In this document: positions 1-64,000 of the stretch, one piece after another
How the letters are laid out: each line of letters opens with the position of its first letter
Numbering within the stretch: position 1 is the first letter of the stretch
Assembly: GCA_017654935.2 (NCBI GenBank)
Contig: CM065690.1
Location: forward strand, 27,119,824-27,183,823
Reading direction: 5' to 3'
Source: Phymorhynchus buccinoides
Lineage: Eukaryota > Mollusca > Gastropoda > Neogastropoda > Raphitomidae
Length of the DNA: 64,000 bases
Program-made: the position numbers and the translations under genes
The notes under the pieces: generated by a model
Told to the model about the DNA's origin: nothing
The model's input: the letters and a program-made list of their open reading frames with translations, nothing else
Databases searched by the model: none

Positions 1-1050
1 TTTTTGTACATGATTGTATTGATGCATGCATGCAACCACAGACACAGAGACACATTTTTATGTACACACTTATAATTAGAGTTGAGAACCGGTTAAAAAA
101 TCTGAAACGGTTTTCCTCTTCACACCGGTTGGGGTTTATCGAATATCGTGTTTTGAACCAGTACTCGCATAATAGTTTCACGTAATGCAACTTTTTTTGG
201 GGGATCTAGAATAATTGACACCCACCACACGCAGCATACCACACAACATCGCACAATCAAGGAACTTATGATTATGGACACACACACACACTTAACTCAA
301 CATCAGTCAAAGTCAAAGCCATAGACCACCACAACTAGAACCAGCTACTCTTGGTTTTACCAAACACCCAATTAATCTGCCGCTAGAATCAGTGTTGTTT
401 TTCGAAAAGAGAATGCGTTATTCTAAGAAAAAAAACTTCTTTCAGTTTGTGCAGTTAAAAAAATCCGGCGGTTCACAGCAACTCGAACCGGTTTTTTTTT
501 TGGAACGGCCGAAAGTTTTAGCACCAGTTTTTTTCGGTTCAAACGGTTCCCCCCCCACCTCTACTTATAATACAGATACATGCAAAGCACACAGGCACAA
601 ACACTGGCAAGTACACACTGCCAAAGATTCACATACATACTGGCGCATGTAAATTCCCACAGATACATACTAACAAAAGTGGTTAAGATTTTAAAAACGT
701 ACACAGAGACACTTACACACATAAATACAGATGTTAAGATTTGCCGCAGAAAACCCACCACGGACGAACACAAAAAAATAAAAATTCAACACAGGCGTTA
801 AGATTTGCGCAGGACAACACAAAAGACACTGTCTCACAAACAAAGTGTAAATGTGAGAGCAACTAAGTGTGGTGTGGGTGTGTGTGTGTGTGTGTGTGAC
901 AGTGTCAGTGTGTTGTATGACAGAGAGTGTGTGAAACACGTGCACGTGCTGTCACTCACCACATGTGCTGTGGCCTCCTTGGGTAGGCAACTCAGGTGTG
1001 TGTGCTTGTATGTGTCACATGTGTACGTGGAGTTGAAGGCCATCATTGCG
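1..1050. other. Gene-free stretch rich in CA/GT microsatellite
   Basis: No exon-like open frame with splice signals is visible. Short CA runs (about 279-290) and a GT run (about 863-897) dominate, with many CACA/GTGT words on both strands. Open frames here are translations of these repeats (His/Thr or Val/Cys rich) and are not called. Confidence 0.6.
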
Positions 1051-2069
1051 GGATACGGGAATCCTATTGCTTCAAGCTACAAATTACCTACTTTTTAGAA
1101 CAAACAATAACAAATTGTATAAACTAAAATAGCGAGGATTGCCAGCCCGAGCAGCTTTTTTCTTCAACCTACTCCACCACCTCGAAGAACGAACGACGCC
1201 AGAAAACTGGCAGCGGAGCAGTCTGTCCTCAGAGTGGACCGTGTTCATCCTGTCTCTCACGCGACCAAGCGGAGTCTCCTCCTTCACCGACGTCTTCATT
1301 TTCCTGTCCCCGCTTCGGTCGTTCTAGGGATTGGTCAACACATCTTCCCGTCACAGACACTGACTGCTTCTGCACACATCACACACATAGCATGGAACCA
1401 CAGCATCAAACAAACTACATTGAGCAGCCATGCATCCCTCACAGTAGAACACATGATACATCTATCGAGCCACCGCCGCCACGCACGCCACACAACAAAA
1501 AGCATAGGCACAAGCACACTCGTGACACATTCATGTGTACACCGATGCTTTGTGACAATGTTTAGTTCTTTCATTGATATTAACAAAAAATGAGATTCGA
1601 CATGTTATTAAAAGATAAAACAAACAAATACTTTAAGGTCTACAACATAGGCTCTTTTGGACACACACACACACACCCAGGAATGGAGTTAGTGTCCGGA
1701 CACTTTGCGGATTCCCGGAAATCTTTACTGAACACTGTTACTAATACTTCGTTTTTGTTACTAATACTTCCACATTGGGGCTTTTCAGAGAGTTTTCTTG
1801 CTCTTGAACAATCCCATGCCCTGCACAGGCCACACGCACACACTGGCGGTAGTAATCTCAGCTATCCCCACCACGTTACAGCCCTTTGTCTCTCATCTTT
1901 GAGAACTGGGCAACAGACACAGAATGTCGAGCAGAGCTTTATAATCGTCACACTAAAAGAGTTGACTCTGTTCACAAGACTAATCTCGACACATTCTTTC
2001 TTACTCATCTCACGTACCCACGTTCTCTTCTGCAATGAGCAGTGGCAGGACTCAATCACACATCATGCA
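1051..2069. other. Intergenic or intronic sequence, no gene recognised
   Basis: Mixed-composition sequence with short CA runs near 1665-1678. A patch of higher GC near 1140-1330 is open on both strands but has no convincing splice sites or recognisable protein. Nothing else can be supported. Confidence 0.45.
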
Positions 2070-2660
2070 GTATAAACAAGTGCAACGCTGAGCCGGCTGC
2101 AAAGTCCCAGCCGCCACGCTCGCCGAGCTCCTCGAAAATGCGAACGTGTCGGTGCTACACATACATAAAAATTCATCAAACAGCACGTAACTACATCATA
2201 CAAACGCCATCGAAACAGCACGTAACTGAATAGTTTCTTTATATATAGCCTTGGGCGTTCGGCACCACAGTGATCTTGAGGCCCGCTCGTTGCGCGATGA
2301 TGCGCACCAAACAATTATGACAACTGTGTTATAACGACCCATACCACATCAAGAAATGTTGTGAAAAAAATATTAGACCAATACATGCCACACACACACT
2401 TCGCTAGATATTACGCGATTATTTGTACACCACTGGAGGTTATTGAACCTGCATAAACTGCGCGACTTGACCCTTAATGTAAAACGAAAATACATCAGTG
2501 AGGACTCGCTTGCCTCTTGGCAAACTAGCCATACACATTTGATGATGTTAGACGAATGTTTTTTGTAGAAAACGGACGACTAGCCGGACGGACACCGGAC
2601 GACCACGACAGAAACCTCACATAGTTCCCCGAACCTTCGGCTCTGGTGAACTAAAACAAA
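2070..2660 (+). repeat. Dispersed repeat family R1, copy 1
   Basis: About 590 bp that recurs, diverged, at about 15600-15990 (same strand, 5' truncated) and about 62340-62960 (opposite strand). Shared words include CATCAAGAAATGTTGTGAAA, the block around GCACGTAACTGAATAG and the block ending GTTCCCGAACCTTCG (copies 1 and 2). The orientation difference and independent mutations show an interspersed element rather than a local duplication. No coding capacity is seen, so it is probably a non-autonomous element. A segment resembling a tRNA B box (GGGTTCAACC in copy 3) is suggestive of a SINE but unproven. Confidence 0.65.
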
Positions 2661-3625
2661 AATGTAAACAAGAAAGCTCAATCAAAGACGTAAGTTCAAA
2701 TTAAGTTTGACTGTAAACACTTGAATACCACTATAAATGTACAATGCCATGCTTCAGTCAAATAAGCAAGCATGCATTTGCGCAATACGTACAGAAATGT
2801 CTTTGAAAGATATCCTTCCCACATTCATGCTATAGAAATGGTACTCATGTGTCAAAGGATTGCAATGACCCGTGAGAACTTTAACAATTCACAAAGCGAC
2901 CTTATTCACTACTGCCCATTTTACCTGTTGTTATTTGATTAAGTGCATGGGAAAGACACCAGACACAAAATGACAGAATCTTTTGTCACAAATTGGGGGG
3001 AGAGAGCGGAAATGGAACTTTTGGCACAAATTGCGATTCTGCTGTTTTGACCGATGGAGCAACGATTCCCAGCTCAATACACAGAAACACACAATAGCTA
3101 TGGCTAGTTGTAGAGTTTATAAGCCACCTTCGAACGATCAAGATATATTGTTAGCAGAACCACGGACATTAGCAGTACCAAAGGGGCTAGTTTTCATTTA
3201 TAGCCATTCGACGTCAAGTACTATTGTTTGCAGACATTGGACATAAGAGTACCAAACCGGGGTTGCGCGACACCTATCAAATGACGCAAAGCATGCCGTG
3301 ATCACTTACACAATCACCTACGATTTCAAGGGGGTGGCAGGTATGCACGTACCCACACCACAATGCACACACGACCTGTTAGTATCGAGACAGACAGAAT
3401 TCGGCCTTTAAGACAGTACTGATTTATTAAAAAACTAATCAATAACAAGAAATTCATTCACAATTGTCCTTTCATGATTGTGGCGCATACTGACATAGAA
3501 TTATATAAACAATATGACATAAATATGCCCCTAAACAGAAATCAATGGTAGAGTGTGTGTGTGTGTGAGTGTGTCGTGGGGTACGTGAGTGTGTGTGTAT
3601 GTGTGACCATATTTTTGGCTTCCTG
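2661..3625. other. No gene seen
   Basis: AT-rich sequence with a GT microsatellite at about 3553-3605. An open frame at 2983-3246 has no recognisable domain and no splice context, so it is not called. Confidence 0.45.
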
Positions 3626-3627
3626 AG

Positions 3628-3889
3628 TTACAACTTTCGCCGCATCCATTCTTCACGCTAAAAATACCAGATTAAAACTGACCTGGGTAGAGAACAAAAA
3701 AATCTGCAATATTGCGAATCCTCTTCTCTCGGACTGCACTTATGTCGTTAGTAGCACCTACCTTACTCCTCGAACGAGTTATTAAAATTGGGTTTTCAGA
3801 TAACAGGCCTGATTTGCATGCTTTTTCAATGACATTGGGTGTTAAACCATTGTGGTGCAAAATCGACATGGCACGTGAAAAGGGTCAAG
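3628..3889. mobile_element. Degenerate piggyBac-like MITE
   Basis: Left end CTTTCGCCGCATCC and right end GTGAAAAGGG, with the internal words GTGTTAAACCATTGTGGTGC, match the cleaner elements at 28519-28767, 29272-29519 and 45722-46000. The flanking TTAA duplication has decayed (GTTACAA on the left, GTCAA on the right). It encodes nothing. Confidence 0.5.
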
Positions 3890-4083
3890 AAACATACTCT
3901 GAGCGACTTGTCGGTTTTCCCATACACCATCACATATCACCACATTTTATGTGAACTATAGGGAGCGAGCTCGAAATCAATAAACGCTAGACAGAAAACT
4001 CTCCACTCCCCTAACAAGGCTCACGGCTAGATTCAAAGCACCTCAGCGTACCTATATCACTAGCTCACAGTGCAAGAAAGAGG

Positions 4084-4257
4084 TACAGTGGAAGACAGTC
4101 CCTCATAAAGACCTCACAAAACACATCCAAACTAGGTCTTATAAGGGAGGTGATTTTTAATACCCTTACAACACAAGGACCATGTTCTCAGACACGTATT
4201 TCTATATATGGGAGGAGAGTCTTATAATGGGGTCTTATACGGGAGGTCAACTGTACT
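4084..4257. mobile_element. MITE of the TACAGTGGAACC family (degenerate)
   Basis: Starts with TACAGTGGAAG and ends with GGGAGGTCAACTGTA, with the internal AGGTCTTATAAGGGAGGT motif repeated in both orientations. The same family occurs at 5219-5402, 22451-22701, 28972-29120 and 29744-29892 and at mirror sites in the right palindrome arm. No transposase is present. Confidence 0.55.
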
Positions 4258-4394
4258 TCACACAAAGACAGGCGGCATGTCTCAGAGCAAGTAAGGTCTT
4301 AGTGGGTGAGTTCTTATAATGGGGAGGTCATCTCTCTGGGCGGTGCCACCCTGTACTGATGGGAACATGACTAGGAATTTCACGGTACACAGGA

Positions 4395-4865
4395 CCAAGA
4401 TGTGCCACCCCCCCCCTAATGTCCGGATTCTTAATCAGTCCCTTTTTCCGTACCTCTTTGCCTTTCACTTAACACCATGAAGAGCTGCATTTATGACATT
4501 TACAGCGTACTTCACACTATTTGTCCAATAATTAATTGCCGGTCTGATAAAGGCCACCCCATATCTACATTAGCCCCCCCCCCACCCCCCCCCACCCCCC
4601 CCCCCCCACCTATGTACTGCAGACTACACAGCAGCATTTGTCACCGACACGTTGCGTTCAATGCGTTGTTTCCGTCTTATAGAGGGGCAGTTGGAGGGAG
4701 CGGGCGGGCTGGGAGGGAGAGCGGTTAGGGTAGGGTTATCTATATCCACAAAAGATACTCTCAGCTGAAAAGCGTTAAATAAAATACAGCTTCAGGTCGG
4801 CGTAAGAAAGGCAAACAAACCGGCAAAAATCGAATGAACAGAGAAATGCAGGTGGGCGGTGACAC
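4395..4865. mobile_element. Fold-back element, second copy of the palindrome-centre element
   Basis: Left arm begins GATGTGCCACCCCCCCC and continues through TTTGCCTTTCACTTA. The right arm carries the inverse order, AATACAGCTTC, GTAAGAAAGGCAAA and GAGAAATGCAGGTGGGCGG. The middle contains CTATGTACTGCAGAC and GCATTTGTCAC. These words appear in the same order in the element at 33695-34059, the centre of the 21-kb palindrome. This copy is longer and more diverged and is flanked by unrelated DNA, so the family exists as an independent insertion. A poly-C stretch (about 4574-4608) interrupts it. Confidence 0.65.
4574..4610. repeat. Poly-C tract with interspersed A
   Basis: About 35 bases of C runs separated by single A residues, lying inside the fold-back element. 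Length is likely to be unreliable in the assembly. Confidence 0.85.
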
Positions 4866-5218
4866 ACAACTTGACGTGCACCTTTCAAAGAAGCCCCAGC
4901 ATGGAGCACGCAGTGGGGACAAAACGCAGGGACACAGACTCCTGGGCACAGCGGCGACTGACAATATCATCCTCATCAGTGTGCTCCAGAGCCGCGCTAT
5001 CTAGGGTACATCTGTACGGCTGTCCGTGCTGCTCAGGCTACTCGCACAGGAGGACACCCGACCACGTCCCAGCTGTTCTGGACCTTGCGCACTGCAGGAA
5101 GCTGCCAATGTCTATGAAGCCTTGTCCTCAATGGAAACACAAAAAAAACAGGCAACTGTCAGCATACAGTCCTCATCATCCCAGCCACAGTCAGCCAGCA
5201 AGCAGCATTTGTCCATTA

Positions 5219-5402
5219 TTGTGGAACCTCACACCTAATCAAAGACTTCCCATTATGAGACTCCCCTACCCAATAAGACATACTTCTACCTGAGACATTG
5301 CACCTTCTATATATGTAAGTATTCAAAACTTACCCTCCATAAGACCCTTCCCTTATGAGACCTCGAGTTTACGGATGATTTTGAAGGTCCCTATAAGGGC
5401 TC
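5219..5402. mobile_element. MITE of the TACAGTGGAACC family (degenerate)
   Basis: Begins with TGTGGAACCTCAC and runs through repeated ATAAGAC/ATGAGAC motifs to AAGGTCCCTATAAGGG. The order of internal motifs matches the copy at 29744-29892. An open frame reading into it from about 5026 ends a few codons inside the element. Confidence 0.55.
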
Positions 5403-7085
5403 ACCCACTGTTATCTTGACCATACACCATCATTACATCATCACCATCCAATGTTATCTTCCCAACAGCATTCTCAGTATCAACATTTATAATTTATACA
5501 AGTAGTTATTATTTCTTACACAACACATCAAACAGAGTTTACTTTAGACAGACCTGAATATCAACATTGAAGCGGTGTCACGGCAAAAATAAGTTCTTTG
5601 TTGCTTTCAGGGCTACCAATCGTCCCGCCACAACACACGGAGGAGCAACTACGGGACTCTTCACACTACACACATCAGGAGGGTCTAAGAGGAGCAGGAT
5701 AGAGCGATCCCAATGAGAGCGCTGAATAGCTAAAACTGTTTATAGTGCATTCCCTGGAGACCCACCTGCCACATTCTTTTAGACGGGTCCTTAGAAATTT
5801 CTAGTAATCATAGACCCCAAAAATGGCGGTCCCTGGGACGCCCTGGCTTTGCAACTGTTATCCACCACGAAAATATCGGCATTAATCTGGTCATTTCCCC
5901 CCCAAAAATTTATCCTTTACAAATATCAGAAAGTGATCACCATTTCACCACTTGTAACCACAGAAAAGATTTTGCTTAACCCCCTTTCATGCCAGACGAG
6001 TTGTCACCGCAGGGTATTTCTGTGTACCACAACTACGAAGATTGCCCTTTCTATACAGACGGAAACCCAATTCAGTACGAGTATGAGTCTTAACGATGAG
6101 CCCGTGTTTTAAACGAGTGGTTCAAAATTCCCGACCAAAAGCCTTCTTTTTCCTTGTTAAATAATTCTGCATAAACGAGCATTCCGCTACAACGAGCAAT
6201 GCACTATCACGTACACATTTATTGACTCCACAAAGCTCAAGCTTTTATGAGCAAACACAACTATGCGGTACATAGAAACGAGAACGCACTACAACAACAA
6301 CGCATCCACAAAACGTCAAGCTTTCCTAGCACACAACTACCTGCTCCCTTAGAACGAGTCACACACACTGACAACCAAACATCCGCACACATCATGACTG
6401 ACCCCTGATATGTAAGCGGCATTCTGAATTGGCCGATATAAAACAACTTGGGTGTCGGCAGCGCAAGCAGACACACTGGGACTCCACTCTTTGCGCACTG
6501 ATCTTGTTTGACTTCTGGGAAATTTTAACTTTCTCTTAAGCCGCCGTGTGTGGATTTTAGTTATTTGATTTATCGTGTGTTAATAAAACTGTTCAAAGTG
6601 TATGTAATCGGCATTACAAAACCCTATGGATACAGGAACTATAGGCTTAAAACCATGATTCTTCGCTCAGGGTAAGTGGTTGTTTCGTTTTCTGTCACTT
6701 TTCCCCACTTTACCAACACAGCACACATCACAGTAGATGTGACAGGACCCCGATTGATAGGCTTCGTCAGGGTTGCACCAAATCCGATGAAAAAATGGTC
6801 TGAACAGAGCAATGCAACAGAAGTAAATTGGCCCTCTACCTAGAATTCGTTACTAAACGGCGTTTTCACTGTATTATCCAGGTCTACCAAGCAAAACCAA
6901 TCCTATTACCTCCCTGTAATACGCGTGCAGTCTGTCACGTACAAAAGAGTAACATACACTACCTAACGCCACAAAGGCGCATTCATTTGTCTTTGATATG
7001 AAAAAGCAAGCCTGTGTCTAGCCTGTCAAGTGAAATATGACCACCTCATTTCAACATTAACACCACTCAGCCCATTTAATACCCA
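5403..7085. other. No gene seen
   Basis: Unique-looking AT-rich sequence. Open frames at 5849-6112 and 6261-6476 lack splice signals or recognisable domains. Nothing further is supported. Confidence 0.45.
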
Positions 7086-7770
7086 CGGCCCTCTTAGCTT
7101 CAAATTTTGTGTGTGCGTGTACCAAATGGTTGCAAGGCAACGTTTGTATAAAAGTTCAGCTGCTATCTACCGTGAAACTACTGAACACGACTTGCTTCAA
7201 ATTTCTTGTGTGGTGCTGTACCACATACGGGGCAAGGAAGATTCATGTATAAAGCATTCAGCTGCTATCTCCGTGAACCTACTGCACAGAATCGCTTATC
7301 CAATTGTGTGTGGTGGTGTACCATGGTGCAAGAGGCAGTTTGGTATAAAAGTTCAGCTGTACTACCGTGAACTACCTGAACAGAATCGCTTCAAATTTTG
7401 TGGGTGGCTGTACCATAGGGAGCAAGGAAGTTTGTATACAAGTTCACAGCTGTATTCTCGCACGAATACTGAACACGAACTCCGCTTACAAATTTTGTGC
7501 ACGTCTGGTGACTACCACATGGTGCACGGATATCTTGAATAAAAGCTTCAGCTGTATCTCGTGAACTACCCGAACAGAATCGCTTAAATTTTGGGCTATG
7601 ACATTTTAGCGTTTCGGTAAGGACGGAAGAGTTGGTGGATTTTATATGCGGGGGTGGGGGGAGGGGGGAGAGAGACATCAACCTCACGGTGAAAGGACCG
7701 CATGTATAAAAGTTCAGCTGTATCCCATGAACATACATGAAACAGAATCGCTATCAAAATTTTGGGCTAT
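7086..7770 (+). repeat. Degenerate tandem repeat, unit about 90 bp
   Basis: About six to seven diverged units sharing CAGAATCGCTTCAAATTTTG, a GTACCA block and GTATAAAAGTTCAGCTG. Spacing between successive GTTCAGCTG words is about 85-100 bases, with many small indels; one insertion, a G-rich segment near 7648-7672, separates the last units. A 170-codon open frame across the array (7030-7542) reflects a few surviving in-frame units and is not called as a gene. The AATCGCTTCAAATTTG word is shared with the R2 repeats at 16.6-19.2 kb. Confidence 0.7.
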
Positions 7771-7921
7771 GTCTTTATGCGCTCTGACACACAGAACTAG
7801 CGAGAAGACTGTGGGCTTGCGTCATGAAGAAGCGACATCCGAAACAGTCTAACAGAGAACCACAAGCATCAAATGCCCCAAAAGAAAGAAAGAGTTATGT
7901 CGAGCATCATACTAGCATTGG

Positions 7922-8111
7922 TTACCAGCCCGTGTACACTCTGCTTCTTCTTGGTGTGGGGCTCAGTCTTCCATCCCCCTGGGCACTGTCACGACGGCCA
8001 CCACCACACACTTTGTTCGAGGTGGAGGACATCTGCGGGATCGATGTCAGCGGGCGACTCTGCTGCTGCTGCTGGTGTTGCTGCTGCGTCTCGTGATATG
8101 CTTGGACAGTC
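7922..8111 (-). CDS. Candidate 3'-terminal exon, polyglutamine and basic tail (unidentified)
   Basis: On the - strand a plausible acceptor (ATGTATTGCAG) is followed by an open frame of about 62 codons ending in TAA at 7922-7924. It contains a Q-rich run (TQQQHQQQQQ), then Ser/Thr-rich and Arg-rich sequence ending RRSRVYTGW. Composition resembles the disordered tail of a regulatory protein, but the CAG run is also a microsatellite and the + strand is open too. No homologue is recognised and no upstream exon is established. Low confidence. Confidence 0.2.
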
Positions 8112-8202
8112 CTGCAATACATGTCGGTCTCTTATGTAGATTTCAGTGGGGAAAAAAATGTTTGATTGAACACGGACTCTTTGTTCTGTAACAGGAGCAT
8201 AC

Positions 8203-8315
8203 TTCACGAGGTAGAGAGAGAGGGGGAGATAGAGGGAGAGATAGGAGTAACACAAGAAAGTGAAAGAGCAGAGAGAGAGAATAACAGAAAGAGAGAAAGA
8301 CAGAAAAAGATAGCA
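8203..8315 (+). repeat. GA-rich simple repeat
   Basis: Interrupted AGAG/GGGAGA purine run of about 110 bases, followed by AAAGA-type sequence. Confidence 0.8.
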
Positions 8316-8382
8316 CATACGACGAGAGGACCTATTACAAGAATGTGACGAGAGATGCAAAATATACAGTTTGATTATGAAT

Positions 8383-8790
8383 TTAGAAATAAAACAATAA
8401 AACTACACACAAATTCAAATCAAGCAAAGCATGCATGCAAGGCCCATGCACCAGGCCACATAGACCCTGACCAGTGAGGGACACTTGGTCGAGGCCGTCC
8501 CCTCCGGGCTTCTCCACGCTCCATGATTGCGTCTCCGTTGGCCCGGACGAGGAAGCCGGGGACGAGGGAAGCACCCCTGGTGGTCGGTCCCCAGTCTGGA
8601 GTTAAGGTAGGGATGAAGCCACGCGGCAGGCGATGATGGAGGTTGCTCCTTGTCGGCGCCCACAGCCCAGAGACTGGATGGCGCTCTGCGTCATGGTCAG
8701 CCGGACCAACCTACTTTCCATACCGCTGCAAGGTGCTGCCCCTGAATGAAGCTCTGCTCTCCAGCTTCACCATGAACTGCGCCAGCAATT
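8383..8790 (-). other. GC-rich island, possible but unproven exons
   Basis: Clearly richer in GC than its surroundings, with frames open on the - strand over 8415-8663 and 8383-8574. A further - strand stretch near 8710-8785 reads FMVKLESRASFRGSTLQRYG between a CAG and a GTAGGT donor-like site. Because several frames are open at once, high GC alone could explain this. It could be a fragment of the same - strand gene as the candidate exon at 7922-8111. Confidence 0.2.
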
Positions 8791-8799
8791 ATAGCATGA

Positions 8800-9760
8800 A
8801 TAAAAAAAACAGCGAAATAAGATCACATCAGAGATAAGCACCATCACCCATACAAGCGCTCACAGCGCACGCACACAGGACACAGAGGACACTCACCAGC
8901 ACACATCATCACATTAACACAGAACTCCAAAGTCGAGTACACTCTAAAATAAAATAGAGTAAGAAAAGAAAATTAAACAAAAGGCATACATGTGGTAGCT
9001 TATTTATCTTTCAAACAAGACCGGGGGAAATACAGCTCACACACATACTCAATAACATTAAACAACAATAACCCAATCCAAGTAAAACACTCACTCCAAG
9101 CCACATGACAAACTACAGACATGTAACATATGTCACAGGTTACAAGAGAAACACGCAAAGTACAATCCACCTAAACTATACACCCACAGTAGACTCGACA
9201 CATTCCATTTACATATTACACAGCCACAAGACACAAAATTGAGGGTGAAATGAAAGAATCTGACAGTGAGAGGCCAGTACAGCTTATTGACTAAAAAGTA
9301 ACAACACTGCCTCACACCAACTTGATAGCACTTTCAATAGTTTTAGGTAGTATTGTAGCTTTAAAAAAATAGAATGCACATATTGAAATCAATAACAAAG
9401 GACATGTTAAATGTACGACATAAGTGGAAACAGACAAACCACATTACCCTACCAGAGATCAGAACCTATGTGAGAATGAAGAATTTGTTCACTGAATAAC
9501 AACATGATTCATCCCTCGCTGAGATACATATGCAGAGGAGAAACAACTAGCTGAGTGAACACAAACCAGTGGAGAAGGGGGAACCGTGGAAGGAATTTAA
9601 GTGAAGAGATCTGACGACTGTGAATTATAATATCTTTGCCAGTAGCACATTCAGCATTACATTTTAACAATGGAGACATACTGAGCCATTTCTTTAAGAT
9701 AGCAAGACCGTACAATGGGCAGCAAAGGACACAGAGCCTATAACTATTATATTTTTTTTC
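8800..9760. other. No gene seen
   Basis: AT-rich sequence without exon-like signals; short CA-rich stretches only. Confidence 0.5.
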
Positions 9761-9762
9761 CA

Positions 9763-10264
9763 CAGAGAGAGAGGAGAGAGAGAGACGACGACTTCGAGAG
9801 AGAGATCACCGACGAGAAGAGAGCGAGCACCCTGAGAGAATGAGAGCCCCACGAGAGAGAGAGAGAGAGAGACTGAGACGAGAGGAGATGGAGAGAGATG
9901 AGAGACGACGAGGAGACCGACGAGACCTCCGACCCCGAGACGAAGAGAGCAGAGAGAGAGAAATCGGAACTCAGAAAATAATGGATTACTAGGCCATAGA
10001 CCCCTATTCCAAACAAACAAAAAAACATGATGGAGCGAGAGAAAGAGAGAGAGACAAACAGAAGACTTGAGAGAGATAAAGGAAGAACACAGGAGGGGGG
10101 GAGGGAGAGAGAGCACGAGAGAGACCCGACGACGAAGACCGAGACCGAAGACTGAGAGAGATGACTGAGAGACGAGAGAGAAAGAGACGACGACCCTCAG
10201 AGAGAAGAGAGAGAGAGCAAGAGACACGAGAGAAGAGTACGAGGACGACGAGAGAGAGAGAGAG
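9763..10264 (+). repeat. Long GA (purine) array
   Basis: About 500 bases of GAGA with frequent GACGAG interruptions and one non-repeat insert at about 9970-10020. The complementary strand gives Ser/Leu-rich open frames up to 177 codons that are artefacts of the repeat. Confidence 0.85.
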
Positions 10265-10890
10265 CGATAAAAAAAGGCTAATGAAATAGGTTGAGGAAAG
10301 AGAAAAGTTATGTCACTGATTTGCTACCACGACAATTGTTTATTGCTAATGTACTTTTTATTTTATTTTATTATTTGTAATAGAAAACAGTAACATGAAA
10401 ACTGTACACATTAGTTCAATTACAGACCAACCTCCTGCAGAAAAACCAATGGATGACAATGTGAGAACATTCAAAACCGTAACCACCAATTACAACAATT
10501 ACTATTACCACCTCTCAACACAATTACCCCCACCCCTCTTCTAAGTCCCCACCATCATCGTTTTCTATCCCCCACCCACTTTCAGTGCTGCCTACCCCCT
10601 CCTCCTTTCTCTGTCTCCACAATAACGGAAATAGTGAGTGTACACACATCCTGCACAGCTGACACTCTGGCACTATGCTTGCTTTGTTTGGTTTTTTTAA
10701 AACCATGTTCGGAATGCCTTTCAGTCAAATAGCATCACAATGCATTGCAACCATACTTGTACACATCACTTGTTTGGTACATGCTCTGTTTCACATACTT
10801 TGACCTATATCTCCTCCAAAAACAAAGAAAGAAAACTTTCACGTCCGATGAGCGCCATACAGTCACACACATACCAAAACACACCAAACA
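10265..10890. other. No gene seen
   Basis: AT-rich, then a C-rich patch at 10520-10620. No exon is supported. Confidence 0.5.
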
Positions 10891-10976
10891 CAATGCACAC
10901 ACACACACACACACGCACGCCACACACACAGACACACACAGAGTCTCACACACACCACACACACTCTCACACACCA
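10891..10976 (+). repeat. CA microsatellite
   Basis: Imperfect (CA)n of about 85 bases with interspersed GCAC and CTCACA. Confidence 0.85.
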
Positions 10977-11056
10977 AACAGGAAGGGTGGGTGGGGATGG
11001 GAGCATGAATATAAGAACGAACCTCATGAAAAGACATTCAGGAAGAGCTCAGTGGA

Positions 11057-11625
11057 AAAAGAAAGCAGAGGAGAGAGAGACAAGAGATGAGTACCGAAGA
11101 TTTGAGATGAGAGAGAGAGGAGAAGGAGAGGAGAGAGAGAGAGAGAGCGATGAAGAGAGAGAGAGAGGAAAGAGAGAGAGAGAGAGAAAGATGAGAGAGA
11201 TCGAGGAAGAGGAGTTTCGATGAGGAGAGAGAGCTGACGCAGAGAGGAGAGAGAGAGAGAAGAGAGAGAGAGAGAGGCAGACAGAAGAGACAATTTGACA
11301 TTTTATTATAATTATCAAACAAGGTCTAAGTGAGAGGAGATAAAAGAGAGAACGAATATGGAATGAGAGAGGAGAAGAGAGAGAGGAGAGAGAGAGAGGA
11401 GAGAGAGAAGAGAGAAGAGAGAGATCGAGAGAGAGAGATGAGAGGACGGAGGAAGAGAGGAGAGAGAGAGACGAGGAGAGGGGGGGGTGAGGGGAGGAGG
11501 AAGAGAAGACACAGAGAGAGAGAGACGAGAGAGGAGAGAGAGAGGAGAGAGAGAGGAGTTGAGAGGAAGAGAGAGGAGAAGAGAGAGAGACGAGAGAGAG
11601 AAAGAGAGAGAGAGACAGACAACTA
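11057..11625 (+). repeat. GA (purine) arrays
   Basis: Two arrays, about 11057-11284 and 11328-11625, separated by a short unique spacer. Several long open frames of Arg/Glu or Ser/Leu composition arise from them, including a 247-codon - strand frame, and are not genes. Confidence 0.85.
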
Positions 11626-11639
11626 ACAATATTCAGACA

Positions 11640-12490
11640 GGGAACACAAAATGGAGACACGGGAGATAAAGAAAAACAACTGAACCATGGATACTGCAAC
11701 CCGGCTTTTGTATTATTGTTAATGCTACATATAGGATAAGGAGGGGTGGGGGGGCGGGGGTATGAGGGATATGGTATGAGGGATATGAGCACAACCCTTG
11801 TCGGGGGGGCTGTTCAAGTGGTAAATAATGGTCCTCAACAGATTTTGGTTGTTCCCATTACAAACCGCCATCTCAATTTGATCATCCCATTTCTGTGCTT
11901 ACTAAGCTCAACCAGAGAACAAATAGCTAACGAGAGAGACAGAGGGAAGGGGGTGGGGGGGAGGTAATGGTTGTATGGACAAACAACGAGACGAGGGGGA
12001 GGGGGTGGTGTATGTGTGATCAGATGGTTTGATGCTTCGCGTTGTTGTCTGCTTGCTTTAAAAAAAAAAAATGAAAAACCCAGGATCTTATTTAACTAGT
12101 AAGCTTAGTGTAGACTGCACTAGATAACAATTATCCGAGATGATCAGATCAGATAAAAAAACCAGAACACAAAACAGGATTAAAAAAACTTTCCATATTC
12201 GTTCTATTATGATTTCCTCGGGCGTTAGGGGACGGAAGTGACCCGATAAAAAGTCGCCTTTTCATGAACAGCAATAAAAACATACAGTGATTAAAATCAA
12301 AAATTATCACGTACATTCAAACCTCCAATTCAAATTAGGGGTAAAGTGGGGGAGGGATTGAGGCGGTCAAATGTAGGCTAGTGATTTGTAAAAGATGTTG
12401 GTGAACTCTATGTGTGATGTGTTGTGCTGCATATCGCGTGCGTGTGAGTGCGTTGCATGTGTGATGAGTGAGTGCGTGGTGGGGTGAGGG
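11640..12490. other. No gene seen
   Basis: Includes G-rich patches near 11740-11765 and 11945-12010 and an A run near 12060. No coding signal. Confidence 0.5.
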
Positions 12491-12499
12491 AGGTATTAG

Positions 12500-12577
12500 T
12501 GAACTCTGTGTGTGTGTGTGTGTGTGTGTGTCTGTTTGCATGATGTGGTCGTGTGGTGTGTGTGTGTGTGTGTGTGG
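12500..12577 (+). repeat. GT microsatellite
   Basis: Two GT runs, about 12507-12532 and 12556-12575, separated by a non-repeat spacer. Confidence 0.85.
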
Positions 12578-12619
12578 CCGTGGGAACTAGTAGCAGAGGA
12601 GTTTTTCTGTTGCGCCCTC

Positions 12620-13060
12620 CCACCCCTGAGACATGGGTACCGGAAGTTGTGTCAGGGACTTATGATATCTCGGGGAGGTTGGTAAAACAGGGTGTCCTGA
12701 CTCTTTACGATCAATGAAGCCCACTGGTGTGTATCATTTCGCCTTTAACAGAGCGTTTGCAACAGTTACCTTTTGTGTGAAAATTTGGGCAGTGGGGTCT
12801 TTCTTACTACCTCATAATGCAATCTGTTATTAGGCCAATTGATTTACTTCACGAGAGTGTACCACAAACTTCCCACTTATCAAGCTCACATTATCCGGTA
12901 CTATGGATATGTCCATAACATCTTGCGAGGCGTATTTGCCCACAGTATAGTGCACTCAGGTAGAGGCAGCTACACTGTTGAGAGGTGGTTGTGCTTTTGC
13001 TGCTTTGTACATATGTAGTGTTCCCCCCTGAATGCAGCCGTATTAAAAACAAATTAAGCC
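12620..13060. other. No gene seen
   Basis: Unique-looking sequence without exon-like features. Confidence 0.5.
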
Positions 13061-13063
13061 TTT

Positions 13064-14155
13064 ATGTGATGAGACCGCGGAGATGCGAGTGATGAGATGA
13101 GAGGTGCGACGAGAGAGAGAGGAAGAGAGAGACGAGACAGATTGAGCGAGGAGAGCGCGAGAGATCGAGAGAGAGAGAAGAGAGAGAGCTGATGAGAGAC
13201 GAGCGCCCACACATGAGACACTTGAAAATGGTATTGACACGGGCTATCTGCATGCTAACAAGATAACAGCCAATTCAAGTTGCGAGTTGATAATATCACT
13301 GAGTATTTAAAATTGACGATAGAGCAACATTTGTTATTGATGGGAAAATAAAATTAAGCAAACAATGCTTGTTTACATCTTGCCCTCGAACAAAAGAAAA
13401 CTTTCAAATAATAGAACAAAAACTAGAGGATGGAGAGAGAGAACAACCCGCAGGCACATCAAATGACGGGGCAGAGGTGGATTGGCGAGGCGAGAGGATT
13501 TGAGTGAGAGAGAAAACTCAGTCAGAACGCGCGGAGAGAGCGAGAGAGATCAGAGCGAGTTTGCATGAGGAGAGAGAGAAAGCGAAGAGCGAGAGAACGA
13601 TAATATTGACCCGCTATTCATAGGGAGGAAGAAAGAGAGAGACGAAAGGAGAGAGACGAGAGAAGAGAGAAGACGAAAGAGACGAAGGAGAGAGAGAGAG
13701 TAGCGCAACAATGAACTGAACACATGCCATCTATTGTGTATAGTTTATTGACACGGGCTATCTGCATGCTAAAAGAACCAGCCAATTCCATGTGCCGGTG
13801 ATAATAGCACTGATATAAAATGGACGAGAGAAAACATTTGTTTATTGAGGGGAAACGAATAAGCCACACAATGGCTTGTTTACATCTGCCCTCGGAACAA
13901 AAGAAAAACTTTCAATAAGAAACAAAAGTAAAAGGAAAAAAACACCCCACACAACACAAATGTACTTCATAACATACACAACATTACATTCCAAGAGATG
14001 AGACCCCGAGAACAGAGAGAGAGAGAGGGAGAGAGAGAGAGAGAGAGAGAAGAGACTGATTGAGAGAAGAAATAACTGAGACCCTAGAGAGATGAGAGGA
14101 GAGACGAGTGGAGACGATCCACGAGAGAGAGATGAGAGAGAGAGAGGAGTCTAAG
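13064..14155 (+). repeat. Alternating GA arrays and a duplicated about 190-bp unit
   Basis: GA arrays at about 13075-13205, 13430-13720 and 13998-14150 alternate with two diverged copies of one unit at 13234-13428 and 13749-13932. The units share ATTGACACGGGCTATCTGCA at the start, and CTTGTTTACATCT and ACAAAAGAAAA near the end. This looks like a local duplication with a period of about 515 bases, or two insertions of an element that carries a GA tail. Nothing in it codes. Confidence 0.7.
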
Positions 14156-14690
14156 TAAAAACCTCACAGAAACAGTTTCAGCCATTATCGAAGGAAAGGG
14201 CATCAGGCTTCAGATCGCCTTGGTCAGCTTACTAAGCACCGAATCCACGAATTCATTTGATTCTAGCATCTAGCCTAATCCTACTATATTCTGTGCCCCA
14301 ATCTCAGAATCTGACACTCTCCTAAAATCTGTGGTTTCTATCATATAGACACGTCACAGTGGTATGAAAGCAATCACGTACCTTGCTAGAAAACAAAACA
14401 TTTTGATATGACATTATGAAGGCCTAAACAAATATCCACAAGGGATCCTTTCATCTTGTTTTTGCTTCTGTCACTATGACTTCCACAGTCTCGTTCGAGC
14501 TCCTAAGCTATTGGGACTTGCCTGTCATATTATAAATTTATGCGTCATTTGAAAGGGCTATGATAAACGTCATAAGTATGGCCAGCGCCCTATGTGTGCA
14601 CTGTGGTGTGTGTGTGTGAGTGGTCCCTGTGTGCTGCGCTGTGCATGGGAAGCATAACACACACATGATGCGAACACGCAAGCTGAATTG
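14156..14690. other. No gene seen
   Basis: AT-rich sequence with a short GT run near 14604-14620. Confidence 0.45.
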
Positions 14691-14694
14691 CAGA

Positions 14695-14940
14695 TCTAGC
14701 GCAAGACGGTGGACAAAAAGCCCCTGCGCGGGTAAGAAGTCCCATCGCCAATTATCTCATGAAATAAAGCAATTTGCCCATGAGACGAATGCTAAAACAT
14801 TAGCATTCGTCTTTGGGCAAAATGTGACAGAAATTTGCTTTTTAGCATCGTTCTCAGGGCGAAATGTGACTGAAAATTTGCATTTATTTCATGAGATAAT
14901 TGGCATGGTGATTCTTACCGCCCATGAGCTTTCAAATGTC
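14695..14940. mobile_element. Fold-back element F1 (AATTATCTCATGAAAT family), copy 1
   Basis: Inverted ends: CCAATTATCTCATGAAATAA at 14749-14768 and its complement TTTATTTCATGAGATAATTGG at about 14884-14904. Outer words GGTAAGAAGTCCCA and TCTTACCGCCCATG are also inverted. Two further copies lie at about 59745-60000 and 60571-60800. There is no internal coding sequence; a non-autonomous DNA element is inferred. Confidence 0.65.
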
Positions 14941-15367
14941 TTCAAAAACTAATAACATTAACCGGACATGTTCCTAACCTATTCCTCACCCAATGATGCG
15001 TAACATATACGAAATAAGAAAAATGCATTTGTTGACGAAAAAAATTCTCGACCAGGAAGAAACATGGTCTGAGTGTTGCAGAATGACGCACCAGAACTGA
15101 AAACAGGCGCACGCAATGGACGGCCTGGAAAGAAAGTGGGACAATCGGCCTGTGACACAACAGGGCCTAGGCACGGGACATTTAGTTTTCACCTCTATGC
15201 ACTATCGTGAACCCACTACACATCCTCCCCTACTGCATCTCATTCCCCCATCCAGCCAGTCACTGAAGCAAGCAAGACCCGGCGATGCCAGCAAGCTAGC
15301 ACACACACGCGCGCAGGAAACTCAGTAGTCAAGATGGAGCCACAGTGCTACAGCCAACTGTTTGCAT

Positions 15368-15465
15368 ACCCCCCTCTCTCTCTCTCCCTCTCTCTCTCTC
15401 CACCGCGCTCTCTCCTGTGTCTCTGGTCTCGCTCCCTCAATGCTCCTTTCTTCTCGTCTCTATCT
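15368..15465 (+). repeat. CT-rich simple repeat
   Basis: Interrupted CTCT run with CCCT and CTGT interruptions. Confidence 0.75.
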
Positions 15466-15599
15466 CTGTACTCTGGGTGTATTCCAAGCCTTGTTGGTGG
15501 GTATAGGCTTACGGGTTTCAATGTAATATTTTATAAATCAATCAGTTCAAACAGTATAGAGTTTCAAACCATGAAGTTTCCAACAATCGATTTGTGTAA

Positions 15600-15990
15600 A
15601 TAGCCTTGGGCGTTCGACCCCGTGATTATGAGCGCGCGCGATCTGCGCACACGAGCCGCACAGAAAAATTCATGACAACACTGGTTTAGACCCATTCATC
15701 AAGAAAAATGTGAAAAAAAACTGCATTGAAAATACATGCAAAACTTCGCGAGAGATTAGCGATATGTGTTTGGGTTGAACCCCGTAAACTGGCGCGACCT
15801 TGACTTTAATGTTAAAACAAATACATCCGTGGATAGCTTGCACTTGGCCAAACTAGTAGCCAAATTTGATGATGATAGACTGAATAGTTTTTGAGAAAAC
15901 AGGACGAATAGCTGGCCCCCTGGACGCCGGGAACGGACCAGACAGAAACAATAGTTCCCGAACCTTCGACTCGGGGACTAATAAAATGTT
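15600..15990 (+). repeat. Dispersed repeat family R1, copy 2
   Basis: Starts at TAGCCTTGGGCGTTCG and ends near TTCCCGAACCTTCG, matching the 3' two-thirds of the copy at 2070-2660 with about 20-25% visible difference and many small indels. The 5' third is missing. Confidence 0.7.
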
Positions 15991-16560
15991 GTGAATGTAC
16001 CCTGGCTAAAGACTCCAGGGATCAGAACGAAGCAAATGAACACTATGGTAAGAATGACTATCAGCAGGATGAGAACATTATGTGTGACCGTTTAATTTAG
16101 ATTAGGGCCTACCCCGCAATAGTAGCCAACCAATTCCAATCCGTCATTCAGAGGAATATGTACATATAAACTTGACGCGCCGTATTGTTGTATCCCTGCA
16201 TAACAATCTTTTGTGTATCATAAACCTCAGTGTGGGATACCCCCCCTGTCCCCCCTTCATCAACAGCATAGGGCCCTACCTGGTGTGCGATTTGTGTGTG
16301 TGTGTGTACGCGTGGTCGTGTGTGTGTGTAGTGTGTGTTGTGTGTGTGTGTAGTGGCGCGACGTCGGGTGCGCTGAGAGGCTCCCGGTATCCGGACACAC
16401 CGACTATTGTCCCAAGCATGTAGACCATAAGCTACAAGAAAGAAAAAAGTAAGAAAAAATGGCATAATATTTTTGTGGCACTGTACACTCATATAGTAAA
16501 AAGCAACTGTCTCCGGTGTTGTGTGTGTTGTTGTGATAAGTGTGTGTGTGTCGTGTGTCG
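15991..16560. other. No gene seen; GT microsatellites
   Basis: Unique sequence with GT runs at about 16290-16350 and 16520-16560. The second run directly precedes repeat R2 copy A. Confidence 0.5.
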
Positions 16561-17300
16561 GGTCTGTGCTGAAACACAAAACGGGCCATTATAACTCCGC
16601 CGTTTTTTTTCGACCGATCTCGCTACAAATTGCCGTGAGCCCTTCGATCGGTGACTGATAGGCAACGGTCAACCGAGGCGGCCGTGTCATTTGCGCGGTT
16701 TCGCAATGCGCGAAACGCGCATCCGCCGGCATATCAGCGCCCGTATCTCCGGCGTTTCTAGACCGATTGCGTGTCATTGTGCGGTTGGCAAATGTTCGAA
16801 AACACATACGACGCCTCTCCTTTTCCCCTGTTTAGCGCCCATATCTACGGGTTTCGGGCCAGAGTGCCTTCGAATTTGGCAGGTACATGACCGGGGATGG
16901 TGACTATCGCTGTGCCCAAAACGGAAGCGAATCGGTTCAGAAACGCGCGCGCTATACACCGCTTCACCTTTTCACGAATAACTCCGACGTTTCTTAACCG
17001 AATCACTTCAAATATGCTGTCAGGCTTGCTATGACCCGGGCAAAGCATGGCAGCAAATTTGAAGACAATCGGGAAGAGCGCGAGTCAATTCTCAGAGCCC
17101 AGCCCCAGAGCAGCACAGCCAACGGGAAACGGGGACGGCTTTATGCTGTATAGGGAGGGTGTGGCGGGGCTTTATAACTCCGCCCGTTTCTTAACAGGAA
17201 TCGCTTCCAAATTTGCTCAGTACTCAGGCGTTTACCAGTACTCGACAGTTAACGTTTACTAGGCGTTACCAGTACGGTGCCCATTGACCAGTACTAGGCG
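16561..17300 (+). repeat. Dispersed repeat family R2, copy A
   Basis: Begins after a GT-rich run with AACACAAAACGGGCC and contains several diverged instances of TATAACTCCGCCGTTTCTTA followed by AATCGCTTCAAATTTGCT. It also carries AGGCGGCCGTG and CGCGAAACGCG blocks and ends in repeated GGCGTTACCAGTACT words. The same blocks in the same order occur at about 18511-19188. It encodes nothing. Confidence 0.75.
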
Positions 17301-18490
17301 CTTGCCGATAGTATAATTAAGCCTAGTCAAATTAAATTCCACAAAATTTCTGGTGACTTCGAGCTGGGCCACCCACAACCCACCACAACCCCACAACCCC
17401 CACCACAGGCCCACCAAGGAATACACCTTTTAAACCATTTTTTTTAACTCTTTAATTTTAACACCTAGAGGACCTATGCAGCTCCCTGGACTCCCCCGCG
17501 GACCCCCCACACCCACCCCCCTTCACCAATCATTTGGTCCGGTGTCCCTGGTGTGGGTGTGTGCACGCTAGAGCTGGGTACCGGTGTCACGATTTTTTAA
17601 ATAAAGTAGTCCTATGAAATATCTACCACTGCGCATGCGCATTAGAGCAGTTACTTATCTCACGTGATCACTACTAACCCTAACCCGATCCCCTAACCCT
17701 ATCCATAACCACACGAGATAAAGAAAATTAAGACCAAGAAACCTAGACCAGGAGGGTAGCCGCAGGCGTGTATTGCTGCTATAAATCTACATATTTGCCG
17801 ATATATCGATGTCCCAAAGCCATGCAACTTAGCTTCGTAATGATTCACAATGGCGGACAAAACAAACGATTCTGATTGGCTACGCACAGCTAGAGGTAAA
17901 AAAATCTCCACAGAGGTAAAAATACACCGCCACACGGATTGTTTTCCCGACGATAACGTATTTTTGTACCGGTATTATACCTGACTGGATTGCTGGTGAT
18001 CCATGCACAGATTTGCATAGATTTACAAAAGAGCTGCCAGTGTCACAGAAGAAAGTCCAGTTGTGATCTCAAACAGTTTCCCTAATATGACCTTCATACT
18101 CTGGTTTTCTTTCTCCTTTTGTCTCTCACTCACCCCCCCCCGCTCTCTATCTCTCTCTCTCTCCCTATCTCAAACATATACATATAAGCATATACACACG
18201 CGCACACAGTGCCACATTCTCATCACAAACACACACACAAAAAGTTTATTCTGTTTGTGAGAATATCCACAAAGAAAAAAAAAAAAAAAAAGCTACTCGG
18301 CAGGGTAGGATCCAATTATGCGATGGATATAAGTAGGCCTTATAACAGAGATTTTTATTAAAATGTTGTTTAGTTTTTGATTGACATTACATTAGCATAG
18401 CCTACAGGTTGGGTCAAAAATAAAGTGGCTAATGTGAGGTATTTTGCCTGCAAATTGCTCTTTATGCTGCAGCCCTTTCTAGCGCCAATT
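17301..18490. other. No gene seen; telomere-like tract
   Basis: Contains CTAACCC/CCCTAACCC-type sequence at about 17676-17705 and a CT run at about 18140-18165, plus an A run at about 18276-18290. No exons are supported. Confidence 0.5.
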
Positions 18491-18492
18491 CT

Positions 18493-19188
18493 CACCTAAA
18501 GTCCCCATCATTATTCATAATAATAAAAAGGCAAGTGTCCAGTGTGTGTGTGTCTGTGTGTCTGTCTGAAACACAAAACGGGCCTTATTATAACTCCGCC
18601 GTTTGTCGACCGAATCGCTGCAAATGTGCTGTGAGCCTTAATGGGGCGATGGCAACGGCAGCCGAGGCGGCCGTGACGTCGCCTAATTGCGAGTAACTGT
18701 TGCTAATACTCTATTCACGATGGCGACGGTCCGTGTCATTTGCGGCGGTTTGGCAAATGCGCGAAACGCGTTTCCACTGGGCCTCTCGGCGCCCGTATCT
18801 CCGGTATTTCTGGACGGATTACCTTCCAATTTGGAAGGTAGATGACCGTGGACGGTGACTATATGTGTGCCAAACAGGAAGCGAATCGGTTCAGAAACGC
18901 GCGCGATATACGCCGCTTCACATTTTCACAAATAACTCCGCCGTTTCTTAACCGAATCGCTTCAAATTTGCTGTCAGGCTTGCTGTGGCCGGGGCAAAGC
19001 CTGGCAGCAAATCTGAAGAGAATCGGGAGAGCGCGTCACTCTCAGAGCAGCGCCAACGGGAAACGGGGCCTTATAACTCCGCCGTTTCTTAACCGAATCA
19101 CTTCAAATTTGCTGTACTCAGCGTTACCAGTACTTGGCGTTACCGTTACTAGGCGTTACCGGTACTCGGCGTTGTGCTAGTAACCAAT
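18493..19188 (+). mobile_element. Dispersed repeat R2, copy B, inserted in a minisatellite unit
   Basis: The GT run and AACACAAAACGGGCC start, the AGGCGGCCGTGACG block, the GCGAAACGCG block and the TATAACTCCGCCGTTTCTTA repeats match copy A. The element is bracketed by the two halves of one 67-bp minisatellite unit: CTCACCTAAAGTCCCCAT lies just left (18493-18510) and CAATATAATGGGGATGATG lies just right (about 19183-19201). This suggests insertion into a unit of the array, or an element whose ends seeded the array. Confidence 0.65.
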
Positions 19189-20241
19189 ATAATGGGGATG
19201 ATGTCTGGGCAAGCTATCTCCATTAAACAACTCACCTAAAGTCCCCATGGCCAATAGAATGGGGATGATGTCTAGGCAAGCTATCTCCATTAACACAACT
19301 CACCTAAAGTCCCCATGGCCAATAGAATGGGGATGATGTCTAGGCAAGCTATCTCCATTAACACAACTCACCTAAAGTCCCCATGGCCAATAGAATGGGG
19401 ATGATGTCTAGGCAAGCTATCTCCATTAAAACAACTCACCTAAAGTCCCCATGGCCAATAGACTGGGGATGATGTCTGGGCAAGCTATCTCCATTAAACA
19501 ACTCACCTAAAGTCCCCATGGCCAATAGAATGGGGATGATGTCTGGGCAAGCTATCTCCATTAACACAACTCACCTAAAGTCCCCATGGCCAATAGAATG
19601 GGGATGATGTCTAGGCAAGCTATCTCCATTAACACAACTCACCTAAAGTCCCCATGGCCAATAGAATGGGGATGATGTCTAGGCAAGCTATCTCCATTAA
19701 AACAACTCACCTAAAGTCCCCATGGCCAATAGAGTGGGGATGACGTCTGGGCAAGCTATCTCCATTGAACAACTCACCTAAAGTCCCCATGGCCAATAGA
19801 ATGGGGATGATGTCTAGGCAAGCTATCTCCATTAACACAACTCACCTAAAGTCCCCATGGCCAATAGAGTGGGGATGATGTCTAGGCAAGCTATCTCCAT
19901 TAAACAACTCACCTAAAGTCCCCATGGCCAATAGAATGGGGATGATGTCTAGGCAAGCTATCTCCATTAACACAACTCACCTAAAGTCCCCATGGCCAAT
20001 AGAATGGGGATGATGTCTAGGCAAGCTATCTCCATTAAACAACTCACCTAAAGTCCCCATGGCCAATAGAGTGGGGATGATGTCTAGGCAAGCTATCTCC
20101 ATTGAAACAACTCACCTAAAGTCCCCATGGCCAATAGAGTGGGGATGATGTCTAGGCAAGCTATCTCCATTAACACAACTCACCTAAAGTCCCCATGGCC
20201 AATAGAGTGGGGATGATGTCTAGGCAAGCTATCTCCATTAT
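19186..20241 (+). repeat. 67-bp minisatellite
   Basis: About 15-16 highly similar units of 66-68 bases containing CTCACCTAAAGTCCCCATGG and GGGGATGATGTCTAGGCAAG. Units vary mainly at an A/G position before TGGGGATG, at CTAGG/CTGGG and in the A-rich junction. Each unit carries an inverted pair, TCCCCAT and ATGGGGA, separated by about 10 bases, so each could form a short hairpin. It lies about 0.9-1.9 kb upstream of the SOD1 start codon. Confidence 0.9.
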
Positions 20242-20317
20242 AAAAACAAACAAGCTCAGTTTTACAGAATAGTGATTGCCTCCTTTCATATCTTCAGATA
20301 TGACTGACTAGCACACG

Positions 20318-20320
20318 AAA

Positions 20321-20371
<51 letters not shown>

Positions 20372-20372
20372 C
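20318..20372 (+). repeat. CT microsatellite
   Basis: Nearly pure (CT)n of about 50 bases. Confidence 0.9.
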
Positions 20373-20828
20373 TTATCCTCCCTTCAAACTTCTCAAATTG
20401 CTGGGGTCATAAACGTGTTGTTTGCTTCGTGAGTGTTATCTTAAACGAAAACGAAATAAGCTTACATGTAATTATATTTACATGTGTTACATGCATACCG
20501 ACACACATGCGCACTGGGGCCCACAGCACCCACCCATACCCACCCCCACGGCCTTTTTATCTATTTTGTTTAATTGTGCACTATATAAGCTCTACATGTG
20601 CACACACACATACACACACGAGCGTTAGTATTTTCAAGATATGACAGCAGCGTTGGGAATGTATTCAAAGCATTCCAACACTGGTAATACTTTTTACAAC
20701 GTTTATCTCTCTTATCTACTTTCGGTACGTACCGAAATACCCGTAACCGTACATTTGTTACGGTAATAGGCTAACACCGATAGTAATACCGGTTCGTACC
20801 GCCAGCTCTAGTGCGCGCGTGCGTCGCG
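20373..20828. other. SOD1 upstream region, no feature firmly supported
   Basis: Unique sequence with short CA runs (about 20600-20620). A TATATAAG word lies at about 20582, roughly 530 bases before the start codon, but nothing ties it to transcription. Confidence 0.35.
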
Positions 20829-20872
20829 TCTGTGTGTGTGTATGTGTATGTGTGTGTGTGTGTGTGTGTGAG

Positions 20873-20908
<36 letters not shown>

Positions 20909-20912
20909 AGAA
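20829..20912 (+). repeat. GT/GA compound microsatellite upstream of SOD1
   Basis: A (GT)n run passes directly into (GA)n, ending about 200 bases before the SOD1 start codon. GA tracts in animal promoters can bind GAGA-type factors and influence chromatin. Placement makes a promoter-proximal role possible, but this is inference. Confidence 0.8.
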
Positions 20913-21113
20913 GCTTCTCACGTTGTGAGCTCGTCGTTTTCTTCACAGACTGGCTTTTTGCACGCGGCACTTCGTTTCAAAAGACAACCAGTTTGCGGTC
21001 AATAGGCCTGTCGCTACCTAGGCCTACAAGGCCTTGGCCCATTTGCACAACAGCTTGAGCCAGAGGTTGACGCGAGGGTCAAACCTGTTCTTGGTCAAAC
21101 GAAGGGAAAAAAC

Positions 21114-21179
21114 ATGGCGAAAGCAGTGTGTGTGTTGACCGGTCAGGAGGGTGTTTCTGGAGTAATTACCCTCACACAG
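21114..21179 (+). CDS. SOD1: SOD1 exon 1 (coding part)
   Basis: 22 codons, [20 protein letters not shown] then TQ, ending before donor CAG|GTAGCT. It forms the first beta strands of the barrel. This exon is outside the palindrome and has no counterpart in the right arm. Confidence 0.93.
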
Positions 21180-22101
21180 GTAGCTATGATTACATGTATG
21201 GCTTGTTGCAATTTTAGAATAAGAAATTAGACAAGCGTAATTCATTGTTCCTATCACTTATCAGAATGTGTGGTCGCTTTATGGAAAGGAAGGAAAATGG
21301 TCATGACACGTGCTCGCCATCACCATGTCAACAATATCACTTCATTACAAAAAACGGTTACACGTTTGATGCTGCTTCTCTCAAAGTCAAAGAGACGAAC
21401 ATAGGTGTGCAACAAAGATCACTTCATTACAAACGGTTACACGTTTGATGCTTGCTTCTCTCAGAGTCAAAGAGACGACAATGGTGTGTTGTGTGACCAT
21501 ATTCTTTTATTTATTATAGGGGAGGGGGGGGGAGAGAGAGAAGAGAGAGAGAGAGAGTGTTTAAGTTAGTAAATCAAAGGTTAAAATTTGGCAGTGAGTG
21601 GTCCATATTCTTTTATTTATTATAGTAGGAATATCACCAGATCACAGAAAAGTTTAAAAATGACTAAGCTATTACAACCTAGCCACCCTCTCTCTTCACT
21701 CAGTGGTCGAGGTGCAAACTCGCGCATTGGTAACGTAGCCATGCCAACAATTTTGGGGGGAAACGAAGTTCAAAATGATAGCAGGTCAATTGTTATTTTA
21801 CTGCCGGAGATTTAGCGTGGATGGATGGATAGACAGATGACATGGAGACAGACAGACAAAGTGATTCCAGAATACCCCCACCCCCCCCACCCCCTGTGAA
21901 GACGGGGGTATAATATTAATTTATTATTAATATTAATAAACAGTGGGGCCATTTTGGTAGTTGTAGAGCCGTTTGGGTATATTTTTAATGGGGTCCATTT
22001 TCACAATATTAGGGCCATTTTGGTTTTGGTAGGGTACGCCGTTTTTTTTTTTTTTTTTTTTTTTTTTTCAGGGGCCGTTTTCTCCGCCCCCCCCCCCCCA
22101 A

Positions 22102-22136
<35 letters not shown>

Positions 22137-25100
22137 CACACACACACATCCTTGGTTTGACTTTGTTTGCCTAATCAAACCAACCAGACATGCAAACCAA
22201 TAAATAATGCTGAAGTGCAGAAACAACCAACACTGCTTTTCCCCTCATACCATCAGGGAATGGGGAACAGCTTGGAATGAGAGTTGTTTCTCCTGGGTCA
22301 GTTGAGGAATTCAAGACCCTTATCCAACAGACCCCCCCAAGAAGTAAACAGCACCCTCCCCCCCCCCCCTACCACAAATCCTTGCCCCCATCTCCCATTC
22401 TCCATTCCTCCTCCCCAGTTCCCCATGAAAGTAGAGAAGAGAAACAAAGATACAGTGGAACCTTCCCATTAAGACCTTGACAAATCACCCCCCCAAAGGT
22501 CTTTGATACAATAATATGGAGGTGGACACTCAGTAGTCCAATTTGAGGGGTAATTGCCTAAACATGTTATAAGAGGAATAAAGAAGGGTGATAACACTTT
22601 TAGGCAATTACCCCTCGAATTATGTATAAAGGAGAAAAGAATCTGTGAAACATTTTGGATCACATCTTCGAGGGAGTCTTAATATAGAAGGTTCCACTGT
22701 AGTTAGAAGATAGGATACAGCTGGACTTTGCATCATGCTGGTTTTCCCGATGTGATTTTAAGAGCAACATACATTGTTAACATACATAACCCTCCCCCAC
22801 AGATAGCCCTGCTCTCACAGACGGAAAGTGCACTCACACACTCACAAACTTAAATTTGTAGTGACAGAACAAAGGGTCTTTCAAATGCTATAGACTTTCA
22901 AAATTTGCACAGAAAAACAAGACCAGAGTGAGAGAGAGAGAGAGAGAGGGAAAGATTTTAACCGGCATATGAAAAAGCACAGGAGAATAGAACACGCATA
23001 CATGTGCATGCAAACACTCGCCCACAAACGCAAGCACACACACACGCTCATGCATACACCTTGTCCTTCCCAAAATGCCTTTCTTAAACCCACAGCCGGC
23101 ATATATAAAAAAAAAGCGTTCACGCGAGGCGCGCGCCATCATTCTCATCGCTGCTCGCGACAGAGACGGTTCAACCGTTCTTTTTTCCCTGTTGCCCGAG
23201 CCACTGCGAAGCAGAACGTCGCAGCGACTAGGCTAGCAGTGTATACCCGATCCCTGGGATCAGTAGTTTTCCCTTTAAGGCAGTAATACTGTGACTTTCC
23301 GCCCACTGACTGGCTGGTTGGTTGTGCAGGAGGGGGAGGGCAAGGCCACCAAGGTCACAGGAGAGGTCTGCGGACTGAGTGAGGGGAAACATGGCTTCCA
23401 CATCCATGAGTTTGGGGATGTCTCAAATGGTATGTGAAATATGTTACGGGCTGCACTCATGGTTTTCCCCGGCTGGTACTAACATGGCAATCTCCCACCA
23501 GTGATGGATGATTCATGTTAATTGTTAAAGGTTCTTTCCACTTCTCCAAGCACAGAATGAAAAAGTTAATAGAAAACACACACACACACAGTTGGAGCAT
23601 CGTTTAACTCATTCGCATCGCAACGGTTTTGAATTATTAAAAAAACTCACAAATCACTCCAGCCATACACACAAACAAAACGTACATAAACAAAAGGAGA
23701 AATAAAAGAAGATTACAGGTTTTTACTTCAGGTTTAGACATAGGGGTAGATCAGACTTTTCTTTTATATATAGACTATTAGACTTTATATAGAAAAACTA
23801 CACTGATTGTTTTCCCACAACAAACCACTACAAAAGCAAAGTCAGAGGCAAAATTGTAGTCTAAGGGAGTGAAGCGAGTTTAGAAGTGACCAAGGTATGG
23901 TGTGCACACATTTACTTCCCTTGAAGCAAATGCATCAAATTGCCCTCTGTCTATTAATTCCGGACATATATGGCCGGAACGACTTGAATGAGAATGAGTT
24001 AATCCCCATAGTATTCTTACCATTTCTTTGAAGTAAACTGACTTTTGTCTGCCTGGACAGGTTGTGTATCGGCTGGCAGCCACTTTAACCCTTCAGGAAA
24101 GCAGCATGGAGGGCCCAGCGATGAAAACAGGTGAAGAACAATTAGCCATAGTGTTTTGGATGGGCTAACAACCAGTCTTGACACTAAATATTTACTGTCC
24201 CTATGTTGTGTCTCAGAGGTTCAAACACTTATACATACCATACTGGGTACCATATTTTACGGACAAGGTGCACCTGATTATAAGGCGCACCCCCCAAATT
24301 GTACACAAAATTCAGATTTTGTTATTATAGTTTTGCTTTTTACTATATTATCAGTCACATTATAAAGGCACATGGGTCTCAGTAAAAAAAAAAAAGTATT
24401 GCCGTATAGTCCGTAAAATACGGTACAATACTTTTTCTTTACGTTATGTATCGTTTCCAAACATATTTGTTGTTATCTTATTAATCATATACCCAGGGAG
24501 TTTGAACTTTAAACTTAACTTTAGACAAACCATCTAAAAATAAGTGTTCAGCTTAGAGATGAGGAGGAAAGAAATATCTAAGCACAGTGATACATAGTAA
24601 CAGAAGTGAGGAGACTTTGAGTCCAATTGTACAGTTGACCATCTCTATTACAACCCCCTCTAAGATACGACCTGAACATTTTTAACCAACCATTTTTACG
24701 ACCGGCCGATCCAGGTCTAATGCCACTTTTGCGTAAAACATTTGCTAACAACCGACTAAAACACTCAATACAAACTAAAAGTAAGATCGATGAAACTCGC
24801 CACAGAGTCCTTTTTTAAAACATCACTCAGAGTTAAGTCCATTACAGAAGTTTTACATCACAGTCATTCAAAATGGCATCGTTTTTTAGGCGAAAACGAA
24901 AGATGCCAACTTCTGATCGCAAAATCATACGAACCGATATAAGAAAGATCTAATCAGTAAATGATTCAGTGAGATCGCGCTGATTGAAATGAAATGAACG
25001 AGTGACAACAGAAAACTAGTCTGTAGTCAGGAGAATTGATCTACAGCAGATTTCATCCACAAACTAAAAAACTTGGAACTTTTGTTAAGATCAGGCATGG

Positions 25101-28100
25101 TAGACCTCCATGAATCTCGGAAAATCTGCGAAAGTGAAAATTTGAAAAAAAGAAGAAAAAAGCTGGGGTAAAAATTTGCTAAGGTGCCTAAAAATTACGT
25201 TGTGTTAAAAAAACTATGCAATCGCTTCGCGGAACCGGATGTGAATGACTGAACAAGCAACTTCCCGCCAAAGTTACCAATCGCGCATGGCCTAGCTCAC
25301 GCCACACGTTTCCAGATTTGTGATCCACTTTTTCTTCTTCATTTTGACGCCCAACTTTATCATTTTAGTTTGAGTCGACATCTTTCAAATGAAATGCAGA
25401 ATCGGTTGGATATTCTTCCGCGAAACTCACTTTGCCCCCACTACCATGTCTGTAAGATGAAGCGAGTTTTGTTAAGCGACTTCAGCCACTCTGTCTGTCT
25501 GTCCCTCTCTGTCACTGTGTGTATGTGTGTTTTGCTTCTGCTTTGGTTGGTTGGTTGTTGCTGTAATACACACATTTCTGGGGGAAAAAACTAGGGGAGA
25601 GAACTTCGTGAAAATTAGAGTTGTTTACCTCGACCGAGAGGGACAAACCGTAGCAAACATGGTGTTGAAGAGATTTATAACCTGGATGCGAGTGAGCGAC
25701 TTGCAAACATTTTTTTTAGAGAAATGAGGGGTGGTTACGAGTGGCCACAAACTGATCGAACTTTGCAAAATGTGATGTAAATATAAATGACAACTTTAGC
25801 GACAACTTTAGAATGACGCACTGTGTTCTTTGTCATGTGTGTCTACTCAAACACACGAGGCGACGGCTAATTAAGCCAATGTAACTTCCTGTTTGTTCCC
25901 ACTCGGCTAGGCGGGATCATTCACACACACCTTGAAATTACTCCCCTTAATTATTTCCGAACAATTCCTATTGCTGTTGTGTTGTTTGTTTTTGATAAAG
26001 GTATATGTATGTATTTTATCTGCTGAAAGAACACTAATTGAATGTTTGTTTTAGTGGAGGCGTTTATTTACTATTTTGGGTTGATATCGTACCATGGTGT
26101 CCCTAGATAGACCTGATTCTGAATTTTCAATGTCTTAATAGTTCAATAGGAATTCCACTATAGTATAACCCAGGGCCTGTATTCACATTGAGATAGTATG
26201 AGACATCATTATGCTACCTTAGAAGTCCTTCTAAAGTAGTGGGATTTAATAGGACTTTAGAAGGACTTCTAAGATATCATCTTAATGTGAATACACGCCC
26301 AGGTCTATTTTCCATTACTAATTAAAAATAGAATAAGGGGAAACAACTAGCCTTTACAGTTTCAATGGGAGACTTAGTGGGATTTTTTTCACACTTGAGA
26401 GGGGCTTATCACGCTATATTCTTAGTTGGGCATAGTGAGAGAGAGAAGACAGGGTTGGACTCCTATCTCTATATCTCGCTCTCTCTTTATCCCCAACTAA
26501 GAATATAGAGGGGATTAGCCCCACTCGAGTGTCACGCCATCTGGCATGAAAAAAATCCCACAAAGTCTCCCATTAATGAGCTCCATTAATGAGCTATTTC
26601 TCTTTTAATTCAGTTTTTAATCCATGTAACATTCACATGTATGTAAATAATTTCAGCACTTGAACCTTCATATGATCAGTGTCTTGCAAGCTCCCTTTAG
26701 CGCTAATCTAATAAAGTTTCAGACTTTATTCTATGAGCAGTTTAATATTTTCTTTTTTTAGACATGCGGGTGACCTGGGCAACATAGAAGCGACTGGGGG
26801 TGGTGTGGCTAAAGTTGATATCACCGATGCTCAGATCCCCTTGACTGGTCCAAACTCCATCATCGGAAGATGTGTGGTGGTGAGTACCAGTTTCCTTTGA
26901 ACATGAATGCCTTTAAGTTTAACCATGACATTACTAATTTTGTTTGACATCATTTCATGACATGATTATCAAGTGAGATTCCTGTTGGCTTTTGTGATTG
27001 CTTTTACAAAAAATATAACATATTTGTGAAGAGCGTGACGTAATCACATTTACTGGTAATTATTAGTAAAATACTGATTGCAAAACCAAAATACTGAACA
27101 AAATACTGATTTGACCTGTCAGTCCCAGGGGCTGGTAAATGTTAGCTAGGACTGATACCAGGCATCAGAATAGTCTGAAGTCCAATCCTCTGAAAACTGC
27201 GCTAACATGGCCAACAACTGATCAAGGCCCTTGAGGGACAACACTGAAATGAGTTCCGAACACCACAAAAAAGGCTTAATATAGTGATAAATCACTTTAA
27301 AATGCTATTTAACACAAAGGATAACACTGAATAAAAAGGCAAAACCTCTGACAAGAGAAGCCAATCCTCTGTCAGAAATTCTTAATCCTCTGATCCTCTG
27401 ACAATTATGCCTGTGATACATTGCTTTAACAGAGGCTTTGGTATTGCTATTTTCACTGGCTTTTGTTTCACTGGACTGGTTTTGACACTGGTTGTTCAGT
27501 GGCATTATCGCTGATGGGACTGGTTGTCACTGATTGTCACACTGGTTGTTCAGTGGCATTATCGCTGATGAGACGGGTTTTCACACTGGTTGTTCAGTGG
27601 CATTATCGCTGATGGGACTAGTTTTGACACTGGTTGTTCAGTGGCATTATGATTATCGCTGATGGGACTGGTTGTCACACTGGTTGTTCAGTGGCATTAT
27701 CGCTGATGGGACTAGTTTTCACACTGGTTGTTCAGTGGCATTATCGCTGATGGGACTGGTTTTCACACTGGTTGTTCAGTGGCATTATCGCTGATGGGAC
27801 TGGTTTTCACACTGGTTGTTCAGTGGCATTATCGCTGATGGGACGGGTTTTCACACTGGTTGTTCAGTGGCATTATCGCTGATGGGACTGGTTTTCACAC
27901 TGGTTGTTCAGTGGCATTATCGCTGATGAGACGGGTTTTCACACTGGTTGTTCAGTGGCATTATCGCTGATGGGACTAGTTTTCACACTGGTTGTTCAGT
28001 GGCATTATCGCTGATGGGACTAGTTTTCACACTGGTTGTTCAGTGGCATTATCGCTGATGGGACTGGTTTTCACACTGGTTGTTCAGTGGCATTATCGCT

Positions 28101-30107
28101 GATGGGACTGGTTTTCACACTGGTTGTTCAGTGGCATTATCGCTGATGGGACTAGTTTTCACACTGGTTGTTCAGTGGCATTATCGCTGATGGGACTGGT
28201 TTTCACACTGGTTGTTCAGTGGCATTATCGCTGATGGGACTAGTTTTCACACTGGTTGTTCAGTGGCATTATCGCTGATGGGACGGGTTTTCAAAATTCC
28301 TAGCACATTCAATGGCGTGAGAAAAACACTTGATGGAATTGTGGCATAAATTGAGATTTTGTTTATACAAGGTGAAGCAAATATACAGGTTAGTTAAACA
28401 CACAGAAAACAAAATTGAAACGTCTTGGCTAGTTTTGATTTTATTCCTATTTCAAGTTTGGCATGGACGACATAATTTTGGCTCTTTCTATTAACATGAT
28501 TTGAAAAATAATTACATATTAACCCTTTCGCCGCCAGCCATTTTTCAGCAAAAAAACAAATCCATTAAACTTAACTGGGTAGAGACAAAAATCTGTCTGT
28601 AATACTGGGGGTTCTTCTGTCACATATTTAAAGTAAGGCCTATCCCCACCTCCCAAAATGAAGAGAGCAGGGTCATTGGATAACGGGCCCTGATTTGATG
28701 CCTTTTAGTGACATGGGTGTTGAATCATTTTGGTGCAAAAATGCGACATTGGCGATGAAAGGGTTAACAAAGATATCATTCAAACTTGTCTTTCACATTG
28801 TGGATACCGGTAGAATATGGTATTTTACGGACTTTGATTGTAAGCCGCATCCCCAAATTTAACACAAAATTCAGATTTTGTTAACTTTATTTTCTTACTA
28901 TCAGTCACATTAGTCTGGGGAAAAAGTATCGCCTTATAGTCCGTAAAATATGGTACATAAAAGTAGACAAATACAGTGGAACCTCCTTTATAAGACCTTC
29001 AAAAATCATCCAAAATGAGGTCTTATAAGGGAGGTAATTTTAATACTTACAAAGAAGGGCAATGTCTCGGAAAAGTAGGTCTTATGTGGGAGGGAGTGTT
29101 ATAAGGGAGGTTCTACAGTATGCCCTGAACAGAAAATTGGTATTTTGGGAGTTGTTGACTCTTTTGTGCTTTTGTTAAAAAAAATTCTTATGACGACACT
29201 CAAAAACGACTTATCAAAGTTTTTTTCATTCACCATCAAATTTATGTTTGAGTAATTTTACATTTTTTGCTTTAACCCTTTCACCGCCAGCCATATTTCA
29301 GCCAAAAATGTCCATCAAACTTACTTGGCTGTAGAACAGATTTCATCTGCAATATTGTGGGATTTCTTTGTGACACATTTAGAATACGGTCAATCCTTAC
29401 TGCTCAAATTTAGGAACACAATATCATTGAATAACAGACCCTGATTTCAAGGGTTTTTAATGACATGGGTGTTAAATCACTGTGGTGCTAAAATGCGACT
29501 TTGGCGGTAAAAGGGTTAATAAAGTGTTGCTCTTGTCTTCTTCATCTCAGCTAGTTATTCAAAACTTGATAATGATAGCGTTATTGATTTTGATCATCTT
29601 TTAATTGGTATGCTAGTTCATTAGTAGCATACATGTGCACTACGTTGAAGAGGACCATGCTTTCATTTGTCTGGGTTTTTTTGTGTGTGTGTGTGTGTGA
29701 TTCGATATTGAACAACAAAAACAGTTGATAAACATCTTCCAAGTACATAAGACCTCCCATTATAAGACTCCCTCCCGCATAAGACCTACTTCTCTGAGAC
29801 ATTGCCCTTCTTTGTAAGTATTAAAATCCCCTCCCTTATAAGACCTCATTTTGGATGAATTTTGAAGGTCTTATAAGGGAGGTTCCACTGTATCTTGTGA
29901 ATTAACAGATGACATGGTGACTGAAGTGCTGGAAGAAATGATGCATGTTGCAGATGCTTCTCTATGAGCACTGACTCAGCATTTTGCATGTGATTGCAGG
30001 TGCATCTACGTGAGGACGACCTTGGCAAGGGAGGCGATGAGGAGAGCAAAAAGACGGGCAATGCCGGAGCTCGCGTGGCCTGTGGCATCATTGGCATTGC
30101 CAAGTGA
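21114..30107 (+). CDS. SOD1: Cu/Zn superoxide dismutase, cytosolic (five coding exons)
   Basis: Converts superoxide to oxygen and hydrogen peroxide in the cytosol; the family works as a homodimer. Exons are 21114-21179, 23330-23429, 24061-24130, 26762-26879 and 30000-30107 (66+100+70+118+108 nt), all with GT/AG introns, joining in frame to 153 residues plus TGA. Counting Met as 1, copper ligands are His46, His48, His63 and His120; zinc ligands are His63, His71, His80 and Asp83. The disulfide pair is Cys57/Cys146 and the active-site arginine is Arg143. Both family signatures are present ([11 protein letters not shown] and [12 protein letters not shown]). There is no signal peptide, so it is the intracellular form. 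The start is fixed by family length and a good context (AAC ATG G). Introns of about 2.15, 0.63, 2.63 and 3.12 kb carry MITEs and a minisatellite. From exon 2 onward the gene lies in the left arm of the palindrome. Confidence 0.96.
21337..21489 (+). repeat. Tandem duplication in SOD1 intron 1
   Basis: Two copies of about 72 bases (21337-21410 and 21419-21489) sharing TCACTTCATTACAAA, CGGTTACACGTTTGATG and AGTCAAAGAGACGA. A second short duplication (CCATATTCTTTTATTTATTA) occurs at about 21497 and 21602. Confidence 0.8.
22042..22133 (+). repeat. Poly-T and poly-C tracts
   Basis: About 27 T followed, after a short spacer, by two C runs of about 13 and 31. Exact lengths are unlikely to be reliable. 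Confidence 0.85.
22451..22701. mobile_element. MITE of the TACAGTGGAACC family, long copy with internal hairpin
   Basis: Perfect-looking terminal inverted repeats (TACAGTGGAACCTTC at the left, GAAGGTTCCACTGTA at the right). Inside, a second inverted pair around GGGGTAATTGCCTAAA and TTTAGGCAATTACCCC gives a nested hairpin not seen in the shorter copies. Confidence 0.75.
22920..22950 (+). repeat. GA microsatellite
   Basis: Short GA run in SOD1 intron 1. Confidence 0.8.
23330..23429 (+). CDS. SOD1: SOD1 exon 2
   Basis: 33 codons plus one base, acceptor TTGTGCAG|GAG and donor AATG|GTATGT. Carries the [10 protein letters not shown] copper-site strand (His46, His48). Confidence 0.96.
24061..24130 (+). 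CDS. SOD1: SOD1 exon 3
   Basis: Acceptor CTGGACAG|GT and donor AACAG|GTGAAG. Completes Gly56 and encodes Cys57, bridging His63 (SHFNP) and zinc ligand His71 (QHGGP). The phase matches exons 2 and 4. Confidence 0.95.
24248..24425. mobile_element. MITE with TACCATATTTTACGGAC ends (SOD1 intron 3)
   Basis: Terminal inverted repeats TACCATATTTTACGGAC and GTCCGTAAAATACGGTA. The interior has GATTATAAGGCGCACC and CAAAATTCAGATTTTGTTA. The mirror copy is at 43324-43501 and a second family member at 28816-28954. No transposase; the superfamily is not assigned. Confidence 0.75.
26171..26302. mobile_element. Fold-back MITE with GGGCCTGTATTCACATTGAG ends
   Basis: Almost wholly self-complementary: GGGCCTGTATTCACATTGAG at one end pairs with AATGTGAATACACGCCC at the other, and AGAAGTCCTTCTAAAGT pairs with ACTTTAGAAGGACTTCT inside. 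Related copy at 31493-31641; mirror copies at 41450-41582 and 36114-36258. Confidence 0.75.
26364..26577. mobile_element. Fold-back element with GA/CT core (SOD1 intron 3)
   Basis: Outer inverted words AATGGGAGACTTAGTGGGAT and CCCACAAAGTCTCCCATT; inner words ATATTCTTAGTTGGGC and CCCAACTAAGAATATAG flank a GA run and a CT run that can pair. The same core appears at 31691-31860. Mirror copy at 41174-41391. Confidence 0.75.
26762..26879 (+). CDS. SOD1: SOD1 exon 4
   Basis: Acceptor TTTTTTTAG|ACAT after a T-rich tract, donor GTGGTG|GTGAGT. Completes Arg79 and encodes His80 and Asp83 (HAGDLGN), ending IIGRCVV. The boundary before Val119 is where vertebrate SOD1 has its fourth intron, from family knowledge. 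Confidence 0.96.
27475..28292 (+). repeat. 44-bp minisatellite in SOD1 intron 4
   Basis: About 18-19 units of 44 bases containing GGTTGTTCAGTGGCATTATC followed by GCTGATGGGAC and a variable (A/T/G)GTTTTCACACT. The first units are irregular (one carries an extra GATTAT, another a duplicated TGTCACTGAT). The inverted array at 39457-40284 has a different order of variants and a slightly different length. Confidence 0.92.
28519..28767. mobile_element. piggyBac-like MITE (TTAA flanked), SOD1 intron 4
   Basis: Flanked on both sides by TTAA, with ends CCCTTTCGCCGCCAGCC and GGCGATGAAAGGG. TTAA duplication and CCCTTT-type termini are characteristic of piggyBac transposons (family knowledge). At about 240 bases with no open frame it must be non-autonomous. 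Mirror copy 38982-39227. Confidence 0.75.
28816..28954. mobile_element. MITE with TACCATATTTTACGGAC ends, copy 2
   Basis: Left end ATGGTATTTTACGGAC, right end GTCCGTAAAATATGGTAC, interior CAAAATTCAGATTTTGTTAA as in 24248-24425. Mirror copy at 38793-38932. Confidence 0.7.
28972..29120. mobile_element. MITE of the TACAGTGGAACC family, SOD1 intron 4
   Basis: Ends TACAGTGGAACCTCC and GGGAGGTTCTACAGTA; internal TATAAGACC motifs in both orientations. Mirror copy at 38627-38776. Confidence 0.75.
29272..29519. mobile_element. piggyBac-like MITE (TTAA flanked), copy 2 in SOD1 intron 4
   Basis: TTAA on both sides, ends CCCTTTCACCGCCAGCC and GGCGGTAAAAGGG. About 80% similar by eye to 28519-28767, same orientation. 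Mirror copy 38229-38475. Confidence 0.75.
29744..29892. mobile_element. MITE of the TACAGTGGAACC family, truncated copy
   Basis: Right end GGGAGGTTCCACTGTA is intact; the left end begins inside the element at ATAAGACCTCCC, so the left terminal repeat is lost. It ends about 107 bases before the last SOD1 exon. Mirror copy 37859-38010. Confidence 0.7.
30000..30107 (+). CDS. SOD1: SOD1 exon 5
   Basis: Acceptor ATTGCAG|GTGCAT; encodes His120, the electrostatic loop ([19 protein letters not shown]), Arg143 and Cys146, ending GIIGIAK then TGA. Confidence 0.97.
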
Positions 30108-30500
30108 ATACTGCATAGCTTACGTTTGTTTACTTTGAAGCCGCTTGTTCAGAAGCGATATAGCCAGACCTTCCAGTTCAGGGACATTTTCTTACATTTG
30201 TTCTTTTTTTTTCTCTAGTTAATTATTGGAGTACCGCTACTAACAATTGATAATAATTAAGATGGAAGTACGACTGAAATGTCCTACTTATCCAAGGTCA
30301 AGTCTCATGGTTGATAGCGTAGTTTGTTATTGCTACGAACTGGATGATATAACGCTTCACAAAATTGACACCAAGACATGACCACAATATCTCGTCTTGA
30401 CAACACATTTCCCTTTTATTTCCCCACTGTCAAAAATACCATGTGAACAGAAAGATATTGTCATTTGATTATTACACCCTACGTTTTTTGTTAAAGAAGC

Positions 30501-30506
30501 AATAAA
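30501..30506 (+). promoter_or_regulatory. SOD1: Probable SOD1 polyadenylation signal (AATAAA)
   Basis: First AATAAA after the stop codon, about 394 bases downstream, followed by a GT/T-rich stretch (CAGTTTGTAACTTATCTGCG). Further candidates are AATAAA at about 30921 and ATTAAA near 31328, so longer 3' ends are possible. Confidence 0.55.
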
Positions 30507-30565
30507 CCAGTTTGTAACTTATCTGCGTGACTGAATGATTGGCTTAAAAAATCTAATTTATTATT

Positions 30566-30702
30566 GACCTGTGATGGAGGAAGAAGGATCCTAGGAGGTA
30601 GTTTGTTGAGCGACAGTTTTGAGCATAGTTCTTCACCCATGCTCGAAACTGTCACTCAATTCAAACTACCTCCTAGGATCCTTCTTCCTCCAATCACAGG
30701 TC
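30566..30702. repeat. Long hairpin downstream of SOD1
   Basis: Inverted arms of about 61-64 bases with a loop of about 12: GACCTGTGATGGAGGAAGAA begins the left arm and TTCTTCCTCCAATCACAGGTC ends the right. Only a few mismatches are seen. It lies between two candidate poly(A) signals. Mirror copy 37049-37185. Confidence 0.85.
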
Positions 30703-31490
30703 AGTGTTTACCAATAGGATCCAGCAGTCACCACTTTGTTTCTTCACTATTTATTATTGTTTGGGCAGTATTAGTATTTGTACATGGTGAATTAATCTAA
30801 ACATGAGTGGAGCATGTGTGGTTTGCTGAAAATATTTACTGATATTTGTACTTCAGTACTTCTACACAAATATGTGAGACCAATTGTTTGTATGTTGTTT
30901 CAGTTATAATTTGTAAAAATAATAAAATCCATCAAGACAGAAAAGTTGCAACCATGGACTAGTCTAATGACATAATGCTCCTCATCTACTTTTGACTTGA
31001 CAATCAAATTTGATCGCAAATGTTGCCTATTTTACATAACTACTTCTGATTAGTTGCTGCAATATTCAAAACTATAACGAAGCAAGCTGTCTTTAGATAA
31101 TATATAGTGCAAGTAGTAAATGGAATGTAGACTTATAATGCATCTGTTACAGGTCCACTTATTCTGCCAGTTTGTGACACTTGACAAGAGAGTGGGATAA
31201 TTTGCTCCCACACTGACGTGGTCCTGCAATCTGTTATGTGGCATTTAGTTATATTGCATATCCTTTTCGGTCAACTGTTTATTGTGAATCTGAATCAACT
31301 TGACATTGTGATTGTGAAAACGGTTTATTAAAGCACTGGAAATCCCATTTACTTGTCTGGTCTGTCATAAATGCAATAGCTTTGGCAGTTTTATGTCAAT
31401 AGGAGAATGTAAATGTGGATGCCAAGCTCTGCGTCTGTCAGTTAAATGTGCTTGAATTTAGTGTGTGCGTGTGTGGTACCCATATTTATA
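30703..31490. other. SOD1 downstream region, no gene seen
   Basis: AT-rich sequence with additional AATAAA/ATTAAA words. Possible distal 3' UTR; otherwise intergenic. Confidence 0.4.
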
Positions 31491-31492
31491 AT

Positions 31493-31641
31493 CTGGGCCT
31501 GTATTCACATTGAGACAGTATGAGACTTATCACCATATCTTAGAAGTCCTTCTAAAGTCTTATTAAATCCCACTACTTAAGGACTTGTAAGATATCATGA
31601 TGATAAGTCTCATACTATCTCAGTGTGAATACAGGCCCTGG
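31493..31641. mobile_element. Fold-back MITE with GGGCCTGTATTCACATTGAG ends, copy 2
   Basis: Ends GGGCCTGTATTCACATTGAG and CTCAGTGTGAATACAGGCCC pair along nearly the whole element, with TATCTTAGAAGTCCTTCT inside. Mirror copy 36114-36258. Confidence 0.78.
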
Positions 31642-31690
31642 TCAGTGTCTCTTCACTCGATACAGGTTAATGGTCAACTTAGGACGTTGA

Positions 31691-31860
31691 TTTTGACCAC
31701 CAGGGGGCAATCAAACCAGTAGGGGCTTAGTGCGCGATATTCTTAGTTGGGCATAGTGAGAGAGAGAGAGAGGGACTCATCTCTCTCTCTCTCACTACGC
31801 CCAACTAAGAATATCACGCGCTAAGCCCCTACTGGCTTGATTGCCCCCTGGTGGTAAAAT
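31691..31860. mobile_element. Fold-back element with GA/CT core, copy 2
   Basis: Outer inverted words TTTTGACCACCAGGGGGCAA and TTGCCCCCTGGTGGTAAAA, then GTAGGGGCTTAG and CTAAGCCCCTAC, then ATATTCTTAGTTGGGC and CCCAACTAAGAATAT around a GA/CT core. The two outer ends differ from 26364-26577, so only the core family is shared. Mirror copy 35895-36064. Confidence 0.75.
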
Positions 31861-33694
31861 GCGCATCCTAAGTTGCTCATTACAATGTTATTTTTTTTTA
31901 TCCTTACTCTGGAAAAAAAAAAAAAAATCCATTTTGGCAACTTATAAGTTATTATATAATGACAAAATCGCATTTCTGAACTCTATTTGGCTTCTTACAT
32001 TAATAACCTCACCATCTCCCCTCTTCTCCACCATCACCCTTTCCCATCACTTGCTATTTACCCCCCCCCCCCCCTCCCCTAAAGTAAAGACATCGCCTTT
32101 TTTGGATCCTGCACTTCAGAGATACTGTAGCAATACTTGTGTTTCTATTTTGATAGCAAGGAGGAGATATGGATGTAATACAGAAGGGAAAAATGCATGC
32201 AGTTTTACAATCTTACATGATCTCTTCATTTTGAAGTACCTCCCATGCTGCCCTACCCCACTGCCATCCCTTTTCCAGTTCTGAAGATGAGCATCACCTT
32301 TTCATTAGTGCATTCTTCTTGCTTAAGGTTATTACGGTAATAGAAACAGGATAAAATACAAAACACTACTCCTTTAATAATGGAGATGGGTCAGGGTCAG
32401 TGTACTTTTCCATAACTCTCAGATCATTAGACAAAAAGTCTGAATTTATCAATAGCAAATTATAATAATAATAATAACAATTAATAATGCTTTTATAGCT
32501 TATAAGTTATTATATCACCAGTGATGTCCTGAGGCCCCGGTCATAGGACATTGACCTATTAAAATTGAAAATGTCCTATTGTGTTCTCCCCTGTCAGGAC
32601 AAATGTCTGATTACATTTTGAACACTGGCACGCTTTGTCTTACCGATTTCTGCAAGAGCCAGAACATTGTCCTATTGATTTCTCTTGTCTCAGGACAGTT
32701 TGTCCTGTCACTTTTCCATCCTCGGTACATCACTGTATTACTCATGTAGAATTTATTTTCACATTTTAAAATACAGTTCATGGCATTCTACACTCAGCTT
32801 GAAAAGAAATGGACTGTTCTTTGGGCAATATCCTTACTATCTACTAATTTAAGTCTGTTTATGACTTCTGATTAAATTAATTTTGTTCACAGTCAGACAG
32901 ACAAAAGAGGTACAGACTGTGAGCTCTTTGATTCGTGTAAGATACACTACTCTGCAAATTATTTCACATAATTATTTCATGCTCAACAAACTTCATCTTA
33001 ACTATTTTGAAATAACACTATTTTCAGTGTAAACGAAGAAAACACATGTTGTGAATCTCCTTTATGATAAATTATCCATTTAGGAAATTTAATAACCAAA
33101 ATAAAGTCGTCTTGATTTTTGTAAAGTTTTTGCAGCAATGAAAGAATTCACAACAGAATTAACCTTTCAGGAAGTTACAATAAGAAACTCTTAAGAGGAT
33201 AACTGGATTATAACTTTTTAACTGAAAAATTGAAACACGGTAAAGAACATTGGTCGATAATGGAAATAGTTCAGAGTTGCTTTCTAATGTTTCTTTTACG
33301 CCGTTACGGCATGGTACAAGTTCGGTTTTACAAATAAAAATATATTATGATAATTAGATAAAATATCACTTTTTAGAGACATATAATGTGATAAACAAAA
33401 AAGGAATATACCATACCATGGGAATAACCTGCTGCCATTGCTTCAAGTGGTAAACTCAGGTATTTTGTCTATTGAACACACTTTGTTTATCCAAAATAAA
33501 AAATGGTACTGCATGAAACCTTGAACCAAAGTCTCTAGACATTCATTCTTTTTTTGTTTTTCATGCTCCACATAAACCTTTGAACCAAAATCTCAGCAAA
33601 AAAAATGTCTAATCAATGTTTTATTTTAATGTACCCATCTTGGTTTGTTCTCTGCATATATATTATTTTAGTAACCCAACTTGGTAAAGGTAAA
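31861..33694. other. Inner left arm, no gene seen
   Basis: AT-rich sequence with a C run (about 32060-32075) and a duplicated phrase on CCTATT/TGTCCT near 32520-32720 that forms a loose inverted repeat. Open frames are short and unsupported. The mirror is 34060-35894. Confidence 0.5.
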
Positions 33695-34059
33695 GATGTG
33701 CCACCCCCCCCTGCATTTCTCGGTTAATTGTATTTTTCTGTTTTTGCCTTTCTTACCATACATAAAGCTGTATTTTAGGAAACATTTTTAGCTAATAACC
33801 TTTTTGGAATACTAACCCTATCCCTAACCCTAACCCTACCCACCCACTATGTACTGCAAAACACAACGATTTGTCACAGTGACAAATCGTTGTGTTTTGC
33901 CGTACATAGTGGGGGGTAGGGTTAGGGTTAGGGATAGGGTTAGTATTCCAAAAAGGTTATTAGCTAAAAATGGTTCCTAAAATACAGCTTTATGTATGGT
34001 AAGAAAGGCAAAAACAGAAAAATACAATTAACCGAGAAATGCAGGGGGGGTGGCACATC
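33695..34059. mobile_element. Fold-back element at the palindrome centre
   Basis: Starts GATGTGCCACCCCCCC and ends GGGGGGTGGCACATC, with telomere-like CCCTAACCCTAACCCT and its complement in the arms, and GATTTGTCACAGTGACAAAT at the exact centre (about base 33878). The two halves differ at a few positions (for example TACTGC versus TACGGC, and ACCC versus CCCC), as expected of an ordinary imperfect fold-back element. A diverged independent copy at 4395-4865 confirms the family. Confidence 0.75.
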
Positions 34060-35894
34060 TTTACCTTTACCAAGTTGGGTTACTAAAATAATATATATGC
34101 AGAGAACAAACCAAGATGGGTACATTAAAATAAAACATTGATTAGACATTTTTTTTGCTGAGATTTTGGTTCAAAGGTTTATGTGGAGCATGAAAAACAA
34201 AAAAAGAATGAATGTCTAGAGACTTTGGTTCAAGGTTTCATGCAGTACCATTTTTTATTTTGGATAAACAAAGTGTGTTCAATAGACAAAATACCTGAGT
34301 TTACCACTTGAAGCAATGGCAGCAGGTTATTCCCATGGTATGGTATATTCCTTTTTTGTTTATCACATTATATGTCTCTAAAAAGTGATATTTTATCTAA
34401 TTATCATAATATATTTTTATTTGTAAAACCGAACTTGTACCATGCCGTAACGGCGTAAAAGAAACATTAGAAAGCAACTCTGAACTATTTCCATTATCGA
34501 CCAATGTTCTTTACCGTGTTTCAATTTTTCAGTTAAAAAGTTATAATCCAGTTATCCTCTTAAGAGTTTCTTATTGTAACTTCCTGAAAGGTTAATTCTG
34601 TTGTGAATTCTTTCATTGCTGCAAAAACTTTACAAAAATCAAGACGACTTTATTTTGGTTATTAAATTTCCTAAATGGATAATTTATCATAAAGGAGATT
34701 CACAACATGTGTTTTCTTCGTTTACACTGAAAATAGTGTTATTTCAAAATAGTTAAGATGAAGTTTGTTGAGCATGAAATAATTATGTGAAATAATTTGC
34801 AGAGTAGTGTATCTTACACGAATCAAAGAGCTCACAGTCTGTACCTCTTTTGTCTGTCTGACTGTGAACAAAATTAATTTAATCAGAAGTCATAAACAGA
34901 CTTAAATTAGTAGATAGTAAGGATATTGCCCAAAGAACAGTCCATTTCTTTTCAAGCTGAGTGTAGAATGCCATGAACTGTATTTTAAAATGTGAAAATA
35001 AATTCTACATGAGTAATACAGTGATGTACCGAGGATGGAAAAGTGACAGGACAAACTGTCCTGAGACAAGAGAAATCAAAAGGACAGTGTTCTGGTTCTT
35101 GCAGAAATCGGTAAGACAAAGCGTGCCAGTGTTCAAAATGTAATCAGACATTTGTCCTGACAGGGGAGAACACAATAGGACATTTTCAATTAATAGGTCA
35201 ATGTCCTATGACCGGGGCCTCAGGACATCACTGGTGATATAATAACTTATAAGCTATAAAAGCATTATTAATTGTTATTATTATTATTATAATTTGCTAT
35301 TGATAAATTCAGACTTTTTGTCTAATGATCTGAGAGTTATGGAAAAGTACACTGACCCTGACCCATCTCCATTATTAAAGGAGTAGTGTTTTGTATTTTA
35401 TCCTGTTTCTATTACCGTAATAACCTTAAGCAAGAAGAATGCACTAATGAAAAGGTGATGCTCATCTTCAGAACTGGAAAAGGGATGGCAGTGGGGTAGG
35501 GCAGCATGGGAGGTACTTCAAAATGAAGAGATCATGTAAGATTGTAAAACTGCATGCATTTTTCCCTTCTGTATTACATCCATATCTCCTCCTTGCTATC
35601 AAAATAGAAACACAAGTATTGCTACAGTATCTCTGAAGTGCAGGATCCAAAAAAGGCGATGTCTTTACTTTAGGGGAGGGGGGGGGGGGGGGGTAAATAG
35701 CAAGTGATGGGAAAGGGTGATGGTGGAGAAGAGGGGAGATGGTGAGGTTATTAATGTAAGAAGCCAAATAGAGTTCAGAAATGCGATTTTGTCATTATAT
35801 AATAACTTATAAGTTGCCAAAATGGATTTTTTTTTTTTTTTCCCAGAGTAAGGATAAAAAAAATAACATTGTAATGAGCAACTTAGGATGCGCA
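34060..35894. other. Inner right arm, no gene seen
   Basis: Reverse complement of 31861-33694. Shows several substitutions relative to the left arm near 35065-35200, and a longer G run near 35680-35695. Confidence 0.5.
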
Positions 35895-36064
35895 TTTTAC
35901 CGTCAGGGGGCAATCAAACCAGTAGGGGCTTAGCGCGTTATATTCTTAGTTGGGTGTAGTGAGAGAGAGAGAGATGAGTCCCTCTCTCTCTCTCTCACTA
36001 TGCCCAACTAAGAATATCGCGCACTAAGCCCCTACTGGTTTGATTGCCCCCTGGTGGTCAAAAT
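35895..36064. mobile_element. Fold-back element with GA/CT core, right-arm copy
   Basis: Mirror of 31691-31860; differs at the outer word (GTCAGGGGGCA instead of CCAGGGGGCA). Confidence 0.75.
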
Positions 36065-36113
36065 CAACGTCCTAAGTTGACCATTAACCTGTATCGAGTG
36101 AAGAGACACTGAC

Positions 36114-36258
36114 CAGGGCCTGTATTCACACTGAGATAGTATAAAACTTATCATCATGATATCTTACAAGTCCTTAAGTAGTGGGATTTAATAAGACTTT
36201 AGGACTTCTAAGATATGGTGATAAGTCTCATACTATCTCAATGTGAATACAGGCCCAG
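36114..36258. mobile_element. Fold-back MITE (GGGCCTGTATTCACATTGAG family), right-arm copy
   Basis: Mirror of 31493-31641 with a few substitutions and a short deletion. Confidence 0.75.
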
Positions 36259-37048
36259 ATTATAAATATGGGTACCACACACGCACACACTAAATTCAAG
36301 CACATTTAACTGACAGACGCAGAGCTTGGCATCCACATTTACATTCTCCTATTGACATAAAACTGCCAAAGCTATTGCATTTATGACAGACCAGACAAGT
36401 AAATGGGATTTCCAGTGCTTTAATAAACCGTTTTCACAATCACAATGTCAAGTTGATTCAGATTCACAATAAACAGTTGACCGAAAAGGATATGCAATAT
36501 AACTAAATGCCACATAACAGATTGCAGGACCACGTCAGTGTGGGAGCAAATTATCCCACTCTCTTGTCAAGTGTCACAAACTGGCAGAATAAGTGGACCT
36601 GTAACAGATGCATTATAAGTCTACATTCCATTTACTACTTGCACTATATATTATCTAAAGACAGCTTGCTTCGTTATAGTTTTGAATATTGCAGCAACTA
36701 ATCAGAAGTAGTTATGTAAAATAGGCAACATTTGCGATCAAATTTGATTGTCAAGTCAAAAGTAGATGAGGAGCATTATGTCATTAGACTAGTCCATGGT
36801 TGCAACTTTTCTGTCTTGATGGATTTTATTATTTTTACAAATTATAACTGAAACAACATACAAACAATTGGTCTCACATATTTGTGTAGAAGTACTGAAG
36901 TACAAATATCAGTAAATATTTTCAGCAAACCACACATGCTCCACTCATGTTTAGATTAATTCACCATGTACAAATACTAATACTGCCCAAACAATAATAA
37001 ATAGTGAAGAAACAAAGTGGTGACTGCTGGATCCTATTGGTAAACACT

Positions 37049-37185
37049 GACCTGTGATTGGAGGAAGAAGGATCCTAGGAGGTAGTTTGAATTGAGTGAC
37101 AGTTTCGAGCATGGGTGAAGAACTATGCTCAAAACTGTCGCTCAACAAACTACCTCCTAGGATCCTTCTTCCTCCATCACAGGTC
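37049..37185. repeat. Long hairpin, right-arm copy
   Basis: Mirror of 30566-30702, same arms and loop. Confidence 0.82.
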
Positions 37186-37858
37186 AATAATAAATTAGAT
37201 TTTTTAAGCCAATCATTCAGTCACGCAGATAAGTTACAAACTGGTTTATTGCTTCTTTAACAAAAAACGTAGGGTGTAATAATCAAATGACAATATCTTT
37301 CTGTTCACATGGTATTTTTGACAGTGGGGAAATAAAAGGGAAATGTGTTGTCAAGACGAGATATTGTGGTCATGTCTTGGTGTCAATTTTGTGAAGCGTT
37401 ATATCATCCAGTTCGTAGCAATAACAAACTACGCTATCAACCATGAGACTTGACCTTGGATAAGTAGGACATTTCAGTCGTACTTCCATCTTAATTATTA
37501 TCAATTGTTAGTAGCGGTACTCCAATAATTAACTAGAGAAAAAAAAAGAACAAATGTAAGAAAATGTCCCTGAACTGGAAGGTCTGGCTATATCGCTTCT
37601 GAACAAGCGGCTTCAAAGTAAACAAACGTAAGCTATGCAGTATTCACTTGGCAATGCCAATGATGCCACAGGCCACGCGAGCTCCGGCATTGCCCGTCTT
37701 TTTGCTCTCCTCATCGCCTCCCTTGCCAAGGTCGTCCTCACGTAGATGCACCTGCAATCACATGCAAAATGCTGAGTCAGTGCTCATAGAGAAGCATCTG
37801 CAACATGCATCATTTCTTCCAGCACTTCAGTCACCATGTCATCTGTTAATTCACAAGA

Positions 37859-38010
37859 TACAGTGGAACCTCCCTTATAAGACCTTCAAAATTCATCCAA
37901 AATGAGGTCTTATCAGGGAGGGGATTTTAATACTTACAAAGAAGGGCAAAGCCTCAGAGAAATAGGTCTTATGCGGGAGGGAGTCTTATAATGGGAGGTC
38001 TTATGTACTT
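37859..38010. mobile_element. MITE of the TACAGTGGAACC family, right-arm copy
   Basis: Mirror of 29744-29892; several substitutions distinguish the arms here, for example GGCAAAGCCTCAGAGAAATA. Confidence 0.7.
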
Positions 38011-38228
38011 GGAAGATGTTTATCAATTTTTGTTGTTCAATATCGAATCACACACACACACACACAAAAAAACCCAGACAAATGAAAGCATGGTCCTCTT
38101 CAACGTAGTGCACATGTATGCTACTAATGAACTAGCATACCAATTAAAAGATGATCAAAATCAATAACGCTATCATTATCAAGTTTTGAATAACTAGCTG
38201 AGATGAAGAAGACAAGAGCAACACTTTA

Positions 38229-38475
38229 TTAACCCTTTTACCGCCAAAGTCGCATTTTAGCACCACAGTGATTTAACACCAATGTCATTAAAACCCTCAA
38301 AATCAGGGTCTGTTACTCAATGATATTGTGTTCCTAAATTTGAGCAGTAAGGATTGACCGTATTCTAAATGTGTCACAAAGAAATCCCACAATATTGCAG
38401 ATGAAATCTGTTCTACAGCCAAGTAAGTTTGATGGACATTTTTGGCTGAAATATGGCTGGCGGTGAAAGGGTTAA
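38229..38475. mobile_element. piggyBac-like MITE, right-arm copy 1
   Basis: TTAA-flanked, mirror of 29272-29519. Confidence 0.75.
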
Positions 38476-38626
38476 AGCAAAAAATGTAAAATTACTCAAA
38501 CATAAATTTGATGGTGAATGAAAAAAACTTTGATAAGTCGTTTTTGAGTGTCGTCATAAGAATTTTTTTTAACAAAAGCACAAAAGAGTCAACAACTCCC
38601 AAAATACCAATTTTCTGTTCAGGGCA

Positions 38627-38776
38627 TACTGTAGAACCTCCCTTATAACACTCCCTCCCACATAAGACCTACTTCTCCGAGACATTGCCATTCTTTGTAA
38701 GTATTAAAATTACCTCCCTTATAAGACCTCATTTTGGATGATTTTTTGAAGGTCTTATAAAGGAGGTTCCACTGTA
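38627..38776. mobile_element. MITE of the TACAGTGGAACC family, right-arm copy 2
   Basis: Mirror of 28972-29120; ends TACTGTAGAACCTCC and GGAGGTTCCACTGTA. Confidence 0.72.
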
Positions 38777-38792
38777 TTTGTCTACTTTTATG

Positions 38793-38932
38793 TACCATAT
38801 TTTACGGACTATAAGGCGATACTTTTTCCCCCAGACTAATGTGACTGATAGTAAGGAAAATAAAGTAACAAAATCTGAATTTTGTGTTAAATTTGGGGAT
38901 GCGGCTTACAATCAAAGTCCGTAAAATACCAT
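38793..38932. mobile_element. MITE with TACCATATTTTACGGAC ends, right-arm copy
   Basis: Mirror of 28816-28954. Confidence 0.7.
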
Positions 38933-38981
38933 ATTCTACCGGTATCCACAATGTGAAAGACAAGTTTGAATGATATCTTTG

Positions 38982-39227
38982 TTAACCCTTTCATCGCCAA
39001 TGTCACATTTTTGCACCAAAATGGTTTAACACCCATGTCACTAAAAGGCATCAAGTCAGGGTCTGTTATCCAAAGACCCTGTTCTCTTCATTTTGGGAGG
39101 TGGGGATAGGCCTTACTTTAAATATGTCACAGAGGAATCCCCAATATTACAGACAGATTTTTTGTCTCTACCCAGGTAAGTTTAATGGATTGTTTTGCTG
39201 AAAAATGGCTGGCGGCGAAAGGGTTAA
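38982..39227. mobile_element. piggyBac-like MITE, right-arm copy 2
   Basis: TTAA-flanked, mirror of 28519-28767; substitutions and a small deletion near 39070-39090 relative to the left arm. Confidence 0.75.
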
Positions 39228-39456
39228 TATGTAATTATTTTTCAAATCATGTTAATAGAAAGAGCCAAAATTATGTCGTCCATGCCAAACTTGAAATAGG
39301 AATAAAATCAAAGCTAGCCAAGACGTTTCAATTTTGTTTTCTGTGTGTTTACTAACTAACCTGTATATTTGCTTCACCTTGTATAAACAAAATCTCAATT
39401 TATGCCACAATTCCATCAAGTGTTTTTCTCACGCCAGTGAATGTGCTAGGAATTTT

Positions 39457-40284
39457 GAAAACCCGTCCCATCAGCGATAATGCCACTGAACAACCAGTGT
39501 GAAAACTAGTCCCATCAGCGATAATGCCACTGAACAACCAGTGTCACAACCAGTCCCATCAGCGATAATGCCACTGAACAACCAGTGTGAAAACTAGTCC
39601 CATCAGCGATAATGCCACTGAACAACCAGTGTGACAACCAGTCCCATCAGCGATAATGCCACTGAACAACCAGTGTGAAAACTAGTCCCATCAGCGATAA
39701 TGCCACTGAACAACCAGTGTGAAAACCAGTCCCATCAGCGACAATGCCACTGAACAACCAGTGTGAAAACCCGTCCCATCAGCGATAATGCCACTGAACA
39801 ACCAGTGTGAAAACCCGTCTCATCAGCGATAATGCCACTGAACAACCAGTGTGAAAACCAGTCCCAACAGCGATAATGCCACTGAACAACCAGTGTGAAA
39901 ACCTAGTCCCATCAGCGATAATGCCACTGAACAACCAGTGTGAAAACTAGTCCCATCAGCGATAATGCCACTGAACAACCAGTGTGACAACCAGTCCCAT
40001 CAGCGATAATGCCACTGAACAACCAGTGTGACAACTAGTCCCATCAGCGATAATGCCACTGAACAACCAGTGTGACAACCAGTCCCATCAGCGATAATCA
40101 TAATGCCACTGAACAACCAGTGTCAAAACTAGTCCCATCAGCGATAATGCCACTGAACAACCAGTGTGAAAACCCGTCTCATCAGCGATAATGCCACTGA
40201 ACAACCAGTGTGACAATCAGTGACAACCAGTCCCATCAGCGATAATCAAATGCCACTGAACAACCAGTGTCAAAACCAGTCCCA
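39457..40284 (-). repeat. 44-bp minisatellite, right-arm copy
   Basis: Inverted counterpart of 27475-28292, about 19 units. The succession of AACTAG, AACCAG, AACCCG and ACAACC junction variants is not the simple mirror of the left array. Confidence 0.9.
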
Positions 40285-41173
40285 GTGAAACAAAAGCCAG
40301 TGAAAATAGCAATACCAAAGCCTCTGTTAAAGCAATGTATCACAGGCATAATTGTCAGAGGATCAGAGGATTAAGAATTTCTGACAGAGGATTGGCTTCT
40401 CTTGTCAGAGGTTTTGACTTTCTATCCAGTGTTATCCTTTGTGTTAAATAGCATTTTAAAGTGATTTATCACTATATTAAGCCTTTTTGGTGATGTTGGG
40501 AACTCATTTCAGTGTTGTCCCTCAAGGGCCTTGATCAGTTGATGGCCATGTTAGCGCAGTTTTCAGAGGATTGGACTTCAGACTATTCTGATGCCTGGTA
40601 TCAGTCCTAGCTAACATTTACCAGCCCCTGGGACTGACAGGTCAAATATTTTTTCAGTATTTTGGTTTTGCAATCAGTATTTTACTAATAATTACCAGTA
40701 AATGTGATTACGTCACGCTCTTCACAAATATGTTATATTTTTTGTAAAAGCAATCACAAAAGCCAACAGGAATCTCACTTGATAATCATGTCATGAAATG
40801 ATGTCAAACAAAATTAGTAATGTCATGGTTAAACTTAAAGGCATTCATGTTCAAAGGAAACTGGTACTCACCACCACACATCTTCCGATGATGGAGTTTG
40901 GACCAGTCAAGGGGATCTGAGCATCGGTGATATCAACTTTAGCCACACCACCCCCAGTCGCTTCTATGTTGCCCAGGTCACCCGCATGTCTAAAAAAAGA
41001 AAATATTAAACTGCTCATAGAATAAAGTCTGAAACTTTATTAGATTAGCGCTAAAGGGAGCTTGCAAGACACTGATCATATGAAGGTTCAAGTGCTGAAA
41101 TTATTTACATACATGTGAATGTTACATGGATTAAAAACTGAATTAAAAGAGAAATAGCTCATTAATGGAGCTC

Positions 41174-41391
41174 ATTAATGGGAGACTTTGTGGGATTTTT
41201 TTCACGCCAGATGGCGTGACACTCGACGTGGGGCTAATCCTCTCTATATTCTTAGTTGGGGATAAAGAGAGAGCGAGAGATAGAGATAGGAGTCCAACCC
41301 TGTCTTCTCTCTCTCACTACGCCCAACTAAGAATATAGCGTGATAAGCCCCTCTCAAGTGTGAAAAAAATCCCACTAAGTCTCCCATTGAA
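41174..41391. mobile_element. Fold-back element with GA/CT core, right-arm copy 2
   Basis: Mirror of 26364-26577. Confidence 0.72.
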
Positions 41392-41449
41392 ACTGTAAAG
41401 GCTAGTTGTTTCCCCTTATTCTATTTTTAATTAGTAATGGAAAATAGAC

Positions 41450-41582
41450 CTGGGCGTGTTATTCACATTAAGATGATATCTTAGAAGTCCTTCTAAAGTC
41501 CTATTAAATCCTACTACTTTAGAAGGACTTCTAAGATATCATGATAAGTTCTCATACTATCTCAATGTGAATACAGGCCCTG
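41450..41582. mobile_element. Fold-back MITE (GGGCCTGTATTCACATTGAG family), right-arm copy 2
   Basis: Mirror of 26171-26302. Confidence 0.72.
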
Positions 41583-43323
41583 GGTTATACTATAGTGGAA
41601 TTCCTATTGAACTATTAAGACATTGAAAATTCAGAATCAGGTCTATCTAGGGACACCATGGTACGATATCAACCCAAAATAGTAAATAAACGCCTCCACT
41701 AAAACAAACATTCAATTAGTGTTCTTTCAGCAGATAAAATACATACATATACCTTTATCAAAAACAAACAACACAACAGCAATAGGAATTGTTCGGAAAT
41801 AATTAAGGGGAGTATTTTCAAGGTGTGTGTGAATGATCCCGCCTAGCCGAGTGGGAACAAACAGGAAGTTACATTGGCTTAATTAGCCGTCGCCTCGTGT
41901 GTTTGAGTAGACACACATGACAAAGAACACAGTGCGTCATTCTAAAGTTGTCGCTAAAGTTGTCATTTATATTGACGTCACATTTTGCAAAGTTCGATCA
42001 GTTTGTGGCCACTCGTAACCACCCCTCATTTCTCTAAAAAAAAGTTTCCAAGTCGCTCACTCGCATCCAGGTTATAAATCTCTTCAACACCATGTTTGCT
42101 ACGGTTTGTCCCTCTTGGTCGAGGTAAACAACTCTAATTTTCACGAAGTTCTCTCCCCTAGTTTTTTCTCTCCAGAAATGTGTGTATTACAGCAACAACC
42201 AACCAACCAAAGCAGAAGCAAAACACACATACACACAGTGACAGAGAGGGACAGACAGACAGAGTGGCTGAAGTCGCTTAACAAAACTCGCTTCATCTTA
42301 CAGGCATGGTAGTGGGGGCAAAGTGAGTTTCGCGGAAGAATATCCAACCGATTCTGCATTTCATTTGAAAGATGTTGACTCAAACTAAAATGATAAAGTT
42401 GGGCGTCAAAATGAAGAAGAAAAAGTGGATCACAAATCTGGAAACGTGTGGCGTGAGCTAGGCCATGCGCGATTGGTAACTTTGGCGGGAAGTTGCTTGT
42501 TCAGTCATTCACATCCGGTTCCGCGAAGCGATTGCATAGGTTTTAACACACGTAATTTTTAGGCACCTGAGCGAATTTTTACCCCAGCTTTTTTGTTGTT
42601 TGTTTCAAATTTTCACTTTCGCAGATTTTCAAGGATTCGCGGAGGTCTACCATGCCTGATCTTAACAAAAGTTCCAAGTTTTTTAGTTGTGGATGAAATC
42701 TGCTGTAGATCAATTCTCCTGACTACAGACTAGTTTTCTGTTGTCACTCGTTCATTTCATTTCAATCAGCGCGATCTCACTGAATCATTTACTGATTAGA
42801 TCTTTCTTATATCGGTTCGTATGATTTTGCGATCAGAAGTTGGCATCTTTCGTTTTCGCCTAAAAAACGATGCCATTTTGAATGACTGTGATGTAAAACT
42901 TCTGTAATGGACTTAACTCTGAGTGATGTTTTAAAAAAGGACTCTGTGGCGAGTTTCATCGATCTTACTTTTAGTTTGTATTGAGTGTTTTAGTCGGTTG
43001 TTAGCAAATGTTTTACGCAAAAGTGGCATTAGACCTGGATCGGCCGGTCGTAAAAATGGTTGGTTAAAAATGTTCAGGTCGTATCTTAGAGGGGGTTGTA
43101 ATAGAGATGGTCAACTGTACAATTGGACTCAAAGTCTCCTCACTTCTGTTACTATGTATCACTGTGCTTAGATATTTCTTTCCTCCTCATCTCTAAGCTG
43201 AACACTTATTTTTAGATGGTTTGTCTAAAGTTAAGTTTAAAGTTCAAACTCCCTGGGTATATGATTAATAAGATAACAACAAATATGTTTGGAAACGATA
43301 CATAACGTAAAGAAAAAGTATTG

Positions 43324-43501
43324 TACCGTATTTTACGGACTATACGGCAATACTTTTTTTTTTTTACTGAGACCCATGTGCCTTATAATGTGACTAATAA
43401 TATAGTAAAAAGAAAACATAATAACAAAATCTGAATTTTGTGTACAATTTGGGGGGTGGTGCGCCTTATAATCAGGTGCACCTTGTCCGTAAAATATGGT
43501 A
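43324..43501. mobile_element. MITE with TACCATATTTTACGGAC ends, right-arm copy 2
   Basis: Mirror of 24248-24425. Confidence 0.72.
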
Positions 43502-44517
43502 CCCAGTATGGTATGTATAAGTGTTTGAACCTCTGAGACACAACATAGGGACAGTAAATATTTAGTGTCAAGACTGGTTGTTAGCCCATCCAAAACACTA
43601 TGGCTAATTGTTCTTCACCTGTTTTCATCGCTGGGCCCTCCATGCTGCTTTCCTGAAGGGTTAAAGTGGCTGCCAGCCGATACACAACCTGTCCAGGCAG
43701 ACAAAAGTCAGTTTACTTCAAAGAAATGGTAAGAATACTATGGGGATTAACTCATTCTCATTCAAGTCGTTCCGGCCATATATGTCCGGAATTAATAGAT
43801 AGCTGTCAATTTGATGCATTTGCTTCAAGGGAAGTAAATTTGTGTGCACACTAATACCTGGTCACTTCTAAACTCGCTTCGCTCCCTAAGACTACAATTT
43901 TGCATCTGACTTTGTTTTTGTAGTGGTTTGTTGTGGGAAAACAATCAGTGTAGTTTTTCTATATAAAGTCTAATAGTCTATATATAAAAGAAAAGTCTGA
44001 TCTACCACCTATGTCTAAAACCTGAAGTAAAAACATGTAATCTTCTTTTATTTCTCCTTTTGTTTATGTACGTTTTGTTTGTGTGTATGGCTGGAGTGAT
44101 TTGTGAGTTTTTTTTAATAATTCAAAACCGTTGCGATGCGAATGAGTTAAACGATGCTCCAACTGTGTGTGTGTGTGTTTTCTATTAACTTTTTCATTCT
44201 GTGCTTGGAGAAGTGGAAAGAACCTTTAACAATTAACATGAATCATCCATCACTGGTGGGAGATTGCCATGTTAGTACCAGCCGGGGAAAACCATGAGTG
44301 CAGCCCGTAACATATTTCACATACCATTTGAGACATCCCCAAACTCATGGATGTGGAAGCCATGTTTCCCCTCACTCAGTCCGCAGACCTCTCCTGTGAC
44401 CTTGGTGGCCTTGCCCTCCCCCTCCTGCACAACCAACCAGCCAGTCAGTGGGCGGAAAGTCACAGTATTACTGCCTTAAAGGGAAAACTACTGATCCCAG
44501 GGATCGGGTATACACTG

Positions 44518-45017
44518 NNNNNNNNNNNNNNNNNNNNNNNNNNNNNNNNNNNNNNNNNNNNNNNNNNNNNNNNNNNNNNNNNNNNNNNNNNNNNNNNNNN
44601 NNNNNNNNNNNNNNNNNNNNNNNNNNNNNNNNNNNNNNNNNNNNNNNNNNNNNNNNNNNNNNNNNNNNNNNNNNNNNNNNNNNNNNNNNNNNNNNNNNNN
44701 NNNNNNNNNNNNNNNNNNNNNNNNNNNNNNNNNNNNNNNNNNNNNNNNNNNNNNNNNNNNNNNNNNNNNNNNNNNNNNNNNNNNNNNNNNNNNNNNNNNN
44801 NNNNNNNNNNNNNNNNNNNNNNNNNNNNNNNNNNNNNNNNNNNNNNNNNNNNNNNNNNNNNNNNNNNNNNNNNNNNNNNNNNNNNNNNNNNNNNNNNNNN
44901 NNNNNNNNNNNNNNNNNNNNNNNNNNNNNNNNNNNNNNNNNNNNNNNNNNNNNNNNNNNNNNNNNNNNNNNNNNNNNNNNNNNNNNNNNNNNNNNNNNNN
45001 NNNNNNNNNNNNNNNNN
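44518..45017. other. Assembly gap (500 N)
   Basis: Exactly 500 N, a typical placeholder size. The sequence right of it is not the mirror of the sequence left of 23237, so the palindrome ends in or at the gap. Confidence 0.99.
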
Positions 45018-45720
45018 CTCTCTCTTCTTCTTCTCTCTCTTGCATCTGTTACAGCAGTCGTGCAACAGGGTCTAAACTCTGATAAACATACAACCAGCTG
45101 CACATTGTCAAGAATAAATATTTGTCCTCCACACTCTGCCCACCAAATGTTGGTGTAGTACACTTGAGTTGTGCTTTAATGGCTTATGCCCTTGTCTACG
45201 GCACCCATTTTGAGGTGTGTCGGGATATAGGGCTGGTTCCATGGATTTGCACGACAGTTCGTATGACAGCTTGACATACAACCATTCCACAATACATGAT
45301 TTACTTCTTTTTGCATTTCATAATGTTATGTGTCTTTCCTTCTCGTCATATCATTCCAAATTACCTGCATTTCACTACTCATATTTCATCCCATATCAAC
45401 ATATTGACAACAAGCGCAAACGTAACAAAATTAAAAGCACCTATTACTATACACAAACAGAATGATAAAGAGAAAAAAAATAATAATATAAGCAATCAGT
45501 TTTTCAAGCTTAATTCCAATGTATAACATCAATCATTTTGAAAAGCAGTTTTTATAACCATAGTATTCATCAAAGAGAGGTTTTTTCCCTCATTACTAAC
45601 TACAAGACAACAGACTGATACCAATTACAAATAATTAACATGAACATTCGCAGTGAATAACCAATATTTTAATATGAAGAGATTACATGCATGATAGGTG
45701 CAAATATGGCATCATCGAGA
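45018..45720. other. No gene seen
   Basis: CT-rich at the gap edge, then AT-rich unique sequence. Confidence 0.5.
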
Positions 45721-45721
45721 T

Positions 45722-46000
45722 TTAACTCCTTTCACCGCAAGACATTTGTCATAGCACCAAAAATACATATCCCATTAAAACTCTAATCCCAGGTAGATGG
45801 CTAAAAACAAATGTCTTGCAAACACTGTTGGAATTACTCGTGCACATATATAACAATCCTACCTCATCAAAATTAAGAAAATAGGGTCTTTGGATTTATA
45901 TAGGTCTGGATTCTGGATGTTTTTTAGTGACTACGGGTGTTAAAAAATCATAAAACCATTGGTTATGCTAAATTTGCGACATTGGCGGTGAAAGGGTTAA
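45722..46000. mobile_element. piggyBac-like MITE outside the palindrome
   Basis: TTAA at both ends, left end CTCCTTTCACCGC (one inserted base relative to the others), right end TTGGCGGTGAAAGGG. Slightly longer than the intronic copies, showing the family is dispersed. Confidence 0.7.
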
Positions 46001-48540
46001 CACCCGATGCGTTAGTGTTTACGATGTGTAAACGTGTCAGATTTTGTAATATTGGTATAGTTGTCTGAGGACGTTCCATGAGGAATCACTATACGATTGT
46101 AATCCACAGTAAATTCTCGGAAAATACTATCAATTAAGTGTAGATAATTCTTGTCGACAACGCTAGGTAAAATAACCTTGCTAGTTTTGTTGTTTTTAGA
46201 AATTATATGTTCTCTTTAAGACCTTTAACATACTACATGATTGACGAGCCGTATCTTTATTAGTTTTGTGTAATTTTCAAAGACGTTTTTGTTTGGTAAT
46301 GAATAAGAAGCTTGAGCGCGTCGTTTCAGAATCATAGTAGATACTTGATCTTTTTCTAGATAACGGGGAGCAACTCTTATATAGATAATTCTAAATTCTA
46401 GATTGTCACTAGAAGTATTATGTTTTATTGCGTGATTATTGATATGTACAGGAATCTTCAGATGAAATCGTTGCACTGTTATCATCACCTCGTGTTTATA
46501 TATTTAGTTGAGAACTTATGTGAAATGCATTTACAATTCAGTGCTCTCTTCTGTTGACCCGTCGAGATGATCGAGGAACACATATGAGATGTTAGATGTC
46601 TTGTGGCATGTGTTCTTGCGCATTTGAATCTGGGAGATCATTCAGTGAGTCACTGTCTAGGAAATAGGTATCTTAGGAGATGTAAGATTGTTAGGCGTGT
46701 GTTGTGCATTGATTCAAGTGTAGCTCGTATTCACGAATAGTGTTGTTAGTGCAACATTGAGTAGTATGAAATAAAAGAAGACATTCTTGTGTGAATGTCC
46801 TTCGTGTTTGAGCTGCAGAGGATACAAGGTTTGGAGAGGAACAGTTACATAAACCCATACCTGTTCTACCACTATGTATCTCAATAGTGTACCAGTAGTT
46901 CATTAACTATTATAGGTCGTGGACATAGACTGTGTCAGAAAAGGTACTTTAGCCAAGTCGGTTCACACAAACTCTCTACAATTCCACCCTGCAATTCGTA
47001 AACACCCACATAGGCACACACTGACATCACAGACAGGCAACTCCCATCACCCCCACTATCCCCACACCACAGGATCCTAAGACTTACGCTAAAGAGTACG
47101 AACTAAGTAACGAGTTACATGAAAAAATTAACAAATAGGTTAAGACAGTAACAAAGTGTAGTATTAAATGTGTTAGAGTGGTACTACAGGCCTGAGCACA
47201 ATAAACTTATTTCAAACCTTCTTTGCCCTTTCAAGAAACACATCAACCATTCTGGAAAAGCAAAAAAAGATGGGGGGGCGGGGAGATAGTAAAAACACAA
47301 TAAAACCAATCCTGTGCAGTTTTAGATTTCATGCTCTCCATCCCCACCCTGCCTGATAGTTCCATTGCCTCTGAGCATTTACATTGTGGTAGGTATGTAC
47401 AAGATCATCTTGGTAGAAGATAATGTTGTTCTTTGCGACGTATAAAAAGTATTTAATCTTGGAAACTCGATGGCCAGGTTCGCTTTTTCGCGCTCATTGG
47501 TTTGTCTTATTTATCCCTTTTGCTAGGCTAACGGCTACATTTCATCGTGATCGTCACACACTTCTCACATATCACCACTTTGTTGCACAAGTTGGGCATG
47601 CAAGAAGAATGCCGTGCTCGAATTTCGGAACATGGGTTACATCCTGCACACAATACTCTTCTTTGTGTTCAGCCACACCAGTGCTCATATTATAACTGTT
47701 GAAACAGTTAGGCCCTTTTGTTGTGAATGTGCATTCAATTCTTTAAACACAGCAATGGTCCGTATGTCGCGAAGACATGCATGTCTGCAAAGATCGTTGT
47801 GCACACGTACAAGCCATAATTTTCACTAAGGCACACAATATTATGTAGGCCACAATCCAAAAATACAATAAAAAAGAGAGGAAGCATCTCTAGACAGAAC
47901 GCTCAAATTCAAGTTCTGTACATGACATTATATGTAAAGCAGGACGAACGGAAATGAGCTATCGATCACGTAAAGCATAGATTAGCGATGTTATCAATGT
48001 CATCATCATATTTTTATTACCCATCTAACCAATCCCTGAAAAATATTATTAATCCAGGAAAATCTATGGACCGGCTCTCTTTTGTCCCCTTCTATCTCTT
48101 CTTTCCTCCCTGTCTTCACTTTCCTTTTCCTCTCTTTCTCCTTTCCATCTCTCCCCGTCACTCTTCTTATTGTCGTATATTTATTTTCATGCCAGTAGTT
48201 TCAAGCTCCCAAGGAATACACCTTCACTTTCTTTTACTTAGTTTATCAAACATTTTAAATTATCCTCTCAGCTTTCTCAGACCTTCTTCTTCTTATTGAC
48301 GGATTGTTTATCCTGCCCCACACCTCCAAAGTATGTCTCGTTTAGACTGCAAGTGGTGCACACGGATGTGCTGTAGTTTGCGACTCTTTGTTGAGTCTCA
48401 CATAAAACTCAAGATCTGTTCAGACTGCAAGAACATGTTTTGATCACAATGTCAATTTCTCTATGCTGAACAAATGAACCCTCTCTTATGTTCATGCATT
48501 CATCTCTTACAGTTGTTTCCAGTATATTTTGTTATTACCC
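46001..48540. other. No gene seen
   Basis: AT-rich unique sequence with CT-rich stretches near 48080-48160. Short open frames (for example 47423-47695) have no recognisable domain or splice context. Confidence 0.45.
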
Positions 48541-48564
48541 ACTACTGATATTTTTACAGCTGGT

Positions 48565-48860
48565 GTCGTGTGTGTGTGTGTGTCTTGGTGTGTGGGTGTG
48601 ATGCATTCTCATCTCCATCTTGTGAGTATGTGATTCCTAGCTTGTACCTGAATAGATCTCCCTCTTGGTCTGTGCTAGTGCAAGTGTAGTGCGTTTCCAC
48701 GCGTGAGTGCGTGCGTTTTCGCGTGAGTGCGTGCGTGCGTGTTGTTCTTTTCCTTTCCTTCTTTCTTCACCATTGTGTGTGTGTTTGTGTACATGTGTGT
48801 GTGTTATACATGGTGTGTGGTGGGGGGGGGGGTCCTTGTGTATGTGATGCGCGTTGCTCC
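48565..48860 (+). repeat. GT-rich simple-sequence patches
   Basis: Imperfect GT runs at about 48567-48600 and 48774-48830, with GTGCGTGCG words and a G run at about 48821-48831. Confidence 0.75.
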
Positions 48861-49320
48861 GCTGCGCATGTGTGTATAATACACGAGTATGTATCTAACC
48901 AATTGTTATATTTCATCCTGTATTATTGTATAAGTAATGTATACTGATTATGATTTTAATCTTTGTATATCTTAATGTACTTGATATATGTGTTCGATAT
49001 TTATCTCATCTTGATATCTATTATCTTAATCGTACTGCCGGTACTAGTTTTTTATATTGTCTGAATGTTTTCTCTGTACTGTTATCTTAGCATTGTGGGA
49101 TAACTCTGTTGATATCGCCGCCTTCTCGTGTCTGTATGTTAGTGGTGTCATCTTAGAAATGTCTGGGAAATGATTTGATGATTTAACTGTGTTTTGCATT
49201 CTGTCTATACATTTCCTTCACTTTATGCTGTTTTGCATGCTTTCGAGATCTACATTCAAAGTAATGTGTTTCATTGATTGATCGCAGGCGTTGCCACAAT
49301 TAATTTCTCATGTCTTGGAC

Positions 49321-49326
49321 AATAAA
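49321..49326 (+). terminator. Possible polyadenylation signal, owner unknown
   Basis: AATAAA followed by GTTCTTTGACAGTTG at the end of a T-rich stretch (48900-49320) that resembles a 3' UTR or a retroelement tail. No upstream coding sequence was found. Confidence 0.25.
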
Positions 49327-49329
49327 GTT

Positions 49330-50450
49330 CTTTGACAGTTGAAGTTGTACGTGCAAGGACATTCCATCCATCACTTGGCAACAAATCTGGCCTTACTCCT
49401 ATCGAATGATGTGAAATGGGCTTCTAACGTGTGCACTACGAGTTCTTTTGCGCATGCATGCATTCGTACATCCGGTGAACTCTGTGTTTAAAATGTGTAG
49501 GTCTCATCCAAAAGACTTTTCACCAAACTGATGTGCTCAAGGTACCCATTTACACCTGGGTGGAGTGAGGCATAATCAGGAGTAAATATTCCTTTCCAGC
49601 AAGGACAAACATCTGCGACTTTAGCTTGGATTTGATACCTCGCTAAACTCGACTATAACCCTAAGGTACTTACGTAGCCCAGCATACTTCAACCAACTTA
49701 CTGGTGACGGTTTTAATACTTTCCCTCCGGATCCCACAAATCCATAAATGAGTCATTGGCAACAATAAAATATAAAAGTGATGGAACCACCCCTTTTGTA
49801 CATCTAACTGATGCGCCCCTGATGACCAAGCAGAGTGGATCTATGTTAGTCGTGTGGAAGGGGGGTAAGGCAGGAGGTTTCATATACATATGTGGCTTGG
49901 ACCTCTTCGGGTTTGTGGGGGAGCCCCAATGAAGCTGATGATAATGTAAGATGCAATGACAAATAGTGAAGGCCTGTTACCGGGGAGAAAGAATTTAAGC
50001 TATAAAAATCTTAGCTTATTAAACTATGACACATGCGAATTCGCATTTCATGTTCCTGCTCTTTTCTGTTGTCTTTGTCGCCTCTCTTAGCAACATGAAT
50101 GAGATTTGTATGCAGCTCGCCAAAAAGGTGTTGCCACTAGAATTGGGAGACCTTGTAAAAGCAAAATTTACTATTGGAATGTCAATGACTTATACTTATA
50201 TTCTATGTTGTAAACGTGTTATACGCATATTTCAACATGATGTGCAATCCAAAAAATGAAAAAAGAAACTTGTTGGGTTTTTGTTTTTTTGAGATATAAC
50301 ATGCAGTGTGAATTACCATGAATTTCTCTGGGAATTTGTGAACCATAACGCAGGGCTCTTGGCAAGAACGTTGACTAAACATTACACTCGAAATACTTCC
50401 TATGTTCGTCCAGCACCATGCTTCCATACACATGTACCAATGGTCCCATT
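49330..50450. other. No gene firmly supported
   Basis: Unique sequence. An open frame at 50026-50259 begins with a hydrophobic stretch, but nothing else supports it. Confidence 0.4.
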
Positions 50451-50765
50451 CTATCGTGAGCGCCTGCCGTGTCCTTCCAGGCCTATCCATGATATAGCAA
50501 GATCAACAAATGGAATGGCCTGTGTGAAATGCAGCGCACTCAAACCCATGCCACCCCCCAAAGCAGCGAAAGAAGTACAAAACCACAACCAAGCAGTTCC
50601 AAAGAATCCCCCACTCAGAACTTCACGACTACTAGCAACCAACTCCTTCTCCTCCCGAAACGTCCGCTGCTTGGACAATGATCCCTCCATCAGAGACAGT
50701 CCATCTGTCCAGTAACCACAGCTCAGCTCCCTTAAATCCCGAAGGTGCTGAAAGCTCACCTCTGA
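50451..50765 (-). CDS. Candidate 3'-terminal exon of an unidentified membrane protein
   Basis: On the - strand, the acceptor GTTTTATTTTTCAG is followed by a 104-codon open frame ending in TAG at 50451-50453. The first half is charged and soluble-looking (HLRDLRELSC, KQRTFREEKELVASSREVL). The second half is strongly hydrophobic (GGFFGTAWLWFCTSFAALGG, then a second segment with ALHFTQAIPFVDLAISWIGL), suggesting one or two membrane segments and a short basic tail. The opposite strand is also open, and no family is recognised. It would be part of a - strand gene lying to the right. Confidence 0.35.
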   Translation of the reverse strand, partial: SEVSFQHLRDLRELSCGYWTDGLSLMEGSLSKQRTFREEKELVASSREVLSGGFFGTAWLWFCTSFAALGGGMGLSALHFTQAIPFVDLAISWIGLEGHGRRSR

Positions 50766-50769
50766 CTGA

Positions 50770-52580
50770 AAAATAAAACTAACTTACCAACCCCCCTCTA
50801 CCCCCACACACCTCCCACCTAACTCCCACACACCCTAGTGTAGCAGGCTGGGTGTTCTCGGGACTAGCCAGTGCGTGCCGGTTCGTGCACGTCCTCTATC
50901 TGTCCAGATTTATTATTTTTTCGTTTGTTATTTTTTCCCGTGTGCTGCATAATTTATGCTTGAAACAAACTCTATGTACATGTGCTCAGTAATTGCCGGT
51001 TACGGCCAGTTGTGGACATTATTGGCAGAAGAACTGCTCATGAACACAATCAAATTGAACATACTTGTTTTATGCGACAACATCAACATTTACTAGTACA
51101 AAATTACCCCTCGCAGCTTTGAGGTTTTTATGAACCAAAACAAGCCACTTCAGCCTTACTCCCCTTATGATAGTATCTAGTATATGTGGCGTGCAGAGTA
51201 TATAGGCCATACCTGAGGCCTGTTAGATGATCTTTGATCAGAAATACTAACTAGCTATATTTTTGGGATCACATAATCCATCTAGCAATCTTTTGGATCT
51301 CAATAACTGTACTTGGCAACCAGTATAACTACATATTCACTGCAGTGAACAAGACACAACACAAAAGCTTTCTAATTGATGCATTTACTCACTAAACTTC
51401 GACAGAATCATGGTAGGCGGGTTCTGGTCGCAGTCAAAAAGGTGAGGCTAGTTCGTCCAAATTAGGGAACGGTCGTTTATCGCACCCAAGACCATTTTCG
51501 TACCCCTGGACGATTTTCGTACTATTTTCCGTGTGGTTGATAGGGGTCAGGGAGGGGTAAGGGATTGGGGCAGGTGGGGGGGACAGGGTTAGGTATGTGG
51601 TTACGATGTCTTTTCTTTGTTGCAAACTAGCATCTGGTTTTTTTGTCATACAAACAGCTCTTCACTGTCTTTATAAAAAACGACTAATACGTTTGGTGTA
51701 CCGAACATCGTCCAGGGTACGCCAAAAAGGCCAGGGTACTGTAAAACGACTTCTCTTTCCTCCTTCTTCTCTGCTGTAACCTGCAAATCTGCCGCTTCGC
51801 CTACTTATGACTATGAGAGTGTGGATGTGTGTGACAAACACAAATTTCACTCTTTCATAAAATACTGTGTGATAAATTTACTAATCCCTAACCCTACAAA
51901 AAAGTGCATACAATTGTTTTTGGTTATTGTGGCCACAATGTCGCAAATATGACAATCTCATAGTAGGCGCGGCAGATTGTGCTCACTGAGCTTTACAATT
52001 TTTGACCTGTCTCTCGACAGGCCTAAGAATATCGTTTAGACAAGATGACACTGACCAACAACTGAATGTTCAATCAATATATTATTGAATAGATCGGCCG
52101 AGACGGCGTATGACGTGAGAATAAGATCAATACAGTATGTCTTTGTCAAAACAACGTTTCATCACGCGCATACCTCACTGTTGAATAGGGCTCCGACTGC
52201 TTCAATGTTGACAGTTCAAAGTATATAGCTACAAAAAGATCTCGGCACACTATTACTGGAAAACTTTTAGTAAACACTAATCGTTCTATCAATTCAGTTT
52301 TTTGCCGCTGCAATATCAAAATGGCGGCATTATTCTAGCAAAACCTGTGCCGAAAGTATACAACTCACTGCTGTATGGTCTTTTCAATACATGAATAATT
52401 TTATTGACCAATCGCTGATTTGTGTTATCTGTTCACACATTACATGTGAGCATCAACGTTAATGGTTCTAGACACAGTAACTGTGTCAATCTAATCCACT
52501 CCTAGCCAGACCACTAATCATCCCGTGATGGCAGCCACTCCTTCTTTCTTTCTTTTTATGTTCACACAAAGTGGAGAAAT
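50770..52580. other. No gene seen
   Basis: Includes C-rich sequence at 50790-50840 and a G-rich block with GGGTTAGG near 51540-51600. Could contain introns of the candidate - strand gene. Confidence 0.4.
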
Positions 52581-52654
52581 CTATTTGTGTCTGAGGTCGT
52601 GTGTTCCATGACCCTCCGGCGCGCAGCGCTCCGCGTCCGCGACTCTCGTGTGTT

Positions 52655-52945
52655 GCATTCCTTGTGTGTGTGTGTGCTGCCTGTTGTGTGTGTCGGTGTG
52701 CGCATTTATGTGACGTGCGTGCGGTTTTCTGTAGTGCGGTGTGCGTGCGCCGTGCGCGCGGCGTCCGCTGTGTGTGTGTGTGTGTGTGTGTGTGGTGCTG
52801 TGTGTGTGGTGTGGTGTGGGCAGTGTAGTGTTCTGTGTGTGTAGTGTGTGAGTGTGTGTGTTGTGTGTGTTTCTGTGTGTGTGCGTAGTGGTGCCGTGTG
52901 CTGTGTTGACGTGCGTGTCCGTGGTTGTTGCCGTGTGCTCGTGTT
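52655..52945 (+). repeat. GT-rich simple repeat
   Basis: About 290 bases dominated by GTGTGT with GTGCG and GTTGTG interruptions; purest near 52769-52793. Confidence 0.8.
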
Positions 52946-52984
52946 GCGACCGTTTCTTGCTATCTCATGTGTGTAAGGATCCTG

Positions 52985-55900
52985 CTTAGTTAACGGTATG
53001 GATATGTATGTCTATCAAGGCTTCGAAACGTTCAATACAGACTTGACTTCGTTTTATTATCATCACGACCGTTTACTACAGCGTATGTAGCGACCGTTAC
53101 TGCTGTGTGTAAGGACCGCTTTACTAAGATAATAATTTAACTGTAAATAAATAATAATAATAATTGATAGTAATTATATCGGCGCCTTTCTTACTAATTT
53201 TTTACACTCAAGGGCGCTTCCATCACTGATACACCGCAATCGCACTAAAGAAACATTATCACCATTCATCACCCAGGCTACAAGATCAAGAAGGAAACAT
53301 TTCTACAAACCGTCAATGAGCTGATATAGTGATAGTGTGTCTGACGTTTAGTTTGAAAGTAGAGATAGTTGGTTCATTGCGCGACGATCGACTGGGAGGG
53401 AATTCAAAACTATCGCAGGGGCACGAACTTGAAACACTGTCACGGTCACCAAAGATTTTAGATTTGTTTTTGGATCAACTTTCAGATCATCTGTCGTTTC
53501 GTTGCTTTGATGTGACCTGGAGTGAGCGGGACATGTGAGTGTAGGGATGAAAGAGCTATGGGGAGGTAAGGCTTGATATGTCTGTTTAAAGTGACGGAAA
53601 GGATTAGAACAGCCAGCTTATACTGACCTAGGCGGAACTGGCCACAGGGAGCCAATGGAGCTCCATCAAAGTGGTCCGTGCGACGTGATCTACGCTTGCG
53701 TGTCTTTTACGCAATACGAGGCGGGGCGCCCTGTTTTGAACTCGCTGAAGGCGAGTATATATGTGTATCTGTAGGTAAGCGCCCAAATGTAGAAATGAAT
53801 ATCATTGCTGAATATCTAACGTTGAAATGAAATAAAAGTCTGTCGAAATAAAAGCTTTAATCGTCTTCCTAATAAACAGTATTCGTCGGTTATATTCGCT
53901 CGTTTAACGATACTGCTTACACGTTATGATAGTCTATTGTAAGGACTGTTATTAAGGTTAGAATATGTCTCTATAAGGCTTCGATTTTTAGCGTTTCAAT
54001 ACAGAGCATTCGCCCTTGCATGGTCCTCTGTAGAGATTAGCGACACGTTGTCTAACAACAGCGTAATCGATCTAGTAAACGATCCGTTACGCACTTTTAT
54101 TCTGTAGCGACGATCATCTGTTTACGCAGGTCTGTAAGGGGACTGTTAGCTGTAGATATAAGATATCTGTACCCATGCATTGTCGAATCGTACGTAACGA
54201 TATAATTTAACTCCTAATACTTTAATCGTTTCAATACAGAGTGTATTTCGAGGTAGTATTTCGTCTCTTTTTAACTGCATACGTTAACGTTGATAGTCTA
54301 TGTAAGGACTGTTATTTACAAGTATGTATCTATCTCTCTATAACGGTCTTCGACGCGTTCAATACAGAGCCATTCGCCCTTGCAGTGTCTCCTGTTAGGG
54401 TGATGCGACCGTTTCAAACAGGTATTCGCTCTTGTTACACTGCACCGTTTACACGCTACTGGTATGTGCGGACCTGTTACGCTGTGTAAGGACGTTGTCC
54501 TTAGCTATTAAGAAACGTAATGCCTTGACATCGTTTTGTTTTTCGATGCAGAGTATTCGAGTATTCGCTCTGTTACAACGAACGCTACTCTGTATGTGAA
54601 ATCTGTTAACTATATTAGACCGTGTATGGTCCTTCACGAAACGTTCTTTTTGAATACAGTAGGACTATTTGCGTTTGAACGACACCGTTTGCGCTCTGAC
54701 TGTAAGGATCTGCATATAGATCTTTACGTACATATGTATTCTCTGTGGTGCTTCAGGAATTGTTTTCAATACAGAGTATTTACTCTAAACAAGCCGTTCG
54801 CGCACTTGTGTACACGACTCCTACGTTACGTCATTGTGTAAAGATATAGTACAGTATGATGAGTATGCCCCGGTATGCGCATAAGAAACGTTTAATAACA
54901 GATTACTGCTCTTGTAACGATGTTACGGCCTCATTGTAACGCGACCATTTAACGCTCTATCAGTAAGGACTGTTCTCCTTAAGGCTGCGAAAAGTTTCTA
55001 ATACCGTCAGAGTATTCTGACTCCTGTAACTCGACCGTTACACTCAAGTATACGCCATTACTACTGGTGTAAGGACTTGTTACTTAGATATTAAGAATAT
55101 CTGTTTGATGCGTCACGAAACGTTTCCAATGCAGTCATTATCCCACTCTTTTCTTAACAGCCGTCGTTGTCTTGGCACTATGTAAAACGACCGCACGCTA
55201 TTGTAAAGACTTCGTTCTTCGTCACCAGGATGAGATGTCTCTCTGAGGATACAGAATACGTGTCAAATACAGGAGTATGTCGCTCTATGTAATGATGTTA
55301 CGCTCTATATAAACGAACTGTCTATTAAGGTAGAATGATTGGAATCAGTGTGTCATGTATTATGTATAGTAGGTAGGCCTAATTATATTTTTTATGACGT
55401 GAGTGGTTCGTTATCTTTAATTTCGTACACTGTGTTTTTGTCCACTGGATATGATGACTAAATAGAGCGGAATGTCCGTTTCGATCCGTTTCCTACAGCA
55501 CTGTGTGTAATTTATGTGCATTATGTGGTACATATGATGCGAACTTGATGTGTTCATCTAGGTTATGAATGGGACTAAATGTTTTTGGGTTTTCCAGGTT
55601 GTTGAACGTTGGTTCGTAAGGATACACTGATTATGGAGTGTTGTTCTAATAAAGTTGGTACGATTTTACGCACTCTCTCTTCTCCCTGGCTATCTCTCGC
55701 GTGACTCAGTCACTTGAGATGACCATAGCTTCGTTGACGGGACTACAATAGAAAAAGTGCATACAATATAAAATTAAAAATAAACACGGTCTGTGGAAAG
55801 ACCTTACTATGATGTGAGTTATGTCGAGTTGTAAGTATTTCCTGTAAATCGTCTCTTCAAAACAGTGTTATATTCGCTCTCTTGTAACGACCGCCTTACG

Positions 55901-57210
55901 CTCTTATTCGTAAGATGAAGCTTACTAGGGTTAGAATATGTCTATAAGGCTTCGAAAACGTTCAAAACAGTTGTAATTCCCGATCTTGTATACGAATGTA
56001 CTCTCTATGCAAGGATGAGTCTACTAGGGCTCTTAGATAGAATTAACTGTTCTATAAGGCTTTCAAAAACAGTTTCAATAGCAGTATTCGCTCTTGTAAA
56101 CGACTTGTTACTACTCTAGCAAGTGATTATGCTACTAGGGTTAGAATAACTGTCAAAGGCTTGTCAACAAAACGTTTCATCGATATTCGCTTCTCTTGTA
56201 ACGACTGTACTCTCTATGCAAGGATAGTTTACTGCAGGTAGATAGATATTATGTAATAAGGCGTTCACAAAACGTTTGCAAGCTTAGAGTATTTCACGTC
56301 TTTGTAACACGACCGTTTACGCTCTATCGTAAGGATGTGCTTATAGTGGTAGAATATGGTCGATAAGGCCGTCAATAAAACACGTGTTTCAATAGGAGTA
56401 TTCGCTCTTGTAACGATGTGTTACTCTCTAAAGTAACCTGACCTATTTTACTCTTTGTTACATGCGATTGTTGACTTAGATATAAGATATCTGTGATAGC
56501 GTCGAAACCGTTTCGATACAGATTTTACACTCTTTTAACAGCACCGTTGCGCACTATGTAACGACCGTTACGATCTGTGGTAAAGACTGTTGCTATGATG
56601 AGTATATCTCTGTAAGTGTATACGAAGCCGTTCTCAATAACAGAGTTCATTCCGCTCTCATGCAACCGACATGCTTACGAATCTATATAAACGACGGTTA
56701 AGTCTATGTAAGGACTGGTATTGAGTGTTAGGGATTTATGTCTCTATAAGGCTTCGAAACGTTTCAATACCCGAGTATTCTCGTCTTGTAACGACCGTTA
56801 TCGTTATCTATGTTAACGAACCGTTTATGGCTCTGTGTTGTGTTAAGGATTGTTTACCTTGGATAGAAATATGTCTCTGTGATATGGCTTCGAACCGTTT
56901 CATGCAGAGGTATCGCTCTTTGTTTTTAGCGACCATCGGGTTACGATCTGTAGTAAGGACCTGTTTCTAAGATATAATTGTTATCTGACGGTCTCTTGTG
57001 ACAACGTTATCAATGCTAGAGTTTTCGCTTTTTGTGTATATAGGCATCCATCCCCTGTTATGCTCTGTTCGTAAGGTACAGTTTAGTACTAAAATTAGAA
57101 AAATGTTCATCTTGTAAGGGCTCGAAACGTTGGACAATAGAGCATGTATTCGCTTTCGCTGTACACCGGACCAGTTTATCGCTTTTTCCTTGTGTAAGTT
57201 TGCTAATTAT
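52985..57210 (+). repeat. Heavily degraded satellite array, unit about 100-130 bp
   Basis: About 25 or more diverged units with the order TGTAAGGACTGTT, TTAGAATATGTCTCTATAAG, GGCTTCGAAACGTTTCAATA, CAGAGTATTCGCTCTTGTAA, CGACCGTTTACGCTCTATGT. One unit lies at about 53000-53130, then arrays at about 53890-55330 and 55830-57200. Interruptions are 53135-53880 and 55330-55830. Units differ by many one- or two-base indels. No protein frame persists. Confidence 0.75.
53135..53880. other. Interruption in the satellite array
   Basis: Unrelated sequence including a short AAT repeat (about 53140-53165) and a block around 53630-53760 (GGGAGCCAATGGAGCTCC) that resembles widespread LINE-associated repeats by eye. 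No gene is supported. Confidence 0.35.
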
Positions 57211-57640
57211 ATTATTAACTAAATATAAAAGAATGAAAAAAATATACTTTCTTCATAATTCTCCGTCTCTTTGACGTGACAAAAATACTCTGAAGATAAT
57301 TTTCCGCTTTTGTTATATCACATCAGACCCTCGGTCTTTTCCGCTGGATCACTGTGGTTTGCCTTGGCAACCAGGGTTTGTAGGCTCTATATTCACATCT
57401 GGTGTGTTTTCGTTTTTTTCATTTGTTTCAGCTGGAGAATCACAAATTATTTTACTTTAGGCGTGGGAAAAACATTTTCATATCGGGACTGTATCCTGCG
57501 TTGGCAAGCCTGTGCTTGGATCCTCCTGGAGCGTGCTATGCCGTACACTCGATCCTTCGATGTCTGAGTGAGTGATGTAATCGTCTAGACATAACAGGCG
57601 TGTTGTTGCTTCCAAAGATTCTATTAGTCCTATTGTGACA
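57211..57640. other. No gene seen
   Basis: AT-rich unique sequence after the satellite array. Confidence 0.45.
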
Positions 57641-57699
57641 GTTGGCAGGTGTGTGGGTTGAGTCCTCACGTTATATGTCACAGTTCTACTCATGTTCCT

Positions 57700-58170
57700 T
57701 GTCCTGGCACCTTCTCTCTCCTCTCTGCTTACTCTACTACTATCTGTCTTTCTATCCATCTATCATCTCTTCTCTCGCTCAGATCTTATGTATCTTCTCT
57801 GTTTATATCTCTGTCTTCTTCCTCTTTTCCTTACATACATCTCTCTCATCCTCTCTCTCTCCTCTCCCGCTCTACTCTCTCTCTCATCTCATCTCTCTCT
57901 CTAGATGCCTCGTTGTGCATCTCTGTTGCCCTTCTTCTCTCTCTTTCCTCCTTCTCTTCGTCTCTACTTCTCTGTGTGTCTCTTACTCTCTCTCCTCTCT
58001 CTTTCTCTCTCATCTCTCCTCATACACTCCTGTCTCGCCCTGCAGCTCACTAATGGTCTCATGTGACGTCTTTCATCCATTATCTGTCTGTCTGTACCAG
58101 TGTCTGTCTGTCTCTCCCTCCCTCTTTCGTGTGTCTTTTGTCTTGTCGAGTCAGTTTGTCTGTCTCCAAT
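57700..58170 (+). repeat. CT-rich low-complexity tract
   Basis: Interrupted CTCT/CTGT sequence. Ser/Leu-rich open frames up to 204 codons across it are composition artefacts. Confidence 0.8.
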
Positions 58171-58519
58171 ATTTGCGGATCAAGCATCACCTTGGCACCA
58201 TCCCGAAGGGTCATGCATCGCTCCTTACTGTGTTCGGAGCGCTGAGCTCATCTTAAAGTCTATGTCTGTCAAGTTGCCAAGGGTTGCAATAGCTCAGTCT
58301 ATATAATATGTAGGCTAGTTATTGTACAAGTTATAATATACGACTGATGACGGGCATATTGAAACGAATAGAACAGGGAATTTGTAGAGTACTTGTACGT
58401 CAGTTACACGGGTGCATGCAACAGATCTGTCAAGGGTTTCATAATCAATTAGTTATACAGTTTGAGATCATCGAGAGCATAATGTAAAAAAAAGTCGGTA
58501 GTTAATAGATAATCGTTTA

Positions 58520-58625
58520 GAACACACGCACACGCACGCGAGCCACGCACACGCACACACACATACACACATACACACAACCACAACACACACACACATC
58601 CACGCACTCACAACACACACACATT
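58520..58625 (+). repeat. CA-rich simple repeat
   Basis: Imperfect CACA with CACG and CATA interruptions over about 105 bases. Confidence 0.8.
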
Positions 58626-58629
58626 ATAT

Positions 58630-59740
58630 CTCCAACCAATCAGCCACATATAATGCACAAAATAGAGATTCACCATTAAATACTAGGCTAGCAAGCACAT
58701 ACACATGCAGTCGAGCACACCCATACGCTGGCATATTTGCCACAAAAGCGTGGCGCGCGCACACGCACTATACAACTACGTCGCGCGCGCACGTGTGAAA
58801 TATCAAAAAATACAGTGACATCCTGATACACATGCCAGCTTCCTGAACAGATGGCGGCCATTTCAAAGAGTAGAACCTTATCCGTTCTAGTGCATGTGCA
58901 TGCGCAATGTGTAATAGGTTGATCTATTTGTAAATAAATAAAAAGACCATTAGGTGGTACTAAGTAAGAGAGAACATGGATAAACAAAAAAAAGAAGAAA
59001 CATGAAAAAGCAGCTGAAAATACATGTAGGCTATACAGGAAAGAGCAAATGCACCTGGGCCGGGCTTACATAGGTGCTAACAGGGACCCCCATTTGGGGG
59101 TCTATGAAGTACTTAAATTCTAAAGGACCCACTTACAAACGAATGTGTTGTCGGGTGTACACCGTGGATGCACTAGAATATCAATTATTTTTTGGGCATT
59201 CGCAATGCCACTGGGACCCTCTATCCCTGTCCTCTGTCAGGACCCTGCTTTGCTCGTAGTGATTGAGTCCCCTGGGACCCTTGTTTTTGCGGGGACCATG
59301 GCGGGGGCGAGCCCTGCTGGGTATTAATTTTTCAATGTTATATTATCAAGTCGTTTTAAACTTCGTCTTTTTAATTGATTAGCTGCAAAATCTGTGAATC
59401 GAGATCCATGTGTCTGGTGCGATCTACCATCTATGATCTTTATATCAAACAGCTTACCCTGATATTGCTTTGGTGGCAAACTGTTCTGATGCGACATGGC
59501 CATTGCCAATAGGGCTACATTGAACATTGCTAACGCCGCCGTAGGTGAGCGTCGGTAAGCATCCCGTATAATGTTGTTGTTAGTTTTAGAGCTTTTGTCA
59601 GTGTCATGTCCGTTAAATTCGATGTGCCATTAAGCTAAAATAGGGATGTCGCTTCTAGTTATCTTGGACATTATCTTTGTCAAGAGAGGGTGGTACCAAA
59701 GAAAAGAGAATACATGCGCGGAAGAGTTTATCATAATGTT
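58630..59740. other. No gene seen
   Basis: Unique sequence with a GCGCGC-rich patch near 58750-58795. An open frame on the - strand at 59324-59527 has unremarkable composition and no acceptor support. Confidence 0.4.
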
Positions 59741-59744
59741 AATG

Positions 59745-60000
59745 TAGGGGAAGACGGGGTAAAATATGCGCCATGCGGCGGGGTACAGAAGCCCACCCCA
59801 ATTATCTCATGAAAGTCAAATGAAGCAAATTTCAGTTCTATTTTCTGCTGTGTACTTGAGACCGAAGGCGTTAATGTCTATCATTGTGTTATCATGGGCT
59901 ATCAATTTGAATGAAATATTTTTGCTTTATTTCATGAAAAAGGGGTGGTCATCTCAGTTATCCCGCCTACATGTGACGCCTTTTGTGTACCCCGTTTCCG
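59745..60000. mobile_element. Fold-back element F1, copy 2
   Basis: Starts GGGGAAGACGGGGTAAAATA, then CCCCAATTATCTCATGAAA; the right half has TTATTTCATGAAAAAGGGGT and ends GTACCCCGTTTCC. The inverted arms are more diverged than in copy 3. Confidence 0.6.
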
Positions 60001-60565
60001 CTTACAGCTTATGCACAATCAATCGAAACTGTAGGCTTATGTGCCTGTCCTGTTCCTTCCTCCTCTCGTGTGTGCACACATAAGCGGCTCTTCCATGCAG
60101 AAACCCGGTACCGTCAATCCATGAAAAGGGCACATGATTGCGCATCGTGTCCGAATCTTTTGTACCTATTATCGCATAAACTTAATCATTTCATTTTCTT
60201 TTCACACTATTTTAGGTGTTACTTTATGAGTACCGGACACTACCCGGGCCTTATGCTTGCATTTTTATACGACCTATGTTTTCAGATCTTCATCCGGATG
60301 TCTGACGCCATTACCACTTCTTCAAAGTCTACGGGTTATGAGGTATGTAGGTTAAGACTTATGTACGTATGTATTCTTATGACTATGATATATCAACATA
60401 GCAAGAGGAGGCTATGGCCTCTTTGTCCTGTGAGTGTGGCCTAGTGCCTTGAATGTGTTTAATAGGAGAATATATCACTTTAGTGCAGAATATAATAATA
60501 ATTTATTATGTAGCGGTGCCCATAGCCGATGAGGTTTTAACCGAGTGACTGTGGGTACCGCTTAC
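60001..60565. other. No gene seen
   Basis: Unique sequence between two F1 copies; the 153-codon open frame at 59983-60444 begins inside F1 copy 2 and shows no domain. Confidence 0.4.
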
Positions 60566-60570
60566 CACCT

Positions 60571-60800
60571 AGGGAAGACGGGGTAAAAAGCGCATGGGCG
60601 GTAAGAAGCACTCCCCTAATTGTATTTCATGATAATACAGAAAATCTGCCCCCCGTCACAAAATTTGCTGTATTGCAGACGAATGCGTAGACATTAAACG
60701 CTCGTTCCTCATGTGGCACAAAATGAGACTGAAATTTGCTTATTTCATGAGAGATAATTGGGGTGGGGCTCTTAACCGCCCATTGGCCGTTCTACCCCGT
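60571..60800. mobile_element. Fold-back element F1, copy 3
   Basis: Starts AGGGAAGACGGGGTAAAAAG and GGGCGGTAAGAAGC; ends GATAATTGGGGTGGGGCTCT, CCGCCCATTGGCCG, TCTACCCCGT. The terminal inversion GACGGGGTA/TACCCCGT defines the ends. Confidence 0.65.
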
Positions 60801-62335
60801 GATTCACCCTACGCTGTATTAATTTATAAAAATCGGTCGTATACTTACTGTGTTTCGTACTGACTACCGGGCATTGTCCTCCCAGTATATTGTTCCCTAT
60901 CTCTATTTTTTGTATTGTTGTGTATTTACCAATGGCCCATATTGGTGCGATTCAGACCATGAATGTACGAGGACGTTAAAACACCATTTTCGTCGTCGTG
61001 CACCTTGCCCAGGGTCCTGATTATTCCACTCTCGCTTGTTTAAAAGGATTGCAAGTTGCTGTCTTATTGGCCTACTTGAATAGAAAACACCTTTGTTTGC
61101 CCAAGATGTCTGTGTGAATGCCCTGGCTGGTGGTCGGGATAGATGGTTGAGCACTGTACCAACAAGGGCAGATCGTCTACCGTGCAATAACCCTATTTGA
61201 GGCCTCTACAATGGCCAGCCTTTCGCAAGAGTGTAATTGTACACCTGTCAGCTATCTGGACCTTATACAAGGGCTTCAATCTCTACTGTTCATAACTGCG
61301 TTAATAACCCGTAGTGCATGAGGCGCACAATATATGGAAAGTCATAGTCTTTGTCGATCCAGTACTAAAGCCTGTTTCCATGGGCTTGTGCTAGTTGTTT
61401 ATGCTTTATTTAGCCAAAGACATTGTAAAAAATCGAAGTAAAAAAAATATCGGGACTGTGTACATTACACGCGCAATGCTGTTCCGATATGTTTCCTATG
61501 GTCATTAGTGTATGAGGTTGTCACCGGTCACGGAACTTGCGTCGATGTAATTGTATACAGCCCTTACAGTAGAATTCATTATTTATTTTCTGCCACAGCT
61601 CTCGTGCTACATGTTGGCCCCAACTTCAAGCTCAATGCAAATCCAACGTTAGAAGCATTCTGGGTGTTAGGCCTTATGCCTATAATTCGGCCGCTACATA
61701 AGCCTAATACTAATTTCATTTATCAGATCACCTCTTTTTCTTTACCTGCATTTTCTTTTCCTCCCCCAGTAATCTTTACAAATACTTTGAAATGTTTATG
61801 CAAGAAGATCTCTCTCTTAGCAAGTGCGACCAGTCATGCTTTCAGTGTATTGTATTTGTAACGAAATGAGCTTCCGCTTGTGTTAAATGTGAGCCTTCTC
61901 TTATGGCCAAACATGTGTTCCGTGTTTTCTTCGGTCTTTGATGTTTGCATACACGGCACTCTTGAATTGATCCAGATGATAATTATTACGTTTTTTTTGG
62001 CCATGTACACTACAGTGTGCCATTACATCTGTTGAAGTCGTGAATGACAGTTCCGAGAGGCTATATAGGCCTTTCAGCTTATGCCACCTATCGTTCATTA
62101 TTATCTGTCAGGATACTTTTAATGTTTTGAATCCAACATGGCAGTGTCTGTTGCGTTTGGTCGTGTGGCTTCTGCACTTGAAGTCTGGTTTTCAATCTCT
62201 TTCTTTTTTTCTTCATCTGAGCAGGTGTGTTGTGTGTGTGGGGGTGTGTGTCTGTGCGGCTTGTTCCGTTTCTGTGCGTTGGTTGTGGGTTTTTGTTGTT
62301 GTTAAGTCCCCACGAGCCAAAGGTTCTGGGAGCTA
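60801..62335. other. No gene seen
   Basis: Unique sequence. Open frames at 60903-61187 (-) and 61508-61861 (+) have no recognisable domains or splice support. A short GT-rich patch lies at about 62226-62255. Confidence 0.4.
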
Positions 62336-62339
62336 TTGT

Positions 62340-62960
62340 CGTTTTTGTATATGTGTTTGGTTTCCGTTCCCGTCCTGTCCGGTGTTTCCGGCGTGCCTCC
62401 GTCGTTAGGCTATTCGTCCTCGTTTTTCGAAAAAATAAACTATTCTAGATTCTATCATCATCAAATTTGGTATATCTTCGTTCACGCCAAGTATTTGCAA
62501 GCGTATCCTACTGATTGTATTTAGTTTTACATTCAAGGTCAGTGCTCGCGCCATGTATACGGGTTCAACCCCGACCAAACTACATACATCGTGACATATA
62601 ATCAGAGCGAAGCACTCTCGAAGTTTTTGTCATGGTATTTTAATGAAGTTTTTTTTCACAACATTTCTTGATGAATGGTCTATAACATCAGTTCTGTGAG
62701 CATGCTCCCTGTGGCGCGCATGTGATCGCGCGCGTCTCAAATCACGGGTTCCATGAACCCCCAGGTATTATATATAAAAAATAAAGACTATTCAGTTACG
62801 TGCTGGTTTTGATGTTTTTTATGGTAACCGTTACGTGCTGTTTTGCTGCGTTTTTATGTATGGGTCAGCCGACACTACTGCGATTTAGACAGTAGCTCTG
62901 GCGATGCTGCCGAGGGTGGATCCTTTGCAGCCGCCCGTGCGGCGTTGCACTGTTTTGCTT
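62340..62960 (-). repeat. Dispersed repeat family R1, copy 3 (inverted)
   Basis: Reverse complement of copy 1 block by block: TTTCACAACATTTCTTGATG pairs with CATCAAGAAATGTTGTGAAA, CTATTCAGTTACGTGC with GCACGTAACTGAATAG, and CTTTGCAGCCGCC with the GGCTGCAAAG block. It extends the element to about 600 bases. Confidence 0.65.
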
Positions 62961-64000
62961 GTTGTGGTCGTTGTGTGACTTTTTGTTCGGTTTATTCTAT
63001 TCTTCATTCACTTGTTGTCCTTTTTGTTTGTTATTTTTTAATATCAAATTTCCACAGTCACCCTATGCCAGCCAGCAGATATGAGGCTGGTTCCAACAGA
63101 TTATTCCTATTAAAAAAAAAATACTGGTAGATAATAGCATGGGATTCAAAATTGGAAAAGAAACAGCATGTGTGGTGTCTGATGAATGCATAGCTATAAT
63201 CTTTTTGTCATTTAATGTTTAGTTAAATTACTTCGTCCATGAGTTACTTGTCTATCAGACCTGCTCCACCGTCCACTTACACGTAAGCAAAATACATCAT
63301 AGAATTTCAAATCAAATTTATTAAACAAGCACAATATAACATCTCATAAATTTAGAAAATAATTTCGAAACTAGTGCCATAATGTCCCCGAGCTCATCCA
63401 AATATAGAATCACGATCTAGGATGATATTGCCAACATGATTGTTGAGGTGATCCCAATCTGGGTAATGTCAGGTTCGAAAATTCCACTGTAGAAAACCTT
63501 GTTTGGGAAGGCTTTGTTGTCTTAACAAACAGTGCTGGGTTCTCAATGTAAATAGAGAAAAGGATAAACAAGCAGATAAAAACAAAAACAACAACCCAAT
63601 AACAGACAAAAACCTATTCAAACAAGGGTCAGATAAACCACCGTAGCAGATTTTGAATGGTCTGTCTCGCCCTAAGCTATTATGTTAATTATAACACTGA
63701 TCTATATGTCGTTACATTAACTCGGGACCTTGAGTGGTGTGCACTGCCTGAGGCATTGCAGCCAGTATTGTTCCCACACCATCTTTGTTGACCGATGAGG
63801 ACACGTAAAACAAATCTTTCATCGGTCTCTCGCTTAAGCCGTGCAGTTACTTCCAACTGTGTGGCCGTTACTTGACGTGCGGACACACTTCCATGTGAGC
63901 GCGATCGAAACTAAACATATAACTCAACTAGTTCCCCACCGCTTCGAACAGTGAACTGTAACAAACAAACATGACACAGAACACTTTCCTTGGCATCGTT
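62961..64000. other. No gene seen
   Basis: AT-rich unique sequence to the end of the window; an A run at about 63112-63121. The - strand open frame at 63689-63886 is not supported by any other signal. Confidence 0.45.

Follow-up and report, generated by a model that had tools for sequence, protein, structure and literature searches.

A 21-kb mirror in a Phymorhynchus buccinoides contig is most likely a false fold-back join at an inverted-repeat element

Introduction

Long palindromes without a spacer are expected to be unstable. When such a structure appears in an assembled genome, several described systems offer themselves for comparison. Haplotypic (false) duplications usually lie in direct order or on a separate contig. 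The locus described here resembles them in presenting two copies that differ at about the level of heterozygosity and lie beside a contig end and gap, but it is inverted, has no spacer and sits at an inverted-repeat element. Fold-back elements and MITEs (miniature inverted-repeat elements) are short and consist almost entirely of inverted repeat, and the same is seen here for the element at the centre of the mirror and for one further copy in the window.

A second group of related structures arises during sequencing. A study that profiled fold-back reads in nanopore and PacBio data shows two that share a breakpoint and cautions against tangled assembly graphs (PMC12870357). Such reads share with our locus the mirror around a single point, little or no spacer and the potential to tangle the graph, whereas the arms of a single read come from one molecule and the arms described here differ by 1.19% in substitutions. 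Palindromic reads that follow amplification are also the topic of a further report (PMC13265396).

The closest biological process is known from yeast, in which breaks near natural inverted repeats give rise to inverted duplications by fold-back priming (PMC10622511). These events likewise have their centre at a natural inverted repeat, but they are described as producing a dicentric chromosome that is later stabilised by secondary events, whereas our locus shows no second junction. For human inverted copy-number variants, origin-dependent inverted-repeat amplification has been proposed (PMC10766186).

Results

The mirror is present in the assembled sequence and ends at a scaffold gap

We analysed a stretch of 64,000 nucleotides of contig CM065690.1, called the window throughout. 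A blastn comparison of the window with itself returned a sole long self-match, in which 23237-44517 pairs with 44517-23237 on the minus strand; its 21341 columns are 98.5% identical and include 199 mismatches and 82 gap openings. As this match counts the arm pair twice, it corresponds to about 100 mismatches and about 41 gap openings per arm pair. Global alignment of the arms with MAFFT gave 10613 aligned columns when base 33878, which pairs with itself at the centre, was set aside. Of these, 126 are substitutions (98.8% identity or 1.19% divergence); there are also 29 indels of 1-5 bases each, 17 of them single-base and 12 of 2-5 bases. The split between substitutions and indels varies with the aligner (blastn versus MAFFT). 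The palindrome is thus confirmed in the assembled sequence, and the length of the arm match excludes a chance origin. The sequence-only reading, which had described a mirror of 23237-33877 and 33879-44517 around a one-base centre, was borne out by both comparisons. Its wording "near-perfect" is too strong for arms with this many substitutions and indels, and it was silent on the 500-N gap at the right boundary, on the gene in the arms and on the inverted-repeat element at the centre.

23237..33877, plus strand: left arm of the palindrome (self-blastn; global alignment against reverse-complemented 33879-44517)
33878..33878, no strand: one-base centre of symmetry (two halves aligned at the centre)
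33879..44517, minus strand: right arm, 98.8% identical to the left arm in reverse complement, ending on the last base before the gap (self-blastn and global alignment)
44518..45017, no strand: scaffold gap of exactly 500 N, the sole N run in the window, with the right arm flush with it (N-run count)
27473..28293, plus strand: 44-bp minisatellite of the left arm (extent from self-blastn; TRF 17.2 copies over 27529-28293)
39456..40284, minus strand: 44-bp minisatellite of the right arm (extent from self-blastn; TRF 17.2 copies over 39456-40221)

The final base of the right arm, 44517, immediately precedes the N run. Because the arm runs flush to the gap, its outer edge is a contig end and is not informative on a biological boundary, and because the right arm stops there, the left boundary at 23237 is a mere mirror of 44517. 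An outer arm end that coincides with a contig end (44517 next to 44518-45017) is what a fold-back misassembly between haplotypes would leave behind. Past the gap, 45018-64000 contains no mirrored left flank: when it was compared with 1-23236 by blastn (E up to 1e-3), the only matches were four diverged ones, none of them before 59.7 kb; against the palindrome arm the same region gave one match of 145 columns at 71%. A dispersed repeat of about 68-70% identity connects 62408-62955, past the gap, with 2074-2585 and 15607-15912 in the left flank.

These edges bear directly on the possibility of a real inverted duplication, which we regard as unlikely. In such an event, a break or a fork stall at the central element would allow the strand to turn back on itself and act as primer for its own synthesis, leaving tail-to-tail copies of the superoxide dismutase gene described below and a second junction in the gap, and the arms would since have diverged or been partly converted. 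No second junction of an inverted duplication was seen in the 64-kb window. It may lie in the gap, so that a real duplication requires a junction that happens to be missing, and the homology of the arms extends to the very last base before the gap. The instability expected of a long palindrome without spacer counts against a real duplication as well.

Most of a Cu/Zn superoxide dismutase gene is mirrored

The left side of the window carries a Cu/Zn superoxide dismutase gene, of which exon 1 lies outside the palindrome.

21114..21179, plus strand: superoxide dismutase exon 1, outside the palindrome (tblastn, one copy in the window)
23330..23429, plus strand: exon 2, left arm
24061..24130, plus strand: exon 3, left arm
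26762..26879, plus strand: exon 4, left arm
30000..30107, plus strand: exon 5 with stop codon, left arm
37644..37751, minus strand: mirrored exon 5, right arm
40872..40989, minus strand: mirrored exon 4, right arm
43619..43688, minus strand: mirrored exon 3, right arm
44325..44424, minus strand: mirrored exon 2, right arm; 93 bases separate it from the gap

Together, exons 1-5 encode a protein of 153 residues, with GT following exons 1-4 and AG preceding exons 2-5. Exons 2-5 match the Pfam family Sod_Cu (PF00080) with 160 bits against a curated cut-off of 28.9 (E 5.4e-47), and 153 distinct solved sequences match superoxide dismutase, 60 of the 153 being listed. A protein search returned 6361 matching proteins; among the best 120 listed, the top E-value belongs to Vanilla planifolia (84% coverage, 56% identity), followed by two matches from the snail Babylonia areolata at full length with 74% and 70% identity, so that the two best full-length matches among those listed are both gastropod, and the window would accordingly come from a caenogastropod-like mollusc. 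Upstream of exon 1, at 19184-20240, lies a 68-bp minisatellite with about 15.6 copies and 96% match.

The mirrored exons 2-5 are identical to those of the left arm in 396 of 396 bases. A tblastn search found no exon 1 for the mirrored copy in the window, where exon 1 occurs only once, and a mirrored gene that lacks its first exon in the window is a further point against a real duplication.

Since the arms carry a host gene with introns, we do not favour a large transposon or virus whose termini are long inverted repeats. The Pfam test of other coding potential covered 10 of the 41 open reading frames of at least 110 amino acids in the window, including two from the palindrome (25253 and 31841), and gave one weak match of 17 bits, below the family cut-off of 27; with this coverage, transposon fragments in the window are possible. 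Neither a tRNA nor an Rfam match at gathering scores was found in the window. At 9694-14055 it contains long low-complexity tracts that are rich in GA/CA and strongly skewed in both AT and GC.

The arms differ like two molecules

The 126 substitutions between the arms consist of 66 transitions and 60 transversions. Random error is expected to give a ratio of about 1:2. In combination with the 12 of 29 indels that span more than one base, this makes the arms look like two different molecules and not like a single one that was read twice. As judged from the alignment, the differences do not look like raw read error; they resemble polymorphism or evolutionary divergence. Some of the differences may nevertheless be technical, because several single-base indels lie in or next to homopolymer runs.

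The size of the divergence is also in the range of alleles: 1.19% resembles the heterozygosity of 1.41% given for the caenogastropod Rapana venosa, which serves as a comparator only (PMC10432487). Allele-like differences (1.19% divergence, 66:60, 12 of 29 indels of 2-5 bases) would thus be in line with two haplotypes, although an old real duplication also fits.

These numbers speak against a single molecule that folded back, through a missed adapter, an amplification chimera or a fold-back read, and was taken straight into the contig without any contribution from a second haplotype. Palindromic reads are known after whole-genome amplification (PMC6218980) and fold-back reads are documented (PMC12870357), but this explanation predicts arms that are identical apart from read error, whereas we observed 126 substitutions at 66:60 and 12 of 29 indels longer than one base. 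It survives only if later polishing shifted the arms to different alleles, and we consider it very improbable. Without a switch of haplotype it is not favoured, as the arms are too different; a single fold-back molecule would not account for them, and a haplotype switch is needed.

The substitutions are distributed in patches along the arms, with a variance of 16.7 against a mean of 2.95 in 42 bins of 250 bp. The longest stretch free of differences measures 1679 bp, compared with 769 bp for the 99.9% null of uniformly placed differences, which was computed from 171 difference positions with the centre base still among them. Such patchy identity between the arms is a point in favour of a real duplication. 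Both the patchiness and the equal copy number of the 44-bp minisatellite in the two arms (17.2 in each, TRF) also fit gene conversion between real arms and to this extent speak against a misjoin. The innermost part, 33680-33877, contains 2 substitutions and 2 indels and is therefore no cleaner than the remaining arm.

All 126 substitutions fall in aligned columns outside the exons. We dropped purifying selection on the exons as proof of two alleles: when the exon mask was shifted circularly, 1815 of the 10641 shifts likewise gave 0 differences.

An inverted-repeat element lies at the centre

The centre of the mirror coincides with the apex of a short inverted-repeat element, each side of about 200 bp around 33878 being one half of it.

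33680..34076, no strand: inverted-repeat (fold-back, MITE-like) element with its apex at the palindrome centre (half matches the copy at 4.4-4.9 kb in both orientations); bounds approximate, set by the extent of the alignment
4393..4885, no strand: diverged second copy of the element, halves inversely related, apex near 4645, outside any large palindrome (gapped alignment)

Alignment scores were judged against 1000 dinucleotide shuffles each, the match having first been seen with 200 simple shuffles. The central half matches 4393-4885 in both orientations with scores of 154 and 106 (best shuffle 55 and 63), and the halves of 4393-4885 match each other with a score of 75 (best shuffle 55). The outer 97 nucleotides of the central half again match the second copy in both orientations (95 and 54 versus 44 and 49). 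Its innermost 34 nucleotides match in one orientation only (41 versus 30), the score of 17 in the other orientation being equalled by 596 of 1000 shuffles; the match of this core stops at 4644, close to the second copy's apex. On gapped alignment scores, the independent copy is thus an inverted repeat along its length, as expected of a fold-back or MITE-like element. In 4400-4900 there is no ungapped inverted repeat of at least 25 nucleotides, and the DNA folding energy of the second copy is ordinary (z -0.30). In gapped alignment only, the second copy is an imperfect inverted repeat, apparently old and diverged.

The window flanks contain this one further copy of the element, and its outer ends are blurred by C/G runs. 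Elsewhere, there was no plasmid match, and one pattern had no exact match in viral contigs, as expected for animal DNA. Additional short elements of inverted-repeat (MITE-like) type lie in the arm at 26165-26574, 30575-30692 and 31495-31882, some of them more than 90% complementary; those at 26165 and 31495 have the common end sequence GGGCCTGTATTCACATTG and look related.

Short interstitial CCCTAA/TTAGGG-like runs occur at 33812-33842 and 33913-33943, in the halves of the central element, and at 17672-17712. We rejected a telomere fusion: the arrays, CCCTAA on the left and TTAGGG on the right, are arranged in the reverse of the order that telomeres fused head to head would show, and the short runs at the centre belong to the halves of the element.

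The left arm holds 10 inverted-repeat pairs, some of them nested. If one apex is counted per pair and 5 bases are taken as a hit, the chance that a random centre falls on an apex is at most about 0.5%. The position of the centre is therefore probably not random, and the inverted repeat has probably participated in making the palindrome, be it in the cell or in the assembly. That the centre falls on the apex of this element, of which the window holds an independent copy, counts in favour of a misjoin and also of a real duplication; for the latter, there are the inverted duplications at yeast breaks near natural inverted repeats (PMC10622511) and the amplification proposed for human variants (PMC10766186). 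As a real fold-back inverted duplication likewise predicts a centre at an inverted repeat, this position also weakens the argument for a misjoin.

Discussion

We assume that the 21-kb mirror is most likely an assembly error and probably not a real structure of the chromosome. Our preferred explanation, to which we assign a probability of roughly 85%, is a false fold-back join at the inverted-repeat element, by which one haplotype runs into the reverse strand of the other. It accounts for all observations. The true order would be the left flank, the superoxide dismutase gene, the element near 33.9 kb and then other sequence that is not mirrored. At the element, the assembly may have turned round via fold-back reads or via an overlap between the opposite strands of the element, and the contig would then have run along the reverse strand of the same locus, mainly with reads of the other haplotype. 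An assembler that places each read once could have been driven to the reads of the other haplotype on this return path. These reads would have run out at 44517, where the scaffolder would have inserted the 500-N gap. From the features of the contig described above, we infer that the assembly turned round, that the right arm stems from the other haplotype and that the true sequence takes a different course past the element.

Assembly practice in another caenogastropod serves as a comparison. The Rapana venosa genome was assembled with wtdbg, polished with Pilon, purged of haplotigs and scaffolded with 3D-DNA, and its gap total of 6,361,500 equals 12,723 x 500, which is consistent with 500-N gaps in 3D-DNA scaffolds (PMC10432487). 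A keyword search of the open-access literature found no description of a fold-back join at a MITE-like element.

The sequence-only reading had left two alternatives side by side, a recent or gene-converted inverted duplication and the joining of one haplotype to the reverse strand of the other. The flush gap, the allele-like differences and the lack of a second junction in the window favour the latter, and the duplication is less favoured. A real germline palindrome of 21 kb without spacer, for which the apex of a small inverted-repeat transposon was the seed, with most of the Cu/Zn superoxide dismutase gene duplicated tail-to-tail and the similarity of the arms kept by patchy gene conversion, appears improbable to us.

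If the false fold-back join is correct, the assembly contains a false second superoxide dismutase copy, made up of exons 2-5 and lacking exon 1, and a false inverted duplication, so that work on copy number and structural variants would be misled; the true sequence past 33.9 kb would be missing or misplaced. The combination of a palindrome arm flush with a gap, a centre on an inverted-repeat element and an arm divergence near heterozygosity suggests itself as a cheap screen for similar cases. The element at the apex makes the locus a useful example of where fold-back artefacts may arise. A genuine palindrome, on the other hand, would provide a case from nature in which a short inverted-repeat transposon seeded a long palindrome in the germline.
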